Shown: positions 1 to 64,000 of the stretch, one piece after another
How positions within the stretch are numbered: the stretch's first letter is position 1
How the letters are laid out: every line of letters begins with the position of its first letter
NCBI GenBank assembly: GCA_009746045.1
Contig: RPFO01001880.1
Span: forward strand, 42,954 to 106,953
Source of the DNA: Mesostigma viride
Taxonomy: Eukaryota; Streptophyta; Mesostigmatophyceae; Mesostigmatales; Mesostigmataceae
Direction of reading: 5' to 3'
DNA: 64,000 nucleotides
Notes under the pieces: generated by a model
Databases searched by the model: none
The model's input: the letters and a program-made list of their open reading frames with translations, nothing else
Told to the model about the DNA's origin: nothing
Program-made: the position numbers and the translations under genes

Positions 1-96
1 TGGCGTGCTCCCATGAAAGTCGCCGCCTTCGGACTGTACCTCGCGCGCATTCCCTGTTTCCCGCTCCGTGGCGGACATAGCCCAGCGTCAGAGAAA

Positions 97-3000
97 ATGG
101 CGGATATTCCGGGTACATAAGCCTGTCACAATGAAGATTATGGTGGTTATGCGTTAGTGTCGTTTGGCTTTGTAGGCTAGTCTGTGGCTTCGGGCTAGTT
201 TCCGTAGCTAACCGCGGCTTCTTGCCATTTACCCGTGATTGGTATCTGCATGTGCCCTTGTGTATTGCAGTCCGCTCATTTGCGTCGGCAGCAGCCACCT
301 CTGACGTAGTGAAGCCGTTGTCGGTTGTCCAGATAGATGGGCAGGTGAGGATCGACGGGCCGGAGGCACTTACTACTTAGCATGTGATTAAGGGTGGCGT
401 ATTTATGCGCATGCCATCTTCGTTGTAGGCGCATGTAGGCTGCCTACGGCGGTTTACGGGTTTTCCAGTGAGGTTGATGCCAGGGTTTTCCGATCAAGTT
501 TTTTCGTGGGGGCTACACCGATGGAATTTGGAATGCCTTAAACGGAAAATAGGACTTCAATACTAGCGGCTGCATATATTATCCTTTGTGGGAAGGCTAG
601 ACTTTATAGCACGCTTTGCAGGTTATATCCCACCCCGAAGATCGCCACCGTGGAAGATAGCTTTCATGTGCCGTGGAATTGCTGGGTCTGTGCGTTTGGT
701 AAGCGATTCTGAGGCCTACCGTGGGACCCGAAAACCGCGTGCTTTTTCACCCGCAGGCTATCCTGAAGATCATGAAGCATTGCAAGGAGTGCATGCCATC
801 ACTAGTCACGGGTCAACTGCTGGGTTTAGACATCGGGGCGACGTTGGAAGTAACAAACTGCTTCCCTTTCCCTGTAAGTACCTGCCCTTACCTGCTCCGT
901 GGTCTCACATGCACCACTCTGGTGGTCAAGCATGGCAACACCAAGCATGCTTCCACCTGCCTCATGCCTAGGTGTGACATAGTACTTTTATCACTATGCG
1001 ACGGCGGTGTGGCCTTTGCTGTAAATGTGGTCGTTCTTTGTTTCTCCCCATGGCTCAGTTGTTTAGCTTATCACACCATGAAGGTTCTCCATTCCCAGAC
1101 GTAGCCTGTCTGCCCTGTACTTGTGTGGGAACCCAAAGTGTACAAGTAGCCTGTCCATATTTCTTTGTTGGTTGCATTGTCCGCCAGCCCTGTTCATGGA
1201 AGGAATGATCCGCTTCTGTATGCCTTCCTGCCTGCCGTAAGCAGATGAATCGAGAGCAATAACACATTTGGTACAATCAGTGATCGTGAAGTAGATTAAG
1301 TTACTATCTGTTTGTCCCTGCGGCCATGTGTTCCTGTTTTCCCTTGTGGATGCTGCTATTGTCATGTCCGCGGCTTACAGTACGTCCTAGAGCACATGAA
1401 GCATGTCGTAACAAGTGTTGAAGCATAAAGAGTTTTTTACTCAGGAACGGAACTGCAGAAAATTATCCGACGTTTGGCATTGGAAGTGTGACTTTTTGTG
1501 TGTGTGTGATGATCGCCACAGGTACAAATGCCACGTCGCCACAGAAATTCGCCACAGAAATACTGTGTCAACAGTTCTGTATTTTTCTATCACCTCATCA
1601 TTGTGGGCTCTATATACTCTATTACGTTTTACTGATAAGTTTTACTATTCATTCGTTCATGTGATTTATTGTTTTATCATGTATTTTATTTATTCTCATG
1701 TGGATTATTCCTCTGTTCTTATTTCATGTTTGGCCTCCCCCAGAGCCAGGGCGAGGACGAGGACGACGCGGGGGAGTCGGACGGCGCCAACTATCAGCTG
1801 GAGATGATGCGCTGCCTGCGCGAGGTCAACGTGGACAACAACACGGTCGGATGGTGTGTGGGGGGAGCCACGTAGACAACACGTTGGTATATTGTGATGG
1901 TGAGGGTCATGTGGACAACAACACGGTCGGATGGTGAGAGCTCAGAGCAGCAAGAAGAATGCCATGCGCCGTCCCCACTAGTTAAACAGTTGGTGGTGAT
2001 TATGGTCGATGTGGGTGTACTTGGATTCGACATGGTTGACAAGGGCGGTACTAGGGTTAGAAAGCAGTACTTTTGACACAAGTTCACAAGCAAAGAGGAC
2101 TCCTAATCCTAAGTTTGCCCAAACGATACCCATGGCCTGCACTGACGTTACCTCCACTCCTACCTGCTATCTCCACTCCTTCCCAGTACTGCTCCCCCAA
2201 CATCTTAGGGAGATGGCCAGTGAGGTCTGGAGTCCTTGAAACTGCTCGCGCATGCATTTTGCGGATGCTTTGCTTGACAAGTTACCCCCCCCCCCCCCCT
2301 CGTTTGCTGCCTGCTGGATGCTCCACCTGCCCATCCCTTGACCCCATGTGGCCACCCCTGCAGGTACCAATCCACCTACATGGGCTCGTTCCAAACTGTG
2401 GAGCTGATCGAAACATTCTTGAATTACCAGGTGCGTGGCACATTCTTGGATGACAGGCTACGTGACACATTCTTGAATAGCCAGGTGGCTGACCATGGGG
2501 GAAGGACTATGAGGGAAGGAGGGATAGAGCAGAATTATAGTGGAGGTTGATGTGCGTGTGAGCATCATCCGCGTCACTGGTTGCGCGCCCTCTCACAGAC
2601 CTCTTTACCCACTCCCCATGCCCTACTTGTTGCCCCGCGTCTCCTTCCTCTTTGAGTAAATCATCGAGGGCTGTGTGTGAGCATCATCTTACCTGCCCGC
2701 CCTCACCCTCCGCTGTATCTGCTCTTCTCATTCTATTTATGGACCCGCTTCTCCCCCCCCCCCGCAGGAGAACATCAAGCGCTGCGTGTGCATCATTTAC
2801 GACCCCCTGCGCTCCAGCCAGGGTGTACTGGCCATGAAGGCGCTGCGGCTCACCGACAAGTTTATGGACCTCTACCGGACACAGAACTTTAACTATGAAA
2901 AGTAGGTGGGAGAAGACAAGTTTGTGGTCTTCTACTGAAAGTTTGCGGAATTGTTTTCTACTTAAGTAGGTGCAAGCAGGGGGCAGACGTAGACAGGCGA

Positions 3001-6000
3001 ACAGGGATCATGCTACCTCTTCCTTTCGCAGTAGAGGACAAAAGCATGCATTCCAGACAACATTAGTGTACAGAAACCAGCTGACTGCCCACTGACTTGT
3101 ACCGGACTCGCTTGCTTTGGCTGGCTTGTGTGTGTGCTTGTGCTTTTCTTATTGTGTGTGTGCATGTGTGTCTGTCCCTGCGTCTTTCGGACCATGACGT
3201 GGGCGTGACCGGGCACGTGCCGCGGCGTGCGGTGTCGCAGCATTAGCAAATCGGGGATGACGTACCAGAACATCTTTGAGGAAATCCCGGTATGTCCCTT
3301 CCCCTGTTCCACGCTCCATTCATCAATCGCCGAGTGCTTTGCATGCGCAAGATTTCCTTGGGCAAGTCTTCTCCTGGCATGTGTCCCTTGCTTCTTTCTT
3401 AGAAGTACCCCTGAAGTGTCTATCGCGGTGTTGCTGCGCGCGCCAGATTTCTATTTTAACTAGCGTGAGTGTCTCCTGGTCTTCTGGTGCCCTGGTATCC
3501 TGCTGTATCCTGCTGTCTCTCACAAGTTTCCTAACCGCCTACCTGGTAGTCGTTTCGTGTGTGTGCTTGCCCGATCTCATTAGAGTACATGCCTTTAGAG
3601 TACCTATCTCTTCATACATTTTTCCTCACCGTTGTTCCGCTATCGTTTCGTGCGTTGCGTGCGCCAGATCTCCATCAAGAACTCGGCGCTGCACGCCGCA
3701 CTGATGGCCGACATGTGCTCCAAGTCGACCGCGACGCGGGTGGGTGGGCACAGGATTGTTACTCACTTTTAAACAAAATATAGAGCCTCCCTGTGCTGTA
3801 CCCATGTTATCCAGCTGATGTACTCTGATCCATGGTGGTCGCCATGCACTCGTTCATTAGTTATCAGTAATGACAGTTACCTGGTACAAGAAAACAAATT
3901 GTGATCACTCTTCTGCCGTAGCTATGATGGTTTGTTAGTGATGGTCTGTGGATGGATTGTTAGTGAGTGTTTGATGGACAGTGAGCTACTCGAGAAGTGG
4001 CTTGAGAACTGGACAACCGTCACCTAGTCCATGACAGTACTTGTCGAAGCGGTCTGTGATCGCGACCTGTCCTCGTTTGACAAGGTCCGTTGGTAATGAC
4101 AATTTTTTGTGGCGAACTTATTAACGATTTTTGGTGGCGTTTGACAAGGTCCGTTGGTAATGACGATTGGTGGCTGCTGGCGCACGGACCACTCCAGTGT
4201 GGTATGTAAATGCCTGGGAAGCGTCTTAAGAGGCAGCTAGACAGTTGAATTGCTTCCCCTTTTCCTTCCCTTATTCTCCCCCCTACCCCCCTCCCTCTTC
4301 CCGTCTCCCACACACACACACGCAGTGCGACCTGGACCGGCTGTCGCTCTCGACCAACCCGTTCCTGGAGAAGAACATTGAGTTTGTGCTCGAGTGTATG
4401 GACGACCTGTCGCTGGAGCAGCAGAAGTTCGCCTACTACCAGCGCAACCTCGCGCGCCAGGCGCAGCAGCAGCAGCAGTTCCTGCAGAAGAGGAGGTGGG
4501 TGGTAGGCAAGCACGGCTTGCTCTGGTGAACAATCTTGGTGCTAATGTTGTTTAGAGTGCCATTCTTTTGGGGTGATATTGTTTAGAGTCCCATGTTGTG
4601 CTGCTTGCATGTCTCAAGAGCGCCTCGAGGGCGGAGATTCCCTGCAGCCGTATTTTCTCTGGATGGCGTCGCCGTCCTGCAGTCACCATGTTGCGGCCTC
4701 TCCACAAACTCTAGGTGTGTTCGTGCCTGCCCACGGCGCTCCCGGACGACGGATCACAATGGGCCAGAGCGGAGAGGGATATGGTGCTATCCCTTTTGTA
4801 CGCAAACGCTGCCATCTCACTACCTCACTTGCTGTTGCAACGGGATTCCCCCGCGTGCGTTGATCACGAATGGCGCGCTTAGGGCAGAGAAGGCGTAGAA
4901 ATTTTCCTGTGGTGGAGATCGTTTGGTTGGAACTCTTACACAGGGTTTGTGTTGTTGTTTTTTCCATGCTTGCGTTGGTGAATATGATTGCTATGGTGCC
5001 CACAGGGCGGAGAATGCACAGAAGCGCGCGCACGGCGAGGAGGTGCTGCCGGAGGAGGACCCAAACAACCCGATCTTCAAGCCCATCCCGGAGCCCAGCC
5101 GACTGGACGCGTACCTCATCACCAATCAGATCAGCAGCTACTGCGGCCAGATCAGCAAGTGAGTGTGGCGCGCCGTGTAGTGGGATGATGAATCGATAGA
5201 GGTTAGAGCAGGTTGTGTGGGACATGTACCTCATGACCAAGCCAGATCAGGAGCTACTGTGCGTGGCCAGATCAGAAAGTGAGTGCGGCGGCACCGTTTG
5301 TAGGGTGGGACGGTGGATGGGGTGGGGGTTATGGAAGCAGTGAGCGTGGGAAGCGCCCAGTTACCCATGGAGCTAACAACCACTGCCGCCAAGTCGTCAA
5401 ATGTGACAACACGGGATATAATGAGTGGGGATGTTGTATGGGCACGTCATGTAGGAAATTTTGCACGTAAAATAGGAAATTCTGGAGTTGTTTCTTTTAC
5501 TGTGTGCTCACAGTTTACTGTGTTAAGTGGCAGACGAGGAGGGCATTCGTATATGTGTGCCTTGCTAAGTAGAACAGCGAGCCATGTTGATCATTGGGCA
5601 AAATGGCCGCTTGTAAGAATTGGTCGTTGGGCAGGTGCACAGTAATGTAGTTTTCTTTTTGCTGCTGATGTAATGTACAAAGTGGGATTCAGCATTCTGA
5701 CGTCACAGTGCATGCTGATCTCTTTGCATCTGTTGCGGGGGAGACTGGGAAGGGGGGGTTCAGTCGATCTGCATAGGTCTGGTGGCAAGGAATGTGTGTC
5801 GAGGAATGCGTGTCATGGTTGGTTGCAGTTAGTCACGGATCGTGCTCTGGTGTATTTGTTTAACAAAGAGATGCATGTAGACTAATTCATAGTGGTGTAG
5901 AACAGGCCAAGTGTCTCAGGGTGATTGGGTTAATGATCCCTGTGTGTCTAGCCCGGACCTCTGGAGTACATACACTTGTTTGGAGCTGCTATAGTGTTTC

Positions 6001-6213
6001 CTTAGCTCATTCCTCGGATTTTCTAATCTCGTTCGCCTTGCTTGACAGTCAACAGCACGGGCAGCATGTGGGATGGCTGAACTTGCCTGGGTGGAGATTT
6101 TTCCTGCTGTGGTGGCTGCTCTCTTTGTGGGTCGTTCTGTTTTGTGCAGCTTCTCGTCGGAGAGCTTGTCCAAACTGTGCTTGATGCAGAGCGTGCGCGT
6201 CAGCGACCACTAG
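97..6213 (+). CDS. eIF3h: Translation initiation factor eIF3 subunit H, complete, 11 exons
   Basis: Encodes the MPN-domain subunit H of eIF3, which helps recruit mRNA and the 43S complex in the cytoplasm. Exons: 97-112, 271-344, 757-873, 1744-1853, 2364-2430, 2768-2901, 3241-3289, 3668-3739, 4326-4495, 5006-5158, 6150-6213. They sum to 1026 nt with the frame kept, giving 341 residues and a TAG stop; plant eIF3h is about the same length. Recognisable blocks in order are VVQIDGQAILKIMKHC, LVTGQLLGLDIG, NCFPFP, MMRCLREVNVDNNTVGW, TVELIETFLNYQ, CIIYDP, IFEEIP, NPFLEKNIEF, LSLEQQKFAYYQRNLARQ, EEDPNNPIFKPIPEPSRL and the C-terminal LSKLCLMQS. As is usual for this subunit, the MPN domain lacks a complete JAMM metal site, so it should be non-catalytic. 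Every junction is GT-AG with mixed phases. The 16-nt first exon was chosen because its phase fits and it is the only suitable ATG; that exon is the least certain part. Several introns begin with degenerate copies of the preceding exon end. Confidence 0.93.
1911..1935 (+). repeat. Copy of eIF3h exon 4 end with its splice donor, inside the next intron
   Basis: The last 23 nt of the exon ending at 1853 plus its GT recur exactly 80 nt downstream. A worse partial copy (ACGTAGACAACACG) lies between them. The downstream copy carries a GTGAGA donor, nearer to consensus than the used GTGTGT. Confidence 0.85.
2413..2493 (+). repeat. Triplicated 27-bp exon/donor segment in eIF3h
   Basis: Three adjacent 27-bp units begin ACATTCTTG. 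The first spans the end of the exon at 2430 and its donor. The other two lie in the intron and each keep an AG-G motif at the donor position, diverged by a few bases. Confidence 0.8.
2549..2705 (+). repeat. Two degenerate copies of the start of an eIF3h exon, upstream of it
   Basis: Segments 2549-2592 and 2669-2705 both read like the exon start around 2779-2816 (core GCGTGTG-CATCAT followed by a C-rich stretch). They differ by small indels such as GTGTGAGCATCAT. They sit in the intron just before the real acceptor at 2767. Confidence 0.6.
2914..2975 (+). repeat. Diverged copy of an eIF3h exon end
   Basis: The exon end 2858-2901 (GACAAGTTTATGG, then CTCTACCGG, ending AAGTAGGTG with the donor) is echoed as GACAAGTTTGTGG, TTCTACTG and again AAGTAGGTG. 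Similarity is partial but collinear. Confidence 0.5.
5223..5285 (+). repeat. Copy of an eIF3h penultimate exon end with donor
   Basis: The exon end 5111-5158 and its GTGAGTG donor are repeated 112 nt downstream with about ten differences. The repeat includes GTACCTCAT, AGATCAG, AGCTACTG, GGCCAGATCAG and AAGTGAGTG. Confidence 0.8.
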
Positions 6214-9200
6214 ACCGGGCCCGCCGTGACTTGCGGAATGCCAGGACTGGAACTAAACCATGCCCAACACGGCGCAGTTATCTTCAACAGAGATAAATTG
6301 AACTGTACACAATGCGCAAGTGCGGCAATATCTTTCGCAGCTACTGCTGATTTCTGCAGTGGCTAGCATAGTCATGGATGCTTCTGCAGCACAAGTTCGG
6401 GCTTATTCCTCTGGCCTTATGGCTGGTGTGCTCTTCCAGATAGCCTCCACCAGAATAAGAACACGGTTGTTTACAAGGGGCGTCAACTAGGGAGTTATAT
6501 GCTGGGATCATAAAGCAAGCAATAATGCTCGTATTTTCTAGGTTAGAATTTTCATTCATAACATGCAATAAGACAATAAAGCTATTTATCGCTAATTTTT
6601 TTCTTACTCTAGCACGGAAGTTGCCATGTTTCATCACGCAGTTCTAATCATGCAAATGATGAGGAGGACGATAGGCAGTCCAGGTGCCCGCGGTTTCTGC
6701 CCGTCGCGGTGGGACGCCCGGTCCTGGGACGGGGAACCATATTTTCCAACCAGCACTGTCGTCCATCAGGCATGCGCCAGTCACCCGCGATCGCGTTTGT
6801 TCGGTAAGTGTAGCCGCTCGCCAGAACAGACTCCAGCACGCCAGTGCGGGCGTGCAGCCGCCCATGCTCATCTTCTGGACGGTATATCTCACATACAGTG
6901 ACATTCGCTTAGCCCAAAGCCGTTATAGCTGCTCACAGCCACGACTGCTGCTAATTCCTTGCCCGCGTCGTTTTCCCGGTAACTTTCATCTGCGATGTTA
7001 GCCAGTGTTTTATTACAACGCGATACATCGCGTCAACTGTAGGGTTAGAACGCGTTGTATCGCGTTGTAATCTGACACGTGGCAGACACAGTAGATACAA
7101 GATTTTCGGTCTGAAACTTGATGGACGGACTACTTACATCCCGTAGAAGTCAAGAAAAAATCCTGGTATTTTTTGGATTTTTTTTGTGACAGCTGCAAAC
7201 AAATATGTACCGCTGAAATCAGGCATTTTCACGGGACGAAGGTGCAGACGACGGCGATGGCAGCAGGTAGATCTCGCCAGTTTTCGCGCGAATTTCAGTG
7301 GCTGTTGGGTGGCACGACCATGATGATGCGTTCAAAGGTTGATGAAAAGGTTTCTACAAGCTTGTCGAGACACTGGGGCAAATGAAACGTAGATTTTTCT
7401 AGTTTCTCACCCAACTTGTATCCGGAAACCCTGGAAACAGGCATTCATATTATCACGGCAAGACTCGGGTCGGATGCGGCATCATGCTTGGTATTTCCAT
7501 GGTGTGTCGACTTCTTAACACATGTTCATTCATTCCGAACGCCCGGACTCTCGTCTTCCCGCACCCATTTTTTCGCTCCGAAATCGGTTATATGTTTGGT
7601 CGAGGTACCTACTTTCCCGCCATTATACCCGGTACCCGGGTACGGAATCCGGGTACCATGTGCCGGTACCACGGGTCGGGTACATCATGCCGGGTACGGT
7701 CCACATGGGGTACGGTCCATATAGTGCCCCCCCCCCCCCCCCCGGTACCTCGGTTATAGTATATTGGTCCTAAATTTTGGACAAAGTCCTAAATTAAGGA
7801 CCGTGGGAGCGCTAACAATAGATATGCCCCCCTGGCTGAACCGAACTCTTTATTGCTTTATAGCATGGCTATAATGCATCATACAGGATAAAAACAAATG
7901 CGGTAAAACAGCGAGAATTGCAGCCTCGCCAAGCGAGCATTCTCTGCTGAAAAAACTGGGCAATCATGAATGTCGCGTTTGCGTGCCATATCATCCTGGA
8001 CTGGTCATTACCGCTACTTGGAATGCATCCATTATCAGAAGTAATCATGTGTGAGATATGCCACCTAAAATGAGAATGTAAGGTGCGGTCCTTTACGGCA
8101 CCGCCACCTTCATGACAGGCAATCCGGCCCAATCAGCCGATTCTTGAGATAATGCTTTATCATCAAAGCAACCAAGAGACATTTCAATTCCAATGAGATA
8201 CATGACGAATTACAAAGACTGTCGAGTTGTAATGTTGTAGTTATAAGAGCAGCTGTGAGGCCCCTTGGGTTGCGCCACTGCAGGCCCCTTGTGGCGGCAG
8301 TGCGTGTGTTCCCGACCTAGTTCCTACTGGCATTCTTGCCAACGATGACCAGGGTGCCCGAAGGCCCTGTCCCTTGTCTCGTTCTCAATCTTACACACAT
8401 TCTTAACAAAACCAATACATTGTCATATCCGTCAGTCCATCCTCATGGCAACTGACTGCATGCAACCACTCACGGGGGCTGCTCCGGGCTGCTCGAACTA
8501 TTTCACCCCATGAAGACAACAAACCAGTTGTGAGGGAGAGAAACGGACGAACAACGACCACCATGGTTCGTTGCTCATCCTTCTATACTACTCAAAGCTC
8601 AAGCCTGGCGGCTGGCGCCACTAGCGCCACTCTAGACATCAGCCAATCATAACATTGTCTAATTTCCGACAAGCTAAACTTCAAGCTTTATCTGTCAAGC
8701 GAACACAAATATACAAGGGCAATCTATCGGCCATGCCAGGCACCGCCTGGGGCTTCCTTGCATTTGTGTCTGATGTTCCACGTTGAAATCCTGAAATTGC
8801 ACAGCTGCTCAGCGCCTCGCCAGCTTGCTGTGTACCAGCATTCGGCAAACTGCCCTTGTGACGAATGTCAGTGAAATTCAGGTCCGCCCAAAAGTTCCGT
8901 CAGCAAATTCAGCGGACTTGGCGCGAAAGTACAACTGAGATCCGCGGCGTCAGTATACCGGGCCGCGGTATAGCAACCCGCACAAGGCTGCGGACGTCAG
9001 AATTACGCTAAAATCTGGTAGCTACTCGTACCATGGTAGCTAAAATCTGAATTGCGGACGTGATAGATCACGGACGCGACATGAAGAGCACGAGCGCTCC
9101 TCCCACCAAGATTTGCTCCAGCCCCGCATCCTCCCCGAAACTCTCGTCTGGCCACAGGCCGGCCGAAAGATCGGGTCCGCTGTCAGGCTCCTGGCAGTTA

Positions 9201-9655
9201 TGGGCTACCCTGGCACCCCGCGCTAGCCATCCCCACGTTAAAGGCAGATTCGCGCCTCCACCTGTGATTCTTTCCACCGTAGCCGCTGGCCCTGGCCTGT
9301 ATGGCTCCTTCCCTGACGTTGTCCGACTTAAAACGCAGCTTCCCCAGTGTCAGGAAGCTGCTTGCCGCACCCAGGGGTAGAGGGGAATCGTCAGTGGGCC
9401 CAGCGCCGGAAATCACACCCTTTTACTCAAATCGTAGAGCCCCCCACCCAACAACCATTACCGTGGCCTGTAACGGTTGGTGGAGAACATAAAGAAATTT
9501 ATTCCAGGCCTCTCCACGCCCGGAGAGGCCGATAGCATCGTCTTACATTCAGCGCAGCCGCCATAGCGGCCAGCCGACCTTGCCAGAAAATGCTGGGATC
9601 AAGTTGCGAAGCTGAAAAGAGGCCTCCCTACGTCCCCTACTGTACACCACTCTAA
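6214..9655. other. Gene-free stretch downstream of eIF3h
   Basis: I see no coding region with recognisable protein similarity. It holds a hairpin at 7012-7071, GGTAC-rich sequence around 7620-7720 followed by a C tract at 7727-7743, and otherwise unremarkable mixed sequence. It may contain the eIF3h 3' UTR and old mobile-element remnants that I cannot name. Confidence 0.5.
7012..7071. repeat. Inverted repeat with 15-bp perfect arms
   Basis: Arms ATTACAACGCGATAC and GTATCGCGTTGTAAT are separated by 30 bases. The loop contains further CGCG. This may be the core of a small fold-back element; no target duplication is visible. Confidence 0.75.
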
Positions 9656-9771
9656 GTACTGACTATCATTCACATTGCGCCACGCAGGCCTGCCGGCTGG
9701 CGCAGGTACAAGGTGTACTGACTGCCCATCACAGTTGCGCCACGCCTGGCGGCTGGCGCAGGTAGCAAGGT
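9656..9771. repeat. Imperfect tandem duplication of about 58 bp
   Basis: Two adjacent units each start GTACTGACT and contain TTGCGCCACGC and GGCTGGCGCAGGTA, differing at a handful of positions. Confidence 0.7.
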
Positions 9772-9786
9772 CTAGTGACGTGCGTT

Positions 9787-10110
9787 AGAAGCTACCTAGG
9801 CCTGCACTCCGGAACCACACTCAGCCTCGGCACAAAAAGGGCCGGCCAGTGCATGCGCAGTACCCTCGTGACAAGCGCTAGTCTTACGCTACCTACGGCA
9901 GGTCGGTCCCCTTTGAGCCCGTCCACGCGTCATATATAACATGAGCGAAGCTCAGCAAATCCATGATCCATCCATCCATCCATCCATCCATCCATCCATC
10001 CATCCATCCATCCATCCATCCATCCATCCATCCATCCATCCATCCATCCATCCATCCATCCATCCATCCATCCATCCATCCATCCATCCATCCATCCATC
10101 CATCCATTAA
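9787..10110. repeat. Direct-repeat block ending in a CATC microsatellite, left copy
   Basis: About 180 bp of unique sequence starting AGAAGCTACCTAGG runs into an uninterrupted (CATC)n tract from about 9966 to 10107, then ATTAA. The whole block recurs at 12397-12712, apparently identical apart from the number of CATC units. Open frames reading poly-(HPSI) or poly-(WMDG) here are translations of the microsatellite, not genes. Confidence 0.9.
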
Positions 10111-12395
10111 GGGGAGGGGACACCCCTAAAGGGCACTTTTCTGGAAACCATACCTATGCATGTGCTAAAAATCCAATTATGATTGGGGACCATTAATATG
10201 ATAAAAAAAAAAATTTCCAGCCACTTGGGGGGGGTACTAGCCCCCACAGGGCACCGGTAACGCGCTAAAAATAGAAAAAGACGCTATTCTAGTCACATTT
10301 TTCCTAGGGCAGTGGGCAAACATATTGGGACCAAATCATATATTCCCATATAGTTCCCTGACTTTTGAGAAATGCTACCTAATTTTGAGCACAAAATAAT
10401 CATGTTTACACACATTGATGGATTTTCCCGCAAAAAGGGTACTTTTTTAATGAAAAAAAAAATTATCAAATCATAAACACATGGAATAGGGCCAAATCAT
10501 ATATTCCCAAATACTAGAGGTTGGGGGACATGCAGCCCCAAATTTTCAGGTCATTCTGACAAGCGCAGCCCTATTTGATGGATATTCCTAGATTGCCACC
10601 TGTGACGAAGCTAAGGGAGGTTTTAGCTAGTATTTAACCACACTAACACCCCTTTATACATCTAAGCCTCATGAAAACTGGCCAAACCACATACTACCAT
10701 TCTCTGCACATATGGTACCTCCTATGTTCAAGGTTTGACGCCATTCTGACAAGAACTGCCCAAGTTACAACCATTCCAAGACGGCCACCCATGTAGACGC
10801 TACAAGGAAATTAGAGTAACCATTTAGCCACACTAGCACCTCCTTCTTCATCAAAGACATCTGCAAACTGACCAAAGCACACATAATCAACTCTTGCACG
10901 CTGACGGCAACGCATGCTCAATGTGGGGGGTCATTGCGACAAGAACTGCTCAAGTTGATGGGTTTCCTATATGACCACATGACAAGGCGCTAAGGACCAC
11001 TCAGTAAGTTAGTAACCCCACAGTGCCACTTAATATGCCATCCAACATGCACCAAAACCATGCAGAGTATGTTTACAAAGTACAAAGGGGTGGCCACGCA
11101 CCTCATATGTCTTCATCATCCCTCCAGCATGGCCAGCCTTGTAAATATGTGCATAGCCTTGACGATGGTAGCCCTAACATGCCTAAGCGGCATTTCCTAT
11201 GTTTCTCCCAGGTTAGAGTGTAAGGTTGATGCCAACCAAGCTAATCAACACAACAACACCTCCTAAACTGTCCTCCCCGGCATGGATGACAAACTGGGAC
11301 TATGGAGGGCAAGGAACCAAGTAAGAACATGGTATATATAGCTTGCATGCAGTCATGCATGTCAACCATGGTTGGCTCAGCACATTGTAGTCTTGTCACA
11401 TCATCATAACAAAGGAAAGCTCAAACAACCATTGGTGCCAGCTATCTACATGCAGTCACACAAATGCAATATCTCCAACATCATCATCACTATAACACTT
11501 CCATCCCTGCACGATAAAATGCAAAGAAACCATTGGCGGCCCTTCACCGCATGAGCGCTGTGATGCCGCTGCGGCCTGTGAGGAGAGGGTGCGTCACTCT
11601 CAAACAACAAGAAGCGTCCATACGCACAACATCCTTGCCAGAACACGTTTTATGAAATGCCTTATACCTTCCCGAAGAGCTATAGGCTGCGACTGAAGCG
11701 GCCCTGATCACGACATCAACGAAAACAATCTAAAGCTGCCAGGTATTCGACAACACAACGGCAAGCGACGGCGAGCTAGCTGGCGGAAACTGCCCAAAAA
11801 GAACGCAAAAAACCTCGAACGATGAGCTCATAGAAGAAAGCACCGATAGCAGATAACGTTCGCGACAAATCTGTACCTTGCCCTCGTAAATCCCTCGCCC
11901 AGGCGCGCAACAACAGCCGTTCTTCCATGGACAGGTCAGACACGCACTGCGCAGGTCTGAACAATTACTTACCGATAATGGCCGAAAATCTGGCAAAAAG
12001 CACCAGCTCGGTTTAGAATTCGATGCAACCGATATTAATGCCTGCTTCAAGGTCAGAACAGCCCCCAAAACCGCTATTTTACAGCCGCTATCATGAATTC
12101 TATTTCATTCCGCGCGACCAAAAAATTCAGATTACCCCCCATGCCGATGGCATAAAAAAACAACAGCGATATTGTAAACCAGCTGATTTCCGCCACAAAC
12201 TAACATCATAAACTCATCTCCTTTTAGATTCGAGTAAAATTTTTGCATTTCGCCTGCCCTAGTGTGGTAGTTTCGCCTGAACGCAGTCGCCATGGCCACT
12301 TCCGCAAGGGGTGCGCGCACCGTGCACGTGAAATTTGTGACCTTCGGCTCCGGCGCGAATTTTTTGGCGCCAAAAAATTCGGGGGTGTCCCGTCC
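10111..12395. mobile_element. TTAA-target DNA element, copy A, no transposase seen
   Basis: The left end follows TTAA and reads GGGGAGGGGACACCCC; the right end reads GGGTGTCCCGTCC, its imperfect inverted complement. Just inside the right end is a 24-bp perfect palindrome (half-site GAATTTTTTGGC, 12357-12380). The same palindrome sits just inside the left end of copy B at 18795-20700, and other internal stretches match copy B in inverted orientation. The last bases of the right terminus and its TTAA are missing and are replaced by the duplicated CATC block. No substantial coding frame is present, so it is probably non-autonomous. piggyBac-type elements also duplicate TTAA, but the TIR does not let me assign the superfamily. 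Confidence 0.7.
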
Positions 12396-12396
12396 A

Positions 12397-12712
12397 AGAA
12401 GCTACCTAGGCCTGCACTCCGGAACCACACTCAGCCTCGGCACAAAAAGGGCCGGCCAGTGCATGCGCAGTACCCTCGTGACAAGCGCTAGTCTTACGCT
12501 ACCTACGGCAGGTCGGTCCCCTTTGAGCCCGTCCACGCGTCATATATAACATGAGCGAAGCTCAGCAAATCCATGATCCATCCATCCATCCATCCATCCA
12601 TCCATCCATCCATCCATCCATCCATCCATCCATCCATCCATCCATCCATCCATCCATCCATCCATCCATCCATCCATCCATCCATCCATCCATCCATCCA
12701 TCCATCCATTAA
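12397..12712. repeat. Direct-repeat block ending in a CATC microsatellite, right copy
   Basis: Copy of the block at 9787-10110. Here the CATC tract runs from about 12577 to 12709 and then joins the AATTA-type tail of a minus-strand LINE. The two copies exactly bracket TTAA element A. Confidence 0.9.
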
Positions 12713-12989
12713 AATTAAATTAAATTAAATTATAACATGCCTCCGTTGGGAGATCATGTAGCACATATTCCTTGATGGGTGGGTGGGGTGGAAGGAGCCG
12801 CGTAATCGCACTAACCTAACTCTAATCTAGCTAGAAAAAGTCATAACTACCCTACTCATCAAAACGCCTCCTCCGCTTGAGGGGGGGTGGTTTGCCCACA
12901 GGGTCGGGCGTGTGAGCCTTGACAATCCTCTTCCACCGCGTCTTGTTCTGCATGCGCATGGCGGTCCAAAGAAGGGAGAGAGAGTGGAT

Positions 12990-15016
12990 TGAATTGAATT
13001 GAATTGTAACATAACTCCGTTGGGAGTATATGTAGCACATAGCGGCCCTTGAGAGGGGGCATATGGCCTATCATACATCCTAAGCTACTTCCTGCAAGGG
13101 TGGGGATGTAAAGGACCCTTGCTCTAGGTGCTCCAGGGCACTTGCATCCCCATGATCTTTTAAGCTATGCCCAGCGAAGGGGGAGCCTGTCATGGATGGG
13201 GGGGAAGATCAGCATAGCTATACAAAGAAGCTACTAAGGGCATGGCGTCTCAGCAGAGAGTTACTCCCTGCATGGGCACAACATAACTAAATAAAGCTAG
13301 GCATCATCGGGAGTGTGGCTCATCATAGGCACACATGTACATGATTAAATAAAGCGCGTGGCTTAGCTGGGATAGTGCCTCTAGGAGGCGTACATGTACA
13401 TGGCCACGGTCTATCTATTCTAGACTACTACTGCTGTATTCCCCTATAAGCTGGGGCGTCTGGAGTCGCTGGGGCCGCGGGGGGGGGGGGGTCGCCTGCC
13501 AGGGCTTGTGGCCGACGTAGATGGCCGCCCCCTTCCAGTACACCGGCTGCCCCGCCTTGGTCTGCCCGGGAGCTGGAGGTAGGTCGGCCATAGCTCCCGT
13601 CGCCGTTGTTGCTGCGCCAGGGTCAAGTCGTCATCAAGGGTGAAGAGAGTCTTCTCGAGCCGCTTGCGGCGTCTGAGAAAAGAAATCTTGTCCGCCGGGG
13701 TCTTAAAGGTGAGAAGGAGCGGGGGCGGCCCTGCCTTACCCCGGGCGCGGGGAAGGCGGTGGGCGGCCAGCTCGATCTCACCGTTAAGGCCCATGCGACC
13801 AAGGATTTCTCTCTCAAACGCACGCATAAGCTTCTCGGAATTCTCACCTTCCTCCATGGTGAAGTTCTTGACAATGACGTTGAGGCTGCGCTTGGCGAGC
13901 TCGGCCTCCTCGCGGAGGTCAAGCGTCTGCTGTAACTTGGAGCTGGGCTGCGACGGCGGAGGTGGTGGAGGTGGTATGTTGCTTAAGCATGTCCGCCCAG
14001 GTGGTGATGGGAGGAGCATCGCCGGCCGGGGCTGGCTTGGCGGCAATGTCCTTCACCGCCTGGGCGGTGAGGCCTGCGGTGTTCTGCAGAACCTCGATAG
14101 CGATGGCGTTGTCCTTAAGACGCTGGTCGATGTCGCGGAGCTGGGCGGTGATGGCGTCGGAGGTGGGGGTGGTGGCGGTGGAGGAGGCGAGGATCGAGGC
14201 TGGAAGTGGCGGTGGAGATGGTGGGGAGCTCAGCAGCCAGCGTGCCCGGCCCATTGCCGCCACATCTGCGGCTAGGGGCGTCACGTGCTGTGAGATGGTT
14301 GCTTGGAGGTGGAGGAGGAAGGTGGATTCGGTCAAGGGGGAGGGGGTCCAGAGGTCCGTGACAGAGCGCTCAAGGATGGAAAAGAGGGCGGCGAGCTGAA
14401 GACGGGGGCGAGACCAGCTGGCCAGGTTCTCAGCATGTTGTCGCATAGTGAACCGGCCATCAGGTCCAGTGCGGAGGCGGCAAAGGCGTTGGAGGCGCTG
14501 GCACAGGTCTAGAATGGAGGCGTATGACCCATAAAACACGAACTCCACCAGGATCTTGATGGGTGGCATGTCGAAAAAGCTGGGTCTGGCATCGTTGAAG
14601 GTGGAAAATAACCCGTCAACGTCAAAGGCGCGCTCAGACCAGCTCGGTTCGGTTGGGCGGCTGCTTTTTGGCTCAGGCGAGGCTGAAGGCGAGGCAGGAA
14701 GCCCGGGAGGGTGCTGGACGACCACCAGTGCGCGACTAGTGTCATCACTGCCTTCCGGCCCGGATGGCGAAGCTGCGGCCGGAGCTGCAGACGTATTTTC
14801 ATTGCCGAGCGCAGCCGTCAGGCTGCGTTGCGTCGATGGGCGTTTGCTCATCGTATATTGCGTGATAGCGTCGGAAAATTATATCAGCATGTGCGCCTTA
14901 GAAAGACGAAGCGATTGTGATATTCACGACTAAATTCGGTGCTCAAACGTGAAAGTTATGAGCGCCGCCGTCAGCCATGGCTACCTCGTGCATGGCTCGT
15001 GGGACCCGGTATATAC
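12990..15016 (-). mobile_element. Full-length ORF1-only LINE-derived element
   Basis: Bounded by an 11-bp target duplication, AGAGAGTGGAT. On the minus strand it has a 5' leader of about 165 bp, one ORF1-like gene, a 3' UTR of about 430 bp and an (AATTC)n tail. The 3' end carries GTGCTACATATACTCCC then AACGGAGTTATGTT, the same terminal hairpin type as the RT-encoding LINE. There is no endonuclease or RT. This is the architecture of mammalian HAL1 elements, which are L1s with only ORF1. Fragments of the same family lie at 17108-17207 and 21526-21760. Confidence 0.8.
13444..14851 (-). CDS. L1-ORF1p-like protein, one frameshift
   Basis: Likely RNA-binding chaperone of a LINE ribonucleoprotein. 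Translation starts at the ATG ending at 14851 and runs about 300 residues: a Ser/Pro-rich N-terminus, a helical region (LCQRLQRLCRLR) and heptad-like stretches that could form a coiled coil (QLRDIDQRLKDNAIAIEVLQ). Around 13950-13980 the frame shifts by one base into SSKLQQTLDLREEAELAKRS. It then continues through an RRM-like segment (LNVIVKNF, PPLLLTFKTPADKISFLRRR) and a C-terminal-domain-like segment (FTLDDDLTLAQQQRRREL). Order and motifs match the coiled coil, RRM and CTD of L1-type ORF1p. The frameshift lies in a CCACC-rich tract, so it may be mutation or assembly error. The last residues, after a run of 11 G on the plus strand, are Pro/Arg-rich and uncertain. Confidence 0.7.
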
Positions 15017-15869
15017 AGAGAGTGGATGCGGTATTCAAACTGGGCTGGGACCAGTAGGTCATCCAGCAACATCTGTATGTAGTTCGTGACAGGTTTCCCT
15101 ACCTTTTTGGCAATGCCCTTGGGGCCAGGCCAGGTCAGAATGTGCCGCCCTGGCTGGCCGGCCAAGCCGCTGGGGACCGGCCAGACCATGTGCACAAGGG
15201 CGGTGTGGACCTGGCTGGTGCGAGCAAGGTGTCCTACAAATGCTATCCTACGCTGTCTTATCTCGTCCGAAATACGAGGCATGCCCTGATACAAAGACTC
15301 TGATGACGGGCGCTTGGAAAACCCTACGTTCAGGACCTGTCGGAGCATCCTGTAAACTGTGCCGTCTAGCCTAGTAGATGCCAGTGTGGGGGTGAGTGCC
15401 GGTACACGCCTCGGCGCCATACGTGAGCACCGTGAGGACGAGGACCTTGAAGAGCATGCGCTTGCGGTGTTCGCCCAGGCCCTTGGAGCGCCAGTAGGTG
15501 TTGAGCGAACGGAGCCTAGCCCAGGCCAGGCCAATGCGGGTGTCCACATCGTCGGCGGTGTCAGGGAGCCAGCTCCCTAACAGTTTGAAGCGGTCGCGGA
15601 ACGGCCGGGACCGTCGTCCCGTCGAGCAGGCGCGGCAGCGGCGGTGTACTGGAGGCCCCAATCACCAGCCATCGCCTCAGTTTTGACACTTATCTCCAAC
15701 CCCACCGCCCTCGCCTCCAGGCCCAGACAGTCCAGCCAGGTCTGAATGTCCTCGGGGCGCGCGATGAGGGTGGTGTCATCCGCATAAATCAGGTCGGCCA
15801 GGCGGTAGCCAGGCTCAACCCCGCCGTGCTCTTTCTCGTTAAGGATGTCCAAGCCTGGCTCGAACCCCT

Positions 15870-17107
15870 AAATGGTCTGGCTGCCGATTTTCCGCCTAAA
15901 ACTGAGTTACAGCTGACACGTCGGCCCCTTCTCGGGGGACCAAATGCCGCGAAAACTATTGAGAATTAGGAAACGTTTAGCTGAGAAGATCGAAAGTTTA
16001 TAATTTTCCTCACAGCATGGTACTAGGGTTTGCATACTTCTGACAAAGTTATAGAGGTGTTCTGGCCGGTCAAAGTACAAGGGGTCAGGGTACTTTTTCA
16101 CGTACAACGTGCATTCCGGGAAACGACGACCTGGCCATGGCGGCTTGCGCCCACGCATGGCATTTACGTTTGCGTTCGAATTTTCTGACAAAACTCAGGA
16201 AATTGATTTTATACGTCCTAAAGATGATACAGGCCAATTTTTTGTTCGCGGGAATGCCATTTGATAGGTGTCGGCAGCGTTCTTGCTGGAAAAAACTGCG
16301 ATCAGGCCGGACGATAGAAACGTTGACAGCAATACCTTTCCGGCGTATTTTAAAGAATATATTGGTTTCTTTGTACTTTTTATGACGATTTGTAGTCGTA
16401 AACGTGCAAGGGTGGCCAGAAATCGCCGAATCCAGCGACCATGCTGGCAGCACAACTTTGGTGTGCCGAAATGCGCCATTTTGCGGCCACCGCCTGGGCC
16501 AAGAAGGTAACGCCATCCATGCCTGGTAAAGCTTAATCATCGTTTTCCTATCGTTGTTTGACGTTTATATATACGTTCTAGCTTGTGTAGCACATTCTTT
16601 TTGCATTATTCATGCACTTTCTTGACCCTGGCCTGGCCCCTTTCTAAAACACCCTTCTTAGATGCTTCCCTCAGTCAGTTGACCTGCCACAGGGTGATGG
16701 TGATACGTTTTAGAGGCTGTATGGGTTTGAATACCTCCATATATGTTTGTTATACATTTCCCACACACATATTGCATGAGTGTGAGGCAGTTGGCTGGTC
16801 TCTGTGGCATCATCAAGCATGTAACCGGTGAGCAGAAGCTTCCCATTGTCAGCATGTGCCACCAGGTGTGCTGGCCATCACCTGGCAAGCTATAGCAGCT
16901 TAGGCCTAGTTTATCCTTGCTAGGGCAAGCTGAAATAGGCTTAAAATCACTTGTTTGGTGGTGGCTGCCTCCTAGAATGCATGCCTTGCGTAGGGTATCC
17001 GTACCACGTTGCCTACGTGCATGGACAAGGTGGCACCTGCACATAGGTGCCATGTAAGGGCAGTGTGATGATGCAGTTATGTTTCCCCATCATTGTGGTT
17101 TTAATCA
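15870..17107. other. Unassigned stretch between element copies
   Basis: No recognisable gene. Short frames of 80-150 codons on both strands have no familiar motifs. It may be the truncated 5' flank of the element fragment that starts near 17108. Confidence 0.4.
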
Positions 17108-17207
17108 TGTACATGTGTGCCTATGATGTGCCACACTCCAGACGATGCCTAGCCTTATTTAGTAATGTTGTGCCCATGCAGGGAGTAACTCTCTGCTGAG
17201 ATGCCAT
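17108..17207 (+). mobile_element. Fragment of the ORF1-only element 3' UTR, left half
   Basis: Reads like the reverse complement of 13225-13345 (AATCATGTACATGTGTGCC, TGTTGTGCCCATGCAGGGAG, CTCTCTGCTGAGA). It continues at 21531 after the LINE insertion. GAGATGCCAT at 17198-17207 is the left copy of that insertion's target duplication. Confidence 0.8.
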
Positions 17208-18357
17208 TAAAAAATTAAATTAAATTATAACATGCCTCCGTGGGGAGGTCATGTAGCACATATTCCGTGATGGATGGGGTGGAGGAAGCCGCGTGATCGA
17301 ACTATACTAACTCTAAGCTATCTAGAAAATCCTAACTACACTACTCATCAAAACGCCTCCTCCGCTTGGGGGGAGGTGGCTTGCCCACAGGGTCGGGCGT
17401 GTGCGCCTTGACAATCTTCTTCCACCGCGTCTTGTCCTGCATGACAGTCCAAAGACGGGAGAGAGAGTGGATGCGGTGCTCAAACTGGGCTGGGACCACT
17501 AGGTCGTCCAGCAACATCTGAACGTAGTTCGTGACAGGTTTCCCTACCCGTTTGGGAATGTCCGCGGGGCCAGGCCAGGTCAGAATGTGCCGCCCTGGCT
17601 GGCCAAGCCGCGGGGGGCCGGCCAGACCGAGGGTGGTGTCGACCTGGCTGGTGCGGGCAAGGTGTCCTACAAATGCTATCCTACGCTGCCTAATCTCGTC
17701 CGAAACACGAGGCAAGCCATGATACAAAGATTCTGATGACGGACGCTCGGAAAAACCTACGTTAAGGACCTGTCGGAGCATCCTGTAAACCGTGCCGTCT
17801 AGCCTAGCTGCCAGTTTGGGTGGGAGGGTCCACGCCTCGGCGCCATACGTGAGCACCGTGAGGACGAGGACCTTAAAGAGCATGCGCTTGCGGTGCCCGT
17901 TAAGGCCCTTCGAGCGCCAGTAGGGTGTGAGCGAACGGAGCTTGGCCCAGGCAAGGCCGATGCGGGTGTCCACATCGTCGGCGGTGTCAGGAAGCCAGCT
18001 CCCCAACAGCTTGAAGCGGTCGCGGAACGGGACCTCCGTCCCGTCGAGCAGGCGCGGCAGCGGTGGTTTACTGGCTGGAGGCCCCAATCACCATCGCCTC
18101 GGTTTTGACACTAATCTCCAACCCCACCGCCCGCGCCTCCAGGCCCAGGCAGTCCAGCCAGGTCTGAATGTGCTCGGGGCTCTCGATGAGGGTGGTATCA
18201 TCCGCATAAATCAGGTCGGCAAGGCGGTAACCAGGTCTAACCCCGCCGTGCTCTTTCACGTTAAGGATGTCCAAGCCTGCACAGGTCGGACAAATATAAA
18301 TGATATTTGGCCGTATTTGCGCATTTGATTTATAAATGTTGCATATTTAGTCCACTA

Positions 18358-18793
18358 AATTAATCCAACGGCGAAACAATTTTGACCAAAATATTTAGAT
18401 TAATCCAACGGTGAAACAGTTTTCACCAAAATATTTAGATTAATCCAACGGTAAAACAGTTTTCACCAAAATATTTAGATGTATCCAACGGCGAAAAAGT
18501 TTTCACCAAAACATCTAAATTAATCCAACGGCGAAAAAGTTTTCACCAAAACATCTAAATTAATCCAACGGCGAAACCGGCTTTGAATATTTCAATGAAT
18601 CTAAATGAATATTTAAATACTCGTGCCGCCAGGGCCTTTAAGATCTGAAGTTTCAGTCTGAACCGGCCGCGTCTGCGAAACGAATGGCATTTCGGCAAAA
18701 AATATTTGGATTAATCCAACGGCGAAACAGTTTTGACCAAAATATTTAGATTAATCCAACGGCGAAAAAGTTTTCACCAAAATATTTAGATTA
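18358..18793. repeat. Subterminal tandem repeats of the hAT-like element (left arm)
   Basis: Units of about 38 bp share ATTAATCCAACGGCGAAA, CAGTTTTCACC and AAAATATTTAG with small variations. They form two groups separated by unrelated sequence at 18580-18705. Matching units continue at 20701-20835 on the other side of the nested insertion. Such arrays commonly bind transposase; that role is inferred here. Confidence 0.8.
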
Positions 18794-18794
18794 A

Positions 18795-20700
18795 GGGGAC
18801 GGGACATCTCGGAATTTTTTGGCGCCAAAAAATTCGCGCCGGTACCCCCGGACCGTGAAATTGTGGTGCACAATGCGCCCACCTCGTGCGGAGGTGGCCA
18901 TGGCGACGTGCGTTTCGTAAAAATTTGCCTAATCGGCCTGGCGACAAGCGAAAAATGTACGCCGGTGGTTTTAAACGATGTACTAGTATGATGTTTCATA
19001 GCCAGACATGCACAATTTGAAAAGTCGGTGCCTTTCTTAATCCAGATTTGCACGGGGGTCTAATCCGAAAATCTGGCCGCATATATTAATTTAGAATGCG
19101 TGCTTGCGGCGGTAAAATTTAAGATTTGTGGGTTATTTTGATGCAGGAAGAAGCGTTTAGTAATGGAAACCGTGAAAACATCCTAAGCGGCTTCGATCTG
19201 CGGCCATTTCCCGTCATTTCTGAAATGATATCGTTCAGGCCTGCGCGATCCGCGGTCAAGCCATCTATGGCTGGCTGGCTGTCTCGCGCGCCTGGGTAGG
19301 AAATAAAGCCGGCCGTGGTACGTTCATTTGCCGCATGTCACCGCCCAGTCTGTTTGCGCTCTAAATGTTCCTGGCATGAAGCTTTGGCGCCGATTCCGGG
19401 TGTTCTTGCTATTTTGTTCGCAACTTGTTGCAGTTGCGCTATCTGATTTTCCGCAGGTTTCAATGTTTTGCCTTATGCTGCGTATGCCATGCTTCTTAAA
19501 GCTAGCAAGAGTTGATCGGGCAGTTTTGCGGCTCTGCTACACTTTGTTTTATGGAGTTTTTCATATGGTTGACATTGTATATTGCGTAGTCAAGGACCCT
19601 AGCTGCCTGGGAGCGGCATCAGCGTTGCAAGGAGCTGGCGAGCTCATAAACGCTTGTCTTGGCTCTTCAGCCTGCTGGAAAACAAGGTGTGAAGTTGTAG
19701 GGAAGGTGAGCATGTGTGATATAGTTATCTCCTTCCTATATGTTTTGCTTCCATTAAACATGGCTGGGGCTTCCTAGATGATAAGGATCACGTGCTTATT
19801 ATGACAATATTAAAGGATGGCCCTTTTATCCTTTAGCATCATGACTGGGTATTAGCTATGAGGTGATTCCCGCAAGTGGTCATGCCTGCTTGCGTAATGA
19901 TTTAAGAGTCGGTGGATGTCTTCTTCAAGCATCTAGCATCTGCTTTACGTGCTTCTGCCCAATTTGCAGGGGGCAAGCTTAGGAATGTGCTTATGGTGTC
20001 CCTCATGCCACGGTGTACCAAGCATGCAGGAGTGGCAGCTATAACATGATGTACTAAGGGCAAACTAGCTCAGAATGACCTGGGATTTTGTGGCAAGCTT
20101 TTTAACATCATAAATGAATTAATTTGACTTGGTTTGGCCCAGCTGGTGGTGGGCTAGGGTGTAATAGGTCTGTTGTTTGTGCTCATAACCGGGATTTTCT
20201 GTCATTTTTTTTTTGCATGTTTACACCCATCAACATGAGTAAACGTGCTCAGAATGAGCTCAAACTTTGTGACAGTGAAATTCCCACCCTAGGCCTTGTA
20301 TAAATATCATCACTGACCCAGTTGCATGTGTCTACTATTTGATTAATTTTTTTAGGACCAAAAAAATACGTGTTTTGGGCTAAACCCCATCAAATAGTCT
20401 AAACGTGCTTATTTTGTGGTCCTGAGTAGCCAGATTTATTTGCAAGGGTGGGGATTTTAGGAAAATATGTGGTTTGGTCACATTTTGTTTGCCCAGTCTC
20501 CTAAGAAAAATCGGCCAAAAATAGCGTCTTTTTCTATTTTTAGCTCATAACTGGGTCATGCTAGGGGGTAGTACGTACCACCCCCAAGTGGCTGGAATTT
20601 TTTTTTTCCACATATTTATGGTTCCCAAGCATCACTGGATTTTAATCCCATGCACAGGTCTGTTTTCCAGAAAAGTGCACTTCAGATATGTCCCATCCCC
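18795..20700. mobile_element. TTAA-target DNA element, copy B, nested
   Basis: TTAA at 18791-18794 and 20701-20704 brackets TIRs GGGGACGGGACAT and ATGTCCCATCCCC. The insertion interrupts one of the 38-bp repeats of the surrounding hAT-like element. The 24-bp palindrome (half-site GAATTTTTTGGC) lies at 18811-18834. Near the right end are sequences shared, in inverted orientation, with the left end of copy A (AAAAATAGCGTC, GTGGCTGGAATTTTTT, TTTTCCAGAAAAGTGC). The largest frame, 19328-19777, has no recognised domain. Confidence 0.8.
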
Positions 20701-21525
20701 TTAATCCAACGGCGAAACAGTTTTCACCAAAATATTTAGATGTATCCAACGGCGAAAAAGTTTTCACCAAAACATCTAAATTAATCCAACGGCGAAAAAG
20801 TTTTCACCAAAACATCTAAATTAATCCAACGGCGACCGGTAAGCAGCCAAAAGTATTTGAATCATATTTTATTTATATTTGTCCGACCTGTGCAAGCCTG
20901 GCTCGAACCCCTTAAGAGCAGTAAAGCGCGCACGTGCCCGGCGCATGACGTGATCCACGACAATAATGAACAGGTATGGGGACAGGACACAACCTTGCCA
21001 CACCCCGTGGTGAAGGGGGAATGGTGGGGTGGTGCCTTCCGCAGTCCGCACTACTGCCTGTGAGCCCTCATACAGTCGGCGAATGGCAGCAATAAACGCA
21101 GGTGGCACCCGATCCAGAGCTAGGATGGCCCAAAGAGCCTCCCAGAGAACCGTGTCAAAGGCTTTGATTTAGTCAACAAAAATGAAGACCAGCGGCAAAC
21201 TGTCAGGGGGAAGGCGACGCACCTCCTCCATCATGCAATCGGCGCGCGACAAACACAGCCATGACAGTGTTACGATCACGACGGAAACCCATCTGAGACT
21301 CACCCAGGTGTGGGTCCAGCGCGGCGCGGAGCCTGTGCAGCATCATGCGCATGAAGACCTTCAGCGCGGCGCTCTGGAGGCAGACACCCCGATAGTTACC
21401 GGGGTCAGCAGCAGAGCCCTTCTTGTACAGCATGACGCGGATGGCCGTCTGCCACTCAGCTGGCGGAGGCTCGTCAGAGAGCAGGACACGGTTGCAGAAC
21501 GCCAGCAGAAGATCCTTAACCGCCA

Positions 21526-21760
21526 GAGATGCCATGCCCTAGCTTATTGTATAGCCATGCTGATCTTCCCCCCCATGACAGGCTCCCCCTTCGCTGGGCA
21601 TAGCTTGAAGATCATGGGGATGCAAGTGCCCTGGTGCACCTAGAGCAAGGGTCCTTTACATTCCCACCCTTGCAGGAAGTAGCTTAGAATGTATGATAGG
21701 CCATATGCCCCTTCTCTGGGCTATGTGCTACATATACTCCCAGCGGAGTTATGTTCCTAA
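21526..21760 (+). mobile_element. Fragment of the ORF1-only element, 3' end
   Basis: Continues the element begun at 17108-17207: GATGCCATGCCC, CCATGACAGGCTCCCCCTTC, AAGGGTCCTTTACATTCCCA, then GTGCTACATATACTCCC-AGCGGAG and an (ATTA)n-like tail. It is homologous to 13005-13240 on the opposite strand. Confidence 0.8.
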
Positions 21761-22259
21761 TTAATTAATTAATTAATCATTGTGGAAGGGAAACGTATTG
21801 TGTGGCATGGTTGGGGGCCATATTAGTAGGTATTAGTAGGTATAGTATGCCCACTCCTACCCCCTTGGTTGCTTTTTACCAACGGTACCCCTATGGGCTG
21901 TACTGGGTGTAACTGCTGGTATACCCACCCAAATGATGACCCCAATGGCTCAAACTGTTCAGCAACTAATTGTTTATCATCCCTGAAGTGGTAGGTGCCT
22001 AGCTCTTACAACATAATTCAAAATGCACATTCTACCAAAAATGAAAACGCTCGTCTTGACCCCCGGCCCTGACTTTGACGGCAGTTATACATGGCCTACC
22101 ATGCATATATGTAAGGTTGTGATATACCACCCGATCGAGGGCAACTCATGGACATGCTTGGCCCCCAAGGACAGCCATTGGATATGGGTGGGTTGGATGG
22201 CATCTGGTTTGCAAAATTGTGAAGTTACAGCCGATGCATCGGCAGTATTTCTGCCCATT
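21761..22259. other. Unassigned stretch
   Basis: No gene seen. Short GGTACC/GGTATA-type repeats occur around 21820-21950. Confidence 0.4.
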
Positions 22260-22303
22260 TAGGGGTTAAGAGCAGTAAAGCGCGCACGTGCTCGGCGCAT
22301 GAC
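22260..22303 (-). mobile_element. LINE fragment of about 45 bp abutting the CATC array
   Basis: Matches the minus strand of the LINE just after its GFEP region (TTAAGAGCAGTAAAGCGCG, CGGCGCATGACGTG) and stops exactly where the CATC repeat begins. In the LINE the next bases are ATCC. Confidence 0.75.
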
Positions 22304-23113
22304 GTGCCATCCATCCATCCATCCATCCATCCATCCATCCATCCATCCATCCATCCATCCATCCATCCATCCATCCATCCATCCATCCATCCATCCATCC
22401 ATCCATCCATCCATCCATCCATCCATCCATCCATCCATCCATCCATATCCATCCATCCATCCATCCATCCATCCATCCATCCCGATCCATCCATCCATCC
22501 ATCCATCCATCCATCCATCCATCCATCCATCCATCCATCCATCCATCCATCCATCCATCCATCCATCCATCCATCCATCCATCCATCCATCCATCCATCC
22601 ATCCATCCATCCATCCATCCATCCATCCATCCATCCATCCATCCATCCATCCATCCATCCATCCATCCATCCATCCATCCATCCATCCATCCATCCATCC
22701 ATCCATCCATCCATCCATCCATCCATCCATCCATCCATCCATCCATCCATCCATCCATCCATCCATCCATCCATCCATCCATCCATCCATCCATCCATCC
22801 ATCCATCCATCCATCCATCCATCCATCCATCCATCCATCCATCCATCCATCCATCCATCCATCCATCCATCCATCCATCCATCCATCCATCCATCCATCC
22901 ATCCATCCATCCATCCATCCATCCATCCATCCATCCATCCATCCATCCATCCATCCATCCATCCATCCATTCATCCCATCCATCCATCCATCCATCCATC
23001 CATCCATCCATCCATCCATCCATCCATCCATCCATCCATCCATCCATCCATCCATCCATCCATCCATCCATCCATCCATCCATCCATCCATGCATCCATC
23101 CATCCATCCATCG
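22304..23113. repeat. (CATC)n microsatellite of about 0.8 kb
   Basis: Almost pure CATC for about 200 units with a few interruptions (near 22446, 22483, 22970 and 23091). All long frames here (His-Pro-Ser-Ile or Trp-Met-Asp-Gly repeats) are artefacts of the 4-bp unit. The tract is flanked by a LINE fragment on the left and a SINE-tail-like fragment on the right. Confidence 0.97.
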
Positions 23114-23210
23114 GGGTTAATGCTCCGTGACTCCCCAATGAGCATATAGGGGTACGAATCATCTATATATCGATAGGGATCTATATAATAGGGGTATAAT
23201 ATCAATATAT

Positions 23211-23570
23211 AGATGAACTATACACAGCAGTTGCTGGCCGACCTCGTGGCCCCAGCCCCGTTTGAACACCGCATTCACTCCCTCTCTCTTGCTTGGACTG
23301 CTATGCAGAACAAGAAGAGGTGGAAGACGATTGTCCAGGCTCACACGCCAGCCCCTAGCTGTGGGCAAGCCCCCTCCCCCCAACAAGAGGAAGGGGCGCT
23401 TTGCTGAGTAGAGTAGTTAGGATTTTCTAGATTAATTAGTAGATGCGCTTAGAGTTAGCAGTAGTTCGGTTTCGCGGCTTCGCCCACCTCCATCCATCCA
23501 ACAAGGGAATATGTGCTACATGATCTCCCAACGGAGTCGTGTTATAATTTAATTTAATTTTATCTATACA
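23211..23570 (+). mobile_element. LINE 3' end, plus strand, 5'-truncated
   Basis: Encodes the last about 60 residues of the LINE protein in diverged form (TRP-rich FEHRIHSLSLAWTAMQNKKR, then a Pro/Lys-rich end). It is followed by the 3' hairpin CTCCCAACGGAG and an (AATTT)n tail ending near 23570. Confidence 0.82.
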
Positions 23571-23708
23571 TATATTAAAAATATAATTACTTACAGCAGA
23601 GTGAAATCACTCAAACCAAAGCAAACGCCCAGCTATAAACCTATATACAGAGCCATGTCAAAGCTCTATACTACGATAAGACCAATGGAAACGCCTAACG
23701 GGAGGAAC

Positions 23709-24136
23709 CTAATAGCCCTGCTGCACCGCAAAATCAGCCCACGTACGGCGGAGCATGATGTCAGCCATGGCCCGAGTCAGCGCCACCGACAGGCGCTGAC
23801 GCCAATATGACGTCCAGGTCCGCGCCGACCATGGGGCCCGCTGGCCCTCCAGGTCCAGCCGGTCCTCCCGGAGCCGGCAACACTCCTTGAAGAAGGCGGA
23901 GGTCAGGGGCCCCATGGCCCCAAACTCCTCCAGGACAAAGGGCACCACACGATGGTGCCCGACGTCGCCGTAGGCCAGGAGCTTGGCCCGCTCCGCCCGG
24001 TCCGCCGTGTAACCTGCCGTGAGGGAGGCCCCAGCCACGTGGCTAAGAGCCAAGGGCCGCGCCACCGAAACGTCAATAAGCAGATGCCGGCCACCCCCCT
24101 CAAAGTCCAGCACCACGATGTCAGGCCGGTGGTATA
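23709..24136 (-). pseudogene. Restriction-like endonuclease fragment of a second non-LTR family
   Basis: Minus-strand frame beginning HRPDIVVLDFEGG and continuing LLIDVSVARP, RAKLLAYGDVGHHR and VVPFVLEEFGAMG. The spacing of RPDI, a later D and K matches the PD-(D/E)XK endonuclease found C-terminal to RT in some non-LTR retrotransposons. The piece has no start, no RT and ends in unrelated sequence, so it is a remnant. It is different from the window's main LINE, which lacks this domain. Confidence 0.6.
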
Positions 24137-24339
24137 CATATATAGATAGGGGTTCCTAGATAGGGAACGTACATCAGCGTGGAATCGTCTGAATGATCTG
24201 TGATCACACGATGCTGTGATTAGACTGCGACCTGGCATCATGCGGCCTCGGGCCAATGGTCTGCACCCGGCCCAACAGTCACTGGCGGCTCAGCCAGTGG
24301 AACGAACGCACGTTGATAAGGGTAAATAAAATAAAATAA

Positions 24340-24965
24340 AATAACATTAAATTATAACATGCCTCCGTTGGGAGATCATTAATCAATTAATTAATATAGA
24401 CACGTGGCTGCTGGGAGATCATGTGTAGCACATATTCCATCAGTGCTGGGTGCCAGACGGAGGGGGGAGAAGCCGCGTAATCGAACTACCTAACTCTAAG
24501 CTATCTAGGCTAGAAATTCGTAACTACACTAATATGCAAAACGCCCCTTCCTCTTGTGGGGGGGTGGCTTGCCCACAGGGGCCATGGCGTGTGAGCCTGG
24601 ACAATCTTCTGCCACCGCTTCTTGTTCTGCATGGCAGTCCAAATTAATTAATTAATTAAACTCGTGCTCCCGTTGGGGAGTCACGGAGCACCGAAGTGCT
24701 TTTAATCCCTGTGTGTGCACTACAGGAGAAAGGGCAGAGACCCCCAGTCTCCTTCATGCCAAAGGCATGCCACAGCTGCAATCGGGCGCGGCTAGCTAAA
24801 AGGACAGGCTAACGATCCGGCAAACTGTGGGTGCAATAAGACCCATGTGAGCATATCATAGCAAGGAGCGTGGGCAGGTAATCTGAACATAGCCAGGGCG
24901 TAGCATGGCAGTCCAAAGAAGGAAGAGGGAGTGGATGGGGTGTTCAAACTGAGCTGGGACCACAT
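24340..24965 (-). mobile_element. LINE 3' fragment split by a SINE-like insertion
   Basis: (AATTA)n-type tail, hairpin GCCTCCGTTGGGAG and the RT C-terminal coding end. It is interrupted at 24644-24902 and resumes at 24903 with CATGGCAGTCCAAAG until about 24963. Small rearrangements repeat the GGGAGATCATG segment near 24380-24420. Confidence 0.8.
24644..24902 (-). mobile_element. SINE-like element, 259 bp, 15-bp TSD
   Basis: GCATGGCAGTCCAAA is duplicated at 24629-24643 and 24903-24917. The inserted sequence begins with (ATTA)n and then, on the minus strand, ends GTGCTCCGTGACTCCCC-AACGGGAGCACGAG before that tail. That end resembles the LINE 3' hairpin, so it probably uses the LINE machinery. 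No coding capacity and no clear polymerase III promoter boxes were found. It could also be a short internal-deletion derivative rather than a true SINE. Confidence 0.7.
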
Positions 24966-24967
24966 GC

Positions 24968-25171
24968 AGTTAGGTTAATATTGTGCGGAAACCTTTTGCC
25001 ACTGGGCTTCTAAGGCTCCGCACAATATTACCAGCGATAACCACTCGCTGGTACACTCAAGTTCATTTCGGAATGAACTTGAGTGTACCAGCGAGTGGTT
25101 ATCGCTGGTAATATTGTGCGAAGCCTTAGAAGCCGAGTGGCAAAAGGTTTCCGCACAATATTAACCTAACT
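24968..25171. mobile_element. Fold-back element, 204 bp, near-perfect palindrome
   Basis: Begins AGTTAGGTTAATATTGTGCG and ends with its inverse complement. The arms are about 96 bp with only a few mismatches, meeting at TTCATTTCGGAATGAA. Each arm contains a smaller inverted repeat of TAATATTGTGCGGA. No coding capacity; a MITE or fold-back type. A single arm recurs at 27201-27303. Confidence 0.88.
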
Positions 25172-25289
25172 AAAACCTAGCCTCTTGGGGCGAGGACGAA
25201 TCACTAGGCTCGGAACACCCGTAGATATGATGAATATGATCGAGTATGAGCGCTCGTGTGCGCAAATATCGATATGAATATGAGCGCTC

Positions 25290-26963
25290 ATGTGCGCAAA
25301 TATGATGAATATGAGCCGGGAATTGGACGGCGCCCTTGCTCGCCTGCGGTACGATGCGGCGGTCGGTGCCGACCACCTTTCTGCTGAGTTGCTGAAGACC
25401 CCTGATCTGGCGGTTAGGGATCTTCTGCTGGCGTTCTGCAACCGTGTCCTGCTCTCTGACGAGCCTCCGCCTGCTGAGTGGCAGACGGCCATCCGCGTCA
25501 TGCTGTACAAGAAGGGCTCTGCTGCTGACCCCGGTAACTACCGGGGTGTCTGCCTCCAGAGCGCCGCGCTGAAGGTCTTCATGCGCATGATGCTGCACAG
25601 GCTCCGCGCCGCGCTGGACCCACACCTGGGTGAGTCTCAGATGGGTTTCCGTCGTGGTCGTAACACTGTCATGGCTGTGTTTGTCGCGCGCCGGTTGATG
25701 GAGGAGGTGCGTCGACTTCCCCCTGACAGTTTGCCGCTGGTCTTCATTTTTGTTGACTATATCAAGGCTTTTGACACGGTTCTCTGGGAGGCTCTTTGGG
25801 CCATCCTAGCTCTGGATCGGGTACCACCTGCGTTTATTGCTGCCATTCGCCGTCTGTATGAGGGTTCACAGGCAGTAGTGCGGACTGCGGAGGGCACCAC
25901 TCCACCATTCCCCCTTCACCACGGGGTGTGGCAAGGTTGTGTCCTGTCCCCATACCTGTTCATTATTGTCGTGGATCACGTCATGCGCCGGGCACGTGCG
26001 CGCTTTACTGCTCTTAAGGGGTTCGAGCCAGGCTTGGACATCCTTAACGTGAAAGAGCACGGCGGGGTTAGACCTGGTTACCGCCTTGCCGACCTGATTT
26101 ATGCGGATGATACCACCCTCATCGAGAGCCCCGAGCACATTCAGACCTGGCTGGACTGCCTGGGCCTGGAGGCGCGGGCGGTGGGGCTGGAGATTAGTGT
26201 CAAAACTGAGGCGATGGTGATAGGAGCATCCAGTAAACCACCGCTGCCGCGCCTGCTCGACGGGACGGAGGTCCCGTTCCGCGACCGCTTCAAGCTGTTG
26301 GGGAGCTGGCTTCCTGACACCGCCGACGATGTGGACACCCGCATCGGCCTTGCCTGGGCCAAGCTCCGTTCGCTCACACCCTACTGGCGCTCGAAGGGCC
26401 TTAACGGGCACCGCAAGCGCATGCTCTTCAAGGTCCTCGTCCTCACGGTGCTCACGTATGGCGCCGAGGCGTGGACCCTCCCACCCAAACTGGCAGCTCG
26501 GCTCGACGGCACAGTTTACAGGATGCTCCGGCAGGTCCTTAATGTAGGTTTTTCCGAGCGTCCGTCATCAGAGTCTTTGTATCATGGCATGCCTCGTGTT
26601 TCGGACGAGATTAGGCAGCGTAGGATAGCATTTGTAGGACACCTTGCACGCACCAGCCAGGTCGACACCACCCTCGGTCTGGCCGGCCCCCAGCGGCTTG
26701 GACAGCCAGGGCGGCACATTCTGACCTGGCCTGGCCCCAAGGACATTCCCAAACGGGTAGGGAAACCTGTCACGAACTACGTTCAGATGTTGCTGGACGA
26801 CCTAGTGGTCCCAGCCCAGTTTGAGCACCGCATCCACTCTCTCTCCCGTCTTTGGACTGCCATGCAGGACAAGACGCGGTGGAAGAAGATTGTCAAGGCG
26901 CACACGCCCGACCCTGTGGGCAAGCCACCTCCCCCCAAGCGGAGGAGGCGTTTTGATGAGTAG
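25290..26963 (+). CDS. Non-LTR reverse transcriptase, C-terminal part of ORF2, 557 aa
   Basis: RNA-dependent DNA polymerase for target-primed reverse transcription in the nucleus. RT blocks are in order: YDAAVGADHLSAELLK, RVMLYKKGSAADPGNYRG, SLPLVFIFVDYIKAFDTV (catalytic Asp in VDYIKAFD), GVWQGCVLSPYLF, then YADDTTLI with the catalytic Asp pair near residue 275. The thumb and a C-terminal segment follow (VLTYGAEAWTL, RQRRIAFVGHLART), typical of RTE/CR1/jockey-type LINEs. The last 20 residues are Pro/Lys/Arg-rich. The apurinic endonuclease normally N-terminal to the RT is missing, and the first about 10 residues are unrelated flanking sequence. No frame damage, so the truncated copy is young or recently retrotransposed. 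The clade is not certain without a tree. Confidence 0.88.
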   Translation: MCANMMNMSRELDGALARLRYDAAVGADHLSAELLKTPDLAVRDLLLAFCNRVLLSDEPPPAEWQTAIRVMLYKKGSAADPGNYRGVCLQSAALKVFMRMMLHRLRAALDPHLGESQMGFRRGRNTVMAVFVARRLMEEVRRLPPDSLPLVFIFVDYIKAFDTVLWEALWAILALDRVPPAFIAAIRRLYEGSQAVVRTAEGTTPPFPLHHGVWQGCVLSPYLFIIVVDHVMRRARARFTALKGFEPGLDILNVKEHGGVRPGYRLADLIYADDTTLIESPEHIQTWLDCLGLEARAVGLEISVKTEAMVIGASSKPPLPRLLDGTEVPFRDRFKLLGSWLPDTADDVDTRIGLAWAKLRSLTPYWRSKGLNGHRKRMLFKVLVLTVLTYGAEAWTLPPKLAARLDGTVYRMLRQVLNVGFSERPSSESLYHGMPRVSDEIRQRRIAFVGHLARTSQVDTTLGLAGPQRLGQPGRHILTWPGPKDIPKRVGKPVTNYVQMLLDDLVVPAQFEHRIHSLSRLWTAMQDKTRWKKIVKAHTPDPVGKPPPPKRRRRFDE

Positions 26964-27105
26964 TGCAGTTAGGATTTTCTAGATAGAGTTAGGATAGTTC
27001 GATCACGCGGCTTCCTCCACCCCATCCATCATGAAATATGTGCTACATGACCTCCCCACGGAGGCATGTTATAATTTAATTTAATTTAATTTAATTTAAT
27101 TTTAA
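25300..27105 (+). mobile_element. Best-preserved LINE copy, 5'-truncated
   Basis: Contains an uninterrupted RT reading frame, a short 3' UTR with the CTCC..GGAG hairpin and an (AATTT)n tail at 27069-27104. It lacks the endonuclease region expected upstream. The fold-back element and short repeats containing GAATATGAGCGCTC lie just upstream. At least seven other fragments in the window belong to this family. Confidence 0.88.
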
Positions 27106-27200
27106 TGAGCCGGGTGCCAAATCGGGACGAATTATTCCCCAAATAATCCGCTTCCGAGTGGATTCGAACCTGCGCCCCGCAAGGGTCAAGGTCTTACTGT

Positions 27201-27303
27201 AGTTAGGTTAATATTGTGCGGAAACCTTTTGCCACTCGGCTTCTAAGGTTCCGCACAATATTACCACTGAGCGATAACCACTCGCTGGTCCACTCAAGTT
27301 CAT
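27201..27303. mobile_element. Single arm of the fold-back element
   Basis: Starts AGTTAGGTTAATATTGTGCG like the palindrome at 24968-25171 and stops at CACTCAAGTTCAT where the other arm would begin. It abuts a LINE fragment. Confidence 0.85.
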
Positions 27304-27900
27304 GCCGGCCAGCAACATCTGGGTGTAGTTCATCGCAGGTTTACCTAGCTTCCTGGGAATATGTCCTTGGGGCCAGGCCATGCAGGTCAAGATGTGCCGC
27401 CCTGGTTCATGGCCAAGCCGCTGGGGGCCGGCCAGACCAAGGGCTGTGTCAACCTGGCTGGTGCGAGCAAGATGTCCTACAAATGAGCACTAGCCTACGC
27501 TGCCTATATATAATCTTGTCCGAAATACGAGGCATACCCTGATACAAAGATTCTAATGACCTATGCTTGAAAACCCTACATTTAGGACCTGTCGGAGCAT
27601 CCTGTAAACCATGCCGTCTAGCTTAGCCGCCAGTGTGTCCGTGAGTGTCCACGCCTCGCGGCGCCATGCATACGTAAGCACCGTGAGGACGAGGACCTTG
27701 ACCAGTTCAACACGTATAAACTAACGTCTAGTCGATCACTATAGACGTCACGTATAGTTTAGTTTCATGCGCTTGCGGTGCTCGCCCAGGCCCTTCGAGC
27801 GCCAGTAGGTCATGTAGAGCGAACGGAGCCTGGCCCAGGCCAGGCCGATACGGATGTCCTCATCGTCGGCGGTGTCAGGGAGCATGCTCCCCAACATAAG
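27304..27900 (-). mobile_element. Diverged LINE fragment with a small palindromic insertion
   Basis: Minus-strand LINE sequence corresponding to the RT C-terminal half, with many indels. Between GAGGACCTTGA and CATGCGCTTGCGG about 55 bp are inserted (27697-27765). They have inverted arms ACGTATAAACTAACGTCTAG and CTATAGACGTCACGTATAG-like. This may be a tiny fold-back insertion. Confidence 0.75.
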
Positions 27901-30470
27901 GGTAAACATACTGTCTGTCTAGCTAGTGCTCAAGCAATCCATTACCGTTTGCAATGTGCTCTCAAGCATCATGTCGTGCATTCCTTTCCATAACATAACT
28001 TGAATTTTACAATTGCTCTTCAACAACAACAAACTCAACAATGGTAAAAAACGGCAATGGACAAAAACCAAACAAGAATTTATATCTTGGGGACGAAGAT
28101 GCATCATCAGTACTGATATGATGATCATCGTCGTGGCCGCCAGACAACAACAAGGCCGCACCGGCTGATGTCGGTGCGCCTGCATGCATTAATAACAAAA
28201 AAAGAAAAAAAAGAAAAAGAAAAGGAAAAAGAAAACAAAATGCTGGCAGCAGCTGGTGGAGGAAATGAACCCAGCACTCGACGAGGGGCCGGTGTCAAAA
28301 CCGACGTCCCTAGTCCTCCCTAGACTCGATGCCGGGCTTCCGGCAACCCTCGCCCTCCAGTTCGGAGTCTCATGGCTCCGGCTGAGGAAGTGACACTGCA
28401 ACAACCACGAGGACCGGACGAGGTGGCTAAAACCCCGGCTGAGCGGGCCAACCCTGTGCCTTCCCCCATGCCATCGACGACCCGGCCGCCTGCTGCGCAG
28501 ACTTTGCACCCAGCGTCGGCAAGTCTGTTGCCATGTACATGTTCTTTCCTCATGCATGCTCTGATATAATGCTAAACAACGGTCAGTGGCTACCTTTTCA
28601 AAATATCATAACCAAACAAAAAGCTATCATCGCTGCCGTGTAGCGAGCTAGTGCCGGCATGAGGAGCCTAGCATCGCTCCAGCTGTTATGTGATGATAAA
28701 AGCAATCGAGCCTCACCCCAACGCCGGCGATGGGCGGCAATCGACTAGTGTCACCGTCCACCCCAACGTGAGCACTAGTGAGTATGGATGGATGGATCGG
28801 GATGGGTGGCCATGGGTGGATGGGCCGGTGGCCCCGTGGATCATGGGTTTGACGTGCCGGCGCTTTAGTCCCCAAAATGATCCTTCTATGGTATCCTTTT
28901 TTCTTCGTACCATCTTGGCCGCAGACTCAGGAATTTCTTGGCGCAGAGTCAGGAGTTTTGCGCCAAGATCCATCGTCTATAAGGATGGAAGCCAATGGAA
29001 ATGGTCGAATCGCGTCCCCTCTTCACACGCTGACCAAGTCGGGGTAAAATTGGCTCCAGAGTTCTCAATTCTCACATTCTCAGAGGGCGGGGGCCGAGAT
29101 TAATTAAGAGGTACCTTGAAATTAAATAAGAGGCATGACTCTATCGAGATATATGTTCGGACGTGAATTTCTATTGGCGTGAATTTGTAGTATTGTACGA
29201 AAACATATCGAGGGTGACGGAAAGAAGGATTTATGTTCCAATTCAATTCAATGCACTACGGTATTGGACGGAGTTCCCGGTCTGGCAAGCGGATTTTGGA
29301 TCTGACGTTCAGGGCGGGGGCTCCAGAGTTCTCAATTCTCAAATTCTCAGAGGGCGGGGGCTGAGGTACCTTCAAATGAAATAAGAGGCATGACTCTATT
29401 AGGGGGGGGGGGGGGACGGGGTTACAACGGGGGGGTACGTACCAATTAGAGGCATGCTTTAGTTACGGCTACTCGGAATCAATTCTCAAATTCTCAGAGG
29501 GCGGGGGCTGAGGTTGACTGGTAGTACTGTACGATGGTGTTGGACGGAATTTCGGTCAGCGTTGCGGACTTTGCATCTCACGTTGTACATGGAAAAGAGC
29601 CATTGCGTCGCGCTGTGCTGTGGCGAACTTATTCTCCGCCGTCGGATGGCACCGTCGATGCTCGTCGATGAACCCAACGCAAGCCATGTACCGAAATAAG
29701 TACAAAAAAGCGCGGCGGCATCTTGCGGCGAGTTTGGTAAGTTACAGAACTTGAAGCCCGGCGACTCCGCGTCAAGCAGTCCGCAGGTAGTCCGCCGGCG
29801 TGAATGAAGTGAGATTTTTGAGAATTTGAGAGTTTGAGAGTTCGGCACATCCTAGTCGGGGTAAAATTGGCTTCGCCCCTTCTTCGAACTTCGAACCTGT
29901 GGTTCTTCCGAAAATGGGCTCCGCCGGCAAGTGACAACCAGCGCCGCGCCGTCCCTCTGGCGGGAGCTGACACATAGTACTCTAGATACGGGCGCCCGCC
30001 ACTGAAACCGCCACGCGTGGCCGTGGCGAAACCAATCTTACTGGTCAAAACGCCACACAAGTGGCGACACAGACTTCAGAACGCCACACTTGGCGACCAC
30101 ACTTCAGACACTTGGCGACCCATGATCTCTGCTGCAACACCCCAACAACAACAACAACAACACTTGGCGCGCTGGCGACCAACAAAATATTCTCTGCTGC
30201 CCATGTGGGCAACAACAACACGTCTTGGCGACCTGCAAAAACCTCCCCCCCAAATCATCCTGCCCCCAAATCTGAGTTAGATCCGATTCTATGAGTGGCG
30301 ACTGATTTTTTTTTGCTATGCTTTATCGAAACGGTACAATCTGTGCATTGTCTAAATATAGAGGTAGGATAAGTACAGTAAAAGTCACAATGTGAAAACA
30401 TTTTTCCCAATTAACCTGGCCGGCGGCCATCAATCGAATATCGTACTTCGCTCCGCTGATAATTGCAACC
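27901..30470. other. Gene-free stretch upstream of the lipase gene
   Basis: No supported gene. It holds a purine-rich tract at 28197-28240. A low-copy dispersed repeat (CAATTCTCAAATTCTCAGAG, then GGCGGGGGC) occurs three times, near 29066, 29331 and 29479. A G tract lies at 29402-29415, and CTTGGCGACC/CCACAC-type short repeats lie at 30050-30240. Confidence 0.5.
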
Positions 30471-33400
30471 ATGACGAGCGTGCGCGTGCCCTCATGCGGC
30501 GCGAGGCCATCTCTTCGACTCACTTACGTCTGCCTGATGAGTTTGGCAATGCTCGCTGGGATAGCACGCGCAGCGAGGACGTACCCAGCCTTGTTTGTTT
30601 ACGGAGACTCCTTGGTGAGCTCATGATATCGAAGAGCGCACGCGCGCGGCATTGCATTTGACTCGTTTTTCCTCAACTGTCCATGCACGTCCTCCCGCGT
30701 CACCTGGCGTCAGCTGCAGCCTTATGTTCGTTCAGCTGTATGCTTACTAGCAATGCGACACCTTGTGATTGCCCGTGCAGTCCGACTCCAACGGCGTTCT
30801 CGGAACATGGAAAGCTTACCGCGGTCCCCCATCCCCTCCGAATGCCCGGGTTTGGTCGAACGGGCCTACATGGCCTTACTATTTGGCGCAAAGCATGGGG
30901 CTGAGCTGTCCCTATGCTGACTTCAACACGGACGCGGGCATCGAATGCCCCGTATTTCGCAATTACGCGTAAGTTGCCTCCTGCATGACCATCTGCGTGA
31001 TCAGCCAATGTGCGGTCTTCTTCTAGAATTGTCATCCATCTGTGCGCAGGTGCATGGCGCAGCGAGGGAAGCCTAGGCCTAGCTAGGCTACCATCGCTGC
31101 ACCTGATACATGAACTATAATGAGTGTGTGGACGTTCTTTGCTTTCTGCGTTGCTTGTGGTCTGGAATCTATAGCAGCCCGAATATATTCGATATATTCA
31201 ATGCAATCTATTCATCCCGCTCGTGTCTCTTGCAAGTGTGATTATCCTATATAGCTCTATGCCAGCTGCTCAGTTTTCCGACGCCACGCGCTAGCAAGTG
31301 GCCATGCACCTCACCAAAGCCCCATGTTCATTGCTGCGTGGTAACTCCGTGATCTCCATGCTGTCCCAACGGAGCCGAATGTCGAACAACATTAATTGAT
31401 TTATTTGATTAATTGCTGCCGGGCACTGGGTTCCGCATCTCATTTTCGTTCAGGACGGGCGGAGCATGCTCCAAGAACTGGGGGCTCTCGCCGGACGAAG
31501 CTCCCGTCTGCACAGATGTAAGTAAGCATTATGCCCCTCCCCCCCACACAGCACACCAAAGGTTCTCCTTATGCCCCCCCCCCACCACCACAGGTTTTCC
31601 TTTAGCCCGGCCGCCCACCCCACCCCATACACCAAATGATTTCTTTATGCCACCCCACACACACACACCAAAAGTTTTCCTTATTGCTCCCGGCACACAC
31701 ACCAAAACTTTTCTCCACCTTCTCCGATGTGCAACTTAGCTGTGCAATGTCGCTTCTGCCATTTTTCGCATTGCCATCATTAGTTGCCCGCGTGCACCCG
31801 AATCAGGGTTGGGTGCTTAACCAACCCTTAGATTGCTTAATGCCCGACCCTAGACTTTACTTCTATTCATTCGTTCGTTCAAATTCCACGTAGTGACGTG
31901 CCTGTGTTGGGAGAGCCACGAGGCCCAGTTACTGTTGAACTAGGTCCAATTAACTTCAATGCCCCAGTTATGTCGAAAGTCCAACCTGCATCGTGGACTC
32001 TGCAGCATTGGCTGTCACAGGGACGAAAGTAGTAAGTCCATCACCCTGAGCAATCGCCTTCAATTTGCGAAGAATAAAAAAATTATAGTCTTACTCGTCA
32101 AGTTCATTTCAAGGGCACAGCAGCAGTCGACCCCCTTGCTTGAAGCTGCCACAACCCAAGTAAGTTGCGATTCTGGATGCTGCTCTGGAGACATCTCTGC
32201 TTGATTTAAGCAGATAACGGGCTGACATACATCTCAGGTTGCCTAGTTTATCAGTGTCAAATAGGGTCCGGCAAGGCCACAAATTACAGGTAGTTGCCCA
32301 GTTGCACGCCCCTTGCCCCCTCTTTCAGCGCCCTCGTCCGAACCCCCTTCTAACGGGACGAATTCATTCTTTCTAAACCTAGGCACAGCACGTGTTGAGC
32401 GTGGCAATGATGCCAAATCCGTTCTGCACACCGCCATGGGGCGCAGCCCTGCCCGGCATTAGTGCTTAATCAGTGGCACTTGCTGACCACAATGGGGCTC
32501 TCAATACGCCACACATCGGCGTTCAGCTGTGATACTCGGCCCCCGAAATTCTTTCGCCGCAGAATGGCCATGCTTGAACTGGACCCTAGCACTTTTAGTC
32601 ACGCTACAATTGGCAATGTTGGACGAACGTTTCTTGAGCCAGCTCTCTGCCACGTATTAATGAGGACACGTGCTTGGGTTGGGCTGTGCCATTGAGCGCC
32701 GCACTGTGCCGCGGCGGCTTGGTTTGCTGCACCCATGGCCAGCCACATTTGGCTGAGCCTAACCTACTCTTATCAATGGCTGTATGGCTTATTGGCTGAA
32801 AGCCACGAGATGCCCGAGAAGATTCGAATTCCCAAATATCAACACGCCACGTGTGGCTTAGTGCAGAGACCTTGATTGCCCGGCATAGCGATCTTCGCGC
32901 AAGGGTGTGGTGAAGCGGATCATGAGGGTGCCCTAAACCCAAACAAGAGGGGCGGTGAGAAGCTTCAGTGCAGCTGTTGTCAATGTCCCCGGATAGCCTG
33001 CCATGACGAATTGAAAATGTTTTAACTATAACTTATATCAACGGTTACTTGTATTTTCTCGCGGTTACACTTACCTGCAATACTTATCATTATCAGAGCG
33101 GTGCGTTCGGAGCTTTGCAAGAATTATTTTCACACAAGCGCTGTGTAGGGAAACGGATATCACAAGCTGGACTTTGGGAACTGGCTGCCGCGATGCAGCG
33201 ATTTCGTATAGCGGTAGTTAAGTACATGTGCTTGGGGTTGGGTGGTAAGAAAGTTACATTGGGTGCGAGGCACACAGCCATTTCCTTCAGCCCTATCCCA
33301 GTATTTGCCCTGCTTGAGTACACGGCTCTCTTGTATGCCTTTGGAGCCGCTGCAATTAGACACTAATTGATACCCATCATCCCACGGCGCAAGTCTTGCA

Positions 33401-36400
33401 GGCAACAAAGAGAAAATCCCAACTTACCCTTTCAAATAGGATCAAACGTTCAGCCACGTGTATTATGCAGGAATTGCCATGGATCCTGTATCTTACCTAA
33501 TGGGATCAAAATTTCAAGTACTGTTGCTTTCACTGCCTTGCGCGGCGCACCCCTTCCCATGCCCCCGTTCCCGCGACAGGAAGGGGTCCCCTCGACCTAC
33601 TTCTACCCATACCAGGTGCAGACGCACAACAACGCCACCATTAACGCTACCCTCAACCGCGAAGGCCTGCACATTATCGACATCGGCATTAACGACATTT
33701 CGATGTATTTTGCCACTGGGATCGCCAGCGCTCCGAGCAAGGCGTTGGAGACCGCGGAAGCCATCAAGCTCGGTAAGCAAAGCATGCACCGGAACACGAG
33801 GGCCAGCAAGTTTGGTATGACAAATTGGTTCGTCATGAATTGTAGGCTTCGGAGACATGGAAAAAAAGGACTGTTTGTAGAGAAATCCCTTTTTTTGGTA
33901 AATGGTAAGTTAACCCTTAACGTTCCGGACTCGTTCCTGACTCGTGCCGAAAGCCACCCATGAGTTGCACCGTACCCCACAAGAGCCCCCATCCAGCCTA
34001 ATAATTATTTATAGCCCATACTAGGAACCAAGCATGATTGTAGGTAGGGCTACTTGGGGGTATAGTGGGTGGTCCCGCTTACAAGGTCCCTCTGCTCTAT
34101 CAATAGCAACCCCCTCAGGGGGGTTGGCGAGTGTGTGATGGGACACCCTTGTCATGCCTGATGGACCCCTTTCTCAAAGAGCTTACCCTGGGACTGGTTG
34201 TGTAGGCACATATTCTACCTAGGATGGCATCCCAGCTCTAATACTTGTAATTGCTGCGGGGACCTATCAGCTGGTGCTAATTATAACTGTTTCCCCCCCC
34301 TTCTGACAGCTGTGCACCAGGGTACCCAACGGTACCCCCTTGACTTTGACCAGGGTGTTCACCCTGGTCAGGTGGTCAGATATGGTCTAACAAGGGTCCT
34401 ACGTGCAGTACAGATGTAGATCTCGACGCTGACCTAAACAGTTCCGGTGAAAACCCTCCCGCGCAATCTGCACAGCTGCCACAAACTCATGCCGATTTTC
34501 GCCTATGAGTTGCAGTTGTGGTCGAAAATCGGCATGAGGACGGTGTAAGGGTTAAGAAGTTCGATGGTATCTGGTGTTTGGGTTTTCTGAAGAATGGCTT
34601 GTAATCGGTGCAGCACGGCGATGTTACGACAGCGTGTTCCAGTTCCTGTCTTCTTGAATAATATCATTACGCCACAAGTTTATCAGATTCTTGCAGTGCA
34701 GTAGTAGACACCTTGCTAGTTGATTTGCTTCTTTTTTGGCTGCTCAGCTTTATGTTGCACTGGTAGGAATTCTGGCGGCTATATACAGCAGGCCTCAGCA
34801 ATTGGTCACCAACCAGCAAGGACCCAGCATTCTAAAATATGTTGGTCATTGATGCAAAGTGTGCACATGCCAAGTAGTTAAATATGATGATGCAGGCGAG
34901 GCAGAGCAAATGTGCCCGGCCACAAGCAAGATACCCGGCCGCTAGTGCACAAAAAGAGCGTGCCCCTCCGCTTCTGGGCCCATTGGCCACTTTTGTAGCA
35001 ATTCATTATTGATAGCGATGGCCACCAACATCTCACATTCATCATACTCGTCCACCCGTAGTGTCAGGTACACACCGCTGCCCTTATTCCCCAACACATT
35101 AGGTGAAATAGTTGGGACCGGTATGTTTAGTCTGAGCATATGTAACGCCACGCTATGCTGAGTTTTCGTGTTTTTCCGCGTAACCATCAGCAGCATGAAT
35201 AGTTTCCTATTCGCCGCCCGATCACAACAGGATATGCAACAGTATGGACTACTTCATTTCTACTATTCCTTTGGTGTTTCTAGGCAGCTAATTGTAATAA
35301 GCCTGCATCCCTTGTGCGCAGGATAACAGGACCACGAAAGCAACTTCTGAAGTTGTGGAGGACCCACGAAAGCAACGACTGAAGTAGTGGAGGACCCACG
35401 AAAGCAACGACAGAAGTTTTACATCAACTTTTGCCTGCTTCTATCTGTTGTGATGTACGTACCCTATCTATATCTTCCCTTGCAAGCGTGGAACTCTCCT
35501 GTTAACTCACTTAACTGTCATTACTGCTGCTATCTGCGGGGACGTGCCCTTATTGTCTGTTCTGGCAGGCGTGGAGATGCTCTACAACGGGGGCGCCCGC
35601 CACTTCTTCCTGGTCAACACCCACTCCCTCTCGACCCCGTCGGTGGTTAGCTCCGACCGCGCCACGCGAGAGCTGGTGGACGAGTTTAGCCAGCAGTACG
35701 CGGAGGGCTACCACAGCAACGTGGTCGTGCCGCTGCGCTCGCAGCTCACCAACGCGACCATCACGGAGATCAACATGCTGGGATGCTTCAACCAGATGGG
35801 CGCCAACTGCACGTTCCGAGGTGCGGACAAGTGCATTACTTGGTTTGGATTATGGGGACACTTGTTTTCCCTTTGTGGGTCAGTGTAAGGAGAGACCGCT
35901 AAAAGCTATAAAGAGCCCCAGATTTCTGGACTGGGCTGGTTGTCTCATTAAGATATGATACCAGTCTTATACTTGGAGGGGAGGGGAGGGGAGGGAGGAG
36001 GGGAGGGAGGGAGGGGAGGGAGGGAGGGGAGGGGAGGGAGGGAGGGGAGGGGAGGGGAGGGAGGGAGGGGAGGGGAGGGGAGGGGAGGGGAGGGGAGGGG
36101 AGGGAGGGGAGGGGAGGGAGGGGAGGGGAGGGGAGGGGAGGGGAGGGGAGGGAGGGAGGGGAGGGAGGGGAGGGGAGGGGAGGGGAGGGGAGGGGAGGGG
36201 AGGGAGGGGAGGGGAGGGAGGGGAGGGAGGGAGGGGAGGGGAGGGGAGGGGAGGGAGGGAGGGGAGGGGAGGAGGGGAGGGAGGGGAGGGGAGGGGAGGG
36301 AGGGGAGGGAGGGGAGGGGAGGGGAGGGAGGGAGGGGAAGGGAAGGGAGGGGAGGGGGGGGAGGGAGGGAGGAGGGGAGGGGAGGGGAGGGAGGGGAGGG

Positions 36401-37453
36401 GAGGGAGGGGAGGGGGGGGGGGGAGGGGAGGGAGGGGAGGGGAGGGAGGGAGGGGGGGGGGGGGAGGGGAGGGGAGGGGAGGGGAGGGGAGGGGAGGCGA
36501 GGCGAGGGGAGGGGAGGCGAGGGAAGGCGAGGGGAGGCGAGGGGAGGCGAGGGGAGGCGAGGGGAGGCGACAGGACGGGACGGGACGGGACGGAAGTCGG
36601 CCAGTCTTTTCTTTTTTAGTGAGGCGGTGACAGCACATCAAGGGATACTTACCGGGGACTTGACAGAAGCAGCCAGAACATACAGGCAAGAGATCTCAAG
36701 GACATTTGAAAGCTCACAATCTGACACGGCATCTATTAAAAAATCAACATTGATCAAGAAGACAATGGGTAGAAAGCGTGTTAAACAGAATATGTAGATT
36801 CCCAAGAAGGTCAATTGGCAGACTACCAACTATACTACACATTGCATCTCTATTGTGGATGCCGTGTTTTGTTTTTATTTTCATTTTCGGTCGCAGAGCT
36901 CGGCTTCACCAACTGGGACAGCAATTGCCTCCAGAATGACACCGACCCATCCAGCTCAAAATGCTCCGACCCCAGCAAGTATATCTTCTGGGACTTCCAC
37001 GGCCACCACACCACGGCCTTCCACCAGGTGTTGGCGGGGCTGTACAAAGATGTGATTGACGGAAAGGCAAATGCCTGCCTGCAGACTGCTTGCTTGGGTG
37101 ATTCCCCTCTCGACAGCTGCCCCGGGGCTCTGGATATCAATTATGTCTGCGAAAGCGGCAACGGCAGCGGCAATGGCAACGCCGCTGCCCCTGGTGGCTT
37201 GTCCAGGGGGGGTGGTCCCACGCGGAATGGGGTAGATTTTTGCAAGAAAAAAACGCTAATTTCAATCGTCCGAAAACCGGACATTGCGCCGAAATTCTTG
37301 CCGAAAATTTGGCAGCCGAGCGAATTTTTCGCCCGACGGACTTTGCGCCGAAATTTTGTGTCTGCCGTGCTTCGAACTCAACCGACTCCTGCTGTTGCGT
37401 GCACTTTGTCCGATGCCTGCAGGCCACGCACGAATTTTGCGACCGAAATATGA
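30471..37453 (+). CDS. Secreted GDSL/SGNH-family lipase or esterase, 6 exons
   Basis: Serine ester hydrolase of the GDSL family; substrate unknown. Exons 30471-30614, 30781-30968, 31454-31517, 33580-33772, 35569-35820 and 36897-37453 give 1398 nt (465 aa) with phases agreeing at every GT-AG junction. The N-terminus has a plausible signal peptide (basic start, hydrophobic [16 protein letters not shown], then ARA). Block I is LFVYGDSL (Ser nucleophile), then [15 protein letters not shown]. The block II Gly is in NYATGGA, block III is IGINDI, and block V is [16 protein letters not shown] with the acid/base residues. Several N-x-T sites and many Cys suggest extracellular location. Block V is one residue longer than the usual WDxxHPT. 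The first ATG was chosen because it supplies the signal peptide. The last about 80 residues, after a Gly/Asn/Ser-rich stretch, look unlike a folded domain, so the true 3' end may be earlier or spliced. Confidence 0.82.
31330..31410 (+). repeat. LINE/SINE-tail-like sequence in a lipase intron
   Basis: GTGATCTCCATGCTG followed by TCCCAACGGAGCCG and an ATTAATTGATTTATTTG tail resembles the shared 3' end of the window's retroelements. No clear upstream body was recognised. Confidence 0.45.
33914..34551. mobile_element. TTAA-flanked non-autonomous element in a lipase intron
   Basis: TTAA at 33910-33913 and 34552-34555 flanks short inverted ends CCCTTA and TAAGGG. The interior contains a hairpin (arms ATGCCGATTTTCG and CGAAAATCGGCAT near 34492-34536) and CCAGGGTG/CACCCTGG palindromes. 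No coding frame. TTAA plus CCC ends recalls piggyBac-type MITEs, but the TIR is short. Confidence 0.5.
35973..36580. repeat. About 0.6-kb GGGGA/GGGAGG purine tract in a lipase intron
   Basis: The plus strand is almost entirely G and A (GGGGA and GGGA units), with a C appearing every few units towards the right end. It lies wholly within the intron 35821-36896. Such tracts can form triplex or G-quadruplex DNA. The Gly/Glu/Arg-repeat and Pro/Ser-repeat frames over it are artefacts. Confidence 0.95.
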
Positions 37454-37657
37454 CGACTAGACAAGTTTATCGACGACCTACATCGATCTATTGCCACTTT
37501 TGAAGTCCTTGGCTTGCTAGCAGCTATTGATTATCAATGCCGGGAACAAAATTGCCGAAAGTTTTTATTGAATCAGTACATATATGTGCACATGTCCGTA
37601 ATTTTATCATTCGCAATTTTGACATTGTCGGAGTATTTGACAACTTAGGCATTGCGC

Positions 37658-38260
37658 CTAGAAAAAGGTGCCCCATCCGTCGATGTCAAAATCGCCGAAG
37701 GAGTACACTCCCTGGTACTGGTCTCCCCTGTAGTTGGGAGGCTCGCCTGTATACATTTTGGTGTTCCACTTGGCCCCGCCGTTCTCCGCAGCAGCCAGGA
37801 ACTCCTGCTGGGCCTCGGCCCTCAGGCGCATCATTGATACATTGGGAGAGCCCGGAATTTCCGTGCTCTCCACCACCACTCTCGCCTGATTGTCAGGCAC
37901 GCATTGGTAAGCAGGGTTCAAATCTGAATCGGGTGGCACCAGATCGATCATGCCATTGCCGAACGCAATGACACCTGCACCCCACTGTGCAGAAGGTCCG
38001 AGCAACTCTACATCAATTCTGATGTTTGCAGCGTGCTCATTTTTGTCGACCATCACATAGGTATGCTGAGAACCGAAAATATTGCTCTGCTCCATTTGTG
38101 ACAGTGTTAAATTTCGGCAAGGTTGGCTGCTTGCAATCGACAGGAAATTGGTGACCCCGACAGCCAGACGCGCAAGGGTTATAACTGCAGGTAGAACCCA
38201 AAATTTGTCGATAAGGAGTAATGGAAGGGCACGACCACCAGTCACTAGTATTCGCTTCAC
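37658..38260 (-). CDS. Possible small secreted-type protein, unrecognised
   Basis: A 200-codon minus-strand frame (start and possible upstream exon uncertain) ending GVYSFGDFDIDGWGTFF. It contains LTLSQMEQSNIFGSQHTYVM, a regular soluble-looking middle (NIRIDVELLGPSAQWGAG) and NVSMMRLRAEAQQEFLAAAE. An overlapping frame upstream (38037-38297) is Cys-rich (WWSCPS, GSTCSYNPCASGC). This might mean that a Cys-rich N-terminal exon is spliced to this frame. I do not recognise the family. It sits tail to tail with the lipase gene. Amino-acid composition and the absence of repeats argue for a real gene, but expression evidence is needed. Confidence 0.4.
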   Translation of the reverse strand: MKRILVTGGRALPLLLIDKFWVLPAVITLARLAVGVTNFLSIASSQPCRNLTLSQMEQSNIFGSQHTYVMVDKNEHAANIRIDVELLGPSAQWGAGVIAFGNGMIDLVPPDSDLNPAYQCVPDNQARVVVESTEIPGSPNVSMMRLRAEAQQEFLAAAENGGAKWNTKMYTGEPPNYRGDQYQGVYSFGDFDIDGWGTFF

Positions 38261-38416
38261 CGGACACCTTTTTCAGCTTCCGGATAAAATTCAGCAAGAG
38301 CAGCGGCGATTAGATACTAAATATTGCGTTATTGGTTCGTACCGTACCCAGACAAAAATTGTACTAGTGACGCAATTGTACTAGGCGGAATGACAACTGC
38401 GCCCGGCAAATAAGTA

Positions 38417-38629
38417 TTTATTGCTCCAACCCCACACCTAACTTGTTCCGGAGCTGTTCGAAGCGAAGAGCAATGGGAGGGATCGGACCCGAGCCAGATT
38501 TGAGTGCGGAACATGATGGCTGGCCTACCTCACTCCGAACATTAAGGTGGACCCGGGTTCGAATCCTGTCAGTGCTATTCGCTTCGAACAGTTCCGGAAC
38601 GATTTTTTTTGTGGGGGTGGAGCAATAAA
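38417..38629. mobile_element. TIR element of about 213 bp with a tRNA-like B-box
   Basis: Outer arms TTTATTGCTCCAACCCCACA and its imperfect inverse, and inner arms GTTCCGGAGCTGTTCGAAGC and its near-perfect inverse, enclose about 100 bp. The interior contains GGGTTCGAATCC, a perfect polymerase III B-box, and TGGCTGGCC upstream. The sequence does not fold into a tRNA cloverleaf, so a MITE or tRNA-derived element is more likely than a tRNA gene. Confidence 0.65.
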
Positions 38630-38886
38630 TTCTCGACATGCAGAAACAAATGTCGAATAGATTGTGCAAAAAAATATCGAAATCCTTATCATTATTTAAA
38701 TATACAGCATAAAATTATGTTGCAGTAAAAAATAACTGTTAATTGAAGGCCGCAAAAAATTATCAACTACCCTTAAACTTGACCTCAGAAAGATCTCGAA
38801 AAATATATACAATATATGCGGCCACCTTTTTACACCCTACTGAAGCCCCACTCTAAAGATATAATACAAGCCGAAACTAGGGCGTC

Positions 38887-38907
38887 GTCTACCCGCAGCG
38901 AGACCCC
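38887..38907. repeat. Palindrome-family site at the transposase 3' end
   Basis: GTCTACCCGCAGCGAGACCCC, a degenerate member of the GGGTCTCGCTG-type palindrome, lies 10 nt beyond the stop codon of the minus-strand gene. It is the leftmost copy seen in the window. Confidence 0.85.
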
Positions 38908-38917
38908 AATTTCTTGT

Positions 38918-41900
38918 TTAAGTCGGTGCCGGCCCCTCCGGGGCTTCATCCTTGATCACCAGCGCAGTAAGCCACTTGTCGAGCTCCTTGCTCATCCTGA
39001 TGTCGGCACACATTCCGTCGCTGCGCACGCGTGCTTCTAGACGGAGAGCCGGAGCGACGCAGAGATAGCAATTCACAAGCTCGGGCTGGCGTGACGGTGG
39101 CCAATCCTCAACGTTGAGCGTGAAATGCAGGGGGTCATGCTTATCCCGCTTCCAAATCCGAACGGGAAGAATGCCGTTCCCGGCGAGGAACAGCTCCTTC
39201 TCCCGTCCGTTCCGGCCCTCGACCCACCTCTCGAAGTTCTCGTCTAACACGATCGGCCCGGCTTCGCTTACAACCTCAGCCAACCAGAACGGGTGGATGG
39301 GATCGTGATCCGTGTCCTTGTCCGATGGAACTGCCACATAGTCGTGGAGTCTCATCTGCCGGCCCATCGCCTCCCGCTTGTCCTTCAGCTGCTCCCCCCG
39401 CGTCACCATGCGAACCGGAGGGTTGGGCTGGCTCGGTGGCAGCAAACGGACAGTTTTCATCGAGCTTCCTGCATCATTGAACTCGATGATAAACGACCAC
39501 TCGCTTAGACATCCCTCAAACCGCCCAGCCAAACAGGGCGGACAGTAGCAGGAATAGCGCCTAATCATCAAAAGGCCAGGGTCGGACTTGTCCAGTCGCC
39601 ACCAATGCGCCTTCTTGATGCCAGGCACCTCCTCCACCTCCGCGCGTCGGCCGGACTCGACGTCCTGTCATCAAATAGTTAGGGCAAAAAGAATACCGTT
39701 CAAGTTAGCAAAATTGACCAAAAATCAATAAAACAGGGTATAGCTGCAGAGAGACCCCTTACAAAAAAAAAAATAACGACAAGACATCAAGTGATCAAAA
39801 TTCGACACAGGGTATAGCTGCAGAGAGACCCCATTCGAATCATAATAACAACGTACGACAAGATATTAAGTGATCGAAATTCGACACAGGGTATAGCTGC
39901 AGAGAGACCCCATTCGAATCATAATAACAACGTACGACAAGATATCAAGTGATCGAAATTCGACACAGGGTATAGCTGCAGAGAGACCCCTTCATACCGA
40001 TAGAACAAGCGAAATTTCATACCTAAAAGAAAAGCAACCCATTGACAGTATATAGAGTTAATATTGCCTGGCAAGCAATATTATTCTACTAAGCTACTTG
40101 GCTTGTAGAGATTCTACTTCCGGTTACTACAATTCAGAAACGGGTTCATTCTGATGAGTATTGCTCGAGATATGAGCAAGATACTGTTCTACTACATTCT
40201 ACTTGGATTCAGTGATTCTACGGTGGTTCTTCAAGTGACGCGTGGCATACGGCGTCTTGTCACAGTGTACGATAGGACATTTAGTCTCCGACACTGCGGT
40301 CTATTCAATGCTATTGATTAGACGTAACAAATAGTGACAGGACTTGTGCGACAGGACACTGATGTGACTATTTATGGATAACGAGTCGAGATCTGCTGGT
40401 CCAGAGTGAAGGACAGCAATATTGTGAGATGATCTGTCCTATCAGTCATCTGGATGTGACTGCGTCACAATTAGTATACAACGAGCAGGAAGCTGCCACT
40501 TGGTAGCACCACTTTCCCTGCACCTGTGTCCTCGCACCTTCGGCGACGGTTCTCACGTGCCTCGTGCGTTCTGTGCTGGTAGCCATAACCAGCAACGTAA
40601 ACCTATTGATTAATATAACTACTTCCTCTGTAGATATTAATCAGTGCAGACTGAACCACAGTTCAGCCACAGTTTCATTAACTCGAATTACAAGCGAGTT
40701 CGTAATCTACTGATTACGGCATTGATTTCTGGTGTCGGCAAAATTTACGGTGTTGTTCCATTATAATATGGGAAACACGCGTGAATTTCGTGAACCATCT
40801 CTGGAGGCGCGGTGGATCCTTCGTCAAGCCTCAATTTCAACGTCAGCGGAGCAGTGGTCGAATTTGTTATCTCGAAGGTCGTCGGCAAGCATCTACGTAC
40901 GAATCGGCCTGCAGCAGGATGCGCCATATATGAACGATAAGTTGCGCGTGCAGTGGATTTCAGTTTTATGATCTGAATTTTACGGGAATGTTGTAGCGGA
41001 CTTTTGTATTCCGTTACTGGCCTGTTTTATGTGCACGGACTTCGCAATAAAAGCTTTGGATTTTATCGTTTCAGGGCCGGGATGTTGTGCTGCGAAACTG
41101 GGTTGTGGTTTCGTGAAAATATGTTGTAGTAATTACGTATGCTATACGAAAAACGTAGTTACGAATATGGAGTCGGTGGGGCCTGGTCCGGATTTGTTGC
41201 GCTTCTGCGAATGTAATACGAAGATTGTTTCGTGCCAGAATTGCGCAATTAGTTCAATATTTTATGTTGGCTGCTGCATGTGCGCAGTTGTGATGGACGC
41301 ATTAATACGAAAAATTATATATAATTTCGTATGCAGCGGAATTAAGTGTTGTCGCTGCGACAACATTGGCATTGCCAGCAGGGCATGTCGGATATATTTT
41401 GTCCTATATATGTCGATGATGATTATACCAACTGGTGTATGCTGTATAAATTTTCTTGTGCAGAACAAGCTCATGCTAATTAATGCATTTGCGTTATATA
41501 TATTAATGCTGCATGTTAATGACTTGTTTGCAAGGTCAATATTGAAGGCGAAAGCGTGGCTGGGTCGCCCGCGAAGTCGCAGCAAGCGAACTGAAGCGCT
41601 GATTGCAAGCGGCTGCGAGTGCTGAAGTGATCGGGCAGCTGCGAATGTCGCCAGCGATCTGGAAAGAGCACGAGTATCGCTGTCAAGAGCGGGAGAGAGC
41701 ACAAATGTCGCAAGCGGCTGTCAGAATTTGTCGCCATCGACAATGAAAGTCTTCAAGGCAGCTGCTGAGCGTGTTGGGAGCGAAGGCTTCACCAGTGAGC
41801 AGTCGCCCCGGGCGCGAGTGTCGCGAACGACTGAATGCTATACGCAACAACAAGTGGAGTTACTGTTGATACCTTTGTTGCATGAAGTGCAGCCTGGCGT

Positions 41901-44900
41901 GAAGGCGCACTTGCAAGCAAGGTTGTGATTTATTTGATAATCACTTCAACAGGGTAGGTGCCCAGTGGGGAGCACCTGGATCTGCGGTGCAGCGCAGCGT
42001 AACATGTTATTTCTGCCATGCAAACAGGGTCATATTGCCCTCTTTGGCATTGGCAAGTGAACCGAGGTGGGTATATTAATTTAACCCAACCTGACGGATT
42101 CTGCCTTCCCTGGGCTTGCTAGGGTCCGCCAGGGAGGGGGCTAAGAGTGACCCCCCCATTACTCTGGATGAAGTTGAGTTGCTCCCTGCACAGGTTGAGA
42201 GTCTCCCTGCACAGGTTGAGAGTGCATCCATGGAGGAAGAACACAATGGGGTAGTGACTGGGTCTTCCCACGTCACCATGGTGAAAGCAGTTACCACAAG
42301 GCAACAACGTTCCCACATGGCTCTTGGAGGTAGTTTGCGTACTCCTTCAATGTTGGAGCGTGGAAGTCCTGCCTTAGGGCAGGAAGCTCCTCTAGAGGAG
42401 GAGGGTGAGGCTGATGGCCTGAATGATGCAATGGGGAGCATGGTTGTAAGTGAGCGTGCTGTTCCAAGCACCTCACCTGTATTTAATAAAATGTCTCTTG
42501 TGTCAAACATTGCATTGAGATTGCATCACATGTTTGGTCATGCTGCCCAGGCACTCCAGTTTGCAAGGAGGCTGGGAGGGACATCTTTGTTTAATGCAGT
42601 AAAACAGGTTGCTGAGGCTTGTTCCTGTAGGCTGGTTGCTCCCAAGCCTAAGAAGTCTCATGTCAGACAACCTGTGTTGCAGCCTGGATATGTACAATGT
42701 GATATCCAAGAAATCAGGAAACTGATTTTGTTGGTTGGTGTTGATAGATATACCAAGTACAAGGTGCTGGAGCTGTTGCAAGACAAGTCTAAGCCATGTT
42801 TGGTGGCTGGGCTCCAGGCTATCAGATCCAGAATGAAACCAGTGATCCAGCTGCAGTGTGATTTAGAATTTGAGTGCTGCATGGGGAATGAAGACCTCCC
42901 TGAGTTATTTGTTGTACACAGGGAGTCCCATGGCAGTCAAGGCGTGGTGGAGAGGACAATCAGAGAACTCAAGACTATTCTGCTGACGGAGAAGAAGATT
43001 CCAAGATTGGTTCCAGCTATTATCAAGACGGCCTGGTTAAGGTCAGTTGAGGACAGATTGAATGTCAGGGCATCCATGTATGTTGGAGAGGTCCCTGTGA
43101 CTCCATTATCATTGCATCTTCGGGAGCTCCCTACTGAGGTTGAGCAAGCCTGGAAAGATAGCCTTATGTTCAAGTTTGCCAAGTTGAGGCAGAAAGACAA
43201 GGGCTGGAGTGTTCTGAAACCTGTTGTTGGCCAGAGGGTAATTGTGTGGAAAGAGCCCAAGCTTGCAGGCAAGCGTGGTAGCTGGCACCCTGGAGTAGTG
43301 ACCAGGGTGGAACTAGCTGGGCACAAGTGCTGGGTGAAGATGGAGGATCCTCCCCAGAATGTGCACCGTCTGTCGTGGTCATATGTACGTCTAAGGGGTG
43401 CTGAAGCAGAGGCAGTATCTCCTGATGTGACAACCTTGCCAGTTGGTCATGACGTCATCCCTGATCATCACGTTCAAGCTGGAAGTAATCCCCGGGTAAG
43501 TCCTGGCCAGACCCCTGGATCGGTTAACTTTCCATCCTTAGGACAGGCAGATGTGGTCCCCTCTAGCCTCACTAAGCATAGAGGTGTGGGCCTGAAAGAT
43601 GTGGTGCTGGCTATGCAAAAAGCCAAGCAAGGACCTCGGGTGTCCAAGCTCAGCCAGTTGGAGGAGTCCGAGGATGCTGTCCTAGAGGTAGATACCAATG
43701 CTGAGGTTTCTGTTATGGGATCTCAACATACAGGTCAACGGCAGGTGCTTTCGCCTAGTTGTGCTTGGGTGTCTGACTTTAGTGGCAGGACACACATTAT
43801 GGTATTGGGAGAGGTGCTGGTACCCTTCATGGGTGAGGATGTCACATTTCTTGTGCTTGAAGATTATGATGGCCCTATCATCTTGGGTCAAAATTTTCTG
43901 AGCTCTCCTAGAATTGTTGTGGCATCTGATAAGCTGAGAAAGTTTGGCTGGGGTAGCATACCCTTGGTCAATTTTAAAACCTCCCTTGCCAGTGTATTTA
44001 ATTCTGTGAAAGCGATCAAGAATGTGCAGTGGCCTGAGAATCAGATTCCTGTGGCTTCCAGTCTTGTTATGCCAGCTGCTCTACACCCTAGCAGTATTGG
44101 TATTACTAAGAGATCACTGGCTGCTCATTCTCCTCTTAGCTATGATCAGCTTGTCCAGGAAATGAGTTCTCCTCTAATGTTTGAGGCCTGGAGGCTAGCA
44201 TTTGCCAAGGCTCTAGAGGAGTGGTTGCAGTTTGACTGCTGTCAGCCTGTGAATGAAGTTCCCCCATACAGTACACGGTTGAAGCTCAGATTCGTCATCA
44301 AGCGGAAGGAGGTGGAGGGGGTGTCTGTTCCCCATGTGCGTCCAGTTCTCAATGAATACCGTGGTACTGGGGATCTTCTGGGCGAGGAGTTGTATACACC
44401 TGGGATGCTACATGATACATGGCGTATTTTATTGTGCCTGTATGTCGGTATGCTGAACCAGGGTGCTGATATGTCTTCAGTTCTGCTAGATTTCAAGAGA
44501 GCATTTCTGAAGGGTGATCCCAGTGTGGCTCAGCAGGTGTGGCATTGTGAAACTCCATTTCATGTGCCAGTTCCTGTAGCCTGGCAGGCAGAGCTCCAGT
44601 CTAGCTACCTGCTGATTCTGAAGGGTCTAGAAGGTCTCAGGTCCAGTCCCATCATTTGGAGGCTCACCTTGGAAGACTTCTTGACTAAACACTGTGGGTT
44701 GAAGGTGTCATCTGTGGACCCATGTTTATTGCTGGGTAGGTGGCATGATTTACCTGTGTATGCTAGCCTGCATGGTGATGACTTGCACTTGATTGCTCCC
44801 ACTAAGTGGTTGAGTCAGTTTGTGCCCATCATTAATGATGCATTTCCTTTGGGAAAAGAATTGTGGCAGAAGCCTGGAGAGGCTGTCACGTTCTGTGGAA

Positions 44901-47900
44901 TGCAGGCTACATTGGTTCAGGAGGGGAGTCAGTGGCTGATTAAGCTGCAGGCGGGCAATGACTACAAGAGTACCATTCTTCAATCTGTTCCAGAGGTCAT
45001 GACGTCATCCATTGCACCTGAGCTGAAAGGCAAGTTGGCCTGGTATGGCAGCATTTGTGGGCCTGACATGATGGTCCATAGCAGATCCCCTGATGATGTG
45101 CTAATTCTGGAGGAGCCTTCCCAGATTATTGCACATGTTAACAAGTCTCCTGGTATTACTTTAGCTGGGATTGATTTGTCTTTGCCATTTTCCTTGGATA
45201 TCTATGTTGATAGCTCCATGGATAGCAGGCAAGTTTCTAAGGTCAGAGGCAGGTCAGCTGGCTTGTTTGTGCTTCAGCAACATAGGCCTAGTCTTGTGGC
45301 CTGGTACAGTCGTCTTCAAAGAAGGGTTGCTGTGAGTTCAGATGTCTCTGAGTGCAGAGCCATTTGTGAAGGGATTCAGTCCAGTTTGTACATCAAGGAG
45401 CTGTTGCTAGCTATGGCTTCAGTGACTCCTCATACTCTTCAGATGGAAACCTTGATCCTTTCAGATAACATGGGCATGGTCCAGTTTGTGCACAAGCAGT
45501 TGGCCAGAAGCAGAGATCTGGATTATCTCCTGTTGAAGGAGTTGGCAGGTCTGGTGGATATTCAACATCTTCCAGGTTCTGAGAATCCTGCTGATGCCTT
45601 GACCAAGTTACCTCACAAGTCTGCTGAGCAATATAAGCTTCTTTACAAGCTGATGAGCTCCTCTGTGTGAGTTGAGCAATTCCAGTTGGAGCTTTGAGTT
45701 TGGTGACTGATTGGGTGAGAAGAGCTAACATAGAGCTGGGCTCTGTTATGCTGAGAGCTGTGATGCTCTGAGGGCAGTAATGCTCTGTGTACATATGTGT
45801 ATAATACTGTATTCTATGTAATGCTCAGTCATGGAGCATGATGTTGGTTGGGGGTTTGTCCTCAGTTTGAGGTTTGTCTCAACCAAAGGGATTTTATAGG
45901 GCAGGGTTCGATTCCCTGGGGCTGCTTAGGCGGATTTTCCCGGATTGGCTGGCCCATCAACCTTGCTGGTGAGGTGGCGACAGGTCCCCCTAGTTTTGTC
46001 CCAGACAGAGGAATGTAGTTTGTCATGTGCTTAATATATTTTGTGATGTGCTATTTCTCAGTCCATGGTGGGCGCCAGTTCTGATAACTATCAATGTCTA
46101 CCTGATAAGGTCTTGTGGGTAACTTGTGGGGTTCCAATCAGGAGCCATTATGGTGATGATTCCATTTTGGTCATTATTCTGGTTAGCCACAAGCTGCTAT
46201 TCCAAACACTTGGCTTTCTACTTCCAGTGGATAGGGAATTCATTGTAATTCGTCATGGCTGAGATGTGTTGTGATCTGGTGCTTGATTAATCCCGAGCAG
46301 AGACTACAGAGAGCTGGGAGGGATGTCAAGTGCTATGCATGTTGTTTCTATATATGTGTTGCCAAGCCTAACAGCTCTAAAAGAAAGAAAGGGCTGGAGT
46401 TAATATGGCTGTTACGTCCAAGCTCTAAAAGAGAAGAAAGGGCTGGAGTTAATATTGCCTGGCAAGCAATATTATTCTACTAAGCTACTTGGCTTGTAGA
46501 GATTCTACTTCCGGTTACTACAATCCAGAAACGGGTTCATTCTGATGAGTATTGCTCGAGATATGAGCAAGATACTGTTCTACTACATTCTACTTGGATT
46601 CAGTGATTCTACGGTGGTTCTTCAAGTGACGCGTGGCATACGGCGTCTTGTCACAGTGTACGATAGGACATTTAGTCTCCGACACTGCGGTCTATTCAAT
46701 GCTATTGATTAGACGTAACAAATAGTGACAGGACTTGTGCGACAGGACACTGATGTGACTATTTATGGATAACGAGTCGAGATCTGCTGGTCCAGAGTGA
46801 AGGACAGCAATATTGTGAGATGATCTGTCCTATCAGTCATCTGGATGTGACTGCGTCACAATTAGTATACAACGAGCAGGAAGCTGCCACTTGGTAGCAC
46901 CACTTTCCCTGCACCTGTGTCCTCGCACCTTCGGCGACGGTTCTCACGTGCCTCGTGCGTTCTGTGCTGGTAGCCATAACCAGCAACGTAAACCTATTGA
47001 TTAATATAACTACTTCCTCTGTAGATATTAATCAGTGCAGACTGAACCACAGTTCAGCCACAGTTTCATTAACTTATAGGGTCTCTCTGCAGAGATACCT
47101 TTATTGGGTTTGAATTTTTATAGAACAGCGGCAGTTGACGTCTTAAAACCTGAAATAACACACAATTCCGTACCGGGGGTAAAAGGAAGAAGTGGCGAGT
47201 GACGTTCTCGGCCCGCGCGCGGGCCGACTCCCTGCTCGATGTCTTGCCGCCCTGCCAGTTCTGGTTCAAGTAGGCGACTAGCTGGTGGGTCTCAAGTATG
47301 TGCTGGTTTTCGGGAATCCTCTGCATTTCCCTCAAGACGCACTTGCACTTCGCTCCTTGACCATCCACCTCCCCCTTCCCATGCTGCTCCCCCATGTAGT
47401 GGAACTCAAAGGCCTGCAGGTCGGGATCCCCCATGAGCAGACCGTTAATCTGGTTAATCACGTACCTGGACTTAAACTGCACCGCGCAGTTGTCCGAGCA
47501 CATGTACAGGTTTCGCACCTCTACCCCTACTTCTACCCGCAGGGTTTCCAGAATCTTGCGAAGAGCGTATACGAGTGCGCGCTCGCCCCGCTTGATACTG
47601 GAATCCCCCAGGAAAAAGAAGACGCGCTTTTCCAGCTCGCCGTTGAGCCGATAACGCACGATCATGGGCATCAGGATGTGGCTGCGCTTGTGGAAGTACT
47701 GCGACTGCAGTTGGACGTAGCTGCTGTTCTCGTAGTTCTCGGCCCAGTCGCCGTGCACGAGCACGTCCCCCTCTCTCAGATTCTTCTCCCGATCCTTGAT
47801 TGTATCCGCCTGCGACCAGGCCGTAAAGCAGTGCACGGTGAACTTGTCCCACCTCTTAAGAATCTCGTCCCGCAGCTCTGACAGCTGGGGTGGACCTCAT

Positions 47901-49676
47901 TTGGACTTGCTCGGGCCGCTTCACCTTCTTCGCCGCCCTGCCATCGGTCTCGCCCTGTTTCGCAAAGGTCCGCAGACAGTTTCGATTTGCAATAAAATCG
48001 CATTTCGATCAGATAACTGCAACTCACAAAGGGTCTCGCTGCAGCTATAGGTCACAAAAACAAAAAGTCAACAACATTTTAACGGAGAAATAAAATCGAA
48101 ACCTACTCACCCTCACCCCTCGGGTCACAGTCTGCTCCACCATCTCGAACTTGAACCAATTCAGAATCTCCGTGGAATTCTTGTCCCGATCACACTGCAC
48201 CCAGTTATTATGGATGCCGCATGATTCCTCAGGACAGAACCCCTCCACACACGCCATCTTCAGTATGCGGTGAACCCTCTCCGTCCTCGGCACCCCATCT
48301 TCGTCCTCCACCAGCCTCTCAGAAATGTCGAGGTCTTCCAGGTCCCGTCCCCGCCATTCATCTTCCCCCTCCCCCTCTTCCATCCCCCCGCCCATTCCGC
48401 CCCCTTCACGCAGCCCGTTATCCCTGCCGTCAGTCTCGGCGGACACCGGGCAGTGAAAGTGCTTGATCCAGTCCGTCGAGTGAATGGCTTTCCACATTCC
48501 GCAAGTACCGTCCGGCTGTCTGTACTTGGAGCATCCCGCACACTCCGCGCCACACTTGCAGTTCTTGCCGTGGTTCGCATTGCAGTGCTTGGTCCACGCC
48601 CCCATGGCCGACTGCATGGTGACGTGCTTCTCACACGCGCACAGGTTCCTCTCCTTCCACTTGCCCTTGATGCAATCGGGCGCGTATTTGCAGAAGGTCG
48701 TGTAGCCCACGTGAATGCCCACGTCCTTATCATACTGGTTACTCCTTTTGTTCCAGTACGCATGCTTTTCGAGAAAGTGATTGTACATGTCCTCCTTGGA
48801 GGTCATGTAATAGCGCGCTCCCTCAACGGCGACGAGCACCCCGCGATTGCCATGACCCTCCCTGCTGTAAGTGCGCTTGACATCCTTCATCTGGGAGGAG
48901 GCGCGCGACTCATCATCGTGCATCCACGCGTCCACTATCGCGTCAATCACGAATTGCGGCAAAGGGCGCCCCTTGCGAGCCTGCGCGTGTCTGAGGTAGT
49001 CCAACTTCTGCTGCCTTCGTATCGCGCGAATTCCGCGAATCTTCTTGGCGTCCATCCCCGTCAGGTTCTCCAACTCCGCGGCCGAAAACTCCTTCTCCAA
49101 GTCGTCACCACAGTAAAGCGTGGACATCAGCACCATCCTGACGTCTCTGTCTGCGTCGCTTTTGGTCAGACCATCAAAAAAGCCGTTAATCCGAGCCACC
49201 CAGAACCTGTTCAGTTCTGCCATCCGCTCCTGATTGTAAAGCTTTTTCGCCTCCTCATGATACTTCCCGTGACCTAGTTCAGCGGCCCTAGAGTTAAAGC
49301 CAGCAATCATCTGGTCGAAAGCCGGCCCCCGCCCCTCGGGTTTTGTCATCGCCTGAGCCGCTTCAAACGCCTGGTCAGCGAAATATTCCCCAATAACCCT
49401 CTTTGATTTCGAGTATTCTCCCGGCCGCTTGACTTCCTTGGCTTCAGGCTGCGCTGGATTCTGGTTCTCATCTCCGAAAACCCTTTTTGCGCCAGTTGAC
49501 TGCTTCGTCCCGGTGTTCAACTTAATTGCACTGAATCCTGGACGACCGGACGCAAGGGCGAAAACTCCCACCCGTTCGCGTGCTGCATGCCATGACGACC
49601 GGCACAACGAAATCCATGCAAATCGAGTATCGTTGGGAAAAGCGACAATTACAGACAAAGTTCGAAAGTGTATCAT
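38918..49676 (-). CDS. DDE-like transposase candidate, 3 exons, about 1005 aa
   Basis: Exons on the minus strand are 49676-48117, 47884-47174 and 39664-38918. Both junctions are GT-AG and phase 0, and the joined frame is open throughout. The N-terminal region is charged; then comes a Cys/His-rich segment (NLCACEKHV, WTKHCNANHGKNCKC, CAGCSKYRQ, CGMW) that should bind zinc. Exon 2 carries VHGDWAENYENSS, YMCSDNCAVQFKSRYV and EQHGKGEVDGQGAKCK. This D..ENY, SDxxxxQFK, HGKGxxDG pattern resembles RNase-H-fold DDE-like proteins scattered in animal and protist genomes. Exon 3 adds another Cys cluster (YSCYCPPC) and a chromatin-reader-like C-terminus (YVAVPSDKD, FWLAEVV). The first residues may be 5' UTR; the start could be later. 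The second intron would be about 490 bp without the LTR retrotransposon sitting in it. Superfamily assignment is inference; coding integrity suggests recent activity. Confidence 0.65.
39736..39990. repeat. Tandem 79-bp repeats, each with one palindrome, in transposase intron 2
   Basis: Palindromes GGGTATAGCTGCAGAGAGAC start at 39736, 39810, 39889 and 39968. The last three are exactly 79 bp apart within units containing AAGTGATCGAAATTCGACAC and CATTCGAATCATAATAAC. Confidence 0.92.
40056..40683 (+). repeat. 5' LTR
   Basis: Starts AGTTAATATTGCC and ends TTTCATTAACT, giving 7-bp terminal inverted repeats AGTTAAT/ATTAACT rather than the usual TG..CA. Just inside the start, AATATTGC and GCAATATT form a hairpin. 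Confidence 0.95.
40684..42115 (+). other. Leader of the LTR element, gag not recognised
   Basis: About 1.4 kb between the 5' LTR and pol. A 198-codon frame at 41029-41625 is Cys-rich with two hydrophobic stretches and carries no CCHC knuckle or capsid-like motif. I cannot call it gag. No primer-binding site was identified with confidence. Confidence 0.5.
42116..45670 (+). CDS. pol: Copia-like pol polyprotein with order INT-PR-RT-RH, 1184 aa
   Basis: Residue positions are approximate. An H-H-C-C integrase zinc motif (LHHMFGHA then CSCR) lies at 136-170. The integrase core has Asp in VQCDIQEI (196), Asp in LQCDLEFEC (249) and Glu in GVVERTIREL (277). After a linker with a GAG-pre-RT-like basic region, a retropepsin-like segment lies at 520-610: VDTNAEVSVM, VLGEVLVPF, IILGQNFL. 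Its usual DTGA reads DTNA. The copia-type RT follows (STRLKLRFVIKRKEVEG, LDFKRAFLKG, LEGLRSSPIIW) with the catalytic motif LHGDDLHLI instead of YVDD. RNase H comes last (DIYVDSSMDS, SECRAICEGI, LSDNMGMVQFVHK). Copia elements normally run PR-INT-RT-RH. The frame is uninterrupted. No gag domain lies in this frame, so gag is missing, separate or supplied in trans. Confidence 0.9.
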   Translation: MLGSAREGAKSDPPITLDEVELLPAQVESLPAQVESASMEEEHNGVVTGSSHVTMVKAVTTRQQRSHMALGGSLRTPSMLERGSPALGQEAPLEEEGEADGLNDAMGSMVVSERAVPSTSPVFNKMSLVSNIALRLHHMFGHAAQALQFARRLGGTSLFNAVKQVAEACSCRLVAPKPKKSHVRQPVLQPGYVQCDIQEIRKLILLVGVDRYTKYKVLELLQDKSKPCLVAGLQAIRSRMKPVIQLQCDLEFECCMGNEDLPELFVVHRESHGSQGVVERTIRELKTILLTEKKIPRLVPAIIKTAWLRSVEDRLNVRASMYVGEVPVTPLSLHLRELPTEVEQAWKDSLMFKFAKLRQKDKGWSVLKPVVGQRVIVWKEPKLAGKRGSWHPGVVTRVELAGHKCWVKMEDPPQNVHRLSWSYVRLRGAEAEAVSPDVTTLPVGHDVIPDHHVQAGSNPRVSPGQTPGSVNFPSLGQADVVPSSLTKHRGVGLKDVVLAMQKAKQGPRVSKLSQLEESEDAVLEVDTNAEVSVMGSQHTGQRQVLSPSCAWVSDFSGRTHIMVLGEVLVPFMGEDVTFLVLEDYDGPIILGQNFLSSPRIVVASDKLRKFGWGSIPLVNFKTSLASVFNSVKAIKNVQWPENQIPVASSLVMPAALHPSSIGITKRSLAAHSPLSYDQLVQEMSSPLMFEAWRLAFAKALEEWLQFDCCQPVNEVPPYSTRLKLRFVIKRKEVEGVSVPHVRPVLNEYRGTGDLLGEELYTPGMLHDTWRILLCLYVGMLNQGADMSSVLLDFKRAFLKGDPSVAQQVWHCETPFHVPVPVAWQAELQSSYLLILKGLEGLRSSPIIWRLTLEDFLTKHCGLKVSSVDPCLLLGRWHDLPVYASLHGDDLHLIAPTKWLSQFVPIINDAFPLGKELWQKPGEAVTFCGMQATLVQEGSQWLIKLQAGNDYKSTILQSVPEVMTSSIAPELKGKLAWYGSICGPDMMVHSRSPDDVLILEEPSQIIAHVNKSPGITLAGIDLSLPFSLDIYVDSSMDSRQVSKVRGRSAGLFVLQQHRPSLVAWYSRLQRRVAVSSDVSECRAICEGIQSSLYIKELLLAMASVTPHTLQMETLILSDNMGMVQFVHKQLARSRDLDYLLLKELAGLVDIQHLPGSENPADALTKLPHKSAEQYKLLYKLMSSSV
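46377..46446 (+). repeat. Duplicated polypurine tract before the 3' LTR
   Basis: CTCTAAAAGAAAGAAAGGGC then TGGAGTTAATAT at 46377-46408 is repeated as CTCTAAAAGAGAAGAAAGGG at 46422, running into the real LTR start. Both copies include the first bases of the LTR, so there are two candidate plus-strand priming sites 46 bp apart. Confidence 0.8.
46447..47074 (+). repeat. 3' LTR
   Basis: Same length as the 5' LTR. The only difference noted is C for T in the ACAATYCAGAAAC segment near the start. Confidence 0.95.
47079..47099. repeat. Palindrome-family site bordering the retrotransposon
   Basis: GGGTCTCTCTGCAGAGATACC. Its first G is the last base of the right TATAG target duplication, so the retrotransposon entered at the palindrome's edge. 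Confidence 0.9.
48031..48050. repeat. Palindrome-family site in transposase intron 1
   Basis: GGGTCTCGCTGCAGCTATAG lies in the 232-bp intron 47885-48116. The right half is partly degenerate. Confidence 0.88.
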
Positions 49677-49691
49677 TTTTTACCACGATTG

Positions 49692-49950
49692 GGGTCTAGC
49701 TGCAGCTAGACCCTTAGAGGGGCTTTTTCCGTTAGACGAAAAGATTACCTGATGTGGTGAACTTAGCATACCCCGACCAAGATTGGGGTCTCGCTGCAGC
49801 TAGACCCTTCATTGCGGCGTGCGATTGTTAAATCACAGACTTCTGATTCATTAATTTTATAGCAACCATAAAGAGGGTCTAGCTGCAGCGAGACCCTTGA
49901 ATTTAAGCTATTGCTTGTGGTTATAAATGGTCTAGCTGCAGAGAGACCCC
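49692..49950. repeat. Cluster of four palindromes upstream of the transposase gene
   Basis: Sites start at 49692 (perfect, half-site GGGTCTAGCTG), 49786, 49875 and 49929, spaced 54-94 bp. They lie just beyond the first transposase exon, in its probable 5' UTR, leader intron or promoter. Confidence 0.92.
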
Positions 49951-50094
49951 AATAAGGACGAAAAGATTTCAGGTTTTCCTCACCTTCGCGGCTCATTCTC
50001 TTATTAGTTCTCCCAGAACACTCAGATACCTGCATGGCGAGAATAACAAAAATAACACAGTAGCATTGATAAAATTGTTTATCAGAAAATATAT

Positions 50095-52061
50095 TTCATG
50101 TCCCACGTAGCTCCCACAAAAACCAGCATCTTCATTAAAACAATAAGTGGAAGCATACATGTGACACTAATTGACATGCCCGGAGGCACGCCGTTCAAGG
50201 CCCTTCATGAAGTACGTTGCCCTAGAGGCAACCAAGACAAGGGTGGGTGGGTGGGGAGCAAAGAAAGAGGCCGACAAAACCAGCCAGAGCGGCTTTTAGT
50301 CGCAAAACCTCCCTTATCCCTAGCTAACTGACGTCATTAAACCCTTATGTTTAGTGGATGCTAGTAAGACGCTAACCGTACAGACCGGGGGTAGAATATC
50401 CCGAATCTGCACGGCTAGTATTAAATAATGCGTAGGTTGTTCTTTTCAGGGGCACTGCACCTCACGCCCCGTTCCGCCCGGGTATAATCAACCCAAGCGC
50501 GGAACGCACATTTTATTTAATTCATTTTTCAACCATGCACTATATTGCATCTACTAATCACAAAAGCTCTAGCCAAACAGCTACGAGTAAACACTGCGAC
50601 CTATAAGCCGCTCATCCAGCGGCCTCTTGTTCCCGCATTCACGTATAGAAGAAACTCCGTTCAAAGAACCCCGATTCATGTCCCACGTAGCTCCCACAAA
50701 AACCAGCATCTTCATTAAAACAATAAGTGGAAGCATACATGTGACACTAATTGACATGCCCGGAGGCACGCCGTTCAAGGCCCTTCATGAAGTACGTTGC
50801 CCAATCACCCCCGCCCTGGCTTTCCCTTGAAGCCGCACTCCACCTTGCTCGTTGTCACAAGTGACCGCCCTGCCGCAAAACGGGAGCCCCCCCACATCGG
50901 GAGGCGTGTGCCCGGCGGCTGTGGATGCATGGCCAGGCCCAAAAAGGCCCAGCGCATTTGCACTGCGATTGCGCACGGCCAACCTATCATGACCCCTCTC
51001 GGGGCCCCGAGTCGGTACCGCTATGGCCGTCTCCCCATAGACCCGGGGTGCTTCGAGAAAAAACGTGGACCTAGCCCAGGCCCCGCCAGCCCGGATGCCC
51101 GAGGCCACAGCCCCAGGCACCTGGCTGAACGAGAGTCCGTTCAGCCAAGACCGCATTCCCCCCCGAGGTTTCTATGCGTGGGGAAAAAATTTCTAGCTTA
51201 GACGCTTTTCCCATCGCCGTCCCCAGCCCCAACCACCCCCCCTCGGCGGAAGGCAATTGCAAAGTTTGCTGGCCAGCAGCAATTTCCGAAGAAAAAGCCG
51301 CAGGCCGCGGACCGAGACACGGGTCGCCAGTGCCAGCCATCCGGCTCCAACCCGGGGTGCAAGCATCCCCAGGTACGGAGCACCAGCTCGCGCACTGGGC
51401 CGACCAAGCGACAGTTGAGCACCTGTCACGGCATCCGGCCCACCAAAGACCCCAAGCTGGGGAAAAGGTGCGGACCGGAGGTAATCTTTTTCTTTTCTTT
51501 TAGTTAACCGGGCGAGGAACTACGCCTGGCCGCCGGGTTAACAACTGGAAGTCTCACCACTGGCCAAGTGGCCAGTGCAACCAGTGCTTTTGGGATTTTG
51601 CTCCGCAGCACCCATAGCTGCGGCTGCCGCCGCAACGACAACGAGCAAAGAAAGAGGCCGACAAAACCAGCCAGAGCGGCTTTTAGTCGCAAAACCTCCC
51701 TTATCCCTAGCTAACTGACGTCATTAAACCCTTATGTTTAGTGGATGCTAGTAAGACGCTAACCGTACAGACCGGGGGTAGAATATCCCGAATCTGCACG
51801 GCTAGTATTAAATAATGCGTAGGTTGTTCTTTTCAGGGGCACTGCACCTCACGCCCCGTTCCGCCCGGGTATAATCAACCCAAGCGCGGAACGCACATTT
51901 TATTTAATTCATTTTTCAACCATGCACTATATTGCATCTACTAATCACAAAAGCTCTAGCCAAACAGCTACGAGTAAACACTGCGACCTATAAGCCGCTC
52001 ATCCAGCGGCCTCTTGTTCCCGCATTCACGTATAGAAGAAACTCCGTTCAAAGAACCCCGA
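50095..52061. repeat. Two abutting copies of an A-spacer-B unit
   Basis: A (128 bp, starting TTCATGTCCCACG) is at 50095-50222 and 50675-50802. B (419 bp, starting GAGCAAAGAAAGAGG and ending GAACCCCGA) is at 50256-50674 and 51643-52061. All appear identical. Unit 1 has a 33-bp spacer and unit 2 an 840-bp GC-rich spacer without a recognisable gene. The units join without an intervening base. It could be a small retroelement family with deletion derivatives or a tandem duplication followed by an internal deletion. No target duplication is evident. Confidence 0.88.
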
Positions 52062-52738
52062 ATACTAATTACAGTATATTTTGCAAAAGATTTTATAATA
52101 TATTGTGAATAGCATGGTTAAATTCCACATACTTTAATAATATGGTATGTTAAAGTATATAGAATCATTATTTAGTAAATCATTTACAAGAAAAAGTGGT
52201 ATAGACTATTATTATTATATAGTTCGGCAATCTATGATAGTAAGACGTACCGGATGTCAGGTTTATCAGCGGGCTCCAGGGCTATAGCGTCTCGCTGCAG
52301 CGTGATTGTTTGGTGCTATGACTGATTTCAGTAGATGTGCAGAAAAAAATTTATTTCCATGACCACACCAGGAATCGAACCCAGAACCTCATTGTACATT
52401 GACGCATGGTAACGATGTCAGCCAAACATCCGAATGTTCCCAGGTAAATGGGCTGGAGGTCGTCTCTTTTTATACCTGCGGCCACAAGCACGGGTGACGG
52501 CATATTGGATGTCGTCCAATCCGCTAGCTTGGTTCCAAAAGATGGGATCGAGCTTTTGCACCAGCGCCGCGCTTCCAGTTTTCAGTTCCGTGGGGAGGAA
52601 CGAGGATGCCACGTTTCCAATTTTTTCAATACCGTTCAGCCCTGTGACGCCGCGTCCGTTTTGCGAATTGCGACCGTCCCATCGCCCATCGAAAAAGAAG
52701 CGCAGCCGCAGAGAGACCCCATAGCTGATACGAGCTGC
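52062..52738. other. AT-rich spacer with degenerate palindrome halves
   Basis: 52062-52240 is strongly AT-rich. Degenerate palindrome-family sequences lie at 52287-52304 (GTCTCGCTGCAGCG) and 52700-52720 (GCCGCAGAGAGACCCC). ACCAGGAATCGAACCCAGAA at 52368-52387 reads as a tRNA T-arm on the minus strand, but no cloverleaf can be completed. Confidence 0.5.
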
Positions 52739-52905
52739 CATATCGTTTCGACGTTTGCATGCTACCTGCTGGATTATAAAATCCTACGTTGATACCTGCC
52801 TGGTGCCGGAAGTTTACAAGGAAATCGGTCTGCTTTCGCCGCACAACGAAAAAAAGGTGAGCTTTTGCCGCATCCTGGATGGTAGGCTGACTAAAATTGT
52901 TCTAT
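52739..52905 (+). repeat. About 165-bp direct repeat, left copy
   Basis: Shares TATCGTTTCGACGTTTGCAT, GCTACCTGC, GGATTATAA, and TGGATGGTAGGCTGACTAAA at its end with 53307-53466. The middle has diverged. It could be duplicated exon-like sequence, since AAAAAAAGGTGA is a possible donor. Confidence 0.75.
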
Positions 52906-53306
52906 CAAAAACGGCAACTAAACAGCGCATGCACGCCGACGACACAGTTAGCCAGCTGGGCGAAGACATGTCCTTGCTGCCATCGCAAGAAACTCTATGT
53001 TGCAGCAAGAGTGATAAAAATGTCTGGCTTCCTTCTTTTCGTTGCTAGCTAAACCCTGCAGACATCTCGGTAGAGTCAGCTAAGCCGATCCTAATCCACA
53101 TCTGGCATCCATCCCTTTAGTCTAGTTGCCATGGAGCGTTTCTTGGTCTCGCACATGTCGATCATGGTGGTGCTAGGCTTTCACTTGGGTCACCCTTTCC
53201 ATGTTTGCTATGCCTTTGGTCTGGTTAGGTTATAGGTGTAGATGTGCACATACTGCATTTGCTGCGTTTCTAATCGGTGCTCCTGTTTGATGCTTTTTTT
53301 CCCCTT

Positions 53307-53466
53307 CATATCGTTTCGACGTTTGCATGCTACCTGCCGGATTATAACATCGGACGTTGCTACCTGCCTGCATAACGATAGTTTGCAAGAAATCTTCATT
53401 TTGCCGAAACACAAAAAAAGGTGATCTTTTGCCGCAACGTGGATGGTAGGCTGACTAAAATTGTGC
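53307..53466 (+). repeat. About 160-bp direct repeat, right copy, abutting the minisatellite
   Basis: Second copy of the repeat at 52739-52905. The 30-bp minisatellite starts immediately after its GACTAAAATTGT end. Confidence 0.75.
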
Positions 53467-56050
53467 TGCTACGTATCAATACATGTGGGGGGGTGCTGCT
53501 ACGTATCAATACATGTGGGGGGGTGCTGCTACGTATCAATACATGTGGGGGGTGCTGCTACGTATCAATACACGTGGGGGGGTGCTGCTACGTATCAATA
53601 CATGTGGGGGGGTGCTGCTACGTATCAATACATGTGGGGGGGTGCTGCTACGTATCAATACATGTGGGGGGGTGCTGCTACGTATCAATACACGTGGGGG
53701 GTGCTGCTACGTATCAATACATGTGGGGGGGTGCTGCTACGTATCAATACATGTGGGGGGGTGCTGCTACGTATCAATACATGGGGGGGTGCTGCTACGT
53801 ATCAATACATGTGTGGGGGTGCTGCTACGTATCAATACATGTGGGGGGGTGCTGCTACGTATCAATACATGTGGGGGGTGCTGCTACGTATCAATACATG
53901 TGGGGGGGTGCTGCTACGTATCAATACACGTGGGGGGGTGCTGCTACGTATCAATACACGTGGGGGGGTGCTGCTACGTATCAATACATGTGGGGGGGTG
54001 CTGCTACGTATCAATACATGTGGGGGGTGCTGCTACGTATCAATACATGTGGGGGGGTGCTGCTACGTATCAATACATGTGTGGGGGGGATGCTACGTAT
54101 CAATACATGTGGGGGGGTGCTGCTACGTATCAATACACGTGGGGGGGTGCTGCTACGTATCAATACATGTGGGGGGTGCTGCTACGTATCAATACATGTG
54201 GGGGGTGCTGCTACGTATCAATACATGTGGGGGGGTGCTGCTACGTATCAATACATGTGGGGGGGTGCTGCTACGTATCAATACACGTGGGGGGGTGCTG
54301 CTACGTATCAATACATGTGGGGGGGTGCTGCTACGTATCAATACATGTGGGGGGGTGCTGCTACGTATCAATACATGTGGGGGGGTGCTGCTACGTATCA
54401 ATACACGTGGGGGGGTGCTGCTACGTATCAATACATGTGGGGGGGTGCTGCTACGTATCAATACATGTGGGGGGGTGCTGCTACGTATCAATACATGTGG
54501 GGGGGTGCTGCTACGTATCAATACATGTGTGGGGGGATGCTACGTATCAATACATGTGGGGGGGTGCTGCTACGTATCAATACATGTGGGGGGTGCTGCT
54601 ACGTATCAATACATGTGGGGGGTGCTGCTACGTATCAATACACGTGGGGGGGTGCTGCTACGTATCAATACACGTGGGGGGGTGCTGCTACGTATCAATA
54701 CATGGGGGGGTGCTGCTACGTATCAATACATGTGGGGGGTGCTGCTACGTATCAATACATGTGGGGGGTGCTGCTACGTATCAATACATGTGTGGGGGGG
54801 ATGCTACGTATCAATACATGTGGGGGGGTGCTGCTACGTATCAATACACGTGGGGGGGTGCTGCTACGTATCAATACATGTGGGGGGGTGCTGCTACGTA
54901 TCAATACATGTGGGGGGGTGCTGCTACGTGTCAATACATGTGGGGGGTGCTGCTACGTATCAATACATGTGGGGGGGATGCTACGTATCAATACATGTGG
55001 GGGGGTGCTGCTACGTATCAATACATGTGGGGGGGTGCTGCTACGTATCAATACATGTGGGGGGTGCTGCTACGTATCAATACACGTGGGGGGGTGCTGC
55101 TACGTATCAATACACGTGGGGGGTGCTGCTACGTATCAATACATGTGGGGGGTGCTGCTACGTATCAATACATGTGGGGGGGTGCTGCTACGTATCAATA
55201 CATGTGGGGGGTGCTGCTACGTATCAATACATGTGTGGGGGGGATGCTACGTATCAATACATGTGGGGGGGTGCTGCTACGTATCAATACACGTGGGGGG
55301 GTGCTGCTACGTATCAATACATGTGGGGGGGTGCTGCTACGTATCAATACATGTGGGGGGGTGCTGCTACGTATCAATACATGTGGGGGGGATGCTACGT
55401 ATCAATACATGTGGGGGGGTGCTGCTACGTATCAATACATGTGGGGGGGTGCTGCTACGTATCAATACATGTGGGGGGGTGCTGCTACGTATCAATACAC
55501 GTGGGGGGGTGCTGCTACGTATCAATACACGTGGGGGGGTGCTGCTACGTATCAATACATGTGGGGGGGTGCTGCTACGTATCAATACATGTGGGGGGTG
55601 CTGCTACGTATCAATACATGTGGGGGGGTGCTGCTACGTATCAATACATGTGGGGGGGTGCTGCTACGTATCAATACATGTGGGGGGGATGCTACGTATC
55701 AATACACGTGGGGGGTGCTGCTACGTATCAATACATGTGGGGGGGTGCTGCTACGTATCAATACATGTGGGGGGGTGCTGCTACGTATCAATACATGTGG
55801 GGGGTGCTGCTACGTATCAATACATGTGGGGGGTGCTGCTACGTATCAATACATGTGTGGGGGGATGCTACGTATCAATACATGTGGGGGGTGCTGCTAC
55901 GTATCAATACATGTGGGGGGGTGCTGCTACGTATCAATACATGTGGGGGGGTGCTGCTACGTATCAATACATGTGGGGGGGATGCTACGTATTAATACAC
56001 GTGGGGGGTGATGCTACGTATCAATACATGTGGGGGGTGATGCTACGTAT
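53467..56050. repeat. 30-bp minisatellite, about 85-90 copies
   Basis: Unit GCTGCTACGTATCAATACA followed by TGTGGGGGGGT, 28-30 bp long, varying mainly in G-run length, ACATG versus ACACG, and occasional loss of one GCT. The plus strand is G-rich. Because the array is open in all three plus frames it gives 840-890-codon frames with CYVSIHVGG, ATYQYMWGG or LLRINTCGG repeats, which I regard as artefacts. Confidence 0.97.
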
Positions 56051-56652
56051 CATTTATTTATTCATGCCATCATCCCCCCACATTTAATTATTAATGCCAT
56101 CACCCCCCACATTCTTTTATTCATGGCAGCACACCCCCACATTTATTTATTCATGCCATCACCCCCCACATTTAATTATTAATGCCAGCACCCCCCAACA
56201 TTCATTTATTCATGCCATCACACCCCCACATTCTTTTATTCATGGCAGCACCCCCCACATTTATTTATTCATGCCATCACCCCCCACATTTAATTATTCA
56301 TGCCAGCACCCCCCACATTCATTTATTCATGCCATCACCCCCCACATTCTTTTATTCATGCCAGCACCCCCCACATTCTTTTATTCATGGCAGCACCCCC
56401 CCACATTTATTTATTCATGCCATCACCCCCCCACATTTAATTATTAATGCCAGCACCCCCCAACATTCATTTATTCATGCCATCACACCCCCACATTCTT
56501 TTATTCATGGCAGCACCCCCCCACATTTATTTATTCATGCCATCACCCCCCCACATTTAATTATTAATGCCAGCACCCCCCCACATGCATTTATACATAG
56601 CATCCCCCCCCACATGTATTTATACGTAGCTTCCCCCCCCACATGTATTTAT
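56051..56652. repeat. Inverted, diverged continuation of the 30-bp minisatellite
   Basis: Units such as CCCCCCACATTTATTTATTC then ATGCCATCAC align with the reverse complement of the preceding unit (CCCCCCACATGTATTGATAC, GTAGCAGCAC). The strand switch lies near 56050. The last units at 56580-56650 (ACATGTATTTATACGTAGC) are again close to the canonical inverted unit. Confidence 0.9.
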
Positions 56653-56664
56653 ACGTGGTCGTAA

Positions 56665-57128
56665 GGGTCTCGCTGCGGGTAGACCCTCGGAATTTTGTTT
56701 TTGTATTGACGTTAGGGTCTCGCTGCAGCGAGACCCCAAGGAATGTCAATTTTTCATGTTTTCATGATGGGGGGTCTTTCTTTTCTCACCCTTAAAATGA
56801 TTTGTTTTTGTATCGGTGTTAGGGTCTCGCTGCAGCGAGACCCCTACGAATGTCGACTTTTAATGTTTGCAAGATGGGAGGGGGCTTTCTTCGCTCACCC
56901 TAAAAATTATTTGTTTTTGTTTGACGTTAGGGTCTCGCTGCAGCGAGACCCCAAGGAATGTATACTTTTTTATGTTTGCATGATGGGAGGTTGCTTGTTT
57001 ACGCTCACCCTAAAAATGATTTGTTTTTGCTTGAAGTGAGGGTCTCGCTGCAGCGAGACGCCAAAGTTTTGCATTAAACTAAATGTCCCTTTTAGAATCC
57101 ACGAAAGGGTCTAGCTGCAGCGAGACCC
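56665..57128. repeat. Palindrome cluster with about 108-bp tandem units upstream of the plus-strand gene
   Basis: Sites start at 56665, 56715, 56822, 56930, 57040 and 57107. Three (56715, 56822, 56930) are perfect, with half-site GGGTCTCGCTG. From 56715 to 57061 the spacing is 107, 108 and 110 bp, within units containing GGAATGT, TTTTTATGTTTGCATGATGG-like and CACCCTAAAAATGATTTG. The region is the probable 5' UTR or leader intron, ending at the TTCTGCAG acceptor before 57206. Confidence 0.93.
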
Positions 57129-57205
57129 TCCCCATCGTTTTTCTGCCGGCGATTCAGATTCTGAATGACATTTGTGAAACTTGCTTTTTTGATATTGTTC
57201 TGCAG

Positions 57206-60200
57206 ATGTCGTCCTCCTATTCCGATTCTGTCAAGGCCACTCCCGTTTCACCCAAGATGACGGCGAACACCTCGCCGGACCGAACGGCAACGGAGGAGTT
57301 TCCTTCGTTGCAGTTCGGTCCCGTAAAAGATCTTGCGAGGTCCCCCCCACCGAGTCCCCCTCGCCCTCCAAGTCCAACTTGCCCCCCAGCGAGTTGGACA
57401 GAATTATACCCCCCACCTCTCTCGCTGCTGCGTCTCGCGCTCCGTCCCGCTCTCCGCCCCGTAAGTCTCCATCGCCGCCCCCCAAGTCGGCCGGAGCTAC
57501 TGCGTCCCGCTCGCCGCCCCGCAAGTCCCCCAAGTCCCCCGCAACTGCGACCCGTTCGCCGAACCGCAAGTCCCCCTCTCCGCCCAAAGTTCCCCCCGCT
57601 ACCGCGTCCCGCTCTCCTTCTCGCAAGTCCCCCTCGCCGTCAACCAAGAACCCCGCAACTGCGACCCGCTCGCCGTCCCGCTCTGCTTCCCCCAAGTCCC
57701 GCTCGCCGCCACCCAAGTCCCCCGCTGCTGCGTCCCGCTCGCCGTCCCCCAAGCATTCCAGTTCTAAGCGTAAGCCTGCGGCCGAGTGGGTAGAGGAAGA
57801 CGACCGCACCAAAGAGCTCAGGAAGCTGAGGAAGTCTATCAGTGAGCTTGTTGAGGAGGACGAGCGCGATCAGACTAACGGGAGGCCTGAAGACCCGGAA
57901 TCGCCGGTTCGGGAGTCGCGTCAGAAGCGGTTGTCCGATTTGTTAGCAATGGCCGCAAGCTTTGCTGACGAATACGCGGCTCTCGACAAGAAGGACAAGG
58001 AGAAGGAGAAGGCGGAGAGGGAGGCCATCGAGAAGGCGGAGAGGGAGAGGGTGGAGAGGGAGGAGAAGGAGAGGCTGGAGAAGGCGGAGAGGGAGGAGGA
58101 GGAGAGGGAGTACAAGGAGAAAAAGGCTGCCCAGGAGAAGGAGCACAGGATCCTGGTGGCGAAGCAGAAGGAGGAGGCGAAGAAGAAGACGGAGGCGGCA
58201 GCGAAGGGAATTCTTGCGGAGGAGGCCGCTCTTTTTTTGCAGATGCGACAGGAGAGGATGAAGGCGGAAGAGGCCGCGAGGAAGATGGAGGAGGAGGCTG
58301 CGAGGAAGGGGAGGAGGCTGCGAAGGCAGTTGAGGGGGAGAAGGACGAGAACGGGAGCCCACCCCTTCTTCACGAAGGATTTTCAGTCGATTATCAGGTA
58401 TGTTTATTAATGTGAGACGTACATTTTTCAGATGGCTTGAACGGCGTGTGTGTATCGTAGAAAGGGTGGGATTTTATGTCATACATTGATCGTAAGGGTC
58501 TAGCTGCGGAGAGACGTTGACCTAGGAGTTAAGGTTGTTGACGACGACGATGTGTGGCCTTTTTTTTACTCTTGTTGTCTGCAGCCCGACACGCTGGCCA
58601 TTCTGAAACAGTACCTGGCTCAGGCTGAGTCTGAGTCTGGGGTGAGTCGTAAAGCCGAAAAGGTCTTGAGAGGCTTGATCCGCTTTCTTTCGGCCGAGAT
58701 AGGTTTGCAGAGAAGTCCGGTGTCGTCGTGTGACCGTCCAGTCAGAACGTAATTTGGAAGAACGACCGCTGGGCCGCTTGCTTTGTTCGAAGCCACACAG
58801 CGAGCCATTCATGGGAAGAGGGTCGTTGGTGACGACATGTATGAGGTTTTGAAGATCGCGCAGTCGTGCATCCTTAATCTGAAGGAGGATGTCGGACGTT
58901 ACTTTCCCCGTCGTGCTTTAATATGGTCGACGCTCTTTGATGAGGTTGAAAAGTTCGAGGTCCACATTGGCTTCACATGCATCGAGGCTTCCTATATGGA
59001 AACCTTGAAAACCACTGCGTTGCATCAGCTCTTTAAACTCATGACTGGAGATATGAGAGCGGATTCGAGGGCTTCACTGTCGGAAGATGAAGTGTTTGAT
59101 ATTGTCAGGCAAGGATTTGTTGACACGTCCAACAGTGACTATATCGTAATTGTGCCGGGAAGAATGAATGACGTAGGAGGATTGGAGGAGCGCGCACATG
59201 AAGTGATCGCGCATTTGGACATGGCAAGAGACCACTTACTGCAATCTTTTGTTAAGTGGCGGACTGACTTTCTTGTCAGCCCGGACGCCAGCCTTTCGCG
59301 GGAAGCGGTCGCTTTCTTTTTGGATTGGGCTGGACAGGTGATCCAAAGTTTCCGGCACCGGGAGGACTTCCATGTTATTCAGACATATAAGCCATACCGG
59401 GAAGTCGTCCAGGAATGGTTGGATCAAATCTCGTTGGTTGATTGTCTCCAGAGTATCCGAACCAAGACAGACACGGAGTGGTCTGATTTAGAGGCGGGAG
59501 GCCATTGGCAGTCCCTCGAGTTGTTCTTCGAGGCGGAATTGAGGCGGCAACTGGAAAAGGAGAGAGCCCATCAAGTGCCGATATGGCCTTTGGGGAAGAT
59601 TTTGAGGAGGTGGAAGTTCTACGTTTCGGTACGTTAACTTGCCGATATCGTTTATCGATTTGGGTTGTTTCCATTCCCTGAATAGGGCTCTATATGCTGA
59701 CCAACCTTCATGGTTTGTCCTGTCATATCATGCAGGGGGGCTCCATGCCAGGGGACGTATCGGAGGATTTACCTAATTTGTCAGACTTGGTTGATAAGGT
59801 GGGTGCTTGTCCGTCGAGTTTCCACGAGCATCTTACATGGGGTCTAGCTGCAGGTAGACCCTCACCCTTTTATTGAGACTGACATGTTCGGCTAATTTCA
59901 ACGGTGCCCCCAACCAATCTGTTGTCTTTTTTCAGGGGGCGGCTGCGGCGATGGCTGTTGACAGTGCTGGTATTTGGTCTGGACTCGAGATGGAAATGGT
60001 AAGCATTAAACGATATCCGGATGTCTGCATTTCGCCTGAAGTTTTAGTGAGCGCATTATGCGAAATATACAAATATCGACTAATTTTGATTTCCAATGAG
60101 CTGTCGTATTCGGTGTTGACAGGCGGGGGGTTTGGCCTCAGCAGGCGCTGCCGGAGAGGAAGAAAACGCTGGAGGAGATGAGGATGGGGGGGATGAAAAC

Positions 60201-62792
60201 GCTGGAGGAGATGAGGATGGGGGAGACGCTGAGGGAGAAGTGGCTGTGCAGGTACGTTCATCCGCCGCGAGTTCGTGTGATTTTTTTCGTGCTGAGGGGT
60301 ATCTCCGCAGAGAGACGATGGTGCAACAATCGAACTGAGGTCAAGTCCCTTCTTGTTCGTTTTTTTTTGTAATGCAGGCGGGGGCTGTCGCTGGGGGTAC
60401 TGCGGGGGGGAAGGCGGCGAAGCCTCCATTGACTGAGCATGAAAGGGAAAAGCTGGATTCCCGCAAGAAGGTTGCGAAGGATCATATTATTGCTGTTGGC
60501 CTGATCATGCTTAAGTCTCCGCCCGATGGCGTCGATTCGGAGGGACCTGCGGGGTCCGAGTTTCGCAAGTACCTGACACGACTTGAGGCGGAAGTCGATG
60601 CCGATTTCGATACGGAGGTGTTGGGTGACGCTACCTTTAAGAGTGAATTGGCATATGAATTCGCAAATCTGGTGAAGTCGAAAGCCACCAAGAATTTCAA
60701 GTGGCAGCCTAAGGAGTACTCAGAGGCAAAGGTTGACAAGATCGAGAAATTCATGAAGGCTGATTTTCGTCGTCGGGCCGCTGAGGGAAAAAGGGCGCTG
60801 AATGCGGTGGCAAAGGCCAACAGTAAGAAGAACGCGGAGGCGAAGGCGGCGGAGAAGGAGGCGAAGAAGGCGGAGAAGGAGAAGGCTAAGGAGGCCAAGA
60901 AGCAGCAGAAAACTGGACAGGTACGATTGTTGTGAAAATTTAGACCTCTCGCTGCGGGTAGACGCTGACCGGCTGCGGGACTTTGTGTTTAGTGTCAGTA
61001 AGGTACTATTCCAACAGAACTTTGTTCGTCCCTGAACAGGATGTCGTGGTCGGCCTAAAGATTACTGACTTGAGCAAATCCTGCGGTCCTTTTCGATTTT
61101 TTACTTCAGGATGACGGGGGGGACGAAGACGCCACGGTGGAGAAGAAGTTACCTGGTCATGACGCCGTGTTCGCGCTGGTGAAGGATATGGTCAAGTACT
61201 GCTCGAGTAGGCGGATGGCGGACGTCGATGACCTGCCAAACTGGCCCGAGTTCTCCCCCTTTCTTGAGCTGCTCCGGTCACTCAACAAGCTTTTTAAGGA
61301 GGGGGTGCTCACGAGCAGTGGGAACCCGGACACCGACCCTATCATTGAAAGCTGGAAGCCTTCGAAAAAGGTCGACTCGAACAAGGAGGTCAGGGACCAG
61401 AACATCCGGAAGGCCAATACTCTCAGGGAAACGCGTTGGATTCGGCCGGCCGATTTTAAGCAGACCGGATGTTTCAGTATGCGGATCCAGACGGTCAACG
61501 CGCTTATTTTGCCAGAGGCTTTGAGGCAGCGGCGTTTAAACCTTGAAACCATTAAGGAGAACGGCCACATTCTCCTCAATGCGCGGGACAACGCCTTGCA
61601 CTTCAAGGTTGTTGTCCCGGTCTGGCAGTTCCCTTTCCAGGCGCTTGCCGAATCTCAACCTGACCTTTTCGACAAGCAAATCTTGTGCATGCCGGATTTC
61701 GTCAAGTGGCTGAAGCATACCACGGCGCCAAGATTGACGCGGAGGATGTGGGGTCCAGGTACTTCCGGCCCCTTTCGGATACTGAAGTCGACGTGTGGCT
61801 TAACACGGAGTCCACCACCTCTTTCCTCGCGAGAGGACTTGAGTGGCGTACCTACGCCAGGTGGACGAGGTGGAAGCAGTTTTGCCTCAGGAGATCGAGG
61901 GCAGTCGGCAAGTTTTCAACCTGCTGTGCAATACTGCGATGAAGTCCTACGATCCGAAATTTTTTGAGGAACGGGTACCGGTACCGTATCTGGTTCTCCG
62001 GTACGCGGTGGTGGATGGGAACCACTACTTTAAGGGGTTAAAGTCGTTTCTCAGGGGGCCGGATGGCGGGTGGGGAGAGGTTCGGGCAATGATGTGCGAG
62101 GGTGGGGCGGAGTCCAATTTCGCAAATACTCCTAAGGAGGCGGAGCACGCATTCCAGGACCTGTTGCGGAAATTCCGTGGTGGTTACATGGGTACGAACG
62201 TCATTCTTCTCAAGGGTGGCGACCTGCTCCCGTCGTGGAGTGAGCTGCGAAATCTACCTAAGGCAAAAGAAGATGTAAGCTATCTATTTTGGCAGGGTCT
62301 AGCTGCGGGTAGACCCTCGGAATTTTCGTGGTTGTTTTTTGTGTGCGCTTCAAGTTTTTTGCGAGGGTCTCGCTGCAGCTAGACCCTCTCCTTTTTTTTG
62401 TTGGAATTTTCGTTGCGTATTGTCGGCCGTTTCTTTTTCGAATTTTATTAGGGTCTATCCGCAGCTATACCCCTCGCCTTTTATGACGAGTTTTGTCGTT
62501 GCTCGCTCGATGTTAATTGATGTCGCAGGCGGTGCTGACCGGCAAGCTGGAGAAGTGCTGTTCGACATCGCCAAGGGGTGAAAGGGGGCGAATTCGCGAG
62601 GACTTAGCCGTGGCGGATCGTACGCTGGCCAGGCCTTGCTTGACGTGTGGAACTACGGCGCAAGCCCTTCAGCCCCACCCCCCAACATTATCGTACCATC
62701 TCCGGCCGGTTGAGGAATGGACGGAAGCTGTCGGCAAAAAATGGCCGGACGCCCACCCCTCTCTGAAAGTTACTCCACTTATCACCCCATAA
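57206..62792 (+). CDS. Large coiled-coil protein of unknown function, 9 exons, several frameshifts
   Basis: Not recognised. Exons: 57206-58397, 58585-58641, 58801-59628, 59736-59798, 59936-59998, 60123-60251, 60378-60920, 61110-62274 and 62529-62792, about 1430 residues. All eight introns are GT-AG and phase 0. The ATG lies directly after an acceptor-like CTGCAG. Order: Ser/Pro/Lys repeats (PPRKSPSP-like, about 150 aa); a Glu/Lys/Arg coiled coil (about 110 aa); a folded-looking segment in exon 3 (DDMYEVLKIAQSCILNLKED, WRTDFLVSPDASLSREAVAF); an acidic Gly/Asp repeat (GGDEDGGDENAGG); a segment starting KPPLTEHEREKLDSR that ends in a Lys/Ala/Glu coiled coil; then a long segment with FVKWLKH and VPYLVLRYAVVDGNHYF. 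Frame slips occur near 57340 (C run), 58308 (G run), 61700 and 61840, so the gene is either decaying or carries assembly errors. Divergent from the transposase gene and sharing its palindromes, it is probably part of the same element. Confidence 0.6.
58496..58516. repeat. Palindrome-family site in intron 1 of the plus-strand gene
   Basis: GGGTCTAGCTGCGGAGAGACG, partly degenerate, within the intron 58398-58584. Confidence 0.85.
59840..59861. repeat. Palindrome-family site in intron 4 of the plus-strand gene
   Basis: Half-site GGGTCTAGCTG followed by CAGGTAGACCC, within 59799-59935. Confidence 0.9.
60297..60316. repeat. Degenerate palindrome site in intron 6
   Basis: GGGTATCTCCGCAGAGAGAC within the intron 60252-60377. 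Confidence 0.7.
60944..60964. repeat. Degenerate palindrome site in intron 7
   Basis: ACCTCTCGCTGCGGGTAGACG within the intron 60921-61109. Confidence 0.75.
62295..62472. repeat. Three palindrome-family sites in the last intron
   Basis: Sites start at 62295 (GGGTCTAGCTGCGGGTAGAC), 62365 (GGGTCTCGCTG then CAGCTAGACCC) and 62451 (GGGTCTATCCGCAGCTATAC), all in the intron 62275-62528. These are the rightmost copies in the window. Confidence 0.9.
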
Positions 62793-64000
62793 ATAGCGCC
62801 GAGTTCGAGGCTCAGGCACGGAAGGCGACCTGCCCAAGGGAAAGGGGCGGGCTGAAGCTGAGAACCTCGCCTGCACCTGCTTGACGGAGCACTTGTCATC
62901 ATCATCACCGTCTAGCCTGACAGGCAAAAACCAGACCGGCGGACGCCCAGTCCACACTCTGCCACTCATACTTCACGCCCACCCTCCTCCTCTTCGCCCT
63001 CCTCCTCCTTTCTTCGCTCCGTCTCCTTCCCCTTCCCTACTTCTCCCCATCCCAAGCCATATTTTCCCTTCTCCAGCCCTTCACGCCCCTTTCATCGCCG
63101 CCTCCTTCACCCCCTTCGAGTAATCCAACTTGGAGCGTACTCTCTGAACGGCTTCCGGAGCCAAAGTTGCCAAACCCACCGTCTTGTCTTCGCTCTCTTT
63201 TAGCAGAATCTCACTGAAAGCGGATCTTGCCACTTACTGAGATCCTTTCTCGGAATCCTCAGATGTGCGGCGGTGTTTTTGGCTTTAAGAAGGTAGGCGA
63301 TGTTCCTCGTATGATGACGGCCACATCCAAAATTCGGTATCTGGCCACAATCTCCTTTCTCCGACCGGCCGAGCGGAGAGCGATGGAGATTGGAAGACGA
63401 GTTCGCAAAATATGAGACGCCAACAAAACTCCTTGCCCTTTGCCGTCCTTGCATTGCGCTTCCAGCGTCTCATCCTCCTTGAATCGGCGCAAATGGCAGC
63501 CGCAGGCACTCCAGCACATCCTTGGCAACTCCTACCAATCTTGGTGAGCTTTTCCGTCCAACTGGCAGTCTCATGACTGCAATCGATCACGTGCGTCCAT
63601 CATAGAAGGCTGGCAAGTTCCTGAAAGCGTCCAAGAGACCTTCTTGGCCTTTTCTTCTCCCTCTCGCATTCGCGAATTTGACCTTTGCATTTCACACCTC
63701 CTCAGGCGCGGGTTTCGTTGAGGCAGGGATTCATCAGTCTGCTCCTGTGTCAGACGGAGAAACGTGTTGGCAGCGTGCGACTGTAAGCGGAATGCACTGA
63801 CAGCAATGCTTGTGGGCCGCTTTTCTTTCCTTCTGTTCCTCCTCGTGTACATCCACCGCTGCCGGGCTCCCCATTCCCTTCCCTCGCCCCACGCTTGCCG
63901 CATAGCCGGAGGATGTACGTGAGCAGATTGGTTTAGTGGCCATCCACCAATATAGTGGCCCTTCCCAGCGTGACTTTGCCGTGTTAGAATAGGCTTGTTG
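62793..64000. other. Unassigned right flank
   Basis: No supported gene. A pyrimidine-rich stretch (CCTCCTCCTC-type) lies at 62980-63120. Short overlapping frames on both strands have no motifs. No palindrome-family site occurs here, so the right boundary of the 38.9-62.8 kb element may lie close to 62.8 kb. Confidence 0.45.

Follow-up and report, generated by a model that had tools for sequence, protein, structure and literature searches.

The question raised by this locus is why one short palindrome should recur so often within a single part of a Mesostigma viride contig, and what might recognize it. The window (the whole stretch of 64,000 nucleotides analysed here) is the final 64 kb of its contig, C1537 in the 440-Mb M. 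viride assembly G000, and the contig ends at position 64000. A published assembly of the species is given as 442 Mb in the excerpt consulted (PMC6947507). We identified 18 matches to the palindrome GGGTCTMGCTGCAGCKAGACCC with up to 3 mismatches, all within 39736-62472, compared with 0 in 100 dinucleotide shuffles. Half-site scoring, which allowed up to 7 mismatches across both halves, finds 27 sites in the part of the window occupied by the element, confirming the multiplicity claimed in a preliminary description of this DNA. Outside the element the window has isolated half-sites only, with 2 mismatches each (10 before 37210 and 1 in an inverted tail at the contig end).

A DNA transposon present in many copies in M. 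viride begins at 37210, and this copy runs past the end of the contig. Twenty fetched genome stretches, corresponding to ten element copies, whole or partial, were aligned to each other; the left end is visible in copies A, C, D, and G and in the window, and the right end in A, B, C, D, E, F, S, and L022. The left end is a 24-bp terminal inverted repeat (TIR), GGGTGGTCCCACGCGGAATGGGGT, with an inverted twin at all of these right ends (one variant base in A and L022). Behind the TIR, further, imperfect inverted similarity occurs at both ends. All three copies with both ends have 4-bp target duplications (AGGG, GCCT, and TTAG). The earlier proposal of one large mobile element is thus upheld, and the flank alignment suggested with it defines both termini and target duplications. 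The proposed bounds, 38887..62792, need correction: the element starts at the TIR at 37210, and its right end lies outside the window. Coordinates are collected in the table.

Genome-wide, the TIR occurs at 236+230 places (control, 0). Among 100 listed termini we found 27 facing pairs, of which 13 are spaced at 19.5-27.8 kb, one at 10.7 kb, one at 16.1 kb, and seven at >32 kb. Another five are 10313-10365 bp apart (C280:165411, C335:4786351, C36:18339, C80:300151, and C429:16388 in G000); this 10.3-kb TIR-bounded class is likely a non-autonomous derivative mobilized as a unit. Copy D is 20,659 bp long, and its transposase exon 2 contains stops and is not intact. A second left terminus (C1:7893574), ~0.7 kb beyond the left boundary of copy D, is perhaps a truncated or nested copy. 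Family copy counts are lower bounds, as 57 of 1519 candidates were scored for the window family (F1), 45 of 1621 for a sister family with transposase P0002 (F2), and 63 of 1485 for another with P0003 (F3). Because at least 25 window-family copies have identical transposase exon-2 proteins (25 of the 57 scored are 100% identical to gene model P0001 over residues 16-507), we consider that this family moved recently.

Table. Features of the window, in order of position (strand "." where none applies).
Feature	Position	Strand	Remark
Left TIR GGGTGGTCCCACGCGGAATGGGGT	37210..37233	+	start common to copies A, C, D, G and the window
Left-end ORF, 204 aa	37658..38272	-	
Transposase exon 4, C-terminal	38921..39667	-	tblastn with P0002
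Four palindromes GGGTATAGCTGCAGAGAGACCC in tandem units, 74-79 bp apart, intron 3	39736..39989	.	
Copia-like LTR retrotransposon in intron 3, not part of the element	40056..47074	+	target duplication TATAG
Fifth intron-3 palindrome GGGTCTCTCTGCAGAGATACCT	47079..47100	.	
Transposase exon 3, RNase H-like core	47174..47954	-	5' edge approximate
Intron-2 palindrome	48031..48052	.	one half perfect, other half 4 mismatches
Transposase exon 2, less conserved N-terminal part and CxC cysteine cluster	48111..49583	-	3' edge approximate
Four intron-1 palindromes	49692..49949	.	
Transposase exon 1	49984..50028	-	inferred from P0001 and splice sites
Foreign 2-kb insertion in spacer region, with long direct repeats at its ends	50095..52061	.	
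30-bp minisatellite spacer	53463..56652	.	
Six-palindrome array preceding gene 2	56665..57128	.	
Gene 2, multi-exon	57207..62656	+	ORFs and splice sites by eye
Gene-2 intron palindromes, one to three per intron	58496, 59840, 60297, 60944, 62295, 62365, 62451	.	exons by eye
Inverted 87-89% copy of internal element stretch, at contig end	62685..64000	-	

The element has the layout reported for it earlier: two divergent genes, a transposase-like gene and gene 2, with a repeat-rich spacer between them. The left gene, on the minus strand, is 99% identical over 90% of the query to the M. viride gene model P0001. Its four exons were mapped with P0001-P0003 (exon 1 indirectly), and in the window copy the frame breaks near 47882, in exon 3. 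The exon-3 core of this copy has the motifs HGDWAENY, SDNC, and GEQHGKGEVDG, and the acidic motifs are kept in the cores of P0001, P0002, and P0003 (H-x-D-x-AENY, SDNC, and GEQHGKGEVDG). The predicted model of the core has an RNase H-like fold (mean pLDDT 57), and fold searches with it matched RNase H1, Argonaute/PIWI, and retroviral integrases. The 50 matches listed per PDB fold search include no named transposase, and a viral structure library returned mostly RNase H and viral polyproteins. The full-length P0002 model has a mean pLDDT of 36; fold searches used the core model. Based on the conserved acidic motifs and the RNase H-like fold of the core model, we read the left gene as a putative DDE-type transposase of a family without a Pfam entry.

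Indeed, Pfam scans of P0001-P0003 gave no match reaching the cut-off. The only hints, both far below it, were TniQ (E 0.11) and, over the core of P0002, DUF7869 (E 0.12), a profile similarity that is not significant; the literature searched yielded no mention of DUF7869. A protein-database search with the transposase returned three Mesostigma proteins and nothing else, and no relatives were found in IMG/VR, GTDB genomes, or PDB sequences.

Gene 2 encodes a large product with SP- and K/E-rich (low-complexity) parts followed by globular parts. Its exons were drawn by eye, and not every copy keeps the first part open in a single frame. Since its later parts are 53-56% identical to those of the homologue in the P0002 family (an earlier part is 24-34% identical), gene 2 is a real gene. 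The left-end ORF also has a homologue, at the corresponding position of the P0002-family element (46-61% amino acid identity). Pfam scans of left-end and gene-2 pieces, the latter covering gene 2 in part, gave no match at the cut-off; in the pieces scanned there was likewise no match to the Rep-helicase, tyrosine recombinase, or PolB domains sought for Helitrons, Cryptons, and Polintons. The spacer between the two genes is a 30-bp minisatellite in both the window and P0002 families, with different units (P0002 family: L031 7683-10000 and on).

Introns 1, 2, and 3 of the window-family transposase gene hold 4, 1, and 5 sites; others lie ahead of gene 2, in its introns, and elsewhere in non-coding DNA. 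The preliminary description placed none inside a called exon, which is correct for 26 of the 27 with exons as drawn here; the exception is the weakest site (38177-38198, 5 mismatches), inside the left-end ORF. Copy D has 28 sites by half-site scoring, compared with 1 in its reversed-sequence control. Across G000 the palindrome occurs at 3019 places (control, 0), in clusters that recur with the sites in the same order. Fifty of the 3019 places were listed, 46 of them in fetched stretches, and element segments contain all 46. Palindrome and transposase thus co-occur among the places listed, as had been anticipated, and among these the palindromes are not scattered irrespective of the genes.

Sister families in the same genome show how the palindrome relates to the transposase. 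P0002 and P0003 are related transposases whose cores are 64% (P0002, residues 440-760) and 43% (P0003) identical to that of the window family. The P0002-family element has the same layout, with TIRs GGCCGGGCCCACTTCGAATG and a 4-bp target duplication (TACA, in the one copy assessed). Its palindrome is a changed variant with half-site GGGTCRCKCTG, found at 1166 places (control, 0). One such element has 33 sites compared with 3 in the reversed control; 2 of the 33 lie in exons (5133, in exon 2, and 18127, with 6 mismatches each), and site 3983 lies in intron 2. The P0003-family palindrome, GTTRCGCCGGCCGKCGTT, is unrelated to that of the window and occurs at 2020+2204 places (control, 2/3). In one P0003-family stretch all sites seen lie within or close to the transposase gene, and 26 kb of this copy, within which its right end was not found, contain no gene-2 homologue.

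Candidate sites occur in each of the three transposase introns in all three families (9/9, with P0002 intron 1 itself putative), and the exon junctions flanking the core fall at matching places in the three transposases. Seven of the nine introns have sites with ≤4 mismatches. The exceptions, intron 2 in the P0002 and in the P0003 family, carry sites with 5 mismatches that on their own do not stand out clearly from the control (at 5 mismatches the P0003 pattern gives 24 hits vs 13 in the reversed control). Proximity follows family: with transposase lists that are lower bounds, 30 of 50 listed F1 sites lie ≤20 kb from a listed F1 transposase and 0 of 50 from an F2 transposase, 25 of 50 F2 sites are near an F2 transposase and 1 of 50 near an F1 transposase, and 77 of 100 F3 sites are near an F3 transposase. 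Thus, the palindrome differs from one transposase lineage to the next, but it is placed alike in all of them.

The sites themselves vary little. Between copies, 12 of 616 palindrome positions segregate vs 384 of 6392 other non-coding positions (Fisher 3.9e-6, with copy D left out, exon labels approximate, and the left ORF counted as non-coding); against exons alone (321 of 8762) the difference is weak (0.024). Part of this low variation could stem from gene conversion or from how the sites were chosen in copy D. Each half conforms to the consensus on its own, and the two halves vary independently: left/right pairing scores 237 vs 237.8 for shuffled halves. The sites therefore fit binding by a dimeric protein to DNA rather than an RNA hairpin.

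We consider it likely, by analogy with known systems, that the element encodes a dimeric DNA-binding protein which binds both half-sites of its family's palindrome. Binding along introns and promoters would mark every copy of the protein's own family, and the marking would keep these copies transcribed or protect them from silencing, the part that VANC proteins play for VANDAL transposons. Protein and sites would co-diverge, giving each family in the genome its own palindrome. The likelier binder would be the transposase, via its less conserved N-terminal half or CxC region, because the P0003-family stretch described above contains no gene-2 homologue. Conservation of the N-terminal part is lower than that of the core (49% vs 66% between P0001 and P0002), as expected if the N-terminal part carries specificity. 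It is possible that the binder is instead the gene 2 product or a host factor. That a factor encoded by the element recognizes the palindrome had been suggested before, and it is still the best reading, with binding inferred from sequence.

Sites that change with the transposase family and fit a dimer could also be accessory sites used by the transposase for synapsis or cutting, as with CACTA subterminal sites (Spm TnpA) or internal enhancers, and the confinement of the P0003-family sites to the transposase gene and its surroundings is in keeping with this. The sites are not terminal: in copy D the left end is 970 or 1387 bp, and the right end 1767 bp, away from the nearest site. They are situated in introns and before gene 2, and we regard an accessory role as unlikely. 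Their position, in first introns and ahead of gene 2, might also be that of enhancers built from captured sites for a host transcription factor or insulator protein. This is decidedly improbable, given that all 46 checked places are within element copies and that the palindrome differs among three sister families in one host, which a single factor does not explain.

Action at the RNA level, as intronic hairpins affecting splicing or processing, has in its favor the inverted symmetry and the candidate site in each transposase intron. Six window-family sites lie upstream of gene 2, however, and the independently varying halves led us to reject the hairpin, whose probability we put very low. The palindromes might finally be mobile themselves, introner-like or MITE-like units that colonized the locus, an alternative raised in the preliminary description; their recurrence in tandem units speaks for it. 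Yet when individual sites are aligned with their counterparts in 5-8 other copies, they differ by 0-3 letters in all, and 0 of the 46 checked places are outside element copies. We therefore rejected this explanation too, and give it hardly any weight.

To our knowledge, transposon self-recognition by sequence in non-coding DNA is known in detail for the Arabidopsis VANDALs. According to the excerpts consulted, VANC proteins bind family-specific motifs in VANDAL introns, intergenic regions, and upstream regions and reverse silencing there, and the VANC21 motif is a 9-base YAGTATTAY in arrays of the same orientation (PMC5735166; PMC10398659). As far as those excerpts go, the M. viride elements resemble VANDALs in having multiple short motifs that are mainly non-coding, often tandem, family-specific, and co-evolving in one genome; their family-specific motifs are enriched in non-coding regions. 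Compared with the VANC21 arrays as described there, the M. viride sites are 18-22-bp palindromes of two half-sites, with putative binding. Unlike the VANDALs so described, the element lacks a Pfam transposase match (with none to the MULE transposase domain in P0001-P0003) and has short TIRs and 4-bp duplications. TIRs with a fixed 4-bp duplication, in 3/3 window-family copies and 1/1 P0002-family copy, are features of a cut-and-paste DNA transposon.

CACTA/EnSpm elements are likewise large, with two genes including an accessory gene (TnpA), repeated subterminal recognition sites, and CACTA termini. The M. viride element shares the large two-gene form, repeated recognition sites, and accessory gene. 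It differs in its TIR, which starts GGG or GG (GGGTGG), in its 4-bp duplication, and in its internal sites, ≥970 bp from the ends, and P0001-P0003 have no CACTA/EnSpm-type Pfam match. KDZ (Kyakuja-Dileera-Zisupton) elements are large, with a DDE core and cysteine-rich parts. The size, DDE-like core, and cysteine-rich part of the M. viride element are similar, but its duplication is 4 bp and that of Zisupton 8 bp. P0001-P0003 gave no KDZ Pfam match in scans with HMMER filters, which drop most weak matches.

We infer that what is new here is a DNA transposon of a DDE-like lineage for which Pfam has no family, with private recognition codes that resemble the VANC system. A more specific proposal is tentative: that a yet unnamed DDE superfamily in a basal streptophyte alga independently evolved VANC-like self-recognition, the transposase itself binding family-specific palindromes in the introns and promoters of its element, and sister families in one genome each acquiring a private code as protein and sites co-diverge. 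Repbase may already list the superfamily under a name. Titles and abstract openings in the literature on Mesostigma transposons, palindromic or subterminal superfamilies, superfamily reviews, and streptophyte giant transposons do not name the element. If self-marking is confirmed, this would be a second case of self-recognition, with palindromic sites, another transposase lineage, and an early-diverging streptophyte, implying that self-marking evolves repeatedly. The three pairs of protein and site would be ready-made for study of specificity co-evolution.

Several other features of the window were noted. What had been described as a young retrotransposon within the element is the copia-like insert, which sits at the edge of a palindrome and has ends AGTT..AACT, not the usual TG..CA. 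Its CpG observed/expected ratio is only 0.48, vs 0.95 in the element and 0.76 in window positions 1-37000. Between element copies, C/T or G/A variants affect 2.3% of CpG vs 1.4% of other C/G positions; as CpG variants are raised only mildly, the element may escape methylation, or methylation may simply be weak. The 2-kb insertion is missing from copy D, and the inverted tail at 62685-64000 is probably an assembly (contig-end) artefact. Arrays of ATCC/CCAT tetranucleotides occur at 9966-10107, 12576-12709, and 22307-23112, the last of ~800 bp, and 40-bp tandem repeat arrays with AATCCAACGGCGAAA at 18359-18794 and 20701-20835.
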